Below, piece after piece: positions 1-64,000 of a stretch of DNA of 64,000 nt (within the stretch, counting starts at the first letter, position 1; every line of letters begins with the position of its first letter). The notes under the pieces were generated by a model. The model was not told where the DNA came from, did no database searches, and saw only the letters and a program-made list of their open reading frames with translations. Position numbers and translations under genes: made by a program. Origin of the DNA: Dactylorhiza incarnata (lineage: Eukaryota > Streptophyta > Magnoliopsida > Asparagales > Orchidaceae); assembly GCA_033032865.1 (NCBI GenBank), contig JAWHQI010000068.1, positions 7,750,001 to 7,814,000 on the forward strand, read 5' to 3'.

Positions 1-450
1 GTCCCAGGCGGTCTCAGCTGGTCCAAACGATCTCGACGGTCTCAGCAGCGGTCTCAGGCGATCTCAGCAGTTCCGGGCAGCCCGTTGCCTTTCAGATCTG
101 CCCATTCGGGCAGACCCCGTGCCTATAAATAGAGGGGTAGGGGTACCAGTTGGAGGATCTTTTACAGAGTTCCCAGCTCTAGTCGTGGACTTGAGCGGTC
201 TCAGTTTTTGGAGACCGCCGAGACCGCCCGTCACTCTTTCCGGAGACCTCCCCGTCTCCCTCCAGGCCCTTTTTCTTCAAGTCTTATGATGTTTTTTCAT
301 TCTTTCCTGTTGTAATCTCAGTTGTAACTCAAGCTTTATATCAATAAAATTACCCTTTTCTCACGCTCAAAGTAACCGGCCACCCAACAGTCTCACCCCC
401 CATCCCTCAGTATTAGCGATCGTGGAGTTGGTACATTTTTGGTGCCAACA
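1..450 (+). repeat. T element 5' LTR (left end outside window)
   Basis: This is the right part of an LTR ending in ...GGTGCCAACA. It matches 1068-1517 at a constant offset of 1067 with few substitutions and no indel, which makes the two a direct LTR pair. It holds GATCTCAG/GGTCTCAG short repeats (U3), a TATA box TATAAATA near 124-131 and an AATAAA polyadenylation signal near 345. The LTR start lies before the window, so its full length is unknown. Confidence 0.85.
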
Positions 451-924
451 GAACCCAGAAATCGGCGATCTCCTCTGAGCTAACATTTTTCAGCTATCCT
501 GGTATGTTTGGAGATCCGGGCCGATCTCGCTCCTCCTGGGGGGGTCTCGTCGAGCCCGAGCGGTCTCGCGCAAGAGGGAGGTCGCCCCTTCCTGGGCGAC
601 CTCAAGCAGAGGGAGGTCGCCCCTTCCTGGGTGACCTCAAGCAGAGGGAGGTCGCCCCTTCCTGGGCGACCTCAAGAAGTAGCAGGTCGCCCCTTCCGGG
701 CGACCTCGAGCAGAGCAGGCCGCCCCTCCCGGGCGACCTCGCAGGGCGGAGATCGCCCCTCCTGGGCGATCTCAAAAGGATCAGGTCGCCCTTTCCGGGC
801 GACCTCGAGCAGGGCAGGTCGCCCCTCCTGGGCGATCTCAAAAGGGGAGATCGCTTCTCCTCGGCGACCTCAATTCGGAGGTTCTCGGTCCCGAACTGAT
901 TCTGTTTTGTGTGATCTATTCAGG
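451..924 (+). mobile_element. T element internal region, non-coding (TRIM-like)
   Basis: Only about 470 bp separate the two LTR copies, far too little for gag-pol. The overlapping open frames here are products of the repeat array, not genes. I see no convincing primer binding site right after 450. The small size and absence of coding capacity fit a TRIM-type or heavily deleted non-autonomous LTR element. Its boundary with the 3' LTR (near 925, TGATGCAG) is uncertain. Confidence 0.6.
578..873. repeat. Tandem palindromic array, about 35-bp units
   Basis: About eight imperfect units carry GGTCGCC, a short C/T-rich centre and GGGCGACC. They begin near 580, 615 and 650 with a 35-bp period, then become irregular. 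Each unit is an inverted repeat, and units are joined by CTCAAGCAGAGG-like linkers. The last units drift to GATCGCC/GGCGATC with matching changes in both arms. Confidence 0.85.
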
Positions 925-1517
925 TGATGCAGGCTCAGACGATCTCAGCGATCTCAGAATATCCCGGGCGATCTCAGCGATCTCAGCTTGTCCCAGGCGG
1001 TCTCAGCTTGTCCCGGGCGATCTCAGCGATCTCAGCATGTCCCGGGCGATCTCAGCGATCTCAGCTTGTCCCAGGCGGTCTCAGCTGGTCCAGACGATCT
1101 CGGCGGTCTCAGCAGCGGTCTCAGGCGATCTTAGCAGTTCCGGGCAGCCCATTGCCTTTCAGATCTGCCCATTCGGGCAGACCCCGTGCCTAAAAATAGA
1201 GGGGTAGGGGTACCAGTTGGAGGATCTTTTACAGAGTTCCCAGCTCTAGTCGTGGACTTGAGCGGTCTCAGTTTTTGGAGACCGCCGAGACGGCCCGTCA
1301 CTCTTTCCGGAGACCTCCCCGTCTCCCTCCAGGCCCTTTTTCTTCAAGTCTTATGATGTTTTTTCATTCTTTCTTGTTGTAATCTCAGTTGTAACTCAAG
1401 CTTTATATCAATAAAATTACCCTTTTCTCCAGCTCAAAGTAACCGGCCACCCAACAGTCTCACCCCCCATCCCTCAGTATTAGCGATCGTGGAGTTGGAA
1501 CATTTTTGGTGCCAACA
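925..1517 (+). repeat. T element 3' LTR
   Basis: The section 1068-1517 matches 1-450, including the terminal CCAACA. The 5' part (925-1135) is made of GATCTCAGC and GGTCTCAGC short tandem repeats. The TATA box of the first copy has become AAAAATA here (near 1191-1198), so this copy's promoter is probably weakened. The polyadenylation signal AATAAA near 1412 is kept. The exact start is inferred. The next bases (1518 on) belong to the gag of element F. Confidence 0.75.
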
Positions 1518-2342
1518 ACTTTCTTCTTCAGGAGAGATCCCGGAATCACTCCTGATGGGTTGAGGTGGCGAGGAATTGTCGGCATCGCCAAATACGCTGT
1601 AGGATCTAGCAGAATCGTCAACGGCCACTTCCACGACATGGACCTCCTCAAATGATGCTGAAGTCTCCACCTCCGCACCTTGAAGTACATCTTCCTCTCT
1701 CGGAGTGGGCACAACGCTGCAACTCACTACCTCTTCCTGCAAGACATTCTCATCGATACTGTCAAAAACAATTGTAGTAGCACACACAAGACTAGAAGAA
1801 TTAGTGTTTGAAGAGAAATCAAGCACCGCATCCTTAGAAAGAATTGAATCAACATGCGGTGATAAACGAATGGGAGAGACATGCGCAACCATGTCGGGGC
1901 ATAAATCACCAATAACTTTGATCTGCATATCCGCATCGACCCCTTCAAAGCATGAAGGTGATATGGATACGAAACCAGAGGAGGGGAGGGTGCTGCCAGA
2001 GATAGGAATTGGGACGATCCAGATGTCCGGCTCGTCGTCCTCGTCCAGTTCGCACAGATACTCAGCACAATCCCTTAAAGCATGATCCGTGCTTCGACAA
2101 AACAAGCACTGTTTTGCATTCGTCTTTGGTCCAAGTGGGGCCGGAGACGAATTCAAAAATGGTACATGCGGAGCGGCAGAGTAGCCATAAGCCTTAGGCA
2201 CAGTGTATGTGGTATCGTATGATGACAATGCCTGATACCATGGGCCTTGGGGACTAGAGCTACTCTCTCCCGATGGGCATCTATAACTAGCATGGGATGT
2301 ATCCCCACACCCACGGCAGCGGATATTAAATCCAGCCCACAT
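1518..2342 (-). pseudogene. F element gag-like double zinc-knuckle protein, cut by T
   Basis: The minus-strand frame starts at an ATG at 2342 and begins MWAGFNIRCRGCG. The first CCHC zinc knuckle is C9-C12-H17-C22; a second (CLFC....H....C) follows about 65 residues later, then an acidic DEDDEPD segment. This order matches the E1, E2 and C proteins (11257->10019, 21888->20692, 44656 onward). The frame runs into the T LTR at 1517, so the C-terminus is lost or lies left of the window. Zinc knuckles of this type bind nucleic acid in Gag proteins; that role is inferred here. No protease or RT follows. Confidence 0.75.
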
Positions 2343-2518
2343 TGCATGAAGGTCACCAGATTCAACAGAAAAACACCCTTGTGCGCAACACTACGCTTGA
2401 CAATGACTGAATAAAACAACCCATCGTTTAGACACGAGAAAGGATGAAGGAACAAATTAGGAAACTAAAAATCCTCACAATTAATTTTCCTAACAACAAT
2501 TTCATATAACGCTTGCAA
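2343..2518 (-). other. F element untranslated leader
   Basis: This non-coding stretch lies between the F primer binding site and the gag ATG. It occupies the same place as the roughly 200-bp leaders of E1, E2 and C. No further signal was recognised. Confidence 0.6.
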
Positions 2519-2536
2519 TCCCCGGCAACGACGCCA
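2519..2536 (-). promoter_or_regulatory. F primer binding site (tRNA-Asp type)
   Basis: On the minus strand it reads TGGCGTCGTTGCCGGGGA. This is one base different from the 18-nt complement of plant tRNA-Asp(GTC) 3' end seen intact in E1 and E2. It lies six bases (AGTTTT) from the LTR end, the same spacing as in E1, E2 and C. Confidence 0.85.
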
Positions 2537-2542
2537 AAAACT

Positions 2543-4017
2543 TGACGCGCTATTTCCACACCGCTAATTAGCGGGCACGAAATGCGGTACGACGGCAGTG
2601 CACCGGTAGTGTCAAGTAATAAAAGTAGGGAGTAGCTCCCCGAATATCGTTCTCAAAGGACCGCAAGTTGGGTAATACGATTTAATCGTTAGGAGATTAA
2701 TTATGGGGGTTTCTAAGTTTAACAAAACAAGGGGGGTTTGGTTGGTTTTATAGAACGGGAATGAGAAAACTAAACAAACTATGCGGGTCGCAATCACCGC
2801 GTCGCTTGGTGGATGGATTTAGTGCAGGCCGCGATGCCGTTCTTCGCTTAGCGGATGGCCGGTGAGCATATGGATGAGGTGAGTGCAAATGCGAGAGTTG
2901 AGGGTCGAAGGCACCTCTTCGCTAGCGCTTCCAGCTTTTGCTAGAGCGAGTACTAGATCGTGTGGGTGTAAGTGGAGCGGGGGCGGAGCGCATCACACCA
3001 CAGCATCAAGTAAAGAACACATTCATAAATAAACTCCCATTCATAGACAAACAGATGTTCACTTAGTTCATTACAACCATAAAGAGTACAAATCACAAAA
3101 AGAGAAGGGGTAGAAGTAACCACGAGATGAGAAGTCTCGCCGCAGATCTTGATCGGAATGGGGGGGTCGTCACGCCTCCACTGAGCTCAGTCCTTGGTTG
3201 CTTCCAGGGTTTAGAGGCTGTCACTACCTCTAACCGTTGCCCGTCTTCTTCTCAGAGCTGGGTCACTTCTCCTTCGCCCGATGGAGATGTCTTCCTCATG
3301 GAATGCTGGCCATAGATGGCGGAGAATGCTTCTGGAACCCTAGATGGACCTTAGGATCAATGGATGAAGCTTTCCCAAAGGGAGGAATGGAAGGGGGGAC
3401 CTTGGAGAGGTGGAACGGCGGACTCTCGCCCCAAAACAGTGCCTGATCCCTAATTTCGCAGAACACCGGCTTAAATAGGGAGCAGAATAAGTACTGCGCA
3501 CGGTCAGTGGCGCAGACCAATGGTCGTGCGCGAAGGAATGCCTGTGATCGTGCGCAGTCAACCTGTAGCAAAAAAAAAAGATAGAAAACAACGCACGGTC
3601 AGGGGCGCACGACCAGTGGTCGTGCGTGAAGAAAGGCCTGTGCTCGTGCGCCGACGCTCAATCAGGGACGGGAATTAACGCACGACCAATGGTCGTGCGC
3701 CTGATCATGCACGAAGGAATGCGCACGATCAGAGGCTTTTTAGGCCAAAAATTGCCCCGCACCATCCCGAACGTGCACACGATCCCAGGACCTATAGGAA
3801 AAACACAAATAACCCCGATCCGTGCACACCACCGGATCCATAACACAGGCATACAGTAATATATAGGAAAAACATGCCACAAAGGGGGAAGGATTGCACA
3901 AAAGGCGCAGAAACGCCATGTTATCAATATAAGCGTATATGAACAGCAATTGAAGTGCAATGATACTAAAACAAACCCAAATGAGGCCGGAAATCACTGT
4001 ATAAACCAGACTCATCA
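2543..4017 (-). repeat. F element 5' LTR
   Basis: On the minus strand this 1475-bp LTR starts TGATGAGTCTGG (4017) and ends at 2543, six bases before the primer site. It shares the LTR plan of E1, E2 and C: a terminal inverted GATGAGTC motif, GCGCACGACC-type palindromes near 3495-3730, a TATA-like TATTTAAG near 3473, and CCGCTAATTAGCGG, a perfect palindrome near the U5 end. It is the most decayed copy. The 5 bases beyond it (4018-4022, accaa) would be the target duplication, but the partner lies outside the window. Confidence 0.85.
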
Positions 4018-4249
4018 ACCAACTGAAAACACAGTCTACGTCGGAACCGTCGAAATACGCAAGAATTGGCTTAGCGAGAACGATAAAAATGCGCAGAAAT
4101 GTGATATAAACGTATGAAAATAACAAGACAGAAAAGACGAGCATAATGAACAAGGCAAAAGCAACATTTACATTTCGCATTTCTATTACAATCCATGGCG
4201 ATCTCGCCGGTCAAAAGATAAGCAAAAATAGAGATAGCAACGACTTTCA
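4018..4249. other. X element spacer downstream of gene 2
   Basis: This non-coding stretch lies between the F LTR and the end of gene 2. It carries the GCGAG/CTCGC words common in X. Nothing else was recognised. Confidence 0.4.
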
Positions 4250-4897
4250 GGAATCGCTCGCGGACCTCTCCTCGTCGTCGCTACTCTTCACCGGCGGGAG
4301 CGGAATGAAGAGTTCTGGGACGATGTCTTCCAGGGTCATGCCAGCTGCGTCGGCGGCTAGGAGGCCGACCGCCTTCATTGTCTGGAAGATGTAGCAAGCC
4401 GACTCAATGGACTCCTCGCGGATTTCCTCGTCTCGCGCTCGCCGCTCTTCCTTTAGGCGGCGGGGGGAAGGGGGACAGCGGCACGACACAGATCGCGATT
4501 GAGGTATTTTAACCCTGCCACCTCACCCTCTAGGGCTTGAATGCGGGCGTCAACTCTTTCGGCAGCTGCCGCATCCTACAAATAAAAGTTCAGAAAGCGA
4601 AAAGGTTGAAAGGGGAAAGTGGCGAGGTCTAGATAACTCACCGCATCGCTCGCTACGTCGAGCAGCTTCTCTTTTAGCCGTGCATTCTCAGCGAGGAGCA
4701 CCTGATAAGCCCTCGCGAACTCCACATTCTGTTGCTCTAGTTGCAGGCATCACCTTCCTGTCATATGGGCGAGCTCACCGAAACGCAGCTGGGACCTCGC
4801 GCTCTCATAGGCGAAGGTCTTTGAGGTCTCGCCCTTGTATGACCCGGCATCCTCGCGCCCATAGAGGGCGAAGGAGAAGTCAAAGGCATGGCCGTTG
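4250..4897 (-). pseudogene. X gene 2, 3' part (coiled coil and acidic tail)
   Basis: This is the continuation of the gene broken by E1. If E1 and one atggt copy are removed, the frame from 13175 continues here without a shift (EKLTI then NGHAFDF). A stop follows after HMTGR, then a heptad-like coiled-coil stretch (QLEQQNVEFARAYQVLLAEN). A likely intron with GTGAGT/TTTGTAG borders lies at 4576-4641 (66 bp). Beyond it comes RVDARIQALEGEVAGL, then a frameshift near 4465, then an acidic end (PVKSSDDEERSASDS, stop near 4250). The similar 3' end in Y (59901-60290) supports a real gene family. The function is unknown. Confidence 0.55.
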
Positions 4898-4902
4898 ATG
4901 GT

Positions 4903-6593
4903 TGATGAGTCCCGATTATATACACATATATGGACTCATCTGGGCCATCTATTTAGTCTTTTCACTACACTTTAGCCCTGTTTTAGCTCATATTGGTCAT
5001 TCTATGCTAGGTGCACTTATAGGCCCACTTTGGTGTGATTTTTTTGCTTATTGTCTTTAGTTGTTTTCATGCGCTGTTAAGTGCCACCTTCAGTGGCTAG
5101 ATTGGTGGTTGTGCTGGAATGGGAGTCGTGCAGGTGTTCCCGGTGCAATTCTACACAGGAACACTGCGCACGATCACCGGTTCTATTGCGCACGACCACT
5201 GGTCGTGCGCCACTGATCGTGTGCACTTAACCCTTTTTCACGAGTTCTGTTTGGTGCAGTGCGCACGACCACCAACGCCAGTGCGCACGACCACCGGTCG
5301 TGCGCCACTGCTCGTGCGCACTTATCATTGAAATTCTGAGTTCTGTTTGCTGTATTGCGCACGACCATGAACTCCAGTGCGCACGACCACCGGTCGTGCG
5401 CCACTGGTCGTGCGAATATGTTATTTTATAACTTCTGTCTTTGCAGGTTCCGTCCAGGCAGAGCGCACGATCACAGGATTCTAGTGCGCACGACCACTGG
5501 TCGTGCGCCACTGACCGTGCGCACTGTTTAATTCCAGCGCCTATAAATTCCCTGCTCGCGATTTTAGGTCATCATCCCGATTTTCAGCGCCGTTTTCCGC
5601 CCGGTTCCGCCCGATTTCGCTCCTCCACCGTCGCCCACCATATAGAGGTGCTCCGGGCTTGCTCTTCACGCCAATCTTGAGCCGGAGTTTCCTCTCGGCC
5701 TCCTCCTTCATCCAAGAGCTCCAAAGGAAGACCTAGCCGCTATCTCCATCGAGCAAGAGGAAGTTGGCAACCTCCACCGGATCGTGACACGAAGAAGACG
5801 GGTCCATTGGAGAGTCGTGACAGCTCTCTCTACCCCGGACGTAGTTGTGGACCGAGCTTGGACGCGGATTGACAACCCGGCGATTCCAACCGTGAATCTT
5901 CAACGAGCCTTCGGATTCGGTCGATTTCTTGCCTTGTTCTCCTTTTATTGATATATTTGCAACTAGATCTAACATTATGATGAAGTGTATTTTGATTAAA
6001 TAGCATTTTTACTTGATTATGTCTATGTGATTGAGTATTTTTGTTTATATTATTGAGGTGCGCCTTGTGGTGTGGTTTGTTGGTTGTCCGGTGCCGCACT
6101 AGCAATTGCTAGTGGCGTGCTTGGTGAAGAGGTGCTTGCGACCCTCAATCCGTAAGCCTACTCGCCCATCCGCCTACCGAAGCGTGGCATCGCGGCCCGT
6201 ATTCCATCCCGCCTAACGAAGCAGCGCGCTCAAGGCCTGCATAGTTCGATCCGTTTGCCTACTCGTCCATCCGCCCTTGCGACGCAGCGCGCTCAAGGCC
6301 TGCCTAGTATCCATTCCGCCAAGCGAAGCATTGCATAGCGGCATTGCATAGGAGTAGTTGTAGTGTTTTCTTTTATTTTCCAAAAGCCAACCCAACTCCC
6401 CCGCATTCCATCCGACGTTTAAGACTTCAATCTCAAGTCCTCCTCGAACGTTAACTCCACCTTACTGTGTTCCTCAAGAGATCGATACTTGGGGATTCAT
6501 TCCCATTTTATATTACTTGAACGATCGGTACACTGCCGTTTCGTGTCGCAGTCGAGCTACCGCCTATAGCGGTGTGTGAGATTTGCGCCATCA
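4903..6593 (+). repeat. E1 extra LTR, plus orientation
   Basis: This is a complete 1691-bp LTR from TGATGAGTCC to GCGCCATCA. It has an inverted repeat GATGAGTCC/GGACTCATC at its start, the palindromic U3 array at 5166-5525, a TATA box CTATAAAT at 5541-5548, roughly 60-bp direct repeats carrying GCGCGCTCAAGGCCTGC (6215-6305), and the CCGC-CTATA-GCGG hairpin near the end. No gene is in it. It forms the left arm of a near-perfect inverted repeat with 6621-8293. Confidence 0.93.
5166..5525. repeat. U3 palindrome array in the extra E1 LTR
   Basis: Units have arms GCGCACGACCA and TGGTCGTGCGC around one base (some with one arm mismatch), flanked by half-sites GCGCACGATC or its complement. The array ends about 15 bp before the TATA box. 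The same array is found in E1 LTRs at 7674-8036 and 12550-12908. Confidence 0.95.
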
Positions 6594-6620
6594 AGTTTTT
6601 GGCGCCGTTGCGAGTAATAT
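6594..6620. other. Junction of the two inverted E1 LTRs
   Basis: AGTTTT plus TGGCGCCGTTGC, the first 12 of 18 primer-site bases, follow the plus-strand LTR. Then come nine bases GAGTAATAT of unclear origin before the second LTR begins 18 bp inside its end. An LTR plus part of the tRNA-derived primer site is what plus-strand strong-stop DNA would carry. Confidence 0.85.
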
Positions 6621-8293
6621 ACACCGCTATAGGCGGTAGCTCGACTGCGACACGAAACGGCAGTGTACCGATCGTTCAAGTAATATAAAATGGGAATGAA
6701 TCCCCAAGTATCGATCTCTTGAGGAACACAGTAAGGTGGAGTTAACGTTCGAGGAGGACTTGAGATTGAAGTCTTAAACGTCGGATGGAATGCGGGGGAG
6801 TTGGGTTGGCTTTTGGAAAATAAAAGAAAACACTACAACTACTCCTATGCAATGCCGCTATGCAATGCTTCGCTTGGCGGAATGGATACTAGGCAGGCCT
6901 TGAGCGCGCTGCGTCGCAAGGGCGGATGGACGAGTAGGCAAACGGATCGAACTATGCAGGCCTTGAGCGCGCTGCTTCGTTAGGCGGGATGGAATACGGG
7001 CCGCGATGCCACGCTTCGGTAGGCGGATGGGCGAGTAGGCTTACGGATTGAGGGTCGCAAGCACCTCTTCACCAAGCACGCCACTAGCAATTGCTAGTGC
7101 GGCACCGGACAACCAACAAACCACACCACAAGGCGCACCTCAATAATATAAACAAAAATACTCAATCACATAGACATAATCAAGTAAAAATGCTATTTAA
7201 TCAAAATACACTTCATCATAATGTTAGATCTAGTTGCAAATATATCAATAAAAGGAGAACAAGGCAAGAAATCGACCGAATCCGAAGGCTCGTTGAAGAT
7301 TCACGGTTGGAATCGCCGGGTTGTCAATCCGCGTCCAAGCTCGGTCCACAACTACGTCCGGGGTAGAGAGAGCTGTCACGACTCTCCAATGGACCCGTCT
7401 TCTTCGTGTCACGATCCGGTGGAGGTTGCCAACTTCCTCTTGCTCGATGGAGATAGCGGCTAGGTCTTCCTTTGGAGCTCTTGGATGAAGGAGGAGGCCG
7501 AGAGGAAACTCCGGCTCAAGATTGGCGTGAAGAGCAAGCCCGGAGCACCTCTATATGGTGGGCGACGGTGGAGGAGCGAAATCGGGCGGAACCGGGCGGA
7601 AAACGGCGCTGAAAATCGGGATGATGACCTAAAATCGCGAGCAGGGAATTTATAGGCGCTGGAATTAAACAGTGCGCACGGTCAGTGGCGCACGACCAGT
7701 GGTCGTGCGCACTAGAATCCTGTGATCGTGCGCTCTGCCTGGACGGAACCTGCAAAGACAGAAGTTATAAAATAACATATTCGCACGACCAGTGGCGCAC
7801 GACCGGTGGTCGTGCGCACTGGAGTTCATGGTCGTGCGCAATACAGCAAACAGAACTCAGAATTTCAATGATAAGTGCGCACGAGCAGTGGCGCACGACC
7901 GGTGGTCGTGCGCACTGGCGTTGGTGGTCGTGCGCACTGCACCAAACAGAACTCGTGAAAAAGGGTTAAGTGCACACGATCAGTGGCGCACGACCAGTGG
8001 TCGTGCGCAATAGAACCGGTGATCATGCGCAGTGTTCCTGTGTAGAATTGCACCGGGAACACCTGCACGACTCCCATTCCAGCACAACCACCAATCTAGC
8101 CACTGAAGGTGGCACTTAACAGCGCATGAAAACAACTAAAGACAATAAGCAAAAAAATCACACCAAAGTGGGCCTATAAGTGCACCTAGCATAGAATGAC
8201 CAATATGAGCTAAAACAGGGCTAAAGTGTAGTGAAAAGACTAAATAGATGGCCCAGATGAGTCCATATATGTGTATATAATCGGGACTCATCA
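6621..8293 (-). repeat. E1 3' LTR (18 bp missing at its U5 end)
   Basis: It matches 11479-13169 over 1673 bp; I found only a couple of substitutions (for example at the 8031 GATCATGCGC site). The sequence just right of it (8294-8306) is the PPT region, AAGTCTGGGGGTG on the minus strand, so this is the 3' LTR of the minus-strand element. The palindromic array is at 7674-8036. Confidence 0.93.
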
Positions 8294-10018
8294 CACCCCC
8301 AGACTTACCTGTTTGCGCGTCCCGAGCAAACAAATTCTAAGCGAACGGGGAAAGAAAAGTAGATGGCTTAATGATTACACTACAGAGTACCATGCGAAGT
8401 CGCATGCTCACGTGCATAAGAAAAATAGTAGAAAAGATTTCTGATTATAAAAACAGTTTATATATTTCTAAAAGAGTAAAAGCATATTACAACTACTCAA
8501 AATGGTGAACAACGGTGAATCATTCGGTCATGCATACGGAGAAAGTAAACTAAACGCTGAGACGAGCATTGCCCAAGATCGGGATGCCGGACAAACTCCA
8601 CTGAAATCCATCAGTGTCGGTGACCATAGGCTTGCCCGGTCACATTCTCTCCACGGCACTGGTTTGACTCAAATGCGTGAATCAATAGGACTTTAGGTTT
8701 TAAATGGGGCTTGGGTTTAGGTGAGGTATACAATGATAAAGACGATGGTTCAAATACTAAACCCAAATGAGCAAATGCATAACATTATCCAAGTGGCCAC
8801 AAAACACGCGGATGCACCACACCCCCAGACTTAGACTTAGACGCATGGGTGTGTGCACCGCCTACTCCCAAATATAAATCTCAAACAGATTTTTTTCAAT
8901 TAAACTTTTCATTCTTTTTTTTTCTTTTCAAATCTTTTTCTTCTTTTCTTTATCTTTCTTTAACAATTTCAGCAACTTTTCAAAGATGCACAACCACATT
9001 TTCACAATGTACTACCACAATCAACACCACCAATTTGAAATTGAAACAAAATGCTTGCTTTTTGGGTGTGCGACTAGGATTGGAGTTTAGGCTTTGGTGA
9101 ACAATAGTGGGGCTGAACCAAAAGAATGGGGTAGGCACAATTGGGCTAGCGAGGAAATGATGATAGGAATGGCACAAAGGCTCAACTGGGCCAAGATGAT
9201 GGCCTATATCACATTCACGCAATTGACTAACCGTATACCCATGCTTCAAGAATCGCTTGGGGCAAGTTCTAGCCACCGAGAAAGATTCTCCTTTCTCCCG
9301 ACTCAAGCAATACGAATCTAGCGATCGTTTACACACATCCCTACGCTACCGTTTGATTCACACCAGATTCACCATTTGAGTAGAGTAAACAACATTTACA
9401 CGAATAGAAAAAAAAATATAAAACCATAAGTATAAAGAGAAGTCTAATCTACACAAATTTTTATGCAACCGAGCACTCGACTAGGAGCACTACTAGAGTC
9501 AACATTTTACTCTGCTACATAATCCTAAGCCATCACCTAGATTTTCCCAAATAAGCAGAAGAATTAAATTCACTACAGAGCACGCATACAGACGAGTACG
9601 CGCTCAAGTGGGTGCTGTGGTGTGCAATGAAAATAAACAAAACATTTTAAAAGAAATCTTCTAGTATGCAGTGCAATAGTGCACGTGAGCGGGTAAACAA
9701 AACTACTCTCCCCCAGACTTAAACTAAACAATCCACAGAATATATGACATGAAAATCAGAAAAAGCTAGGGAAAGAGAGTACCCAGTGCTCAGAAATGAG
9801 CACACCAGAAGATTGGCGTTTAAATCACGACTAAGCTGCAGCATCCGCCATCCAGAAAAAGATGCCTGCAGGGGTCAGCTCCGCAAAAAGAAAATAGAAA
9901 ACTGAAAAAAGAAACACTACTAACTAAACACGATTAGAAGAAATAAAAATGCAGAAAAGAAAGATAACTACTGGGGTTATTGTCATCCCAGCACGACTTA
10001 TTCTAAAATAAAACAGTT
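8294..10018 (-). other. E1 non-coding 3' internal region
   Basis: This holds no gene. On the minus strand, in order from gag: a stem-loop CTGGG...CCCAG near 9966-9992; a pyrimidine tract ending CCCCTGCAG near 9875-9900 that resembles a 3' splice site; the hairpin TGCTCA-TTTC-TGAGCA (9787-9802); PPT-like boxes AAGTCTGGGGG near 9711-9722, 8820-8831 and 8296-8306; and an A/G-rich tract complementary to 8888-8965. The same blocks recur in E2, C and D, so selection on RNA or cDNA signals is likely. Confidence 0.7.
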
Positions 10019-11257
10019 CTAGCTAATGGGCCTATGGAAGGAGAAGTGGACAGGTAACTGGCCTAATATCCGTGTCGGTAGCGGGTACCGATACGGTGAT
10101 AGAACAGTCACGCCTCTACCTGAATATAAATACCTGCTCCTCACAGGTAGAGGGAAAAGAAAGTAAGAAGAGGAGGAGGCCTGGTCCTCACTCATCTTAC
10201 CAAAACTATCCTTGCCCAGCAAGGTATCGTCTGCAGCAGGTCCGCAGGGGGAGAAGGCAATGAGTGGAGCTTCCTCTACGGAGGGGGAATAAACCTCCTC
10301 ACATGAGAGGATGCTCTCATCATTGACTTGAGCAAAACGCTCCAAGTCCTCCTGAAGTACCTGTGAAGATTCAACCTGCACAGACTCAGATGAAGGAAGG
10401 GGATCAAGAATTAAAGAAGACGAAGAACATAAATAAACATCAATCGGGGGAGTGATCCCGGTCCCACTCCCATCAGGTTGGGGAAGTAAAATAATATTAG
10501 CATTGTCATCAATGCTACAAGATTCGGCGGGATCAATGGTGGCCAGGCTTAGGATTTGGACTTCCTCCACCGGTGTTGAGGAAAACTCCTCTTCACCTAG
10601 AAGGTTGTCCTCCTCCATAGGAGTAGGCACAACACTAAGATCAACAGCCTCCTCTTGGGACACATCATCAACAATGTCGTCGGAGACGAATGTAGTATGC
10701 ACAACAGGGGGAGGAATAGTGCTCGGATAAAAGTCGAGCACCGATTCCTCACAAAGAATCGAATCCACTAGAGGTGGTGGATGCACTGGGAGAATGGGCT
10801 CAGCAATATCGGTGCCCAGATCAGCCACACATCTGGTGACTGTGTCAACGCCATACCCTTCAAGATGTGAAGGTGGCAAAGACACAAAACCGGATTTTGA
10901 AGGTGTGCCGCCAGAGTTAGGATTCGGGATGATCCGGATATCCGGCTCATCATCCTCATCCAATTGGCGACGAAAAGCAGCACAATCCTTCAGGGCATGG
11001 TCTGTGCTCCGATAAAACTGGCACTGCCTAGCGGGCTTCTTTGGCACAGCGGGGGCTGGAGCCGAAAAGAAGTAAGACGGTAATGGCTCAGCAGAGTAGC
11101 CATAAGACTTACGCGCACCATATGGAGTATCAGACGGAGTCGATGCTCTATATGCTGGGCGAGAAGAATTATGCCTACTATTCTCCGTAGGGCATTCATC
11201 ACTAGAGTGGGAGGTAGCTCCACACCAACGGCAACGGAAATTGAGATGTGCCCACAT
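10019..11257 (-). CDS. E1 gag-like double zinc-knuckle protein
   Basis: This 412-residue protein is the only coding capacity of E1. The start is the ATG of MWAHLNFRCRWC, conserved in E2, C and F. Zinc knuckle 1 is C9-C12-H17-C22 at the very N-terminus. Knuckle 2 is C79-(Y82)-H87-C92, where the second Cys has become Tyr; E2 keeps Cys. A QLDEDDEPDIR segment follows, then a long acidic, low-complexity middle, and a conserved C-terminus (GVTVLSPYRYPLP, then HFSFHRPIS). No capsid-like domain, protease, RT or integrase was recognised. Nucleic-acid binding is inferred from the knuckles. Conservation across four element families suggests it is used, perhaps with pol supplied in trans. Confidence 0.75.
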   Translation of the reverse strand: MWAHLNFRCRWCGATSHSSDECPTENSRHNSSRPAYRASTPSDTPYGARKSYGYSAEPLPSYFFSAPAPAVPKKPARQCQFYRSTDHALKDCAAFRRQLDEDDEPDIRIIPNPNSGGTPSKSGFVSLPPSHLEGYGVDTVTRCVADLGTDIAEPILPVHPPPLVDSILCEESVLDFYPSTIPPPVVHTTFVSDDIVDDVSQEEAVDLSVVPTPMEEDNLLGEEEFSSTPVEEVQILSLATIDPAESCSIDDNANIILLPQPDGSGTGITPPIDVYLCSSSSLILDPLPSSESVQVESSQVLQEDLERFAQVNDESILSCEEVYSPSVEEAPLIAFSPCGPAADDTLLGKDSFGKMSEDQASSSSYFLFPLPVRSRYLYSGRGVTVLSPYRYPLPTRILGQLPVHFSFHRPIS

Positions 11258-11454
11258 AGTGCGAAGATAATACGATTCAGAATAAAAGTGCTATTGTGCA
11301 AAATACTACACCTGACAAAAATTACTAAAGCAACCTAATTAAAACAGGAAAAAGGAATAAAAAGACAGAAATAAAAAAATAAAAGATGCAATTTACAAAT
11401 GAAAAGGGCTTCTCTCTCAGATTCTCCCTCTCCAGAAAACTCACACGACTGTGT
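11258..11454 (-). other. E1 untranslated leader
   Basis: This leader lies between the primer site and the gag ATG. It carries TCTGGAGAGGGAGAATCTGA on the minus strand just after the primer site, also present in E2 at the same place. It is probably transcribed and may hold packaging signals; none can be demonstrated. Confidence 0.5.
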
Positions 11455-11472
11455 TCCCCGGCAACGGCGCCA
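11455..11472 (-). promoter_or_regulatory. E1 primer binding site, tRNA-Asp
   Basis: The minus strand reads TGGCGCCGTTGCCGGGGA, the full 18-nt complement of plant tRNA-Asp(GTC) including CCA. It is typical of Athila/Tat-group elements. It is separated from the LTR by AGTTTT (11473-11478). Confidence 0.93.
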
Positions 11473-11478
11473 AAAACT

Positions 11479-13169
11479 TGATGGCGCAAATCTCACACAC
11501 CGCTATAGGCGGTAGCTCGACTGCGACACGAAACGGCAGTGTACCGATCGTTCAAGTAATATAAAATGGGAATGAATCCCCAAGTATCGATCTCTTGAGG
11601 AACACAGTAAGGTGGAGTTAACGTTCGAGGAGGACTTGAGATTGAAGTCTTAAACGTCGGATGGAATGCGGGGGAGTTGGGTTGGCTTTTGGAAAATAAA
11701 AGAAAACACTACAACTACTCCTATGCAATGCCGCTATGCAATGCTTCGCTTGGCGGAATGGATACTAGGCAGGCCTTGAGCGCGCTGCGTCGCAAGGGCG
11801 GATGGACGAGTAGGCAAACGGATCGAACTATGCAGGCCTTGAGCGCGCTGCTTCGTTAGGCGGGATGGAATACGGGCCGCGATGCCACGCTTCGGTAGGC
11901 GGATGGGCGAGTAGGCTTACGGATTGAGGGTCGCAAGCACCTCTTCACCAAGCACGCCACTAGCAATTGCTAGTGCGGCACCGGACAACCAACAAACCAC
12001 ACCACAAGGCGCACCTCAATAATATAAACAAAAATACTCAATCACATAGACATAATCAAGTAAAAATGCTATTTAATCAAAATACACTTCATCATAATGT
12101 TAGATCTAGTTGCAAATATATCAATAAAAGGAGAACAAGGCAAGAAATCGACCGAATCCGAAGGCTCGTTGAAGATTCACGGTTGGAATCGCCGGGTTGT
12201 CAATCCGCGTCCAAGCTCGGTCCACAACTACGTCCGGGGTAGAGAGAGCTGTCACGACTCTCCAATGGACCCGTCTTCTTCGTGTCACGATCCGGTGGAG
12301 GTTGCCAACTTCCTCTTGCTCGATGGAGATAGCGGCTAGGTCTTCCTTTGGAGCTCTTGGATGAAGGAGGAGGCCGAGAGGAAACTCCGGCTCAAGATTG
12401 GCGTGAAGAGCAAGCCCGGAGCACCTCTATATGGTGGGCGACGGTGGAGGAGCGAAATCGGGCGGAACCGGGCGGAAAACGGCGCTGAAAATCGGGATGA
12501 TGACCTAAAATCGCGAGCAGGGAATTTATAGGCGCTGGAATTAAACAGTGCGCACGGTCAGTGGCGCACGACCAGTGGTCGTGCGCACTAGAATCCTGTG
12601 ATCGTGCGCTCTGCCTGGACGGAACCTGCAAAGACAGAAGTTATAAAATAACATATTCGCACGACCAGTGGCGCACGACCGGTGGTCGTGCGCACTGGAG
12701 TTCATGGTCGTGCGCAATACAGCAAACAGAACTCAGAATTTCAATGATAATTGCGCACGAGCAGTGGCGCACGACCGGTGGTCGTGCGCACTGGCGTTGG
12801 TGGTCGTGCGCACTGCACCAAACAGAACTCGTGAAAAAGGGTTAAGTGCACACGATCAGTGGCGCACGACCAGTGGTCGTGCGCAATAGAACCGGTGATC
12901 GTGCGCAGTGTTCCTGTGTAGAATTGCACCGGGAACACCTGCACGACTCCCATTCCAGCACAACCACCAATCTAGCCACTGAAGGTGGCACTTAACAGCG
13001 CATGAAAACAACTAAAGACAATAAGCAAAAAAATCACACCAAAGTGGGCCTATAAGTGCACCTAGCATAGAATGACCAATATGAGCTAAAACAGGGCTAA
13101 AGTGTAGTGAAAAGACTAAATAGATGGCCCAGATGAGTCCATATATGTGTATATAATCGGGACTCATCA
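11479..13169 (-). repeat. E1 5' LTR
   Basis: This is a complete 1691-bp LTR with its TGATGAGTCC end at 13169 and its GCGCCATCA end at 11479. The U3 palindromic array is at 12550-12908 and the TATA box (TATAAATT on the minus strand) is near 12524-12531. It is nearly identical to the other two E1 LTRs; one visible private change is ATTGCGC for AGTGCGC near 12751. Confidence 0.93.
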
Positions 13170-13174
13170 ATGGT

Positions 13175-14491
13175 CAGCTTCTCCACCCAGGAGGGAAGGA
13201 TGGTGGAGACTTCAGCCTTGTTAACCTTCGGCCTCCAATACACCAGGAGCTCGCCGATCTCGTCCCTGCGTCTCTGACCGAGCCTGAAGTTCCAGTGGTT
13301 AACTGGAATGGGCGGGTCAGAGGTCTTCGCGGCCTCCTCGCTCTCCTCATCGACCCCCCCCCCCCCCCCCCCCCCCTCCTCGGAAAGGATGGTTAGGTCG
13401 ATCTCGCCAGTAGCAGCTTCGGAGTGCCCCTTTCCTTTAGAAGGGGCGAGCGAGCCTTGGCTCTTCTTGCCTCTCTTCCTGGGCAGGGACTTTGAGGATG
13501 GGCCCCGGCTGCTGGAGGCCTCCGATCTCTTGCGAGAAGATGGCTCAGCCGGGGTGGTGGTATCACGGCAGGCCTCCGCCCCCATGGTCGCGAGAGCGTG
13601 GGTGGAGGTAGACTTCCGTTTGCTAGCATAGGGGTGGGGGGTTGAGTGGCAGATCTCACTCACCTGAAATAGTGAGGGTTAGACATTTAACGCGGAAAAC
13701 GTTGAAACCATGGAATATAGCGGGCGAGATCATTAACTTCCCCGACGAGCACTGAGAGTAGCGAGTCGAGGTTGCGGCGAAGATACACAACCTCGAAGTT
13801 CTTCTTGCAGAAAAACTGGTATAGTTTGGCATCGTGGCCGCCGAGAGTAGGTGGGCGGTAAGTAGTCTCGCTGTACTGAACGGGCGAGAAAGGGATGTTG
13901 CCAAAGTTCCCCTTGACAAAGAGGAACTTCTGAGCCCTGTAATGAGATTTGTTGACGGTCTCATCAACCTTGGGGCCCGAGCTAATGAAGTAGGCGGTCC
14001 CTTCTTTATATGCACGAAACGAGAACAGCTTGCGGAAAACTGGAAGGCTGAACTCGATGCGCTCCTCGCGCATATAGCAGGGAATGCGACGATGACCGCC
14101 ATAGCGTTAGGGGTTAGTTGACCCAGTACCACACCGTAGTGTCTCAACACCTGGCGAGCAAGATGGCGAGACCGTCAGTTAAACGAGGAAGAATCCATTC
14201 TCACCAGAGGAAAGGAAGGCGAGATCAATGGTTACATGGCGAACTTCGGGCCACAGAGGTAGCCTCAGACCCACCGCAAAATGGGCTATGGGGATCGCGA
14301 GCTCGTCAGGCAGAGGGACATTTATCGCGTAATCCTTGGTGGGTTGGCGAGCTGTAAACTCAGGGGGGATAAAGTCGGCGACAACGGTGAGATATTCCTC
14401 CTCCGTCAAGTTCACCATGTAGAAGGAGTGGTCGGTAAAGGCCCGCGCACACTTCAACCTGCCCTATGCCTCGCCCTGGTCACCAACCATT
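13175..14491 (-). pseudogene. X gene 2, 5' part (putative gypsy-type transposon protein family)
   Basis: The probable start is the ATG at 14491 (MVGDQGEA), about 115 bases after a TATA box. An in-frame TAG follows at codon 9, then FTDHSFYMVNLTEEEY and GLRLPLWPEVRH. An 85-bp intron (14151-14235, GTAACC...CGCCAG) restores the frame into VLRHYGVVLGQLTPNAM. A frameshift lies near 14070, then LPVFRKLFSFRAYKEG and related sequence. The pattern resembles the plant 'putative gypsy type transposon' family (Transposase_28), which I name from memory. After another probable intron a Ser/Lys/Arg-rich exon leads to LPSWVEKLTI, where E1 is inserted. A poly-G run (C run on plus at 13352-13376) lies in the coding sequence. 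Confidence 0.6.
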
Positions 14492-14608
14492 TTGAAAACC
14501 TGCGAGAAAGAAAATAGCACGAGGAAGAGGGGAAAAGGCGAGAGCTCCGGGGTAATGAGAGGAGAGGGTCGACGGTAAATGCGGTAGTTGGAACAGTTAT
14601 GACAACCT

Positions 14609-14616
14609 ATTTATAG
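14609..14616 (-). promoter_or_regulatory. TATA box of X gene 2
   Basis: TATAAATA on the minus strand (GCTATAAATAGG context) lies about 118 bp upstream of the ATG at 14491. The rest of 14492-15009 is non-coding with many CTCGC words and holds no other gene I can support. Confidence 0.6.
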
Positions 14617-15009
14617 CAAAAGTGAAAGGGCGCGAAGAAGCCCAAGCGCCGCTGAGTGCGGTTAGCAAAAGCATCACATCAGGATCATGGGCGAGAGCTA
14701 CCTGCGAGGTTAGCACGAGCAAAGACTTTGCAAAGGCAACATAATCAAACGGAATAGCGAAGGTAAGCCATCGCGAGACAAGCTTTAGCGAGAGCAAATC
14801 GGCTCGTTGCGAGAATAGCATAACAAAGAACGGACGCGGATAGGTAAATCGTGAGCGAGAACTAATAGATGACTATCAATAATTACTACTATGCGAGAAC
14901 TCGCGAACATAAATTGCAAGTAATCATGAGATTGTCCAACACAATGATAAGCATTAACAAGCAATGAGAGTCCGCAGAAATATAGAAGTTAGCGAGAATC
15001 GTGGGGCAG

Positions 15010-15521
15010 TTATTTCCATCTACCGCCACATCGCGACCCGGACCGCGGTGGCACCCTGGAATTATAGTAATCCTGGGCTGCGCGGCCCTCCCGGTCCATG
15101 AGGTAGGCGTAATCCCTCATCCTCGCGATATGCCCCTCCAACGATGTGGCCATCTCGTCTTGGGCGCGAGGCACCGCTGCTCGGAGTCTAGCGCACTCCT
15201 CCATCACGATATCTTGCCTGTCCTCGGCGATCTCCCTATCCCGCCTTGCTTGAAGGTTGAGGTCCATCAGCATCCTACCATGTTTCCGAAGCAACTCTAT
15301 GGTTCGCCGCTTCATCATCTCAGGATTTCGCGAGTCCCCTAAGAAATCTTCCACTTGATCTGGGAGGGGGGAAACCTCATCGTCGCCAAACTCAGAATCG
15401 GTAGGCTGGTGCTCAAAATTTTCTACAAGAGTATTGCGAAAGGATTAGATGGCGCGTTCAAGTTCGCACATGGCGGAGGGACGTCGGGGTGTTTACCCGG
15501 AAGGGGGCGAGAGCTCTCAAG
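15010..15521 (-). pseudogene. X gene 1, 3' exon (coiled-coil protein)
   Basis: Removing E2 with one acggt copy joins this to 23561 in frame (TSSGTV then LRALAPFR). A short stretch ends in a stop, and a probable intron with GTAAAC/CTTGTAG-like borders precedes the long frame HQPTDSEFGDDEV to the stop after GSRCGGRWK (15010). The long frame has heptad-like charged sequence (MKRRTIELLRKHGRMLMDL and later DEMATSLEGHIARMRDY), which predicts a coiled coil. I do not recognise the family. It belongs with 23561-24195. Confidence 0.5.
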
Positions 15522-15526
15522 ACGGT

Positions 15527-17077
15527 TGATGGCGCAAATCTCACACACCGCTATAGGCGGTAGCTCGACTGCGGCACGAAACGGCAGTGTACCGATCGTT
15601 CAAGTAATATAAAACGAGGAGTAATCCCCGAGTATCGAATCTCTCAAGGAACACAGTAAGGTGGAGTTTATTATCGAGGAAGGACTTGAGATTGAAGTCC
15701 TGCGAAAGGCGGAATGCGAATGAAAGGGCTTTGGGGGTTTGTGAATACTTAAAATAAATATTACCACTACTCCTATGCAATGCTGCTATGCAATGCTTCG
15801 ATTGGTGAGATGGAGACTAGGCAGGCCTTGAGCGCGCTGCGTCGAAAGAGCGGATGGACGAGAAGGCAAGCGGAGTGAGGGTCGCGAGCACCTCTTCGTC
15901 AAGCACGCCACTAGCAATTGCTAGTGCGGCACCGATCGTGGCGGTGGAATGGAAAATGAAATAAAGCGCACCTCAATGACACAAATGAACAAAATAATTT
16001 CATAAACATGAAATAAGCAATATTAGGCATGATTCATAGTGTTCATCATCAAGATATAGAGAATACATCACACATAACCACAAAAATAGAGGAAAAAGGC
16101 AAGAGATACGACCGAATCTGGAGTCTCGTTGTAGATTTACGGTAGGAAGCACCGGGTTGTCAATCCGCGTCCTAGCTCGGTCCCAACTGCGTCCGGGGTA
16201 GAAGAGGGCTGTCACACCTCCCAATGGACCCGTCTTCTCCAGCGATTTACAATCCGGCCACGTCTATTGCGGAGAACCTCTTCCTTAGCGGTCAAAGTGA
16301 GTGTAGGAACCCTTCCTTTAAGCCTTTGGATGATGGAGGAGGCCTAGGGGGTGAAAATCCCCTGAAAACGGCGAAAACGGCGGACTGAACGGAGCAGAGT
16401 TGCGTCCCCCCGACCTAATTCGCGAACAGGTCAATAAATAGGCGCTGGATTAAACACTGCGCACGATCATTGGCGCACGACCAGTGGTCGTGCGCACTGG
16501 AATCCTGCGATCGTGCGCACTGCCTGGACAGAACCTGCACGAGATGAAATCATAAAATAAAATGTTCGCACGACCAGTGGCGCACGACCATTGGTCGTGC
16601 GCACTAGCGTCGGTGGTCGTGCGCAATAGGTGAGACAGAACTCATAAAATTACAATTAAGTGCGCACGGACAGTGGCGCACGACCGGTGGTCGTGCGCAC
16701 TGGAGTTGATGGTCGTGCGCTCTGCACCAGACAGAACTCGTAAAAAAAGGGTTAAGTGCGCACGATCAGTGGCGCACGACCGGTGGTCGTGCGCACTAGA
16801 ACAAGTGATCGTGCGCAGTGTTCCTGTGCAGAATTGCACCGGAAACACTTGCACGCCTCCTATTCCAGCACAAACACAGATCTAGCCACCGAAAGTGGCA
16901 CTTAACAACATATGAGTACTATGAAAGGAAATAAACACGAAAACACACCAAAGTGGGCCAAAATGTGCACCTAGCATGGGTTATCAATTATAAACTATAA
17001 TAAGGCTAAAGTGCGTGATATTGACTAAATAATGGCCCGGATGAGTCCATGAAGGTGTATATAATCAGGACTCATCA
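15527..17077 (-). repeat. E2 3' LTR
   Basis: This is a 1551-bp LTR (TGATGAGTCC end at 17077). The U3 palindrome array is at 16457-16818 and a TATTTATT promoter box is near 16434-16441 on the minus strand. The U5 hairpin is at the left end. The PPT-like AAGTCTGGGGGTG lies just outside at 17078-17090. No gene. Confidence 0.93.
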
Positions 17078-18968
17078 CACCCCCAGACTTAACTGTTTGC
17101 GCGTCCCGAGCAAACGAATCCGGCGGAAGTTGAAAAAGATAATTAAAATAGCGAATTACGCAGGGGAGTACAGTGCGAAGTAACATACGCATGCGAGTAG
17201 GAATTCTAGTAGAAGAAGATTCTAGCTATGCTAACTAATTTACGTAAGTACTAAAGCGTAATCAAAGATTTAATTGTACTCAGTGGGTGAATTATGAAGA
17301 ATTTGACGATCATGCCCGGTATGAAAGTGACGAGATGCTGAGGCGGGTGTTGCAAAAGATCGGGGCTTAGGAATAACTCCGCTGAAATCCATCAACGTTG
17401 TGAACCATACGCTTGCCCGGTCACACTCTCTCCACGGCGCTAGCAAACTCGCAAGTCAAATCAGTAGGACTTATAGGATTAAAACGGGGCTTAGGTTACG
17501 GAATGATATGCAAAGATAAACATGACGGCTACGCAACCCAAATGAGCCAACGGCACACTGCACCTTACAAAACCAAACAACTATGCTCGTGTGACACACC
17601 CCCAGACTTATCATGAAAACCAGGTGTGCACACAGCCTACTTTACAAATACCAACAGATTTTTCTCTTTAGCTTGGGAGGATTATTTTCAGGATACTCTT
17701 CTTTTTTTTTTCTTTTATATATTTTTCTTCTTTCAAGCAACCTCCAGTTGGTTCAAAATCAGCGGAAAGACATTATTTTCTCTTCAAAACACAATGATAC
17801 CACACACCACACAAGTTGGAAATTATGAGCACAGTTAAAACATTTTTTTGGTTGCGGGCGTAGGATAGGCTTCAGGCTTTGGTGGATGAGGAGGAGCTGA
17901 ACATAAAAATGGTAGGCACAAATTTGGCTTGCAAAGGTGAATGAAAGGGGCATGGAATAACAAAGCTCAAACTAGCCAAATGGTGGCCTACATCATGCTT
18001 GACTCAACAAGTAGCTCTCACCCATGCTTCAAGAGTCGCTTGGGGCAAGTTCTTAGCCCACGAGAAAGATAAACCTTCCTCCCGACTCGAGCAACACACG
18101 TTTAGCGACCGCACACACACAACACCGGGTTATCATCAATTTCATTCGAATTCACCACTTGAGTACATTAAATCTAAATTTACGCAGAGATACTACACAT
18201 AAATTAAATGCATAAAGAAAATCTAATTCTACTCAGGTTCTACTATAGCATGCGAAGCGACTAGAACACTACATGAGTCGACACTGCGCTCCAAATAATA
18301 ATTCCTGTGTTAATAGCCTATTTCACCTTCCAACCAGACTAGCTTAAACGGAACAACACAACAAGATAAGCACACACTCAAGTGGGTGAAATGGTATGTG
18401 AAGCAAGAAAACAATGATAATGAGAATGATAAACAAAAATCAACCATCTAGCATGCAATGCAACTCGTGCACAGTGGATAACAACACTCGCTCCCCCAGA
18501 CTTAAGCTAAGCAATATATCTAGAAGTTGAAGCTAAAAGAGGGAAGGAAGTGTTACCCAATGCTCAGAAATGAGCATACCAGACGATTGGCGATAAGATC
18601 AAAAATAGTCCGCAACATCCGCCATCTCAAGGAACCAAGGCCACCTGAAAATTAGATACTAGAACAACAAAAATAGTAAAAACTGGATTAAAACAAGTGA
18701 GAGCACAACAAATAAAGAAATCTGGGTTATCACCCATGGGGTAAACCTATTCCTGCAATTAATATTGACCACTCGCACACAAAATAAGGGAACAGAAAAA
18801 GCTGAATAAATAAAACTATGCCCAGAGGAGCATTCCATAAACAAAATGTTATTATTACAAACATAACAAGAGCAAGAGTTCAAATGTCTTGACAAAAGAC
18901 CTAAAAAAAAAACAACAAGGGAAAAACAGACAACATAGCCAAGAATAGCTCGCATGCGGGGGAAAAGA
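17078..18968 (-). other. E2 non-coding 3' internal region
   Basis: It is homologous block by block to 8294-9900 of E1: PPT-like boxes (17080-17090, 17589-17600, 18491-18502), an A/G-rich tract (complement of 17698-17740), the hairpin TGCTCA-TTTC-TGAGCA (18561-18576), and a pyrimidine tract with TTTTCAG that resembles a splice acceptor near 18645-18690. No gene is supported here. Confidence 0.65.
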
Positions 18969-20237
18969 TTACTCGTCGTCGCTATCGCTGTCAATAACCA
19001 CAACAGGCGGCGACCGGCGGGAAGATGAAGCGGCACGACCCGGAGGTGGAGGAATATTTAGTCCGCCCCGCAGCGCTTGCTGATAAACGAAGTCCGTGAG
19101 CCAGTACTGGTTTGCCTCCAGATCGGAGAGGCGTCGATCAAAACTGGGCACTTCCGGTGCTCTTGAAGAACTACCTTCCTCCTTGGCTCTCCGCCCATGC
19201 TGAGATGAATGACTCCGCGGCTGCGGAAGAACTACCTCTCGGTGAGTATTCGGCGGCTCAGCCGGCTCTCCCTGCTCCTCGTCACCCTGCCTCTCCCTAG
19301 GCGTATCTCCAGGCATCACAACCACAAAACGTTTGCTATTCTTCTTCCCCACGACCCGCAACAAGTGGAAACTCACCATGGTGGCCCGCGTGATAGAGGA
19401 GGGTGCAGTCACCTGCACCATCGGAGGCAGATGACTCCAAACCCCCAAGCTTTTGGCAATGCGGGTGATGTAGTAAGCACCGCCAATGGCACCAGTGAGA
19501 CCGTAGGTGGCCTCGTGGTGGAAGAAGAAAGCCAACATGTAGCCGAGATGCAAAGGTTGCCGAAATTCCATACTATAGAGGGCGATAAGATCTTGCCACC
19601 CCACTACATTCTGACTAAGCGCACGGGCAACAAGAGAATGGCTGAGGACGTGCTGCAGGTAACGGAGAGCAGGTGCGACGATCCATGTGGATTTGCTTTT
19701 TCTGGCCACATATTCCTCATCACGACCCGTGAGGGCACACCACGCGGCACGCGGAGTAACCCCATCAGGGAAGGAGACGTCCAAGTCCAGAAACGGGATC
19801 GTCGCGGCCTCGGCTTCGGTGTAGAATCCAGCGCACACCGCCAACTCGGATAAAGAGAGAGTGAAAACCTTGCCCAAAATCCGAAAAGAACACTTTCCCG
19901 GACGTTGACCGGAGGGCAAAACTTCCCACTCAAATGTAGAAAGAAATTCCAAGGCGAGCTCCCGGTAGCCGAGATCATCGCACCCGAGCACCCCACTCCA
20001 ATGATCGAAAGAATAACGTTGGAGGACGGCCGCCCCCAACTCCCCATTGTCTCCGATAGAGTTCAATTCGTTCCAATCCACTAGACGTTGCGATAGGAAC
20101 GGCTTCTCCTTGAGAGAATTGAATCGCCTTGTGTGCGAATCTTTGGAAAAGGTAGCCATCCTAGCAAGGATCTGAGCGGGAGAGGCGGAAGTGCGGCCGG
20201 AGCGTTGGTAGACATTTTGGCGATCCCTAGAGCTCAT
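18969..20237 (-). CDS. E2 second ORF, ATHILA ORF-1-like protein
   Basis: This is an intact 422-residue frame. The N-terminal half is globular (LAFFFHHEATYGLTGAIGG, FRILGKVFTLSLSELAVCAG). The second half is Arg/Gln/Pro-rich and ends in an acidic SDSDDE tail. The FRILGKVFTLSLSELA segment resembles the Arabidopsis retrotransposon ORF-1 (ATHILA) family, whose function is unknown; the family name is from memory. The gene lies downstream of gag, where E1 and C have only about 130-200 bp. It is preceded by GCGCACGATC/GACC palindromes like those of the LTR promoters. It is probably acquired from an Athila element. MSSRDRQNV is the first ATG. Confidence 0.7.
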   Translation of the reverse strand: MSSRDRQNVYQRSGRTSASPAQILARMATFSKDSHTRRFNSLKEKPFLSQRLVDWNELNSIGDNGELGAAVLQRYSFDHWSGVLGCDDLGYRELALEFLSTFEWEVLPSGQRPGKCSFRILGKVFTLSLSELAVCAGFYTEAEAATIPFLDLDVSFPDGVTPRAAWCALTGRDEEYVARKSKSTWIVAPALRYLQHVLSHSLVARALSQNVVGWQDLIALYSMEFRQPLHLGYMLAFFFHHEATYGLTGAIGGAYYITRIAKSLGVWSHLPPMVQVTAPSSITRATMVSFHLLRVVGKKNSKRFVVVMPGDTPRERQGDEEQGEPAEPPNTHREVVLPQPRSHSSQHGRRAKEEGSSSRAPEVPSFDRRLSDLEANQYWLTDFVYQQALRGGLNIPPPPGRAASSSRRSPPVVVIDSDSDDE

Positions 20238-20311
20238 GGCGGAAGGAGGGCAAAGGAGAGCAAAGAAAGGAAGAGGAAGGAAATGGACTCACCGGAAGGA
20301 AGGGAAGGAGG

Positions 20312-20490
20312 CGCACGATCGGCGGCGAAGGGGAAGAACGGCGCACGGGCGATCGCGAAGAAGAACCCTAGGTCGTGCGTGAAAGGCTCGGGCGGACGGG
20401 TTTTTATAAAAAAAATCTGGGCCGATCGCACGACCAGTGATCGTGCGCGATAAGTAGTGCGCACGACCAGTGATCGTGCGCAATAGGAAT
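20312..20490. promoter_or_regulatory. U3-like palindrome block upstream of the E2 second ORF
   Basis: Half-sites and palindromes of the GCGCACGACCA type occur at 20312-20350 and 20424-20486, just upstream (minus strand) of the ORF start at 20237. They match the arrays in LTR U3 regions but are here in the internal region. TATA-like TTTATAAAAAC lies near 20400-20410. A promoter role is inferred. Confidence 0.6.
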
Positions 20491-20637
20491 TTTTTCAGCG
20501 GCCAAAATTTTTAGTGACAACGCCAATCACCGTGCAGTTTACGCACAAATAAGAGTCAGCACACGCAGCGAGACATTCATAGCCTTAACAAAAACTCAAC
20601 TAAATCAAACAAAATAAAGTTTCAGGAAAAATAAGGA

Positions 20638-20675
20638 TAACTACTGGGGTTAATGTCATCCCAGCACGACTTATT
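20638..20675 (-). other. Conserved stem-loop downstream of E2 gag
   Basis: The minus strand reads GCTGGG, then ATGACATTAAC, then CCCAGT, a 5-6 bp stem, within 60 bases of the gag stop. The same stem with a changed loop follows gag in E1 (9966-9992) and C (54860-54885). Confidence 0.6.
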
Positions 20676-20691
20676 CGAATATATAAAAGTT

Positions 20692-21888
20692 CTAGCTAAT
20701 GGGTTTATGGAAAGAAAAGTGCACAGGTAACTGTTCTAATATGCGCATCGGTAGCGGGTACCGATACGGAGACAGAACAGTCACCCCTCTACCTAAATAA
20801 TAATACCTGCTAAACACAAGTAGAGGGAAAAGAAAGTAAGAAGAGGAGGAGGCCTGGTCCTCACTCATCTCACCAAAACTATCCTTGCACAGCAAGGTAT
20901 CGTCCACAGCAGGTCCGCAGGAGGAGAAGGCAATGAGTGAGGCTTCCTCTATGGAGGAAGGATCAACCTCCTCACATGAAAGGATACACTCATCATTGAC
21001 TTGAGCACAAAGCTCCAAGTCCTCCTGGGGCACCTGTACGGACTCAACCTGCACCGGCTCGAATGAAAAAGGGGGATCAAGAACTAAAGAAGACGAAGGA
21101 CATAAATAAACATCAATCGGGGGAGTGGTCCCGGTCTCACTCCCATCAGGTTGGGGAAGTAAAATAATGTTAGCATTGTCATCAATGCTACAAGAGTCGG
21201 TGGGATCAACGGTGGCCAGGCTTAGGATTTGGACTTCCTCCACCGGTGCTGAGGAAAACTCCTCTTCACCTAGAAGGTTGTCCTCCTCCATAGGAATAGG
21301 CACAACACTAAGATCAACCGCCTCCTCTTGTGACACCTCATCGACAATGTCGTCGGAGACGAGCGTAGTATGCACAACAGCGGGAAGAATCGGTTCCACA
21401 AGAAGTGGTGGATGCACTGGGAGAATAGATTCAGCAATGTCGGTGCCCAAATCAGCCACACATCTGGTGACTGTGTCAACGCCATACCCTTCAAGATGTG
21501 AAGGTGGCAAAGACACAAAACCGGATGTTGAAGGTGTGCCGCAAGAGTTAGGAGTTGGGACGATCCGGATATCCGGCTCGTCATCCTCATCCAATTGGCG
21601 ACGAAAAGCAGCACAATCCTTCAGGGCATGATCTGTGCTCCGACAAAACTGGCACTGCCTAGCGGGCTTCTTTGGCACAGCGGGGGCTGGAGCCGAAAAG
21701 AAGTACGACGGTAAAGGCTCAGCAGAGTAGCCATAAGACTTACGCGCACCATAAGAGGTACCAGACGAAGTCGGTGCTCCATATGCTGGGCGAGAAGAAT
21801 TATGCCTACTATTCTCCGTAGGGCATTCATCACTAGAGTGGGAGGTAGCTCCACACCAACGGCAACCGAAATTGAATTGTGCCCACAT
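20692..21888 (-). CDS. E2 gag-like double zinc-knuckle protein
   Basis: This is a 398-residue protein from the conserved MWAQFNFGCRWC start; an upstream in-frame ATG at 21924 is less likely because related proteins begin at MWA. Both zinc knuckles are intact: C9-C12-H17-C22 and C79-C82-H87-C92. A DEDDEPDIRIVP segment, an acidic middle and the C-terminal GVTVLSPYRYPLP...HFSFHKPIS block follow. It is highly similar to the E1 protein with short internal deletions. No pol domains follow. Nucleic-acid binding is inferred. Confidence 0.78.
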   Translation of the reverse strand: MWAQFNFGCRWCGATSHSSDECPTENSRHNSSRPAYGAPTSSGTSYGARKSYGYSAEPLPSYFFSAPAPAVPKKPARQCQFCRSTDHALKDCAAFRRQLDEDDEPDIRIVPTPNSCGTPSTSGFVSLPPSHLEGYGVDTVTRCVADLGTDIAESILPVHPPLLVEPILPAVVHTTLVSDDIVDEVSQEEAVDLSVVPIPMEEDNLLGEEEFSSAPVEEVQILSLATVDPTDSCSIDDNANIILLPQPDGSETGTTPPIDVYLCPSSSLVLDPPFSFEPVQVESVQVPQEDLELCAQVNDECILSCEEVDPSSIEEASLIAFSSCGPAVDDTLLCKDSFGEMSEDQASSSSYFLFPLLVFSRYYYLGRGVTVLSPYRYPLPMRILEQLPVHFSFHKPIS

Positions 21889-22099
21889 AATGTGAAGATA
21901 AAACGCTTCAAACAAAATGTGCAAAATACTTCACCTAACAAAAATTACTAAAGCAACCTGATAAAATCAAGAAAAAGGAATAAAAAGACAGAAATAAAAA
22001 TAAAAGATGCAATTTATAAATGAAAAGGGCTTCTCTCTCAGATTCTCCCTCTCCAGAAAACTCACACGACTGTGTTCCCCGGCAACGGCGCCAAAAACT
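21889..22099 (-). promoter_or_regulatory. E2 leader and tRNA-Asp primer binding site
   Basis: The primer site TGGCGCCGTTGCCGGGGA is at 22076-22093 on the minus strand, six bases from the LTR. The leader to the gag ATG is non-coding and very similar to that of E1. Confidence 0.92.
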
Positions 22100-23555
22100 T
22101 GATGGCGCAAATCTCACACACCGCTATAGGCGGTAGCTCGACTGCGGCACGAAACGGCAGTGTACCGATCGTTCAAGTAATATAAAACGAGGAGTAATCC
22201 CCGAGTATCGAATCTCTCAAGGAACACAGTAAGGTGGAGTTTATTATCGAGGAAGGACTTGAGATTGAAGTCCTGCGAAAGGCGGAATGCGAATGAAAGG
22301 GCTTTGGGGGTTTGTGAATACTTAAAATAAATATTACCACTACTCCTATGCAATGCTGCTATGCAATGCTTCGATTGGTGAGATGGAGACTAGGCAGGCC
22401 TTGAGCGCGCTGCGTCGAAAGAGCGGATGGACGAGAAGGCAAGCGGAGTGAGAGTCGCGAGCACCTCTTCGTCAAGCACGCCACTAGCAATTGCTAGTGC
22501 GGCACCGATCGTGGCGGTGGAATGGAAAATGAAATAAAGCGCACCTCAATGACACAAATGAACAAAATAATTTCATAAACATGAAATAAGCAATATTAGG
22601 CATGATTCATAGTGTTCATCATCAAGATAAAGAGAATACATCACACATAACCACAAAAATAGAGGAAAAAGGCAAGAGATACGACCGAATCTGGAGTCTC
22701 GTTGTAGATTTACGGTAGGAAGCACCGGGTTGTCAATCCGCGTCCTAGCTCGGTCCCAACTGCGTCCGGGGTAGAAGAGGGCTGTCACACCTCCCAATGG
22801 ACCCGTCTTCTCCAGCGATTTACAATCCGGCCACGTCTATTGCGGAGAACCTCTTCCTTAGCGGTCAAAGTGAGTGTAGGAACCCTTCCTTTAAGCCTTT
22901 GGATGATGGAGGAGGCCTAGGGGGTGAAAATCCCCTGAAAACGGCGAAAACGGCGGACTGAACGGAGCAGAGTTGCGTCCCCCCCGACCTAATTCGCGAA
23001 CAGGTCAATAAATAGGCGCTGGATTAAACACTGCGCATGATCATTGGCGCACGACCAGTGGTCGTGCGCACTGGAATCCTGCGATCGTGCGCACTGCCTG
23101 GACAGAACCTGCACGAGATGAAATCATAAAATAAAATGTTCGCACGACCAGTGGCGCACGACCATTGGTCGTGCGCACTAGCGTCGGTGGTCGTGCGCTC
23201 TGCACCAGACAGAACTCGTAAAAAAAGGGTTAAGTGCGCACGATCAGTGGCGCACGACCGGTGGTCGTGCGCACTAGAACAAGTGATCGTGCGCAGTGTT
23301 CCTGTGCAGAATTGCACCGGAAACACTTGCACGCCTCCTATTCCAGCACAAACACAGATCTAGCCACCGAAAGTGGCACTTAACAACATATGAGTACTAT
23401 GAAAGGAAATAAACACGAAAACACACCAAAGTGGGCCAAAATGTGCACCTAGCATGGGTTATCAATTATAAACTATAATAAGGCTAAAGTGCGTGATATT
23501 GACTAAATAATGGCCCGGATGAGTCCATGAAGGTGTATATAATCAGGACTCATCA
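22100..23555 (-). repeat. E2 5' LTR with 96-bp deletion
   Basis: This 1456-bp LTR has its TGATGAGTCC end at 23555. It lacks the 96 bp at 16625-16720 of the other LTR. The break lies exactly between two direct copies of GGTCGTGCGC, a half of the palindrome. The remaining palindromes are at 23031-23298. A one-base length change in a C run (22980) accounts for the rest of the length difference. Confidence 0.93.
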
Positions 23556-23560
23556 ACGGT

Positions 23561-24195
23561 CCCGGAAGACGTTACCATAGGGGGGTAGAGGGATTCGCCC
23601 AAACTTGAAGGATTGGCCGCGTTGTTAATTGGGGGAATATCTGGCGGCCCAGAGCCGCCAGCACCCTCGCCCCCCAGGAGATCAAAGCTCAGCATATTCA
23701 CAGTTGTGTCGGGAAGGGACAAAGACGGAAGCCGTGAATCTTTGCGAGTCGGGGTCTTCCGGGGCGGGACTGTGAAAAACAAGGAGTAAGCGGTCGATAG
23801 TCAACGATCGAAGAGTAAGTGAGCGAGATTAAGGGCGTACCTTCCGCGTTGTTGCCAATGTGATGTGTGTCTGCTGACGGGTTTCGGCGAGACCCACCTC
23901 TAAGCTCGCCAATTTCCTTGTTCGGCAAAATCTCCTGCAAATAATCATGAATCACAGGCAAATGTATTGACTTAGCTAGAGGAATCGCCCATACCTTCTC
24001 GGTAAGATGGTTGTCCGGGGAAGAGTACAGCAGTACGGAGTCGTCCCCAGTTCGGCAAGCCTCCTTTGCCATTTTGGTCTTCGGCGACTGAGCGGGACGC
24101 GGCCGATTCATCCAGGCGGGGACCCTGGTCGTGGAGGCTAGCCTGCCAGCTCTCACGGCCCTCAGGCGAGCCTCAGCTTCTTCGGAAAGCGTCAT
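23561..24195 (-). pseudogene. X gene 1, 5' exons
   Basis: The ATG at 24195 (MTLSEEAEARLRAVRAG) lies 88 bp downstream of a TATA box. Exon 1 ends at NNAE; a likely intron with GTACGCCC and TTTTTCACAG borders (about 23770-23840) joins it in frame to VPPRKTPTRKDS. The second exon continues to TSSGTV, where E2 is inserted. The rest is at 15010-15521. The product is unrecognised. Its TATA box, introns and tandem position with gene 2 suggest these are antisense accessory genes of element X (inferred). Confidence 0.5.
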
Positions 24196-24282
24196 CTCCG
24201 AGCGGCTACACTACGGGACAAGGTGAAAGAAAAAAGGGAAAGAAAAAAGAGTGATGGCGCGCGTCACTAAGGCTCGGGACGA

Positions 24283-24290
24283 TATTTATA
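24283..24290 (-). promoter_or_regulatory. TATA box of X gene 1
   Basis: TATAAATA on the minus strand, about 88 bp upstream of the ATG at 24195. Its spacing to the ATG is similar to that of gene 2. Confidence 0.55.
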
Positions 24291-24329
24291 GCCCTCAAGG
24301 TGGGCCCTACCAAAGATTCCAGACAGATC

Positions 24330-25630
24330 ATCAAGGTCCTGGCGAATACCAGGGGTTGGATGTTTCTTTGCGAGCCTAAATAGCCTCGCAAAGAGCGGGG
24401 ATTGTATACAACCCTGATATTCGCCAGGCGAGTAAGCGCGGCTTAAGAAGGCACCTGGATGAAGGAAGTAATAAGAGTGGAAGGCCATAGGGCCAAAGAA
24501 CTTGCGAGAGGGGCCTTGGAGAAGTCTCTCTCGGAAGGCTTGCAGAGAGGTGAGCGAGAAGGATCGGCGAGATGAACGCTCACAGGCAGTTTGGGGAAGC
24601 TTTCTGAGCCCGATGAAAGGAGTATCGCATTCGACGAACTCTCCCATGTTCGTCAAGCTCGCCCCCATTTGGAGAAATCATCAGAAGTCGACGAAGTGTT
24701 CTATGCTCATTAAAGCAAAAGGGAATGTCTCTCAAGGGGAGTCGCGAGACCCGTGCCGAGGCAGATACCCTCAAAGGACTGGGCCAAGCGAGGGCTGGCA
24801 AACCAATACTTCGTAAGCCGTTGGCAGAAGAAGACCTATTCTATGTTCGCAAGACTGGTCCTGCACGTTCAACGAACGACCCATCTCGGCGGTCGACGAA
24901 CAGCCGGTCGCGGCGGTCGACGAACGGTTTAACATTCTGCGTTCGTCGAGCTCGTCTGTGATCGACAAAGCGTCCTGTGCTCGACGAAATGTGTGTTGAG
25001 CTCGACAAAGTCAAGAGGCGGTCTCACAGGAAGGTTCGCAAGACTAGACTTCGGCAGGTATCTCCAGGATGGGTCAGGGAGGTCCTCGCGGGACGATCGT
25101 CTAGGAGAGGCATCTCGAGCAGGACACGCGAGAAGGCCCGCGAGAGCTTCGGCAGCAATGTTCTCGCAGTCCTTTGCCCATAGGTCGACAGAACCAAATT
25201 ACCCTTTTACCCTTAGTGGTTTGCCTTTAGCCTCTCCAAACAGCAGAGTTTGGCTGTTAGCAAACCCATTTGGGGTGCGGATAGTAAAATCAGAAGGCGG
25301 AATCCTGCTATTTGCAGGCCAGATTAGAAAACCTATAAATAAGACCTAAAGGGAACCTTTGGGGAGGAGTTCACTTCAGCTTCTCTCTCCTCTAGCTCTC
25401 CTTGGCTAGCATTTTTAGAGCTCTCCAAGGTGCCCGAGTCTCAGCTTTGTCTTGGGAGGGGAAGCGCTCAACGATCTTCCGGGTTAGTGGAGGGACCTCC
25501 TCGCTGTGACTAAGGTCTTAGTCATTTTCCTAGTCCTCAGTCTACCTTCTCCGAGGGATCAGTAAGGGCTAGCCACCCCTCATTTCAGTGAGGGCCCCGA
25601 GCTTCACAAGAGACCGAGAAATTGGTTTCA
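24330..25630 (+). repeat. Putative 3' LTR of element X
   Basis: No gene is supported. A plus-strand TATA box TATAAATA (25334-25341) is followed about 290 bp later by an end ...GGTTTCAACA (about 25630), after which Athila-like gag of D begins abruptly. Upstream are repeated TCGACGAAC/GTTCGTCGA words (24860-25015). A promoter followed by a CA end fits an LTR, but no partner copy is in the window and the start is unknown. Confidence 0.4.
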
Positions 25631-25639
25631 ACAAATATG

Positions 25640-26531
25640 ATGCTCAAGCGTCCGGAAGCCAACTGAGGCCGCCTCATCCGGGTTATAACCAAGGTGCTGC
25701 GATGCAAAAGAAGAGTACATTAGAAGAGATGATGGAAAAGTTTGTAGATATAACCAAACAGATATGGCCAACCATTCGGCCTCGATGAGAAACTTGGAAA
25801 TGCAAGTGGGACAATTGGCCCAAGTGCTTTCCGAGCGTACTCAAGGTGCTCCTCCTAGCACAACGGAGAAGAATCCCCGTGAGCAAGGAAAGAGCATAAC
25901 CGAGATGGATGAAGGGCATGAGGGCGAGTTAATTGTGAAATGTCAAATTAACAACATTGAAACCACCGCTCTGTATGACACCGAATCCTCGCGCAATGTG
26001 CTTGCATTGTAAGACATTGAAAATTTGAATTTAAAAATCAATAATGATGATCGGAAGTCACTTACCCTAGCTAATGGAATGGTGGTGGAGACGGAAGGAG
26101 AAGTTAGAGACGTCGAGGTAATCATAGATGGAACTTCGGTTATCACGAATTTCCAAGTCTTGGGCCCGATGGAAAATAACTCCATTCCTATTATGGGTGC
26201 CCTATTCTTGAAGGAGAGTGGTGCAAACATTCAAATCCCTAGTGGGTGTGTAACCTTGTCACCCATGGTGACACACCACACTCACCCATCTATGACAACC
26301 AATGACATCATATTATTACCTGTTATTACTAATAAATCTGCTAATGAGTTGAGTTTAGATGTGGAAAAGCAAGGTGAAGAAGTGACTGCTGAGGAAAAGG
26401 AGGAGGAACAGAAGATGGTGAAGAAGGAGCTGAGGAGTGAAGAAGAAACTGAGAACAAGAGCGGCGAGGCCGCGAAGACTGAAGTCACCATAGCCGGCAT
26501 GGATAAAAACATTTTGATTAACTCTATGTAA
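25640..26531 (+). pseudogene. D element Athila-like gag C-terminus and protease remnant
   Basis: Broken frames read gag-like SMRNLEMQVGQLAQVLSERT and PSTTEKNPREQ, a pattern known from Athila gag. A retropepsin-like part follows: LYDTESSRNVLAL, where the catalytic D-T/S-G is D-T-E, then a stop near 26010, and IPIMGALFLKESGANI in place of the usual GRPFL region. Glu/Lys-rich sequence runs to a stop at 26531. Frameshifts occur near 25780. The N-terminal gag is missing, cut at the junction with X. It is surely inactive as a protease. Confidence 0.7.
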
Positions 26532-27841
26532 ACTAAAGATAAATGTACATTTAAAACAGGTTAGTTGGGCAGATCTATCACCCATAGGGGGTTGGGAAAT
26601 GACGCCCTTGGCTGCTCCAAAGCTGCAGAACAATGAATTTGATCTAGCTTCTATTGCTCGATGGCGCTCTCCCACTGTAGAGAGATTAATGCAGGTCGGA
26701 TTATTACATGCAGCGCGCTTTCCAGCCCTCCGGCATGAGAAGGAAGAGGTTAGGGGCAGGGTAGAGAAATCTCCCTTGAGCCCTAAAGCCTTCACCTCTT
26801 TCCCATCTCGTGTGGCTGGGGAGAATCATCACAAATCAGCCTACAACTGAGTCATGATGAAGTCTCAGGGGTTTATGTTTCAGCGGTTTCTTTTATGCTT
26901 AATTTTATCTCTTTGTCTTTGTTTGTGTTTTTATTTCTATAATATTCTGGACAATTGCTAAGAATTATGCTTGAACTCTATTTCTACAATGTTAATACAG
27001 GTATTTGGTCCACCTTAAGGATGGTAAACAAAAGGGCTTATGGGTGACGACCCAATTTTGTTGTTTTAGCTTTTGTTTCCGCGTGTATGGAGAGGTTGTT
27101 TTGCATATATGACGACATCGATGCATACACATTGAAGCTGAATTCAAGATTAACGCCAATCTTCCGGTATGCTCATTTCTGACCATGGGGTAACCTCTCC
27201 TCCCAATTCTTTTTATGAATCTAGCATTATAATCTGTGATGATTAGATTTTAGTCTGGGGTAGAATAGCTTGTCGCTACTCACTTGCACGTGCACATAAG
27301 CACAACATACTAGAAGTTACCATATTTTTGTTATTTTTCATTCTCATAGCACACCACAACACCCACTAGAGAGCGCACTTAATCATAGGCGTGTAACGAG
27401 TCTAACTCGTTTCTTTTGTAGGATTGGGAAAATTATTGTGCTGGCTTAGGGTTGTAAGACGGAGTAAAATGTTGACTCCCGTAGTGCTAGCTCAGTGTTG
27501 TTTCCGGTGTGAATCCGACGGTAGCGTAGGAATGTGTGTAGACGGTTGTTAGGTATGTATTGCTCGAGTTGGGAGGAAGAATTATCTTTCTCGGTGGCTA
27601 AGAACTTGCCCCAAGCGACTCTCGAAGCATTGGTATAAGTTAGTTCAATGTGTGAGCATGATGTAGGCCTTCGCTTTGCCCAGGTTGAGCTTTGTATACC
27701 GACCCTATTATTATCCTTGCTAGCCAATTTGTGCCTATCCCATCTCTTGATTCAGCTCCACTTTTATTTCTCCAAGGCCTGCAAGCTAATCCTAGTCGCG
27801 CTCCCAATCCGAGCTTGAGTGTTGTATCAATTTTAATTGAG
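26532..27841 (+). other. D element 3' non-coding region, first part
   Basis: A short open frame (26599-26850) has no recognised product. From about 27160 the sequence matches the non-coding tails of E1, E2 and C in the sense direction: TGCTCA hairpin with one mismatch (27170-27185), TAGTCTGGGG box (27250), and the GCCCCAAGCGA block near 27610. The element is interrupted by B at 27846. Confidence 0.6.
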
Positions 27842-27846
27842 GTGTT

Positions 27847-29055
27847 TGAAAGTGCACAGTTAACCACACTAGAATTCTCTAAAGGGGGGGGGGGGGGGTG
27901 AATAGAGTTTTAAAAAATACTTTGTGCAAAGTTAACAAATATATATATATGTAATAATCACAGATTTAAGCTTCCCACACACCAACAAGAATTAAGCAAA
28001 ATAGCATAAATAAAATCATAGCACAACACAAAGAAATATAGTGGTTCCCCAAACTTAGGGTAGTCCACTCTTCTACCCCCTTGGTAGGAATTCACTATCT
28101 TGCACTGAGTCTTTTGATAAGGAGACTCTTAGAACCAGCTTGAGTCTTTTGATAAGGAGACTCTTAGAACCAGTACAACTGAATTTTTTGAAGAAATATT
28201 CTAAAAACACTTTTACACAATTTGATAATGAAATAGGAGTAAGAAGAAGAAGTAGAAGAAAAACAATTGAAACAAGAAAGAATCTTCTTCCTAGCAACAA
28301 GATTAGAAGCACAAGTATAGTGAATGAAATCTCTCTTCTATTGTGAGAAGGAGATTGTAAGCCTTTCTCTTTATCAATGAGAGCTTTCAGAAATTGCAGC
28401 AGTATGGCTTCAGAAAGAGAAGAAGAAGAAGGCTTGTTGTTTGCTTCAGCACACTATCATTTTTCTCAGCTTTTCTCACTTTTCTCTTGGGAGCTTTTCC
28501 ACTATTTCAAATGTATGGAGTGGATTGCTTCTTTTTCTTCTCTGCCGACTTCCCTCTTATTTATAGCTCTGTTTATTCAAAGAATACTATAGGAAAATAA
28601 TCAATTAGCAGAAAGAGAAATAGTAAGAGAGAAAAGATTCCATAATCAATATTTCTGTAGAAGGAAAGAGATCATTCTGATTTCAAATAATATCCACAAC
28701 AAACTTAATCAATTTAGCCAAGAATCATTTAGAAGGAAAGACTGATTCAAAATGGCTAGAAAAGAATAATGTCATTCCATAAATTTCAGATCTACAGATA
28801 GAAGGAAAGAGATCTGGCGTGTTTTTGAATTTGACATAGAAATCGACGTATGTCGATTACTATTCGACGGAAGCGTCGATTTCAGACTGGTTGGACGTCG
28901 AGAGGAGAATATGGAAGGTGCGTCGACTTCACTAGATACGTCGACTAGAAATCAGAGTTACGTCGACATAGGTTACGTCAAATTCTGTTTGGAGTTACTT
29001 CGACTCATTCTGAAAGGAACGTCGACTACACTTCGACGTTGCGTCGAATACTATT
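27847..29055 (-). repeat. B 3' LTR, larger part
   Basis: This holds the U5 side of the minus-strand LTR. It has a long G run on plus (27884-27898) and CGTCGA/TCGACG words at 28843-29050. It breaks at CTATT (29051-29055), the target site of A, and continues at 36337-36424. No gene. Confidence 0.9.
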
Positions 29056-29128
29056 TGAAAGTGCACAGTTAACCTCACTAGAATTCTCTAGAGGGTGGGG
29101 TGAATAGAGATTTAAAAATACTTTGTGC

Positions 29129-29184
<56 letters not shown>

Positions 29185-30301
29185 AACAATCACAGATTTA
29201 GGCTTCCCACACACCAACAAGAATTAAGCAAGTAAAGAAGAGAAATAGCAAGAAGAAAATCACAGCACAACACAAAGAAATATAGTGGTTCCCCAAACTT
29301 TGGGTAGTCCACTCTTCTACCCCCTTGGTAGGAATTCACTAACTTGCACTGAGTCTTTTGATAAGGAGACTCTTAGAACCAGACTGAGTCTTTTGATAAG
29401 GAGACTCTTAGAACCACTACAACTGAATTTTTTGAAGAGAGATTCTAATAACTCTTTTACACAATTTGAAAATAGAGTGAGAAGAAGAAGTAGAACAAGT
29501 AGAAGAACAGAAAATAATATATGTAAGAAAGAATCTTCTTCCTAGCAAGAAGATTGGAAGCACAAGTATAGTGAATATGATCACTCTTCTATAGTGAGAA
29601 GGAGATTGTAAGCTTTTCTCTCTTTTGTGAGAGCTTTCAGAGTTTGCAGCAGAATGGCTTCAGAAGAAGGAGAAGAAAAAGTCTTTTTCTTTGCTGTAAC
29701 ACACTATCTCTTTTCTCAGCTTTCTCACTCTTTACTTGGGAGCTCTTCCTCTTTTTCAAATGTATATGGTGGATCACTTCTTGTCATTCTCTGCCGACCT
29801 CCTCCTTATTTATAGCTCTGTTTAAAATATATTGCTAAAGGAGAATAATCAATTTAGCAGACAGAGAATCAAATAGAAGGAAAGGCTGATTCAGAACGGC
29901 TATAAAAGAATAATATCATTCCATAAAAATCAGATCTACAGAAAGAAGGAAAGAGATCTGGCGTGTTTTCAAATTTCTTATAGATATCAACGTGCGTCGA
30001 TTACTGTTCGACGTAAACGTCGATTTCATCCTGGATGGACGTCGAGAAGAGAATAAGGAAGGTGCGTCGACAAAGGTGCGTCGACTTTATCAAATGCGTC
30101 GACTAGAAGTCAGAGGTACGTCGACTATGATTACGTCGAATTCTTCTAAGAGTTACTTCGACTCATTCTGAGAGAAACGTCGACTATATTTCGACGTTGC
30201 GTCGAATACTATTCGACGCATATTTACTTAGCCTAATTTTTCATTCTTAGAATTTATATTCTTCTTAATTCTAGCGGTTAAGATAAATCATTTCCCCAAC
30301 A
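29056..30301 (-). repeat. A 3' LTR
   Basis: 1246 bp. It contains an (AT)n run (about 29131-29174) and a CGTCGA/TCGACG cluster (29990-30205). Compared with 35017-36331 it lacks about 105 bp around 29858. A purine-rich PPT (AATAGGGGGAGAT on the minus strand) lies just outside at 30302-30315. Confidence 0.92.
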
Positions 30302-30497
30302 ATCTCCCCCTATTTGTCTTAACCCTATATAGAGAGAAATTATATCAGCTTTTAATCAACAAAGCAAAGCATTTATATAGAGAAGAAATCTGCTAAGCAA
30401 TCCGAATAAGATAGAATAAGAAATTATATAAACAAATTTCATGTTCAGTTGACTAATCAACATTTAAGCATAGCAATTGTTCAAATAGAGTATATCA

Positions 30498-32149
30498 TCA
30501 TTGTTCAGGGGTAGGAGGAGTTTTTCTTTTCCTAGTGAATACTTTTGTGGGTTGCTCCTTCTCAGTAGCAGGTGATTCCCTCAGCTCCCCCTGAGTCTCA
30601 GCAATTTGCTCCCCCTGAGTCAAAGTAGTTTGCTCCCCCTGGGATGGAGCTTCCTTTGAGCCTTTTCCTTCTTCTTCAATTTCTCTTTCATCTCCAGCTC
30701 CAGTTTTAACTGCATCTGGCTCCTGAGCTCCTACTTCAGCCATCATAGTATTTTCTGTCCTACATGCCTCCCCTTGTAATAGAATCACTTGTTGAGTAGC
30801 TTCTCTTGCTATATTGAGTACCTCTGTTAGGTGCTCTTCACTATGTAGCTCAGGTACAACTTCATTCCCAATGGTCTTGAGCAGTGCAAGACTATCATTT
30901 TTTGAAGTAGGAGGTTAAGAAAGATCTGGTGACCTTAGAGGAAGAGATAGAGGTCTTCAGGCTTTGCACAGAGGCACTGACCCCATCTATTTGGGTCTGC
31001 ATGTGTAAGTTGCAGGAATGAATCTTGGAGCAGTGTCCATCCAGCATTGCTTGGAATCTTTGGGCTGTGGATTGGATACACTGAGTGATGAGGTTGTCAG
31101 TGGATGGAGATGGTTCAAGGTGTGTTGGAGGAGGAGTCAATGGAGGAGGAGGTGTTGTATGTGATGAAGGTGAAGAGGGGACTGTATCATTTAGATGAGG
31201 TGTATTGTATGGAGATGGTGGAGGAATAAAGGAGGGTTGAGCAGGTGATTGAGTTGGTATTTGTGAAGGTGTGGATGATGGTGGTACAGAAGAGATGTCT
31301 GTATGAGGAGGAGGGGGAGGAGGAGAAGATGGATGAGCAGGAGAGATAGGAGGAGAAGGAGTCCTTTCAGGAATGGCACCAGTCTTGGGAATTTGCCTGG
31401 TCCATTTTGAGAAGAGAGCAGTGGACATCCTTTTGCCAGGTGGTATGTGGATTCCTTTTGAACTACATAGGTCAGGGAAGGAGTGGAAGATTACTTGACT
31501 CATAATTCTCATGTAGGCATTCTCTTTGTGAGAGTATTTAAAGCCTATCATTTTGAGCAGGCAGCTTGCCCAGTCTACCTTCTTCTTCAGCATAAGGGCC
31601 TCCATGATGTTCAGTTGCTGCTTGGGCACTCCATCATGGGCAGAGATCTTGCATAGCAATATTTTCCCTACTATGTCTGCCAACAGTCTATACTACTCAG
31701 AGAAGTCTATTTTCTTCAGGTGGATTGGTCTATCTTTGGAAAACTTCATGGTGATTAACAAATTCTTTATTTCATCAGGGGTAAGTTCCATAGGTTCATC
31801 ACCTGATAGGGGAATTATTTTAGTTATTCTTTAGAAAATGATTTGCTTTCCCCATATGAACAAAGATAATATTTGATTGTACCTGATGGTAGATCAAAGG
31901 TGGTCCTAATGTGTTCTGCAGAAATTGAGACAGGTGTCTCATGGATTGTTCCTGTGATTTATCCTTGTTCAGATATCTGAACATGAGTCATCAGCTCTGT
32001 GAGTTCTATCTCCAGGAGCTTGCATCTTGTGGAGATGAGCTTATCCAGACCAGCTTCAGTGAAGAGAGCTATGATGCTCTTATAATTTTCTGCGGCGGCT
32101 TGGAAGGATTCAAGGTCAATGTCGAACCCAGATTTATCTTGGGAGCCAT
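30498..32149 (-). pseudogene. A second ORF (putative plant transposon protein), frameshifted
   Basis: It starts MAPKIN at 32149 as in B. A one-base deletion near 32130 and further breaks split it. The longest open part (31683->30895) includes LLCKISAHDGVPKQQLNIME and FHSFPDLCSSKGIHIPPGKR, followed by a Pro/Ser-rich linker and a helical C-terminal part. The first domain resembles the 'putative plant transposon protein' family often found as extra ORFs in LTR elements (name from memory, function unknown). The end (30788->30498) is Glu/Gln-rich with SQGEQT/TQGE repeats. Confidence 0.65.
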
Positions 32150-32593
32150 TGTAGGTCAGTGAGAAAGAGGAAGAAATGGTTGGACTGAGAGGTAAGAGAG
32201 ATGAAAGATGTAGAGTGCGAGAGGATTTCTAACTGAAGAGTCTATTTAAGTCAGGTGAAACGTCGAAATGAGACACAATTCGAGGCATATTAGGTACTAC
32301 AGTGGATGTGACCAAAAATATTTTAGTATTGCCGCTCTTTTTTATGAAGTCGACGTTACGTTGAGTGGAATTCGACGTAAGCGTCGATACAGTCTGAGGT
32401 AAGATGTTAGGGTTTCATATCGACGTATACGTCGATTGGAGTCGACGCATGCGTCGATTGAAGTTATTATTGATAGTTATCGACGGTGCGTTGATTATAA
32501 AATCGACGTGACTTTTATTTTCCTGAAAATTTTGGGTTTTCCCTTGAGAGATTATTTCTTCCTGCTCCTAATGTTTTCTAAGACAGTCTTGGA
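32150..32593 (-). other. A spacer between gag and second ORF, with CGTCGA cluster
   Basis: Non-coding. Words CGTCGA and TCGACG cluster at 32268-32510, the same words as in the LTR and in the gag C-terminal coding sequence. It probably holds the promoter or leader of the second ORF (inferred from position). Confidence 0.55.
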
Positions 32594-34939
32594 CTAATTT
32601 TTATGATTAGATTGATTATACCAACATTGTTTGGCAATGTGGCCAGTTTTATTGCATATATAACATCTGACAATCTTTAGATTAGGGGATTTTGTGTTTA
32701 GAGAGAGATAGTGGTGTTGATTAGGATAAACCTTTTGATTAGGATAAAAATTTTGATTAGGATAAAAGTTTTGACTAGGATAGAAATTATGATCAGGATG
32801 AATAGGTCCTGAATGGGGGTTAAGTTGAAAGGTTTTTGGAGGATGGAAGTGTTCTGTCTTTATGTTGCTCTGAGTTTGTATGCATCGATATCTATTCGAC
32901 GTATGTTGATAGTTGCGTCGATTTATACTCGGTGCTTTCTCCAGATTGCGTTGATCTGGAATCGATGCATGGAAGAAGTTGCGTCGATTTGAAATCGACG
33001 TACTTTTATTCAGGCGTCGAATTTAGGTCGAAGCATCTAAGATATTGCGTCGAGTAGAATTCGACGCACTATCATTCATGCGTTGATATGAAGTCGACGC
33101 AATTGTGTTTTCACAAATTTTATTTTTCCCTTTTTCTGATTTTATTTCTTTATGAGTTGTTTCTCTTGGCCTAGTTGTCTTCTCAGAAGAAGTTTGAGAG
33201 TCATCACCTGAATAGTATGATGTTTCATCAAATTGGTTTATTTCCTTGAAGACTTCTCCCTTATTTTGTGAGTCTTCTTCTTGGTTTATTGAGTTAGTGG
33301 GTTTAGTGAATTTAACAGGGCTCATCCAAGCAGGTTTGTTGGATGGATTAAGACTTGCTGAGAGATCAGCTCCTAGCCCAAGATTTTTATGTCTTCTTGT
33401 TTGTTTTTCTGTGATTTCTTTAAGTGTTTGGCTTCTCATTTTTATTGATTCTTCAAAATCTTTTGCTTGGGATACCTTATTCTTAAGAAGCTGGTTTTCT
33501 ATTTTAGCCCTCTCTATTTCTTTTTTTATGATGTTAGCCCTTAACTCATATTTTTTAGAACAAGTATCCTCTATATTTCTCTGGTTCTTAATGACATTAA
33601 TTTGTTCTCTTAGATTCTTAATTTCTTGTTTAGCTTTTAGTTGATCTAAACATAATCCTTTAAAATCATTTTTGAAATCATCACACAGAAAATCTATGTC
33701 ATCAAAAATGCTTACCTCATCCTTATCCTCAAATTCCTCTATGAGAATAGGGCAATTTTCTTTATTATTTTCAGAAGAGATGCTTCCTTCTGATTCTGTC
33801 TCACTCCATGATTTAGCACCATGTTCTTCATTTGAGCTTTCAAAAGCCATTAAGCATAGGTCTTCTTGCTTAGACTCATCATTGTCACTTTTGGATGAAG
33901 TGCTGTCCTCAGAATCTGTTTCACTCCTAGTTTCTGCAATGAAGCCTCTTTCTTTCTTCTTCCCCTTTTTCTTGAGATCTTTCTTTTTCAGATCTTTCTC
34001 TTTCTCAGTATTTTCTGGACATTCTGGTGCATTGTGTCCAGTTTTCCTGCAGGAATAACAAATGATTTCTTTAGTAGGAGTTTTATCATACCTTGGTTTT
34101 GATTCTCTCCTTCTAGACCCATCTGTCCTGACCCATTTCTTGAATCTCCTGGCCAGGAGGCTGAATAATTCTTCTTCAGTGACAGGGGTCTCTTCTTCTG
34201 TTGCTTTCAAAGCAATGTTTTTATCTTTTGAGGAGATTGAAGTGCTTCCTCTTCTTTTCTTCTCTTCTCTGGTTTTCAGCAGTTGCTCATAGGATTTGAG
34301 TTTTCCTAAGAGGGCATCTGTTGAGATTTCCCTTTGTCCTCTTGTATCTCTTATTGCTCATATTCTTGAGTCCCATGAACTTGGGAGACTCATTAACAGT
34401 TTGTCATTGATCTCTGTGAGAGAGATCTCTCTATCCAGGCTCCTTAATTGATTTATGATCAGACTGAATCTATCATACATCTCAGATATGCTTTCTTCAT
34501 GCTTCTTTTGAAAGTTCTCATATTGGGAGATCAATAGAGCCTTTTTATCTTTCCTTTCATCAGCACTTCCTTCTACCATCTTTGTAAGAGCCTCCCATAT
34601 TTCTTTGGCTGATTCACAGTCAACAACCCTTTGAAAGATTTCATCTGAGAGGGTTGAGACAAGAATGTTTACAGCTTTTGCATCACACGTTCCTGCCTTC
34701 TTTTCTTCAGCTGTCCACTCAGCCTTTGGGACAAGTGTTTGAGTCACTTCTCCACTTGACTCTCTTCTATAAGGTTTGGCAGGACCTGTCAAAATAACAT
34801 TAAATAATTCTTCATCAATAGAATTCATATAAATCCTAATTCTTGTTTTCCAAACTGCAAACTTTTCAAGATTGCACATTGGTGGTCTGGTGGAAGCATA
34901 ATCTTTGATTTGTGCGATGTGAAAAGATATAGTTTTCAA
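32594..34939 (-). pseudogene. A copia-type gag with two in-frame stops
   Basis: One frame of about 780 codons starts at the ATG at 34939 (MKTISFHIAQIKDYAS). The N-terminal two hundred residues are of the copia/UBN2 gag type (CNLEKFAVWKTRIRIYMN, QYENFQKKHEESISEMYDRF). A TGA at 34358-34360 replaces the Trp present in B. A first knuckle (CYSCRKTGHNAPEC) and an acidic Ser/Glu/Lys region with coiled-coil character follow. A TAA near 33020 precedes an Asn/Tyr/Pro/Gln-rich tail with a second knuckle (CYICNKTGHIAKQC) and stop at 32594-32596. No protease follows. Confidence 0.8.
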
Positions 34940-35002
34940 AAAATATATATATAAGAGGTAGGATCTTTTTGATCAAGGAGTTACCCTTTTTAGATCAACC
35001 TA

Positions 35003-35014
35003 GCTCTGATACCA
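35003..35014 (-). promoter_or_regulatory. A primer binding site (initiator tRNA-Met)
   Basis: The minus strand reads TGGTATCAGAGC, two bases from the LTR end ...CACTTTCA. This is the usual copia primer site. Confidence 0.93.
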
Positions 35015-35016
35015 AT

Positions 35017-36331
35017 TGAAAGTGCACAATTAACCTCACTAGAATTCTCTAGAGGGGGTGAATAGAGATTTAAAAATACTTTGTGCTATTATATATATAT
35101 ATGTGTGTAACAATCACAGATTTAGGCTTCCCACACACCAACAAGAATTAAGCAAGTAAAGAAGAGAAATAGCAAGAAGAAAATCACAGCACAACATAAG
35201 GAAATATAGTGGTTCCCCAAACTTTGGGTAGCCCACTCTTCTACCCCCTTGGTAGGAATTCACTAACTTGCACTGAGTCTTTTGATAAGGAGACTCTTAG
35301 AACCAGACTGAGTCTTTTGATAAGGAGACTCTTAGAACCACTACAACTGAATTTTTTGAAGAGAGATTCTAAAAACTCTTTTACACAATTTGAAAATAGA
35401 GTGAGAAGAAGAAGTAGAACAAGTAGAAGAACAGAAAATAATATATGTAAGAAAGAATCTTCTTCTTAGCAAGAAGATTGGAAGCACAAGTATAGTGAAT
35501 ATGATCTCTCTTCTATAGTGAGAAGGATATTGTAAGCTTTTCTCTCTTTTGTGAGAGCTTTCAGAGTTTGCAGCAGAATGGCTTCAGAAGAAGGAGAAGA
35601 ATAAGGCTTTTTCTTTGCTTCAGCTCACTATCTCTTTTCTCAGCTTTCTCACTCTTTACTTGGGTGCTCTTCCTCTTTTTCAAATGTATATGGTGGATCA
35701 CTTCTTGTCATTCTCTGTCGACCTCCTCCTTATTTATTGCTCTGTTTAAAATATATTGCTAAAGGAGAATAATCAATTTAGCAGATAGAGAATTAGAAAG
35801 AGATAAGAGTTTCCATAATCAATATTTCTGTAGAAGGAAAAGAATTCATTCTGATTTCAAATAATATCCATAATAATCTTAATCAAATTAGCCAAGAATC
35901 AAATAGAAGGAAAGGCTGATTCAGAACGGCTATAAAAGAATAATATCATTCCATAAAAATCAGATCTACAGAAAGAAGGAAAGAGATCTGGCGTGTTTTT
36001 GAATTTCTTATAGATATCGACGTGCGTCGATTACTATTCGACGTAATTGTCGATTTCATCCCGGCTGGACGTCGAGAAGAGAATAAGGAAGCTGCGTCGA
36101 CAAAGGTGCGTCGACTTTATCAAATGCGTCGACTAGAAGTCAGAGGTACGTCGACTATGATTACGTTGAATTCTTCTAAGAGTTACTTCGACTCATTCTG
36201 AGAGAAACGTCGACTATATTTCGATGTTGCGTCGAATACTATTCGACGCATATTTACTTAGCCTAATTTTTCATTCTTAGAATTTATATTCTTCTTAATT
36301 CTAGGGGTTAAGATAAATCATTTCCCCAACA
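35017..36331 (-). repeat. A 5' LTR
   Basis: 1315 bp, ending on plus at CCCCAACA. It has a short (AT)n run at 35090-35102 and a CGTCGA/TCGACG cluster at 36018-36245. It is more complete than the left copy. No gene. Confidence 0.92.
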
Positions 36332-36336
36332 CTATT

Positions 36337-36424
36337 CGATGCATATTTACTTAGACTAATTTTTCATTCTTAGAATTTATATTATACTCATTTTTAGGGG
36401 TTAAGATAAATCATTTCCCCAATA
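36337..36424 (-). repeat. B 3' LTR, remaining 88 bp
   Basis: This continues 29055 after the nested A. Its outer end is CCCCAATA where other copies have CCCCAACA, so one LTR terminal base is changed. B's PPT (AATAGGGGGAGAT on minus) follows at 36425-36438. Confidence 0.88.
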
Positions 36425-36607
36425 ATCTCCCCCTATTTGTCTTAACCCTATTCAGGGAAAAATTGTACCAGCTTTAATCAACACAGCAAGGCATTTATAT
36501 AGAAAAGAAATATGTTAAGTAATCAGAAGAAAATAGAATCATATACACAGACTTCATAAACAGTATTTAGGCATGGAGAAAAGAGTATATCAACATTGTT
36601 CAACACA

Positions 36608-38357
36608 TCACTCAGGAGGGGTAGGAGGAGTTTTTCTTTTCCTAGTGAATACTAAAGTTTTTAGAGAAGTGGGTTGCTCCTTCTCAGTAACAGGTGATTC
36701 ACTCAGCTCCCCCTGAGTCACAGCAGTTTGCTCCCCCTGAGATGGAACTTCCTTTTCTTTCTCAGCTCCAGCTCTAGCTTCATTTGGCTCCCCCTGAGCT
36801 TCAGCTTCTTTTTCAGCATTAGTTTCCTTTTCAACTTCTCTCTCTACTCTGCTAGCCTCCCCTTGAAAGAGAACTACTTGTTGTGTAGCTTCTCTTGCTA
36901 TAGAGAGTACATCTGTTATCTGGTCCTCAGTATGTAGCTCTGGTACTAATTCATTCCCAATTTTCTTAAGACTATCAGATTTTGAAGTAGGAAGGGACTT
37001 GTGTGAGAGAGATTTGTGACTTGAGAGCTGCTCTTCATCTAATTTCTCCCCCTTCTTGACCTTCTTAGCCAAGGAGGTTAAGAAAGACTTGGTCACTTTA
37101 GAGGAAGAGACAGAGGACTTCAAGCTTTGCACAGAGGCATTGACCCCATCTATTTGGGTTTGCATGTGCATGATGGAGGAGTGAAGTTGGGAGCAGTGTC
37201 CATCCAGCATTTCTTGAAATTTTTGGGCTGCTGACTGGATACACTGGGTGATGAGAGTTTTAGTGGATGGAGATGGTTCATGGTGTGTTGGAGTAGGAGA
37301 TAATGGTGGAGGTGGATGTGATGAAGGTGGAGAGAGGACTGTATCATTGTGATGAAGTGTGTTTGGTGGAGGAGGTGAAGTAATAGAGGAGGGTTGAGCA
37401 AGTGATTGAATTGGTAGTTGTGAAGGTGTAGGTAAGATAGGAGATGTGAGGGTAGTAGAAGCTATAGGTGTTGATGATGTTGGTAGAGAAGAGATGTCTG
37501 TATGCTGAGGAGGAGGGGAAGATGGATGCACAGGAGAATTAGGAGAAGAGGGAGTCTTTTCAGGAATGGAGCCAAGCTTGGGGATTTGCCTGGTCCATTT
37601 TGAGAACAGGGCTATGGACATCCTTTTTCCAGGAGGAATGGGAATTCCTTTTGACCTACATAGGTCAGGGAAGGAGTGGAGGAGTACCTGACTCATGATC
37701 CTCATATAGGCATTCTCTTTCTAAAAATATTTGTAGCCTATCATTTTTAGTAAGCAGCTGGCCCAGTCAACCTTCTTTTTCAGCACAAGTACCACCATGA
37801 TGTTCAGTTGCTGCTTGGGCACTGCATCATGGGCAGAGATCTTGCATAATAGAACTTTTCCTACTATGTCTGCCAATAGCCTATATTCCTCAGAAAAATC
37901 TATTTTCTTCAGGTGGATTGGTTTTTCTTTGGAGAACTTCATGATGAGTAATAGATTTTAGATTTCCTCAGGGGTGAGATCCACAGGTTCATCACCTGAT
38001 AAGGGAATGATGATGGAGATTCATTTTGCTATTCTTAGAAAATAATTTGCTTTCCTTTTGATTTGAAATAGAGTAGTGTTGTTGTGTACTTGATGGAAGA
38101 TCAAATGTGTCCCTAAGGTGTTCTGCAGAGATTGAGACAGGTGTCTCATAGAGTGTTCCTGTGATCTCTCCTTGCTCAGATATCTGAACATGATTCATTA
38201 ACTCAGTGAGTTCTGTCTCTAGGAGTCTGCATCTTGTGGAAATGAGTTTATCTAAACCAGCTTCAATGAAGAGAGCTATGATGCTCTTATAGTTTTCGGC
38301 GGCGTCTTGGAAGGATTCAAGATCAATATCGAAACCAGAGTTGATCTTGGGAGCCAT
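36608..38357 (-). pseudogene. B second ORF (putative plant transposon protein), broken
   Basis: It starts MAPKINSGFDIDLESFQDAA at 38357. Open pieces are 38357->37992, 37942->37721 and 37705->36608, separated by a frame change near 38030 and a stop near 37720. The content matches A: an N-terminal helical domain, the LLCKISAHDAVPKQQLNIM block, FHSFPDLCRSKGIPIPPGKR, a long Pro/Ser/Thr linker, a helical region with lysines, and a Glu-rich tail with SQGEQT repeats. The family assignment (putative plant transposon protein) is by resemblance; the role is unknown. Confidence 0.68.
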
Positions 38358-38737
38358 TTAGGTCAGTGAGAAGGAGGAAGAGATGGATGGACTGAGAAAT
38401 GGGAAGGATGAGAGAAGCTCAGGAGTGTGCAGAATTTTAATTGAAGAGTCTATTTAAGTCAGGTGAAACGTCGACACGAGACACAACTCGAGGTTTATTC
38501 GGTACAGCAGTAGATGTGACCGAAAATATTTTAGTATTGTCGCCTTTTTCATGAAGTCGACGTTGCGTCGAGTGGAAGTCGATGTATGTGTCGGTATAGT
38601 CTGATGGGGTTTCCTATCGACGTATGCATCGATTAAGAGATCGACGTGACTTTTACTTTGTCTGAAAATTCCAGGTTTTTCTTCAGAGATTATTTCTTCC
38701 TAATCCTAAGGTTTTCTAAGTCACCCTTGGACTAATT
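38358..38737 (-). other. B spacer with CGTCGA cluster
   Basis: Non-coding gap between gag and the second ORF. CGTCGA/TCGACG words occur at 38468-38645, in the same position as in A (32268-32510). Confidence 0.55.
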
Positions 38738-41045
38738 TTATAAACAGTTGCATTGATTGTGCCAACATTGTTTGGGAGTGTGGCCAATTTTATTATAGAA
38801 ATAACACCTAATTGTCTTTTGATTATGGAAATTTGAGTGTAGAGAGGGATATAGATGGTGATTAGGATAGAGTTGTTGATTAGCATAGAAATTTTGATTA
38901 TGATAAGAGTTTTGATTAGAATAGAAGTTTTGATCAGGATGAAAGAGTCCTGAATGGGGGTTAAGGTAGAAAGTTTTTGAAGAATAGCAATGTCCTGTAT
39001 TTAAGTTGCTCTGAGGTTTTATGCGTCGATATCTATTCGACGTATGTAGAGAGTTGCGTCGATAAGTATTCAGCGCTTTCTCTAGATTGCGTTGATCTGG
39101 AATCGATGCATGGAAGTAGTTGCGTCGATTGTAAGTCGACGTAATGTTATTCATGCGTCGATTTGAGTTCGACGCATCTAAGAGATTGCGTCGAGTAGAA
39201 TTCGACGTACTATCCTTCATGCGTCGATATGAAGTCGACGCAATTTTATCTTCATAGATTTTATTTTTCCCTTTTTCTGATTGGAGTTTTGTTTCTTTAT
39301 AACTTGTTTCTTTTGGCATAGTTGCCTTCTAAGAGGTAGTTTGAGAGTCTTCTTCTGAATGGTATGATGATGATTCATTAAGGTGGTTTATCTCTTTGAA
39401 GGTTAGGTCTTCTGTATTTTGTGAGTCTTCTTCTAAGTTTGTTGATTTGATGGGTTTAGTGAATTTAACAGGGCTCATCCAAGCAGGTTTGGTAGATGGT
39501 ATTGAACTAGTTGAAGGATCAGCCCCTAGCCCCAGATTCTTATGCATGATTATTTGTTTTTCAGTGATTTCTTTAAGTGTTTGGCTTCTTACTTTTATAG
39601 ATTCTTCAAAAGCTTTTGCCTGGGATACCTTATTCTTAAGGAGTTGATTTTCTATTTTAGCACTATTTATTTCCTTTTCTGTTTTATAGATTTTACACCT
39701 TAGTTCATAATTTTTTGAACATGTATCTTCTATTTTTCTCATATTAATTTGTTTTTTTAGATCCTTAATTTCTTGTTTGGCTTTTAGTTGATCTAAATAG
39801 AGTCTTTCAAAATCCTTTTTAAAGTCATCACATAGAAAATCTATTTCATCAAAAATGCTTACCTCATCCTTATCCTCAGATTCCTTATTGAGACTAAGGC
39901 TATTTGCTTTTGTTGTTGAAGAGATGCTTCCTTCTAATCCTGTTTCACTCCATGATTCAGCAACACACTCTTCTTCTGTGCTTCCAAGAGCCATTAAGCA
40001 TAGGTCTTCTTGCTTAGACTCTTCATTGTCACTTTCAGATGAAGTGCTGTCTTCAGAGTTTGTTTCACTCCAAACTTCTGCAATGAAGCCTCTTTCTTTC
40101 CTCTTCCCCTTTTTCTTGAGATCTTTCTTTTTCTCAGCATTCTCTAGACATTCTGGAGCAATATGTCTAGTTTTCCTGCAGGAATAACAAATAATTTCTT
40201 TAGTAGGAGTCTTATCATACCTTGGTTTTGACTCTCTCCTTCTAGACCCATCTTTCCTGACCCATTTCTTGAATCTTCTGGCCAGGAGACTGAATAATTC
40301 TTCTTCAGTAATAGGGTGTTCCTCTTCTGTTGCTTTTAATGCAATGTTTCTATCTTTTGAGGAGGTTGGAGTGTTTTCCCTTCTTTCCTTCTCCTCTCTG
40401 GTTTTCAGTAGTTGATCATAGGATTTGAGTTTTCCTAAGAGAGCATCTATTGAGATTTCATTTTGTCCTCTTGTATCTCTTATTGCCCATATTCTTGAAT
40501 CCCATGAACTTGGGAGACTCATTAATATTTTGTCATTGATCTCTATGAGAGAGATCTCTCTGTCCAAGTTTCTTAATTGATTGATGATCAGACTGAATCT
40601 GTCATACATCTCAGATATACTTTCTTCATTCTTCTTTTGGAAGTTCTCATATTGGGAGATCAATAGAGCCTTCCTATCTTTTCTTTCATCAGCACTTCCT
40701 TCTACTATCTTTGTAAGAGCCTCCCAGATTTCTTTGGCTGATTCACAGCCAACAACCTTTTGAAAAATTTCATCTGAAAGGGTTGAGACATAATGTTCAC
40801 AGCTTTTGCATCACTTGTTCCTGCTTCTTCTCTTCAACTGTCCACTCAGCCCTTGGGACAAGTGTTTGAGTCACTTTACCACTTGATTCCATTCTATAGG
40901 GCTAGCGAGGACCTGTCAAAATAACATTAAACAAATCTTCATCAATAGAATTCATATAGATCCTAATTCTTGTTTTCCAAAGTGCAAACTTTTCAAGGTT
41001 GCAAATTGGTGGTCTGGTGGAAGCATAATCTTTGATTTGTGCCAT
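38738..41045 (-). pseudogene. B copia-type gag, frameshifted
   Basis: The start is ATG 41043-41045 (MAQIKDYAS). Small deletions near 40790 and 40826 and a stop near 40905 break the first third. An open stretch of 444 codons follows (40663->39329) with a knuckle CYSCRKTRHIAPEC (Gly changed to Arg inside it) and an acidic coiled-coil-like region. After a stop near 39327 the tail (39319->38738) is Asn/Tyr/His-rich and ends with CYFYNKIGHTPKQC, where the second Cys is Tyr. No pol follows. Confidence 0.78.
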
Positions 41046-41120
41046 AAAATTTTTTTAGAAATATATATATATGAGGTAGGATCTTTTTGATCATGGAGTT
41101 ACCCTTTTTAGATTAACCTC

Positions 41121-41132
41121 CCTCTGATACCA
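41121..41132 (-). promoter_or_regulatory. B primer binding site, one mismatch
   Basis: The minus strand reads TGGTATCAGAGG against TGGTATCAGAGC in A. It is two bases from the LTR. Confidence 0.88.
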
Positions 41133-41134
41133 AT

Positions 41135-42448
41135 TGAAAGGGCACAGTTAACCACACTAGAATTCTCTAGAGGGGGGGGGGGGGGGGGTGAATAAAGTCT
41201 TAAAAAATACTTTGTGCAAAGTTAACAAATATATATATGTAATAATCACAGATTTAAGCTTCCCACACACCAACAAGAATTAAGCAAAATAGCATAAAGA
41301 AAATCACAGCACAACACAAAGAAATATAGTGGTTCCCCAAACTTTGGGTAGTCCACTCTTTTACCCCCTTGGTAGGAATTCACTATCTTGCACTGAGTCT
41401 TTTGATAAGGAGACTCTTAGAACCAGCCTGAGTCTTTTGATAAGGAGACTCTTAGAACCAGTACACCTGAATTTTTTGAAGAGAGATTCTAAAAACTCTT
41501 TTACACAATTTGAAAATGAAATAGGAGTAAGAAGGAGAAGTAGAAGAAAAACAATTGAAACAAGAAAGAATCTTCTTCCTAGCAAGAAGATTAGAAGCAC
41601 AAGTATAGTGAATGAAATCTCTCTTCTATTGTGAGAAGGAGATTGTAAGCCTTTCTCTTTATCAATGAGAGCTTTCAGAAATTGCAGCAGTATGGCTTTA
41701 GAAAGAGAAGAAGAAGAAGAAGGCTTGTTGTTTGCTTCAGCACACTATCACTTTTCTCAGCTTTTCTCACTTTTCTCTTGGGAGCTTTTCCTCTATTCCA
41801 AATGTATGGAGTGGATTGCTTCTTTTTCTTCTCTGCCGACTTCCCTCTTATTTATAGCTCTGTTTATTCAAAGAATACTATAGGAGAATAATCAATTAGC
41901 AGACAGAGAAATAGTAAGAGAGAAAAGATTCCATAATCAATATTTTTGTAGAAGGAAAGAGATCATTCTAATTTCAAATAATATCCACAACAAACTCAAT
42001 CAATTTAGCCAAGAATCATTTAGAAGGAAAGACTGATTCAAAACGGCTAGAAAAGAATAATATCATTCCATAAATTTCAGACCTACAGATAGAAGGAAAG
42101 AGATCTGGCGTGTTTTTGAATTTGACATAGAAATCGATGTACGTCGATTACTATTCGACGGAAGCGTCGATTTCAGACTAGCTGGACGTCGAGAGGAGAA
42201 TATGGAAGGTGCGTCGACTAAAGTGCGTCGACTTCACTAGATACGTCGACTAGAAATCAGAGTTACGTCGACATAGGTTACGTCGAATTCTGTTTGGAGT
42301 TACTTCGACTCATTCTGAAAGGAACGTCGACTACACTTCGACGTTGCGTCGAATACTATTCGACGCATATTTACTTAGACTAATTTTTCATTCTTAGAAT
42401 TTATATTCTACTCATTTTTAGGGGTTAAGATAAATCATTTCCCCAACA
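41135..42448 (-). repeat. B 5' LTR
   Basis: 1314 bp, TGAAAGGGCACAG to CCCCAACA on plus. It has a G run at 41174-41189 and a CGTCGA/TCGACG cluster at 42130-42366. No gene. Confidence 0.92.
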
Positions 42449-42453
42449 GTGTT

Positions 42454-42939
42454 GATGTAGTGAAAATTTTTGTGAAACTGTAGTTTGCACTTCCTCGAAT
42501 TATTTGCTGAAAAAAAAGAAGCTTATGAGAAAAGAAAAAAAAAAGAAATTAGAACAAGAAAAGAAAAGAAAGAAAAATAACAATCAGTTTACTCACGTAA
42601 TGAATCAAACTAGTATCGTGGAGAGAGTGGGACCGGGTGAGCTTATGGCTACCGACATTGATGGATTTCAATGGAGGTTGTTCCGAGCACCGATCTTGAA
42701 TAATACTAGCCTCAACAATCAGTTTACTTTCTTCCTATGCGAGACCGGATGATTCACCATGATTCAACTTTTGAGTAGAGATAATATATATGTACGCTCT
42801 TAGATTATTAAAATGTGCTTGCATAATTTAAAATTTCGTCTACTGCATTTCTACGCGTGCGAGCATGCGACTTCGCATGGTACTCCGCTTCTACAATTAT
42901 TAAGCCAGCTAATCAATTTTTCCGTCGGCATAAGGGATG
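42454..42939 (+). other. D element internal region, second part
   Basis: Non-coding continuation of D after B. An A/G-rich tract (42508-42580) corresponds to tracts in E1, E2 and C. The last part matches the C sequence before its 3' LTR. It is interrupted by C; the last bases of D are 58066-58103. Confidence 0.65.
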
Positions 42940-42944
42940 ATTTT

Positions 42945-44436
42945 TGATGAGTCCAGTTTATATAGTGAATTCCGGACTCATCTGGGCTAGTTTTCATGCA
43001 CATGCACTTCACTTTAGGCCTATATTCAATTCTATTTGATCACGTTGCCCATTTCATTGCTTAGTGCACATTTGTGCCCATCTTGGTGTGATTTCATGTA
43101 TTTCTGTGGTCTAGTATATTTTCATGCAGGTCCAAGGGTTGTGCGACACTCGGGATGGGTTCTGGGGGATTTTCGGTCGAAAAAGCCACTGGTCATGCGT
43201 TTTCCTTCTCGCACGACCAGGCGCACGACCAATTGTCGTGCGTTAATTCCCGTCCCTGATTGAGCCCTGATTGAGCGACAGCGCACGATCATTGGCCTTC
43301 TTCACGCACGACCACTAGTCGTGCGCCACTGACCGTGCGATTTTGTGCAGATCTGGCTATGCTACAGGTTCTTCGTGCACGATCAGAGGCATTTCTTCGC
43401 TCACGACCATTGGTCGTGCGCCGTTGACCGTGCGCGTTGTTTATTTCTGCTCCGTCTATAAATAGAAAGACGCGATTTTAGGTCGGGGATCACTGCCAGA
43501 CCGCCGTTTTCCGCCTATTTCGTGGGGTTCCGACTCCTCCAGCGCCGCCCACATTAGGGAGGATCTCCGGGCAAGCTTTCAACGCCAAATATTCGCTGGA
43601 GCTTCCTCTCGGACATCTCCTTCATCCATGAGCTTCAAGAAGGGAGTCAACATAGCCTTCTTCTTCAAGATTGGAGCATCTTGTGATCATTCCTCCGGTT
43701 CGTGACACGAAGAAGACGGGTCCACTGGAAGGTAGTGACAGCCTTCTCTACCCCGGACGCAGTTGAGGACCAAGCTTGGACGTGGATTGACAACCCGACG
43801 ATTCCTTCCGTGAATCCTCAACAAGACTTCGGAGTCGGTCGATTTCACACACTCACCTCCTCTTGTAGTTGATAGTTTAGTTGGATTTCTTATATGTTTG
43901 ATGAAGTATACTTTTATTTGTTAACATTAGTATGAAATCATGTCTATGTGATTGAGTAATCTTGTTATATTTTCATTTGAGGTGTGCCCTGTGGTGTGGA
44001 TTGTTTGTTGTGTTGTGCCGCCCTAACAATTGTTATTGGTGTGCTTTGCGAAGAGGTGCTTGCGACCCTCATTCCGCCGCTCTCTCCACCCCATCCGCTA
44101 GCCTACTCGTCCATCCGCCTAGCGATTCGGTGCATTGCGGCCCGTGTAGCCTTCCATCCCGCCTGGCGAAGCAGTGCGCTCAAGGCCTGCATAGGAGTAG
44201 TCGTAGCTATTTTATTTTGTTTTCTGCAATCCAAACCAAGCCTCCCGCAATCCATCCGACCTTAAGGATTTCAATCTCAAGTCCTCCTCATTAGTCAACC
44301 CCACCTTACTGTGTTCCTTCCGAGATCGATACTTGGGGACTCATTCCCATTTTATATTACTTGAACGATCGGCACACTGCCGTTTCGTGCCGCAGTCGAG
44401 CTACCGCCTATAGCGGTGTGCGAGATTTGTGCATCA
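42945..44436 (+). repeat. C 5' LTR
   Basis: TGATGAGTCC to GTGCATCA. The inverted repeat GATGAGTCC/GGACTCATC is at the start, palindromes at 43140-43440, TATA box CTATAAATAG at 43455-43464, and the U5 hairpin CCGCCTATAGCGG near 44405. No gene. Confidence 0.95.
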
Positions 44437-44442
44437 AGTTTT

Positions 44443-44460
44443 TGGCGCCATAGCCGGGGA
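44443..44460 (+). promoter_or_regulatory. C primer binding site, mutated tRNA-Asp type
   Basis: TGGCGCCATAGCCGGGGA, two changes from the intact site of E1 and E2. It follows AGTTTT after the LTR. The leader (44461-44655) to the gag ATG is non-coding. Confidence 0.85.
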
Positions 44461-44655
44461 AGACAGACGTGTGAGTTTTTTGGAGAGGGAGACGAGAGGT
44501 AGAAGCCCTCCCATTTGTAAATTGCGTCGTTTATTTTTATTTCAGTTCTTTTTATTCTATTTTCCTGTTTTTAAATAGGTTGTTTAGTAAATTACTGTTA
44601 GGTGTAACAGTTTGCACGATAGTGTCTTTATTGTGAAGCTTGCTATCTCCATATA

Positions 44656-44896
44656 ATGTGGGCTGCATTTAATATTCGTTGCCGTTTATGTGGAGATATT
44701 TCTCACGCTAGTGATAGATGCCCTACGGAAGATGGTGGGCATAATTCTCGTGGCCCGGTGTACGGAGCACCATTTTCCTATGGTTCTTCATGCCCTGTGC
44801 CCAAGTCTTATGGCCACTCGTCCTCGACGCATACACCATTTTTACATTCCTCCCCGGCCCCTCAAGGACCAAGGAGTAATATAAAATGGTGCTTGT
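44656..44896 (+). pseudogene. C gag-like protein, N-terminal part (cut by J)
   Basis: The start ATG is at 44656 (MWAAFNIRCRLC). The first knuckle is C9-C12-H17-C22. The frame reaches the first Cys of the second knuckle, where J is inserted with duplication cttgt (44892-44896). The remainder is at 53831 onward; the frame is continuous when J and one duplication copy are left out. Confidence 0.85.
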
Positions 44897-46875
44897 TGTA
44901 ACACCCTGCCAGTACAGATAGTATAACAGTAAGTCCGGCCGGGACCCCACGCCATACAAACCACACTAGCTAGGAGTTAAAAGGTGATAAACAGAAAAGT
45001 AACAACTAAACGAGAGTACAACACGTAAGCGGAAGCATTAATTAAACCATTCAAATAGAACTGTCCACTATCATAGGAATGTATCCTGAATAAGAGTTAC
45101 GGCCTTAAGGCCTTACATTCATCCAATGCACAAAACTCCAAAAGCATACATCGGCACGCAGGCCGGCCATACATGAATAACAGGAAAAGGGCTGGCCTTC
45201 GAGGGCCAACATTGCAAAGGGCCATCGCCCGCTATTTCCCGCTAGGCTCACCGGCACCTGCATAAGAACATTCCGCCAAGCGGTGGCAAACAAAGTAACG
45301 GTCAGCACAGCTGACCAAATTATAACGACCCCACCCCTTTTCCGGGGCGGCGGAGCTTCTACCCTGCAAGCAAGCCATACTAGCACAAGTACTAAATATA
45401 AATAAAGTGCAAACTACACAAGGTGAGGTTTCAAGCACAATCAATCTTCTAGGTTGAGCATCAAAAGAGAGGGGAACCTAGGTATGCACATGATGTTGGT
45501 TGGGTTCACCCGAAGGTTCCCCACAACCGCCTAAGCAATCGCAAGAGGCTAATCATAACATCCATTTCACAAAACACTCCACCGTAAGGGCCACAACCTT
45601 GGGTGGAAACAAGAGCTTTTGGTCGGTCTAGGTATGACACCTTCCACGACCTCTCCCATGATCACACGGCTTTCCTGAGGAAGGGACCTCTTACCGATCT
45701 GCATGGAAACGGGTTCGGTTTAGCTTTGCCCGTGCTCTAATCGTCGCGATCTATCGCACGACGCGGGTACGGCTTCGCCTCGGCCCGTAAGGGTTTAGCA
45801 CTTTCAAGTGCTACACTAATTATACGATACGCACCTAACCCCTTCACAAGGGTCTAGGTTTCACGAATACTCAACAAGGGAGGTGCAATACGCTCCGCAT
45901 CAATTTCGTGGTGAAGGTTTGCCTTCAACCAAACTCAAAGCATGGGGCTTTCGTTAGCATCTTCACAAGACGCCTATACTTATTTCCCGCATTACTATAG
46001 ATGATTTCACGGAGTCATTCTCCGGCACGCATTCTAGGCCTAACCTAAATGCAACGTCGCAAATCAAGCATCACCGATTCGGGCTCACGGCCACGAATAG
46101 GCTTCACACAAAATGCCTAAATCCGCACGACTACCGGATTTTCTACATGCAATAATGCCGGGGACGGACACAATCTACCCGGAGTTCCGAAGAACTTGAG
46201 GAAATCCTACACTTCACCCATTTGGTGAAAGGGATTCCTCATGCAAGCATAGAAAGAGCAATGAAAGGACAAATACAAGTCCAAAGTTCGGGAGGAAGAA
46301 TCGTTACCCTAGTCGCGTTCTTTTTCGCCATAGATCTGAGATTCTACACGGAGAGAAACGACCGCACCGGGCTGCACTCTCCAAATCTGGAAACGGCTCG
46401 CGAAACGGAGCTCCGGAGCTCCGTCAATGGCGGGATCTACCTTCTTCTTCCTTGGCTCCTCCTTCTTTCTTTCGGGTTTGGAGAGAGAATGGCTTAGAGA
46501 ATATGAGGGTTTAACCCCCTCTCATCAGCCCTAAAGGTCTCCCGCAACTAAACCTAGCCGTTGGATCAATTTCCAAAAGATTTGGACGGTCCGATCTTCT
46601 TCTCCGCTCAAAATCGCGGAACAGAATAAACAGGGCGCACGATCGCTGGCGCACGATCACTTCGTGCGCGAAGAGGGAAATGGTCGTGCGCACTGTCCGA
46701 GACAGAACTCGATTCTCTTCTGAATTAACGCACGATCGCTGGCGCACGATCGCTGGTCGTGCGCGAAGAGGGAAATGGTCGTGCGCTAAGAGCAGAAAGG
46801 GAAGATTTAGCCTGCTTCAAGTGCAGCACTACCACTCCGCCTACTTCGCTGAACCACGATTTTTGGGGTGTTACA
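44897..46875 (-). repeat. J 3' LTR
   Basis: 1979 bp. On the minus strand it starts TGTAACACCCCAAAAATC and ends GGGTGTTACA. Palindrome units of the GCGCACGATC/GACC type with a GACAGAACTCG linker are at 46633-46798, within the first 250 bp of U3. No gene. Confidence 0.93.
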
Positions 46876-46939
46876 ACTCCACCCCCCTTAAAAGAATTTC
46901 GTCCCGAAATTTATAAAACAGAAATAGCAAGAAATTCAG

Positions 46940-49384
46940 CTATAAATTACCTGAGAGAAATAGCTCGGGGTACTCCGCAAGCATCGCTTGCTCTCTCTCC
47001 CAAGAGAGCTCCTCTCGGCCGCAAGTATCCCACCGGACTTTTACCATCCGAATGGACTTGTTCCGCAGCTGCTTTACTTCGGTATCTTCGATGCGTAAGG
47101 GCTTGACCTTCATCGACAACCCACTATCAACCGGAACTTTGCCGACCGCAACGATATGAGTAGGCTCTTGCACTGCCTTCCTCAACACTGAAATGTGAAA
47201 CACGTCGTGCAGACCGCTCAGCTCTGCAGATTGTGCAAGCCGATAAGCCGCATCACCAACACGCTCCACGATCTCAAACGGTCCTAAGTACCTTGGACTG
47301 AGCATTTTCAAGAGTCGGATCCTTGATACCCCTTTGCACGGTTTGATCTTCAAGTAAACCCGGTCACCGACGGCAAACTCTAGGTTCCTATGCTTGGCAT
47401 TGAAATACTTTGCTTGCCTATCCTGGGCAACCAATAGCCTTTCACGTATAGCCCGGATCGTCGAAGTTGCTACTTCAACATCCTTTCGCTTCAATAGCTT
47501 TGTATCGCCCGTTTCCGCCCAAGACAACGGCGTACGACACTTCTTACCATAGAGGGCTTCGAAGGGAGCCATCTTTATACTGGCTTGATAGCTATTATTG
47601 TAGGCGAACTCGATCATGTAGAGATGATCTTCCCACCTCTTTCCAAAATCTAGAGTGCACATTCGGAGCATATCCTCCATAGTCCTGTTGGTTCTCTCGG
47701 ACTGTCCATCCGTTTGCGGGTGGAAGGCCGTGCTGAACTTCAATTTCGTGCCCAACAGTTCATGGATAAGCCTCCAATCTTTCGATGTGAAACGCCCATC
47801 ACGATCGCTGACGATACTACGGGGGACACCGTGCAGCCTCACAATACTATCAACATAGAGCTTTGCTAGCTTCTCTACAGAATCATCCTTCCTGTTCGGA
47901 ATGAAGTGTGATACCTTCGTCAAATGGTCCACGATCACCCAGATGGCGTCGTTTCCATGCTGCGATCTCGGCAATCCGTGCACGAAATCCATCGAAATAT
48001 CATCAAACTTCCATTCCGGAATCGGCAGGGACTTCAGAAACCCACCGGGACGTTGACATTCCGCTTTCACCAACGCGCAAGTATGACACTTGGCCACGTA
48101 AAGGGCAATGTCTTTCTTCATACCCGGCCACCAGAAAAGCTTCTTCATATCCATAAACATTTTAGTTCTCCCCGGGTGGATTGAGTACTTGGTATGATGA
48201 GCCTCGTACATCAACTCCACCCGTAGAGTGCCAACGTTTGGGATGCACAACCTTTCCTGTTTCCACATAAGGTCGTCTTCGAAGGAGAAATCAGCGTTTA
48301 ACCCCTCAACGGTTTCCGCCTTATAGCGTTTCATGCTCTCGTCTAGCTCCAACGCTTGTCGAACTCGGTCGGCAAGGTCGTATTGAACTTCCGTCCAGTT
48401 CAAGCATGTTGAAGTAGACGTTCTCCTATCAATGCAAATGATCTCCATTTCTTCCAGCTCGCGGATTAGACGCTCATCGTGCATCAAAATCCAATTTGCT
48501 TGAGCGGGAGCCCGACGACTCAGCGCGTCCGCTACTACGTTTCCCTTACCGGGAGTATAATTGATGTCGAAGGTGTAGTCCCCAAGGAACTCCATCCACC
48601 TCCTTTGACGCATATTCAACTCCCTTTGATCCAGCAAGTACTTGAGGCTCTTGTGGTCGGTAAAGATATCGATCTTCACGCCATATAAATAATGCCTCCA
48701 AAGCTTAAGAGCAAATACCACGGCCGCTAGCTCCAAATCATGGACCGGGTAATTCCTCTCATGAACCTTCAGTTGCCGGGAGCCGTAGGCAATTACCTTC
48801 CTGAACTGCACTAGGACACAACCCAAACCACTTCCTGAGGCGTCGCTATAAATTTCATAGCCTTCCGTACCTTGTGGCGAGCATAGAATGGGCGCCGTGG
48901 TCAGACGGCTCTTCAGTTCTTCAAAAGCTCGTGCGCACTCGGGCGACCAAACGAACTTATGATCCTTCCTAGTCAGTTTTGTGAGAGGAAGTGCGATCCT
49001 CGAGAAGTTTTCCACAAAGCGCCTATAATAGCCGGCAAGTCCTAAGAAACTTCGGACTTCCTCTACGTTTTTCAACAAAGGCCACGCTCGGATCGCTTCT
49101 ATCTTCGACGGATCTACCGCAATTCCATCTCCACTAACGACGTGACCAAGGAATGCTACTGACGGTAGCCAAAACTCGCACTTGGAGAACTTGGCATAGA
49201 GCTGACTCCTCCTCAAGGTGCTCAGAACGGCGTGCAGATGCCTTACATGCTCCTCTTCCGATTGAGAGTATCCCAAAATGTCGTCGATAAAGACTATCAC
49301 AAATTGATCCAAATACTCACAGAACGTCCTGTTCATTAAGTCCATGAATACCGACGGTGCATTGGACAGACCGAACGGCATCAC
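46940..49384 (-). CDS. pol: J pol: RT (C-terminal part), RNase H, integrase, chromodomain
   Basis: Open frame of 814 residues; its first Met lies inside RT, since the true pol begins upstream (50325). It contains [11 protein letters not shown] and FIDDIL (D34-D35 catalytic pair of RT); RNase H with D181 and TDHKSL at 242; the integrase zinc finger H396/H403...C433/C436; the catalytic triad D466, D527, E563 with 35 residues between the last two; a GPY-like block [16 protein letters not shown]; and a final region ending [16 protein letters not shown], typical of chromodomains that guide Tekay/Del integration. The N-terminal RT is cut off by a stop at 49454-49456. Confidence 0.96.
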
Positions 49385-49456
49385 CGTGAACTCATAGTGC
49401 CCAAAGCGGGTACTGAATGCTGTTTTTGGAATGTCACATTCCCTTATCCGCAGTTG

Positions 49457-50325
49457 TTAATAGCCGGACCTTAGGTCCAGCTTGGAGTAAACCGTCGACC
49501 CCACCAATTGGTCGAATAGATCATCGATTCTTGGAATCGGATATCGGTTCTTCTCGGTCAACTTGTTTAGCTCTCGATAATCAATACATAGACGCAAGCT
49601 CCCGTCCTTCTTTTTCACAAAGAGGACCGGTGCACTCCAAGGCGATGAACTTGGACGTACGTAGCCTTGCTCTAGCAGCTCTTGCAATTGAACCTTCAGC
49701 TCTGCCAATTCCTTTGGCGTTATCCGGTACGGTGAGCGGGCCACAGGTTTGGCACCTGGCACCAACTCGATACGGAAATCGATCTCCCGCTGAGGCGGAG
49801 CCCCAGGGAGTTCGTTAGGAAACACATCGGCGTACTCCGCTACAACTGGGACATCACATAACCTGGGCATTGGCTCTGAAGTCTCCAACAAGGTGAAGAA
49901 CAACTCGGCGCCTTTTCTCACCGCCTTAACCACCTGGAGAGCAGACATCAGCGTCTTGCTCGCTCCTCGCATACCGGCGAACATGGTTTCTCCTTCGGTG
50001 TCCCTTCCCAGAGTGATCTCCTTTGTATTGCAATCTATGCATGCCCGCTGCTCCGAGAGCCAGTCCATGCCGAAGATCACATCAAATTCAGCTAACGGTA
50101 ATAACGACGCTTCCAAGTCGAAATCCTGACATCCGATCCGCACCTTCACACGGCTCTTCCTATCCGCACTCATTCGAGATCCATTGGGTAGCACTACTTC
50201 CAATCTATCCTCTACGAAGGTAGACGGCACTCCGATTCGCACAACGAAGTCCTCGGACAGAAAAGAGTGCGATGCACCCGTATCAAATAGAGCTCTCGCC
50301 GGATAGTTGAAAATTAGGACGAAAC
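49457..50325 (-). CDS. pol: J pol: protease and N-terminal RT
   Basis: After an 83-bp intron the frame reads protease [20 protein letters not shown] with the catalytic [13 protein letters not shown], then a linker ([16 protein letters not shown]) and RT start ([49 protein letters not shown]). It ends at a TAA (49454-49456) where related elements have His; the same frame continues after the stop into 49384. Thus a single stop codon splits RT. The exon start follows from the intron acceptor ATTAG at 50326-50330. Confidence 0.93.
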
Positions 50326-50408
50326 CTAATTGCACGCAAATAAAGCATATAGTCGTACCACAGTATGAATTATATATATAGCTGAAAAAGCTAACTTCTA
50401 ATTCGTAC
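50326..50408 (-). other. Likely spliceosomal intron in J gag-pol
   Basis: 83 bp, AT-rich. The exon ends ACAG before GTACGA; the intron ends GCAATTAG before GTTTCG. Unspliced, the frame hits TAG three codons in (VVTGTN then stop). Spliced, it continues [17 protein letters not shown], matching the usual gag-to-protease link of this lineage. Length and composition fit plant introns. Confidence 0.75.
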
Positions 50409-51618
50409 CTGTGACGACATCAGTTTGTCGTATAGCTTCTTGTTGGCCAAGCGAATAGACTCTCGGCTGAGTCGGAATGTGCTGGGAAGCCGAAGACTCC
50501 GCAGCTTTACCCTTTTCGGCAGCACGAGCATAATCCACCGCTCGAATACCAGCCTTCGGGGGACCACTTCGACACACCGCAGCTTTGTGTCCCACCTTCC
50601 CGCAGGTGAAACACGTAATAGGAGTCCGCGCGGTCGTGGCTCCCAAAACATTTGAAGGAGCTGGTTCCGCCTGTTTGAACTTCCTTTTGTTCCTTCTGAA
50701 ATCCGACTTGGACTGAGAGGCCGGCGCATGAAACTCAGGTTTCTTTACAACACCCCTTGCTTATACCCTCTTCATGTCCAACTCCAAAGATCTGGCAGTT
50801 TGCACCATCACTTGGAAGCCAAACGTCATAGGGCCTGCAAGGAGCAGCCTCAACTCGTCCCGAAGACCTTCATAGAACTTACTTGTCTTTGTCTCCTCAT
50901 CCTCCACCAAGGACCCTGCATAGCGACTCAGTCTGGTAAACTCATGCAAGTAATCGTCAACGGAGTGATCACCTTGTGTCAACCTCAAGAACTGGTTTTG
51001 CAACGCAATGCGCTGGGCAGAGGGGATAAACCTTTGGAGGAACGACTTTGAAAACTCAGCCATTGTAATTTCAGTAATATCTCTACCGCAGAACTTATGC
51101 AGCTCCTGCTCTTCCCACCACAGCACAGCCTCTCCATCAAGAAGGAAAGTGGCTAAGGTGACCATCATGGCTTCGTCCGTCGCTGTCGCCCTCAGAGTTC
51201 TTCTAACTCTTGACAACCAGTCTTCTGCCTCCGTTGGGGACTCAGATCCCGAGAAGGTAGGAGGATTAAAGCTCAGGAAATGCTTTAATTGCTGGTCATG
51301 CGCTCGCCCCGCAACTACTTGCGTAACTTGAGGTTCCACCCTCGGCGCTACCGCAGGTTCTACTGCAGCTACAGGCACAGGGGCCTCCACCCTTGGTTCC
51401 GCCCCAGGTTCCACTGCAGCAATAGCCTCAGTGGCCACATCCGGAGTAGGAGTAGCAGGCTGGACTAGCCTTTGGGGTTGTGCGTTGATCATCGCAAAGG
51501 CCGCTTCTGCGACTAATTTGATCATTTCAGCAGAAGGAGTGGTCGCTGGCACTTCAGCCGACCCACTACTTTCAGCAGTGTTACGGGGTCGAGACTGCCC
51601 CGCAGCACTTCTAGTCAC
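50409..51618 (-). pseudogene. gag: J gag with in-frame TAA, and zinc knuckle
   Basis: The ATG at 51618 (MTRSAAGQSRPRN) starts a Pro/Ala/Val/Glu-rich N-terminus, then the retrotransposon gag domain (FLSFNPPTFSGSESPTEAED, ALQNQFLRLTQGDHSVDDYL, KFYEGLRDELRLLLAG). A TAA at 50758-50760 follows LELDMKRV. The same frame goes on to the CCHC knuckle CFTCGKVGHKAAVC, then QTDVVTG at the intron donor. The TAA could be a point mutation or a programmed stop; I favour mutation because a second stop is present in RT. Confidence 0.88.
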
Positions 51619-51844
51619 CTATAATCATGCAAAGCACAATTTAGTGAGCCAAAACATATCAAACATCATTCATGGGACGCTCAGGTTCCGCAAACAAGTA
51701 TGTTTTCTTTTCATTCCTAAGTGGACATTCTTATTAGTTTTTGTCGTTTTAGGTGAATGCACAACCCGTGCGCACCACCCCTTAAAAGGAATTCGTCCCG
51801 AATTCGCTGAACTACGGATCGACGCCTTAAGTCCGATACCAAAT
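51619..51844 (-). promoter_or_regulatory. J leader and primer binding site
   Basis: The minus strand has TGGTATCGGAC (51831-51841) three bases from the LTR end. It resembles the initiator-Met site TGGTATCAGAGC but with changes; another tRNA could be the primer. The rest of the leader is non-coding. Confidence 0.6.
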
Positions 51845-53825
51845 TGTAACACCCTGCCAGTACAGATAGTATAATAGTAAGTCCGGCCGGGACCCCACGC
51901 CATACAAACCACACTAGCTAGGAGTTAAAAGGTCATAAACAGAAAAGTAACAACTAAACGAGAGTACAACACGTAAGCGGAAGCATTAATTAAACCATTC
52001 AAATAGAACTGTCCACTATCATAGGAATGTATCCTGAATAAGAGTTACGGCCTTAAGGCCTTACATTCATCCAATGCACAAAACTCCAAAAGCATACATC
52101 GGCACGCAGGCCGGCCATACATGAATAACAGGAAAAGGGCTGGCCTTCGAGGGCCAACATTGCAAAGGGCTATCGCCCGCTATTTCCCGCTAGGCTCACC
52201 GGCACCTGCATAAGAACATTCCACCAAGCGGTGGCAAACAAAGTAACGGTCAGCACAGCTGACCAAATTATAACGACCCCACCCCTTTTCCGGGGCGGCG
52301 GAGCTTCTACCCTGCAAGCAAGCCATACTAGCACAAGTACTAAATATAAAGAAAGTGCAAACTACACAAGGTGAGGTTTCAAGCACAATCAATCTTCTAG
52401 GTTGAGCATCAAAAGAGAGGGGAACCTAGGTATGCACATGATGTTGGTTGGGTTCACCCGAAGGTTCCCCACAACCGCCTAAGCAATTGCAAGAGGCTAA
52501 TCATAACATCCATTTCACAAAACACTCCACCGTAAGGGCCACAACCTTGGGTGGAAACAAGAGCTTTTGGTCGGTCTAGGTATGACACCTTCCACGACCT
52601 CTCCCATGATCACACGGCTTTCCTGAGGAAGGGACCTCTTACCGATCTGCATGGAAACGGGTTCGGTTTAGCTTTGCCCGTGCTCTAATCGTCGCGATCT
52701 ATCGCACGACGCGGGTACGGCTTCGCCTCGGCCCGTAAGGGTTTAGCACTTTCAAGTGCTACACTAATTATACGCTACGCACCTAACCCCTTCACAAGGG
52801 TCTAGGTTTCACGAATACTCAACAAGGGAGGTGCAATACGCTCCGCATCAATTTCGTGGTGAAGGTTTGCCTTCAACCAAACTCAAAGCATGGGGCTTTC
52901 GTTAGCATCTTCACAAGACGCCTATACTTATTTCCCGCATTACTATAGATGATTTCACGGAGTCATTCTCCGGCACGCATTCTAGGCCTAACCTAAATGC
53001 AACGTCGCAAATCAAGCATCACCGATTCGGGCTCACGGCCACGAATAGGCTTCACACAAAATGCCTAAATCCGCACGACAACCGGATTTTCTACATGCAA
53101 TAATGCCGGGGACGGACACAATCTACCCGGAGTTCCGAAGAACTTGAGGAAATCCTACACTTCACCCATTTGGTGAAAGGGATTCCTCATGCAAGCATAG
53201 AAAGAGCAATGAAAGGACAAATACAAGTCCAAAGTTCGGGAGGAAGAATCGTTACCCTAGTCGCGTTCTTTTTCGCCATAGATCTGAGATTCTACACGGA
53301 GAGAAACGACCGCACCGGGCTGCACTCTCCAAATCTGGAAACGGCTCGCGAAACCGAGCTCCGGAGCTCCGTCAATGGCGGGATCTACCTTCTTCTTCCT
53401 TGGCTCCTCCTTCTTTCTCTAGGGTTTGGAGAGAGAATGGCTTAGAGAATATGAGGGTTTAACCCCCTCTCATCAGCCCTAAAGGTCTCCCGCAACTAAA
53501 CCTAGCCGTTGGATCAATTTCCAAAAGATTTGGACGGTCCGATCTTCTTCTCCGCTCAAAATCGCGGAACAGAATAAACAGGGCGCACGATCGCTGGCGC
53601 ACGATCACTGGTCGTGCGCGAAGAGGGAAATGGTCGTGCGCACTGTCCGAGACAGAACTCGATTCTCTTCTGAATTAACGCACGATTGCTGGCGCACTAT
53701 CACTGGTCGTGTGCGAAGAGGGAAATGGCCATGCGCTAAGAGCAGAAAGGGAAGATTTAGCCTGCTTCAAGTGCAGCACTACCACTCCGCCTACTTCGCT
53801 GAACCATGATTTTTGGGGTGTTACA
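51845..53825 (-). repeat. J 5' LTR
   Basis: 1981 bp, nearly identical to 44897-46875. Palindrome units are at 53580-53740, with more changes here than in the other copy. No gene. Confidence 0.93.
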
Positions 53826-53830
53826 CTTGT

Positions 53831-54836
53831 TCTGTCAAAGCATGGATCACGCCCTGAAGGACTGTTCCGAGTATCTTCGCCAATTGGACGAGGATGATGA
53901 GCCGGATATCCGGATCGTCCCGAGTCCTACTTCCGGCAGCACACCTTCAACATCTGTTTATGTGTCCGTGTCACCTTCATCTTGTGAATGGTATGATGTG
54001 GACACAGTCACCAGATGCGTGGCTGATCTAGGCTCTGACAGGGCCGAGCCTATCTCCCCCATGCATCCATCATCTAGCGTAGATTTGATTCTCTGTGAGG
54101 AATCAGTGCTTGACTTTCATCCAAGCACCATTCCTTCCCCTGTTGTGCATTCTACTATGCTCATCTCCGACGACATTGTTGATGATGTGTCGCAAGATGA
54201 GGCTGGCGATCTATGTATTGTGCCTACTCCTATGGAGGAGGACAACCTTTTAGGTGAAGAGGAGCTTTCCTCAGCACCGGTGGAGGAAGTCCAAATCCCA
54301 GGCATGGCCCTTGTTGATCCCGCCGAGCCTTGTAGCATTGATGACAATGCAAACATTATTTTACTTTCCCAACCTGTTGGGAATGAGTCTGGGACCACTC
54401 CTCCGCTTGATTGTTATTTATGTTCTTCTTCTCTTTTATTTCTTGACCCCCTTTCTTCTATATCTGAGCCTGTGCAGGTTGAGTTTTCGCAGGTACTACA
54501 GGAGGACTTGGAGCATTCTGCTAAAGTCAATGATGAGTGTATCCTGTCATGTGAGGAGGTTGACCCCCCTCCATAGAGGAAGCCTCATTCATTGCCTTTT
54601 CCTCCTGCTGTCGCCCTGAAGACGATACCTTGCTAGGCAAGGATTTATTTTGTGGTGAGATGAGTGAGGACCAGGCCTCCTCCTCTTCTTATTTCCTATT
54701 TCCTCTACCTGTGCTGCGCAAGTATTATTATACAGGTAGAGGGGTAACTGTTTTATCGCCGTATCGGTACCGGCCACCGAAACGGATAATGGAACAGTTA
54801 CCCGTGCACTTTTTATTCCATAGGCCTATAAGCTAG
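53831..54836 (+). pseudogene. C gag-like protein, C-terminal part
   Basis: It resumes inside the second zinc knuckle (QSMDHALKDC), then DEDDEPDIRIVPSPTSG, an acidic middle, and a stop after CEEVDPPP near 54577. A frameshift around 54570 puts the conserved end (EDQASSSSYFLFP, GVTVLSPYRY, HFLFHRPIS) in another frame, closing at 54836. With 44656-44896 it forms the C counterpart of the E1 and E2 proteins. It is broken by J and by the frameshift. Confidence 0.82.
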
Positions 54837-56573
54837 AGCTGTACAAATGCCAAATAAGTCGTGCTGGGAAGACAATAACCCCAGTACTTATCTTAATTTT
54901 CTTGCATTGTATTTTTCGTTAAGTATAATAGTTAGTTAAATTTCAATTCAGTTTTAGCTTTTCTATTTTCTTTTTGTTTTTGCGGAGCTTACCCCTGCAG
55001 GACATTCCTATGGAAGGCGGTGGTCGTGATTCTTCGTATGGCGGAGGTGCGGCCTGGTCATACGCGTCTTCTGGTATGCTCACTTGCTGAGCATTGGGTA
55101 CCCTCTTCCCCTAAATTTGTTTTAGAATATCTTAATGCATAGTTTAAGTCCGGGGGAGAGTAGTTGTGTTTACCCGCTCACATGCACACTGCATATGCAT
55201 ACTCGAAGCTTTTATTGATTTATTTTGATCAGATCATTGCAACACACACCACTTGCACCCACTTGAGCGTATGCTTAGCTGTTTGCGTGCCGCAAGTTAA
55301 ACTCACTTCGTGAGTAAGGTTCGGGCAAATCATTGTGCTGGCCTTTAAATTATATAGTGAAGTAATATGTTGACTCCGGTGTTCCTAGTCTAATGCTTTT
55401 GTGAGCATGGAGATTTGTGTAGATTAGATTCCTTTTTATACTATTAGTCTTATACATTTCTATTAGTATAAATAATGTTTGCTCTACTCAAATGGTGAAT
55501 CCGGTTGGAATCAAAAGGTAGTATACGGGTGTGTGTAAATTATCGCTAGACGTGTATTGCTTGTGCCGGGAGGAATGATAACCTTTCTCGGTGACTAAGA
55601 ACTCGCCCCAAGCGATTCTTGAAACATTGGCATTGGATAATTCTGTTGCGCAAGAATGACGTAGGCCATCATTTTGGCCCGGTTGAGCTTTTGTGCCAAT
55701 CTTAATATCTAATCCTCGTTAGCCCATTTGTGCCTACCCCATCCCTTTGATTCAGCCCCACATTTTATTCCACCCAAAACCAAATATGCCGATCCTAGTC
55801 ACATACCCAAAGCTGAGCTTTAGCTGTTTTCAAATTTGTATTTTGGAATGTTGCTGTGGTGATGTTAAACTTGGAGATGTGGTTGTACTCCCTTGAACAT
55901 TTGCTGAATTTAAAAAATATATAATTAGAAAAAGAAATGAAAAAAAAAAGAAAAAAATGAGAAGGAGTTTAATTGAAAATCTCTTTGAGATATGTATTTT
56001 GGAGTAGGCGGTGCACATACCCACGCGTGCAAATCCAAGTCTGAGGGTGTGGTGCATCCGCGTATTTTTGTTGCTGCGGGGATAGAGTTATTGTTTAAGC
56101 TCATTTGGGTTAGGTGCTTTAAGCCATCCTGTTTATCATTGTTTACCTCACCGTAACCCAAGCCCCATGAAAAACCTGAAGTCCTACCGACTCACGCACT
56201 AAACTAATCTAGTGCTGTGGAGAGAATGTGACCGGGCGAGCGTATGGTCACGAACCCGTTGGATTTCGGTGGAGTTTGTCCCAAACCCCAGCTTGGGAAA
56301 TGCTCATCTCAGCGTGTATTTTACTTTCTCCGTATGCGTGACCGATTGACTCACCGTGATTCACCTTTATGAGTAGTAGTTATATTTATTTACTCCATTA
56401 GAAATATATAAACTATGTGAATAATTAGAAACCCTATCTACTATTTCTCTATGCACTTGAGCATGCGACTTCGCATGGTACTCCTCGATGTAATTTTAAG
56501 CTAGCTATTTATTTTTCCCCGCCTGCTTTGGATGTGTTTGCTCGGGACGTGCAAACAGGTAAGTCTGGGGGTG
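54837..56573 (+). other. C non-coding 3' internal region
   Basis: No gene. Conserved blocks in sense order: stem CTGGG...CCCAG (54860-54885); pyrimidine tract ending CCCCTGCAG (54950-55000); hairpin TGCTCA-CTTGC-TGAGCA (55077-55093); box AAGTCCGGGGG (about 55146); GCCCCAAGCGATTCTTGA (about 55605); A/G tract (55915-55975); box AAGTCTGAGGGTG (about 56037); and the true PPT AAGTCTGGGGGTG (56561-56573) abutting the LTR. Confidence 0.7.
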
Positions 56574-58065
56574 TGATGAGTCCAGTTTATATAGTGAATT
56601 CCGGACTCATCTGGGCTAGTTTTCATGCACATGCACTTCACTTTAGGCCTATATTCAATTCTATTTGATCACGTTGCCCATTTCATTGCTTAGTGCACAT
56701 TTATGCCCATCTTGGTGTGATTTCATGTATTTCTGTGGTCTAGTATATTTTCATGCAGGTCCAAGGGTTGTGCGACACTCGGGATGGGTTCTGGGGGATT
56801 TTCGGTCGAAAAAGCCACTGGTCGTGCGTTTTCCTTCTCGCACGACCAGGCGCACGACCATTGGTCATGCGTTAATTCTCGTCCCTGAATGAGCCCTGAT
56901 TGAGCGACAGCGCACGATCATTGGCCTTCTTCGCGCACGACCACTGGTCGTGCGCCACTGACCGTGCGATTTTGTGCAGATCTGGCTATGCTACAGGTTC
57001 TTCGCGCACGATCAGAGGAATTTCTTCGCGCACGACCATTGGTCGTGCGCCGTTGACCGTGCGCGTTGTTTATTTCTGCTCCGCCTATAAATAGAAAGAC
57101 GCGATTTTAAGTCGGGGATCACTGCCAGACCGTCGTTTTCTGCCTATTTCGGGGGGCTCCGACTCCTCCAGCGCCGCCCACCTTAGGGAGGATCTCCGGG
57201 CAAGCTTTCAACGCCAAATCTTCGCCGGAGCTTCCTCTCGGCCATCTCCTTCCTCCAAGAGCTTCAAGAAGGGAGTCAACCTAGCCTTCTTCTTCAAGAT
57301 TGGAGCAGCTTGTGATCATTCCTCCGGTTCGTGACACGAAGAAGACGGGTCCACTGGAAGGTAGTGACAGCCTACTCTACCACGGACGCAGTTGAGGACC
57401 GAGCTTGGACGCGGATTGACAACCCTACGATTCCTTCCGTGAATCCTCAACAAGACTTCGGAGTCGGTCGATTTCGCACACTCACCTCCTCTTATAGTTG
57501 ATAGTTTAGTTGGATTTCTTATATGTTTGACGAAGTATACTTTTATTTGTTAACATTAGTATGAAATCATGTCTATGTGATTGAGTAATCTTGTTATATT
57601 TTCATTTGAGGTGTGCCATGTGGTGTGGATTGTTTGTTGTGTTGTGCCGCCCTAACAATTGTTAGTGGTGTGCTTTGCGAAGAGGTGCTTGCGACCCTCA
57701 TTCCGCCGCTCTCACCACCCCATCCGCTAGCCTACTCGTCCATCCGCCTAGCGATTTGGTGCATTGCGGCCCGTGTAGCCTTCCATCCCGCCTGGCGAAG
57801 CAGTGCGCTCAAGGCCTGCATAGGAGTAGTCGTAGCTATTTTATTTTGTTTTCCGCAATCCAAACCAAGCCTCCCACAATCCATCCGACCTTAAGGATTT
57901 CAATCTCAAGTCCTCCTCATTAGTCAACCCCACCTTACTGTGTTCCTTCCGAGATCGATACTTGGGGATTCATTCCCATTTTATATTACTTGAACGATCG
58001 GTACACTACCGTTTCGTGCCGCAGTCGAGCTACCGCCTATAGCGGTGAGCGAGATTTGTGCATCA
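56574..58065 (+). repeat. C 3' LTR
   Basis: 1492 bp, same length as the 5' copy with scattered substitutions (more than between the J LTRs). Palindromes are at 56768-57066, the TATA box TATAAATAG at 57086-57094. The palindromes here are better preserved than in the 5' LTR. No gene. Confidence 0.95.
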
Positions 58066-59673
58066 ATTTTCTCGGGACGAGCAAATGGTTAAGTCTGGGG
58101 GTGTGATGAGTCCCATTTATATACACTTTTATGGACTCATCCGGGCTAGTTTTCACTCTTGTGCACATCCGTTTCGAGCTATTATTGCTAATATATCTCT
58201 TATACACACTTGCACGCACATACGTGCTTTGTGCTCTATTCAGGCCCATTTTGGTGTGCGTTTGCGCTCCATCTTGTTGGGGGTAAGCACATGGCGCTCC
58301 CCAATCCTTTTTATATGATTAGTTGGTGCTGGAAGTGTATTCTCAGCTGGATTGCTATTCTTGCAGGTGGTTGAATCATCCTATTTTGCCCAGAAATCAT
58401 GATCGTTAATATCGCACGATCGTGCGTTTTCCTTGACGCACAGATGGCTGTGGTCGTGCGCCTTCTTCTGGGTAGAAAAATGTTGATCTGACTTTGTTTG
58501 TGCATTTTTACGCATGGGCAGTTGCCCGTGCGCGAAGGAAACGCACGATCGCCTGTTTTGCCTGGTTTTTAGCCAATCTGGTTTTGGTCGTGCGTTTTAC
58601 GCACGGGAGGCTTCGACCGTGCATGAGTAAACACATGGGCACTGCTGCTTCTTCCTCAAGGCATTTCATTTCGTTAAATAATGCACGGGAAACGCATGGT
58701 CGTGCGTTCGACCGTGCGTGACTAATTTCTGCTGTTTTAGTATTTCAAGTAGGAAATCTTCTGCTGGAAAAAGAGACCCGCGAGAAAAACTCTGGATGCC
58801 CGCCATTTCCGCCCATTTTGCATCTCCATCACCGCCTGACCTAGGAGGATCTCCGACAACCTGTCCTGCAAATCTTCTGCCAAAGTCTCTCCTTGGCCTC
58901 CTCCATCATCTACGAGTTCAAGAACGCCATCGACGGAAGATTTCTGCTACATTCAAGGGATCTCCAATAAGAGTAGCTGGAGCTAGACCACGAAGAAGAC
59001 GGGTAAACTAGAGGAAGGTGACATCTCCTCTGTACCCCGGACGCAATTGAAGACCGAGCATGGACGAGGCTTGACAGCCCTGCGATTCCGGTCGCGAATC
59101 TTCAGCATAGTCTTCGACCTTCGGTGACCTCTTTCCCTTTTGTGTATAGTTTAGGATTTTTTCATGGTATGATGTTCTTTCCTACGGATGATGTTCATAA
59201 CTGTGTTTATGTTATTGTGATTTCATTTCGGTGAAATGTGTTGTGGTTTATGAGATTTGAGGAGCGCCCTAGTCCGCCATCCACTCCACCGTTCTATAGA
59301 GCGCCGCACTAGCAATTGTTAGCTGCGTGTTCCGCGACGAGGTGCCTACGACCCTCATTCCGCTGGTTACAAAACATCCATCTGCTAGCCTTCTCGTCCA
59401 CCCGCTCACTGAAGCACGACATCGCAGCCTGCATTCCATCCTGAGTCCCGACAAGCGAAGCGGAGCTCTAGGCCCGCATTTTCTTTCACTGTTGCTAATC
59501 TAGGGAAACCAAAATCAAAACACCCCTTTTTATTAATTACATAAGAATCTATATAAGTAGTTCCATAACAAGAATTCATACAACCCAACTTGCAGTCCTC
59601 TGAGAATGATATTCGGGGAGTCTCTCCCAATTTTACTACTTGAACGACCAGTGCACTTGCCATAATTGCATCA
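58066..59673 (+). repeat. D 3' end: PPT and 3' LTR
   Basis: The last internal bases carry AAGTCTGGGGGTG (58091-58103). The LTR runs from TGATGAGTCC (58104) to TTGCATCA (59673), 1570 bp, with the same GATGAGTCC/GGACTCATC start repeat. Degenerate palindrome arms are scattered at 58413-58720. Its U5 is diverged from C and E1. No 5' LTR of D is in the window. No gene. Confidence 0.82.
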
Positions 59674-60448
59674 TCTTCCAAAGTCGCCTAGATCTGGAAG
59701 GCGAACGAGCATGTACGAGCGAGTTTATGAGCCTAGCGATATCGTCATAGTAATGTAAGACGAACAGAGGTTATCATCCATCAAAAATAAATATCACTGT
59801 TTCTATCAAAAAATGTTATCTATCAAAAATTATAATCTCAACTCTGTGAGAAACAACATAAATGTTCAAACACCGATCTTTACCTTGGCTAAGGAGCATA
59901 ATCGGAAGAGTTTGACTCATCGTCCTCCTCGTCATCCCGCCCCTCGTCCTCGCTCGCATCAAGGATGTCTGAAAGAAGTCCTTCCGTTGTCAGCTTCTCG
60001 CCCCCTGGCGTCAGCAGGCCCGACACCTAAAGTTTGGCTAAGACCAAGTCACGGGAGGCAAGGGCTATCTCCCGACGATGTGTTGATAACTCCTGTGAAG
60101 ACATGAACATTCCCTCTGCCCGACGAGAAGGTCCGGCCTCCGAGGAAGGTTGAGCGGCCATCGTCGATTCCAGCTCGACAATACAAACTTGTGTCGACTC
60201 CAGCGAGATCTGGCTAGCCTACAAGTCACACTCCAGCCTAGAGATCATATCCGCCGTGACCATCTGCTCTTCATATAGAGACGTGAAGGGGAAGGTTAAA
60301 AAAGCAAAAGAAAAAGGTTGTGTATGAATTAGATGTTGGAGTTACCATTGTGATCTAGAAGTGGTCAAACATGTAATGTCACTGCCAACGCGATATGAGC
60401 CTGCAGGGTCGCACATAAGAGCATGTGGAGAAGTTGGAAGATTGACTG
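59674..60448 (-). pseudogene. Y remnant related to X gene 2, C-terminal part
   Basis: A minus-strand frame from about 60290 to 59901 reads a coiled-coil-like segment with stops (ECDL then ASQISLESTQVCIVELEST), then LSDILDASEDEGRDDEEDDE and a stop. The acidic end and the position after a coiled coil resemble the end of gene 2 at 4250-4640. It is heavily decayed. The parts 59674-59900 and 60291-60448 show nothing else. Confidence 0.45.
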
Positions 60449-61404
60449 TGTTGGTAAAGGTTACCAATCATCATAAAGAATGGGGAAGTCCAGCAATTGT
60501 TGCTGTCTGAATTCGTCGGATATGACTTGTTGGATTCGTCGGAATTCGTCGGATCATTCCGGGGAATCCCGACGAATTGTCACAGAGATCCTTCACTCGG
60601 CAAATGTTGCTGTCTGATTGGATTCGTCGGAATTCGTCGGATCATTCCGTGGAATCCCGACGAATTGTCACAGAGATCCTTCACTCGGCAAATGTTGCTG
60701 TCTGATTGGATTCGTCGGAATTCGTCGGATCATTCCGTGGAATCCCGACGAATTGTCACAGAGACCCTTCACTCGGCAAATGTTGCCGTCTGATGTGATT
60801 CGTCGGAATTCGTCGGATTGTCCCGTGAAAACTCGACGAATGTTGTTCCGTGGAATCCCGACGAATTATTACAGAAAACTGTTTCTGTGTGGACTGCGGA
60901 TAGCGATTTTTTAGGTCTTTTATACTTCGGGTATAAATAGACGGTTCGACGGTTCTTCTTTAGCATCCACGATTATTACGCGAAGACGAAGAGACGAGAC
61001 GGAAGAAGTTCCGCCTCACGAACCCTAGCCGACGGAAGTGTTCCGCCGTCTTGATCGCCTTCGCAGATCTCCCCTCCGGCGATCGTCGCCGTGATTGTTC
61101 TTCCTGGAGCGAACCTAGCAGTTCGTGGAAGTGCAAAGGTGCAGTCGTTCTTCTCCCGGCTCGTGTGAATCACTGTAGAGACGTAGACATTATTCTACGT
61201 GAGGACTCGCATAGCCGCTGAAAGCAATCTTCTTCTTGGAGCACCTTGGTTGGATTTGATCCAATCCCGCAAAGGTAATTTCATACCTAGCATTTTTATT
61301 AACTTCTTGATTCAACATTCATGGCCCGATCAAAGTCTTTTGGGTTGTTTCTCTTTATTTCCGCTGCGCCTACATGTGATGTATGGTTATAGAAAAACCC
61401 AACA
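60449..61404 (+). repeat. G copia element 5' LTR
   Basis: TGTTGGTAAAGG to ACCCAACA, 956 bp, directly followed by an initiator-Met primer site. It includes the 88-bp tandem array (60497-60860) and a TATA box TATAAATAG at 60932-60940. The start is inferred from the TGTTGG/CCAACA end symmetry; the 3' LTR is outside the window. No gene is inside. Confidence 0.8.
60497..60860 (+). repeat. 88-bp tandem repeat in G LTR U3
   Basis: Units begin CAAATGTTGC at 60601, 60689 and 60777, a period of 88 bp, with a partial or altered unit on each side. Each unit holds ATTCGTCGGAATTCGTCGGA and, inverted, CCCGACGAATT. Open frames over it are only repeat translation, as 88 is not a multiple of three. Confidence 0.9.
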
Positions 61405-61405
61405 G

Positions 61406-61417
61406 TGGTATCAGAGC
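61406..61417 (+). promoter_or_regulatory. G primer binding site (initiator tRNA-Met)
   Basis: TGGTATCAGAGC, one base after the LTR end CCAACA. The leader 61418-62503 is long (about 1.1 kb) and non-coding; I see no other signal in it. Confidence 0.93.
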
Positions 61418-62503
61418 CAGGTTCTGGTCATGAATGTTGTTTCAGAAGTTAGGTTATTCCAGTACGTGCAAATCTAGGTATTTGGAAGCGTTCTAAATGT
61501 CAAGATTTCTTCTTGGAATATCACATTTGATGTGATTTTGTGTGGTTTCTGGTGGTGGGATTTCAAAAATTTGGTCAGACCACCGTCAGGGGCGCGGCCC
61601 CTTGGAACCCCGCCAGGAATGTCTGTGATTTTGTGGTAATTTCTAATTGTTAGAAATTGTTGTCTCCTTAGCAGTAACCGTCCCTCAAGTGGTTAATGAA
61701 CCCTTGTATTGTTTTGGATTTTGAATCCAACAATGAGAGACGAGCTTGTCTACTGCTTTAAGTCGAGTAGCCTTTGCCTTTGTCCAATGCATGTAAATCT
61801 GAAGATTTGGAAGAGTTCTAAATGTCCAGATTTAGCCCTTCCGTCTATCAAAGGTTGATAGTCTTATGTTGTGCACATAAGGGATGCATGTGGATTTTAG
61901 AAAGCTTGTTTTTCTGTGGATGTGCACTTTGATCAAATGTTGATCATGGTTAAGTGTTAACCTATTATTTAAAAATTAAAATCCCTTCATCAAATATTAA
62001 GTGTTCGGATGCCTTCCGATGGATGACACTCTTCCTGCCTCGATCGATGAAGTGTGGGCTTGCCAAAGCAAGGTGCATCAATCTATCTTGGTAAGGGTGC
62101 GAGCGGATAATTGTGATATCCCACTGTCGACATCGGGTATAACTTAACTAGGTGACCTCAAAGGTTGAGTGCCTAGAGGCATAGGGTTGGCATGCACCAT
62201 ATGATGGATGCGAATAAGGAGTTATTCACCAACCATACAAGAGTTGCATGAGGATGCAATTGGCAAGCGTTGCCTACCTAAATAACCGCATTATGAGAGG
62301 AACGCCAAAGCGGACTCGTGGTGTTGGTGAAATACGGATCTTGTCCACTAAGAGAGTAGCTCGCATGGACTCTCCGAATTGATAGTGAGGGCTATCAATT
62401 TGAATAAAATAGTGGGAGTATTTAATTGAAGTCCAAATTAAAATAAATTATATTTTGAAATTTTGGTACTGATTAGATTCTGCATGAATTCTTGTAGAAT
62501 TCC

Positions 62504-64000
62504 ATGGCAAGTGGTTCACATTCCACCTTGTCCCTAAGAGCTATCCTTGAGAAGGACAAGCTTAGTGGGACGAATTACATGGACTGGTATAGGAACCTGA
62601 GAATTGTTCTCAGACAAGAGCGAAAGCTCTACGTCTTGGAAGAAGAAGCCCCCGAGGTGCCGACCGGGAATTCATCCCGTGTTGATAAGGATGCTTATAA
62701 GAAGTATACCGATGACGCCTTAGACGTCGAGTGCCTTATGCTTGCCACCATGAACTCTGAGCTTCAGAAGCAACACGAGAACATGGGGTGCAAGGAGATT
62801 GACGAGCACCTAAAGAAAATGTTTCATGGGCAAGCTCGTCAAGAGAGGTTCGTTGTCACGAAGGCATTATTTCAGTGCAAAATGGGAGCTCGAGACTCGG
62901 TTGGTACTCACGTACTCAAGATGATTGGGTATATAGAGAACCTGGAGAGACTGGGTTTTCCTCTGGGTCAAGAGTTGGCCACAGAACTTATCCTGCAATC
63001 GTTGCCGGATAGTTATGAGCAGTTCGTCTTGAACTACAACATGAATGAAATAGACAAGACACTGCCCGAGCTCCTAGGCATGTTGCGAACTGCCGAGATA
63101 AACATGAAGAAGGCCAAGCCTGCTAGTCCCATATTGATGGTACATAAAGGCAAGGGTAAGTCCAAGGGATTCAAGAAGACGAAGGTGGGACCTAAGTCAC
63201 ATCTTGAGCCCAAATCTTCTGCGCTGAAAAAGAAGAGCACCGTGAAGGAAGGGAAATGCCACCACTGTGGCAAGGCTGGTCATTGGAGGAGGAATTGTCC
63301 TTCGTACATTGACGGTCTGCGGAAAATGAAAGGAGGTATGACTTCCGCTTCGAATATTTACGTTATAGAGATAAACCTTTCTGCTCCTTCATCTTGGGTA
63401 TTAGATACCGGATGTGGTTCTCACATTTGTACAAATGTGCAGGAACTGGGAAGGAGGAGATTGCTGAGTAAAGGAGAGGTGGACATGCGCGTCGGCAATG
63501 GAGCAAGAGTTGCTGCTGTAGCCGTAGGGGTTTACCGTCTTTCTTTGCCCAGTGGGCTTGTAATAGAACTTGATAATTGTTATTATGTTCCGGCCATAAC
63601 TAGAAACATTATATCCATTTCATGCTTAGACATGATTGGATTTTCTTTTATAATTAAGAACAATTGTTATTCTATATTTAAGAATGATGTTTGTTATGCT
63701 GTAACTCAATTGTTTAATGGTCTTTATGTTTTGAACCTGGACCATCCGATCTATAATGTAGATAATAATAAAAGACTAAGAACAAATGACTCAAATCCTA
63801 CATATCTCTGGCATTGTCGTTTGGGCCATATAAACGAGAAGCGCATATCCAAGCTCCATAAAGATGGACTATTGGACTCATTTGATTATGAATCATTTGA
63901 GCGATGCGAGTCTTATTTATTAGGCAAAATGACTAAAGCCCCTTTCACTGGTTATACTGAGAGGGCTGAGGATCTTTTGGGTATAGTACATAGTGATGTA
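62504..64000 (+). CDS. gag-pol: G Ty1/copia gag-pol, partial (runs off the window)
   Basis: The frame is open for all 499 codons from ATG 62504 to the window end. Gag starts with LRAILEKDKLSGTNYMDWYR. The CCHC knuckle is CHHCGKAGHWRRNC at residues 252-265. The protease site is VLDTGCGSHIC (Asp301). The gag-pre-integrase zinc region has H437 and H442 and C468, but the last ligand of the HHCC set is Tyr471 instead of Cys. Integrase core, RT and RNase H would follow beyond the window. It belongs to the TNT1-94-like polyproteins. It is a single intact frame so far, with that one suspicious residue. Confidence 0.95.
   Translation, partial: MASGSHSTLSLRAILEKDKLSGTNYMDWYRNLRIVLRQERKLYVLEEEAPEVPTGNSSRVDKDAYKKYTDDALDVECLMLATMNSELQKQHENMGCKEIDEHLKKMFHGQARQERFVVTKALFQCKMGARDSVGTHVLKMIGYIENLERLGFPLGQELATELILQSLPDSYEQFVLNYNMNEIDKTLPELLGMLRTAEINMKKAKPASPILMVHKGKGKSKGFKKTKVGPKSHLEPKSSALKKKSTVKEGKCHHCGKAGHWRRNCPSYIDGLRKMKGGMTSASNIYVIEINLSAPSSWVLDTGCGSHICTNVQELGRRRLLSKGEVDMRVGNGARVAAVAVGVYRLSLPSGLVIELDNCYYVPAITRNIISISCLDMIGFSFIIKNNCYSIFKNDVCYAVTQLFNGLYVLNLDHPIYNVDNNKRLRTNDSNPTYLWHCRLGHINEKRISKLHKDGLLDSFDYESFERCESYLLGKMTKAPFTGYTERAEDLLGIVHSDV

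Follow-up and report, generated by a model that had tools for sequence, protein, structure and literature searches.

The question raised by this stretch of DNA from the orchid Dactylorhiza incarnata is why several of its LTR retrotransposons carry the same palindromic array in U3, and whether the array has a role there. The window, which is the whole stretch analysed, is 64,000 nucleotides long (contig JAWHQI010000068.1, positions 7,750,001 to 7,814,000), and the entire analysis is based on this one window. The original prediction described a regulatory module shared between unrelated families, being either a dimer-binding site or a CpG-dense silencing target. The idea of a shared U3 regulatory module is supported, and we consider it probable (roughly 0.6) that the array is a selected, protein-read, promoter-proximal enhancer of one Athila-like lineage that at least one foreign element has acquired.

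Elements of the window and their kinship

The arrays, the elements that carry them and the associated ORFs are as follows.

3495–3730, minus strand: array in the U3 of F, from palindrome, half-site and module scans; intact module 3591–3651, damaged module nearer the TATA box 3496–3555, further palindrome 3678–3700
4903–13169, minus strand: E1 insertion, from self-comparison with boundaries read from the sequence; outer TSD ATGGT; 5' LTR 11479–13169, 3' LTR about 6621–8293, additional copy, inverted, of the 5' LTR with the start of the PBS 4903–6611
5166–5522, plus strand: array of four modules in the inverted extra LTR of E1
7674–8030, minus strand: array of four modules in the 3' LTR of E1
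10019–11257, minus strand: zinc-knuckle ORF, E1 copy
12550–12906, minus strand: array of four modules in the 5' LTR of E1
15527–23555, minus strand: element E2; TSD ACGGT; 3' LTR 15527–17077, 5' LTR 22100–23555
16459–16816, minus strand: array of four modules in the 3' LTR of E2
18969–20237, minus strand: second ORF of E2, 422 aa, weak Pfam ATHILA ORF-1 match
20401–20481, minus strand: putative internal promoter of E2; palindromes 20459–20481 and 20426–20448, then TATAAAAA at 20408–20401
20692–21924, minus strand: zinc-knuckle ORF, E2 copy, zinc-knuckle spacing read by eye
23033–23294, minus strand: array of three modules in the 5' LTR of E2, one fewer than in its 3' LTR
42945–58065, plus strand: element C, with J nested inside; TSD ATTTT
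43160–43435, plus strand: array in the 5' LTR of C, two modules and an upstream palindrome
44897–53825, minus strand: J, chromovirus-type gypsy element; LTRs 44897–46875 and 51845–53825; TSD CTTGT
46635–46786, minus strand: array in the 3' LTR of J, two modules, one with a palindrome centre shorter by 2 bp
53583–53736, minus strand: array in the 5' LTR of J, two modules, the upstream one mutated
56790–57064, plus strand: array in the 3' LTR of C, two modules and an upstream palindrome
58104–58780, plus strand: LTR start and U3 of D, scattered half-sites, no module

The view that these are unrelated families fails for F, E1, E2, C and D. All five begin their LTRs alike and have parts of R-U5 in common; a PPT was read in E1, E2, C and D, and F, E1, E2 and C have the zinc-knuckle ORF. 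A PBS-like sequence is present as TGGCGCCGTTGCCGGGGA in E1 and E2 and as variants in C and F; it was not read in D. This PBS may be of the tRNA-Asp type, which is not that of chromoviruses. Non-chromoviruses are described as using tRNA Asp among others (PMC6317226). The scanned ORFs of F, E1, E2, C and D contain no pol domain and no copia domain. Their shared LTR features unite the five in one Athila-like lineage, which is apparently non-autonomous. The LTR start TGATGAGTCC was also considered as a hammerhead; this candidate was rejected, as there was no Rfam match at the gathering threshold in the window.

The second ORF of E2 matches Pfam ATHILA ORF-1 with an E-value of 0.0024 and 17.2 bits, short of the 20.2 cut-off, and the match is found in E2 only; the domain is reported from 16% of Athila elements (PMC6317226). 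This ORF had no homologue among 7994 scored proteins, no PDB match at E 1 and no other copy within the window, and its single-sequence fold (mean pLDDT 37.8) gave no usable predicted structure. The C-terminal half of the zinc-knuckle ORF of E1 is 48% identical to a protein of Platanthera guangdongensis. In its E2 copy the zinc-knuckle ORF had no Pfam match; six weak PDB matches of the zinc-knuckle ORF (E 0.74–0.77) were uninformative. In viral_contigs it gave 14 pattern matches, none of which was confirmed, and the palindrome and LTR-start patterns gave no match there.

J encodes gag, protease, RT, RNase H and integrase, with the pol domains in the Ty3/gypsy order protease-RT-RNase H-integrase, and has no further ORF of at least 200 aa beside the gag-pol frames. 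There was no Pfam Chromo match in J at E 0.1; PF00385 is carried by P0011, P0017 and P0023, which are among the best 120 of 7968 homologues. From the LTR start and the C-terminus we presume that J belongs to the Tekay clade. J, whose LTR ends and PBS differ from theirs, is foreign to the Athila-like elements. Given the kinship of F, E1, E2, C and D, J alone crosses lineages, and it does so as one insertion with two LTR copies.

A four-site module and its position

The window holds 32 palindromes of the form GCGCACGACCA-N-TGGTCGTGCGC (up to 3 mismatches), compared with none in 100 dinucleotide shuffles, confirming that palindromic arrays exist. Thirty lie in LTR U3s and two in the E2 internal promoter; by element there are 2 in F, 12 in E1 (over three near-identical LTR copies), 7 in the E2 LTRs, 2 at the internal site of E2, 6 in C and 3 in J. 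The half-site GCGCACGATC (up to 1 mismatch) occurs 112 times against 2.7 expected, and only two copies fall outside the arrays, at 3775, which is still in the U3 of F, and at 48927 in the pol of J. Alignment gives the half-site consensus GCGCACGAYC. The arrays were found where they had been placed in F, E1, E2, C, D and J, and that of D is degenerate as described, with half-sites present and modules absent.

The unit of the array is a directional module of four half-sites: two in forward orientation separated by 12–14 bp, then a 3-bp gap, then two in reverse orientation separated by 4 bp. The inner pair forms the 23-bp palindrome. Twenty-seven modules, a count that includes LTR copies of the same element, match the 3- and 4-bp spacings; of 79 other spacing combinations, 78 gave no module and one gave a single module, which is the J module with an indel. 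Counting one LTR per element there are 4 modules in E1, 4 in E2, 2 in C, 2 in J and 1 in F. The modules repeat with a pitch of about 95 bp. Palindrome spacings of 33, 73, 83, 95, 96 and 107 bp lie near whole 10.5-bp turns (Monte Carlo p 0.004–0.014), although a 12-bp period fits nearly as well and the spacings are not all independent. This fixed four-site geometry is an addition to the original prediction, in which the unit was smaller.

TATA-like words start 17–21 bp past the last half-site. The distance is 19 bp in the 5' LTR of E1 (TATAAATT), 18 bp in the 3' LTR of E2 (TATTTATT) and 21 bp in both LTRs of C (TATAAATA), the three elements for which a position close upstream of TATA had been proposed; F is alike at 18 bp (TATTTAAG), and the E2 internal promoter has TATAAAAA at 17 bp. 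An array had also been placed at 20312–20490, before the second ORF of E2; its two palindromes do lie upstream of TATAAAAA, but three looser half-sites lie downstream of that word. No TATA was found at the homologous place in J, where there is only TTTATT at 4 bp after the last half-site. This absence, and the lack of a module in D, a member of the same lineage, speak against an enhancer.

The most likely occupant of each module is a sequence-specific DNA-binding protein in dimeric (or tetrameric) form. As the last module ends about 20 bp before the TATA box, the bound protein would help to start transcription of the genomic RNA, and the E2 palindromes before the second TATA probably drive the second ORF.

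Conservation of half-sites and the homology of the J array

To separate decay from selection, differences between families were set against changes between the LTRs of one insertion. The site columns were picked by likeness to the consensus in either sequence, and the three family comparisons have elements in common. Between families, half-sites differ at 4/160 positions for E1-E2, 9/132 for C-E1 and 15/139 for C-E2, while LTR sequence outside the array differs at 177/1116, 193/1124 and 212/1039 respectively. Spacers differ at 35/194, 39/134 and 41/130, where for C the spacer class takes in half-sites outside its two modules. After insertion the order is reversed, with 11/440 changes in half-sites against 47/5553 in other LTR sequence; these site changes are few, and 9 of the 11 are in C and J. 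The contrast between E1 and E2 persists in CpG columns alone (2/69 in half-sites, 29/150 outside). In C after insertion, 5/54 CpG columns changed in half-sites and 10/131 outside. The faster change of half-sites after insertion is due largely to their CpG content. Conservation of the half-sites and their spacings, but not of the spacer sequence, is indirect support for a dimer-type protein site.

A role as CpG-dense silencing target is not favoured as the main one. The arrays are indeed CpG-rich, with an observed/expected ratio of 1.31–1.41 compared with 0.89–1.16 in the compared LTR parts, and 11/14 post-insertion half-site changes fall in CpG columns; both are consistent with methylation as a consequence.

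A neutral tandem repeat, homogenised by slippage and gene conversion and reaching J by chance, would account for the two module numbers of E2, which indicate that slippage occurs, and for several E1 and E2 modules whose match to a module in a different position equals or exceeds that to the counterpart, so that positional identity is partial. However, spacers diverge at least as fast as the LTR and half-sites do not, so homogenisation of whole modules is no explanation for half-site conservation; the invariant spacing and the recurrence of the motif at a second promoter also argue against neutrality, which we regard as improbable. We give equally little credence to a role in RNA, by which hairpins in U3 transcripts would feed small RNAs and silencing and the DNA sites would have no positive function. 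The E2 3' LTR array does fold strongly (z −10.2, with 0/100 shuffles as good), and palindrome clusters of maize Sireviruses are small-RNA targets (Bousios 2016, cited in PMC10760457). But the half-sites are conserved, which would not be expected of a hairpin that only does harm, and the placement before TATA and the internal promoter would be left unexplained. Among 16 palindromes, 15 of them distinct, out of the 32 in the window, 91.5% of cells are paired and compensatory changes were seen at 0/11 pairs; as 4 of the pairs never vary and the expectation from shuffles is only 0.8, this counts only weakly against the hairpin. The hairpin may be a cost alongside the enhancer role.

The array of J is homologous to the Athila-like arrays. 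The linker word GACAGAACTCG, reported as common to J and E2, is real: none of 2000 base shuffles matched the first linkers of E1 and E2 as well as J does. The 58-bp flank after the J array was equalled by 1/2000 shuffles against C2 and 0/2000 against E2. An independent origin in J, as sites evolved for the same host factor, would fit the spacer TTTCCCTCTTC, which is common to both J modules and J's own, and the distance of the J modules, the most divergent at 0.66–0.83 identity to all others. Against it stand the shared linker words, module direction, 95-bp pitch and flank matches, which point to descent or recombination and make convergence very improbable. The array is present in one family plus J. 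A local conversion of recent date, between J and the element C that hosts it, is nevertheless unlikely and was rejected, because the two LTRs of J are 99% identical, whereas no module of its 5' LTR exceeds 0.83 identity to a module of C, E1, E2 or F. The U3 of J probably received, at an earlier time, modules together with part of the adjoining promoter from an element of the Athila-like lineage, by template switching during reverse transcription or by gene conversion. This proposed transfer is based on one insertion. Capture of the array would have placed J under control of the same protein as the Athila-like lineage.

The putative reader of the array and known systems

A host factor is favoured as the reader, because J has no further ORF of at least 200 aa beside gag-pol. 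It is unlikely that the reader is encoded by a transposon, for example in the second ORF of E2 or in the zinc-knuckle ORF, and serves as an activator or anti-silencing factor from which J profits in trans. The motifs are dense and arrayed, palindromes precede an ORF that could encode such a reader, and there is a precedent in the VANC proteins of VANDAL elements, which act on tandem motifs (PMC5735166, PMC10398659). Like the arrays here, VANC targets are dense noncoding motif arrays in transposons, reported to be gained and lost through tandem repeat formation (PMC5735166). VANDALs, however, are DNA transposons with a transposon-encoded reader, and the motif (YAGTATTAY) lies in one orientation, as in the VANC21 arrays described, unlike these (PMC5735166). 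Neither orchid ORF has a Pfam DNA-binding domain or an informative PDB match, and the low-confidence fold and single copy of the second ORF also count against this reader.

Among the closest known systems are the repeated-motif (RM) boxes of Sireviruses, described by Bousios et al. 2010 (PMC2829016), whose anatomy is much like that of the orchid arrays. RM boxes are likewise palindromic, CpG-rich and present in high copy number, and they cluster in the upper part of the LTR, just ahead of TATA (PMC2829016); such clustering is seen here in F, E1, E2 and C, and not in J. As at 20426–20481 in E2, extra copies are found upstream of a second ORF, which in Sireviruses is ENV, and are taken there as support for an internal promoter (PMC2829016); the E2 ORF is weakly Athila-ORF1-like and is not shown to be ENV. 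RM boxes have a CGG-CCG core, with Tnd-1 the one exception given (PMC2829016), whereas the orchid half-site is without that core. The hosts of RM boxes are Ty1/copia elements; here J has a gypsy-order pol, and no copia domain was found in the scanned ORFs of the others. The published account presents RM boxes as single palindromes and left the function of the promoter arrays to experiment (PMC2829016); a fixed four-site module is not known from them, in contrast to the fixed module and second lineage found here. The maize Sirevirus palindromes, reported as small-RNA targets, resemble the present arrays as a strongly folding LTR cis-region; in Helitrons, too, the palindrome is reported to be the most frequent motif of structured regions, which gives sharing across element classes a precedent (PMC10760457).

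Exchange of LTR sequence also has parallels. The wheat RLG_Wilma/Sabrina/WHAM system includes gypsy elements that are non-autonomous and remain homologous to their partners in a few essential motifs only, and LTR regulatory sequence is argued to co-evolve and to be transferable by gene conversion or template switching (PMC9744471). Those are mobilisation partners, however, and J, with other LTR ends and PBS, is not expected to mobilise the others. In grass centromeric retrotransposons part of the LTR was exchanged between elements, yielding prolific recombinants, but within one family (PMC4079200), whereas here a chromovirus-type element would have exchanged sequence with an Athila-like lineage. 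A search of open-licence literature for palindromic repeated motifs with gypsy LTRs and TATA in plants returned only PMC2829016, and the array sequence words returned no paper that deals with plant retrotransposons according to its title and abstract.

What sets the orchid arrays apart from the known copia Sirevirus arrays is a different motif, gypsy-type elements, strict spacing and a copy in a foreign lineage. A stronger proposal is that a portable four-site operator crossed from Athila-like to chromovirus-type elements, and that one trans-acting, maybe transposon-encoded, factor runs one regulon over two lineages. We think this unlikely, but if true, the operator would bring two lineages that differ in LTR ends and priming sites under joint transcriptional control. 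The motif, the spacing, the post-insertion control and the foreign copy make it testable whether one protein is involved and whether array capture preceded a burst of J. One gypsy lineage and one foreign element with the same array suggest that a promoter switch may be transferable between transposon families.

Palindromes and the elements that carry them

The palindrome GCGCACGACCA-N-TGGTCGTGCGC, two half-site arms around one base, occurs 32 times in the window at up to 3 mismatches, against 0 copies in 100 dinucleotide shuffles, and 112 half-sites are found where 2.7 are expected. Only two half-sites, at 3775 and 48927, lie outside the arrays. LTR U3 regions hold 30 of the 32 palindromes and an internal promoter of element E2 the other two, while the copia-type block at about 28-42 kb, a small built-in negative control, has none. 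This AT-rich block (27846-42457) contains two diverged copia-type gag regions (Retrotran_gag_2) and resembles a large tandem duplication.

The original prediction treated the LTR elements F, E1, E2, C and D as unrelated families, a description that has to be given up. All five have the LTR start TGATGAGTC(C/T), and parts of their R-U5 align at about 60-85%. The PPT GTCTGGGGGTG adjoins E1, E2, C and D, and the PBS, read from the sequence, is TGGCGCCGTTGCCGGGGA in E1 and E2 and varies in C and F. In F, E1, E2 and C an ORF encodes a related protein that shows zinc-knuckle spacing; it has no Pfam match, and the orchid species Platanthera guangdongensis has a counterpart of its C-terminal half. Scanning ORFs of the five elements revealed no pol domain, and we take these elements as one Athila-like, apparently non-autonomous lineage. 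The Athila label, and tRNA-Asp for the PBS, are provisional and lean in part on PMC6317226.

The LTR starts of E1, E2, C and D (4903, 13169, 23555, 56574 and 58104) carry TGATGAGTCC, similar to a core word of hammerheads, with inverted GGACTCATC no more than 40 bp further on; that of F differs, and no Rfam match reached the gathering threshold in the window. E1 (4903-13169) includes an additional inverted 5' LTR copy with PBS start (4903-6611) within one TSD pair, ATGGT, a structure suggestive of autointegration or of palindromic reverse transcription. A frame at 13656-14174 (-) matches Pfam Transposase_28 below the cut-off (E 1.1e-4, 22.8 against 26.2 bits), a domain that PMC11963269 describes from antisense ORFs of Retand elements.

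Element J lies within C, with TSD CTTGT, in a three-level nest (42945-58104) in which C is near the PPT and 3' LTR of D. Its placement in a different lineage is supported by a gypsy set of gag, protease, RT, RNase H and integrase domains, and by another LTR start (TGTAACACCCC) and PBS-like sequence (TTGGTATCGGAC, presumably near the tRNA-Met type). Among the matches listed, the best for J is a Platanthera zijinensis protein (79%). Together, the two Platanthera matches point to an orchid host. We assume J to be a chromovirus of the Tekay type; Pfam gave no chromodomain in J at E 0.1, and three relatives among the matches listed carry one.

A directional module and half-site change

One directional module accounts for most sites in F, E1, E2, C and J. 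In element sense it reads forward half-site, 12-14 bp, forward half-site, 3 bp, reverse half-site, 4 bp, reverse half-site. We scanned for quartets of sites, each site within 2 mismatches, whose first gap spans 10-16 bp, and varied the other two spacings. Spacings 3 and 4 gave 27 modules (E1 12 in three LTR copies, E2 7, C 4, J 3, F 1); 78 of the 79 other combinations gave none and one gave a single module, in J, with a 2-bp deletion. F has a second, damaged module, D has none, and C and F each have an additional palindrome outside the modules. Module pitch is about 95 bp, with one step of 106-107 in E1 and E2. The palindrome spacings take six distinct values that are close to whole DNA turns at 10.5 bp (p 0.004-0.014), although a 12-bp period fits almost equally and the spacings are partly non-independent. 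The E2 LTRs at 22100-23555 and 15527-17077 have three and four modules respectively and otherwise high identity; a whole unit has been lost or gained.

The two LTRs of one element start identical at insertion, and later differences represent unconstrained change. Within such pairs half-sites changed faster than the rest (p 0.003), mostly via CpG: 11 of 14 post-insertion half-site changes, under a slightly wider site definition, fall in CpG columns. Between families the order is reversed, half-sites differing less than the rest, a pattern resembling that of sites under selection.

Differences by class, with p values of McDonald-Kreitman-like tables (between v within). The between-family test covers E1, E2 and C; site columns were picked where either sequence resembled the consensus, the post-insertion changes are few, between-family comparisons share elements, and the C spacer class includes half-sites outside modules.
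Comparison; half-sites; spacers; rest; p, site v rest; p, site v spacer
Within-element LTR pairs; 11/440; 9/607; 47/5553; -; -
E1-E2; 4/160; 35/194; 177/1116; 5e-5; 0.0004
C-E1; 9/132; 39/134; 193/1124; 0.0009; 0.007
C-E2; 15/139; 41/130; 212/1039; 0.008; 0.03

Homogenisation could make modules alike, but the spacers diverge freely, which argues against it. Positional identity of E1 and E2 modules is only partial: with modules numbered m1 to m4, E1 modules m1, m2 and m4 find their best E2 match in the equivalent place but m3 does not; with E2 queries this is clear for m4 only, m1 and m2 tying and m3 failing.

Placement before the TATA box

That arrays end close upstream of the TATA box in E1, E2 and C is confirmed, the last half-site lying 19, 18 and 21 bp, respectively, from the start of a TATA-like word (18 bp in F). 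J has no such word 18-21 bp past its last half-site, only TTTATT at 4 bp. The array noted upstream of the second ORF of E2 was also recovered:

18969..20237 (-), second ORF of E2, matching Pfam ATHILA ORF-1 under the family cut-off
20401..20481 (-), E2 internal promoter

Here two palindromes stop 17 bp ahead of a second TATA (20408-20401), about 160-170 bp upstream of the ATG at 20237. Because of the TATA placement and this second promoter, we favour a putative DNA site read by protein over an array acting as folded RNA. The predicted RNA fold of the E2 array is strong (z -10.2); in a weak test of arm covariation over 16 palindromes (15 distinct), both sides changed in 0 of 11 pairs where shuffles expect 0.8, and 4 of the pairs were invariant. 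We take CGTGCG, within the half-site, to resemble the brassinosteroid-response (BZR-type) core.

Origin of the array in J and known parallels

Linker words common to E2 and J had been noted earlier, and the stretch between J's modules indeed agrees with the first linkers in E1 and E2 to a degree that none of 2000 base shuffles reached. Other E1 and E2 linkers match less well, with 1-135 shuffles as good in 2000, and the C and F linkers do not match (517-808 in 2000). For the 58 bp past the array, dinucleotide-block shuffles as good among 2000 numbered 0 for E2, 1 and 3 for the second and first array copies of C, 26 for E1 and 46 for F. Aligned to C this flank has a gap across the TATA stretch; aligned to E2, J's TGTTTATT falls on the TATA word. 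Modules of the J 5' LTR share 0.66-0.83 identity with all others and 0.90 with one another, and the J LTR pair is 99% identical. Taken together, the linker and flank matches, module divergence and LTR identity indicate that the J array is homologous to the others and older than J's insertion here; the module and LTR identities speak against recent conversion from C into J. Since the array is present throughout the other lineage, we infer transfer from that lineage to J. The proposed spread between families stands as regards homology of the J array, but the presumed donors are one lineage, not unrelated families, and C is not a recent source.

Several precedents cover a single step only: VANC arrays (PMC5735166), wheat LTR co-evolution with possible transfer (PMC9744471) and, among centromeric elements of grasses, the exchange of part of an LTR (PMC4079200). 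A very similar anatomy is that of Sirevirus RM boxes, which PMC2829016 describes as palindromic, CpG-rich and placed before the TATA box and before a second ORF. Sirevirus-type palindromes are reported to be targeted by small RNAs, as cited in PMC10760457. Promoter-proximal palindrome arrays are already known from Sireviruses, although the superfamily and the core are different here.
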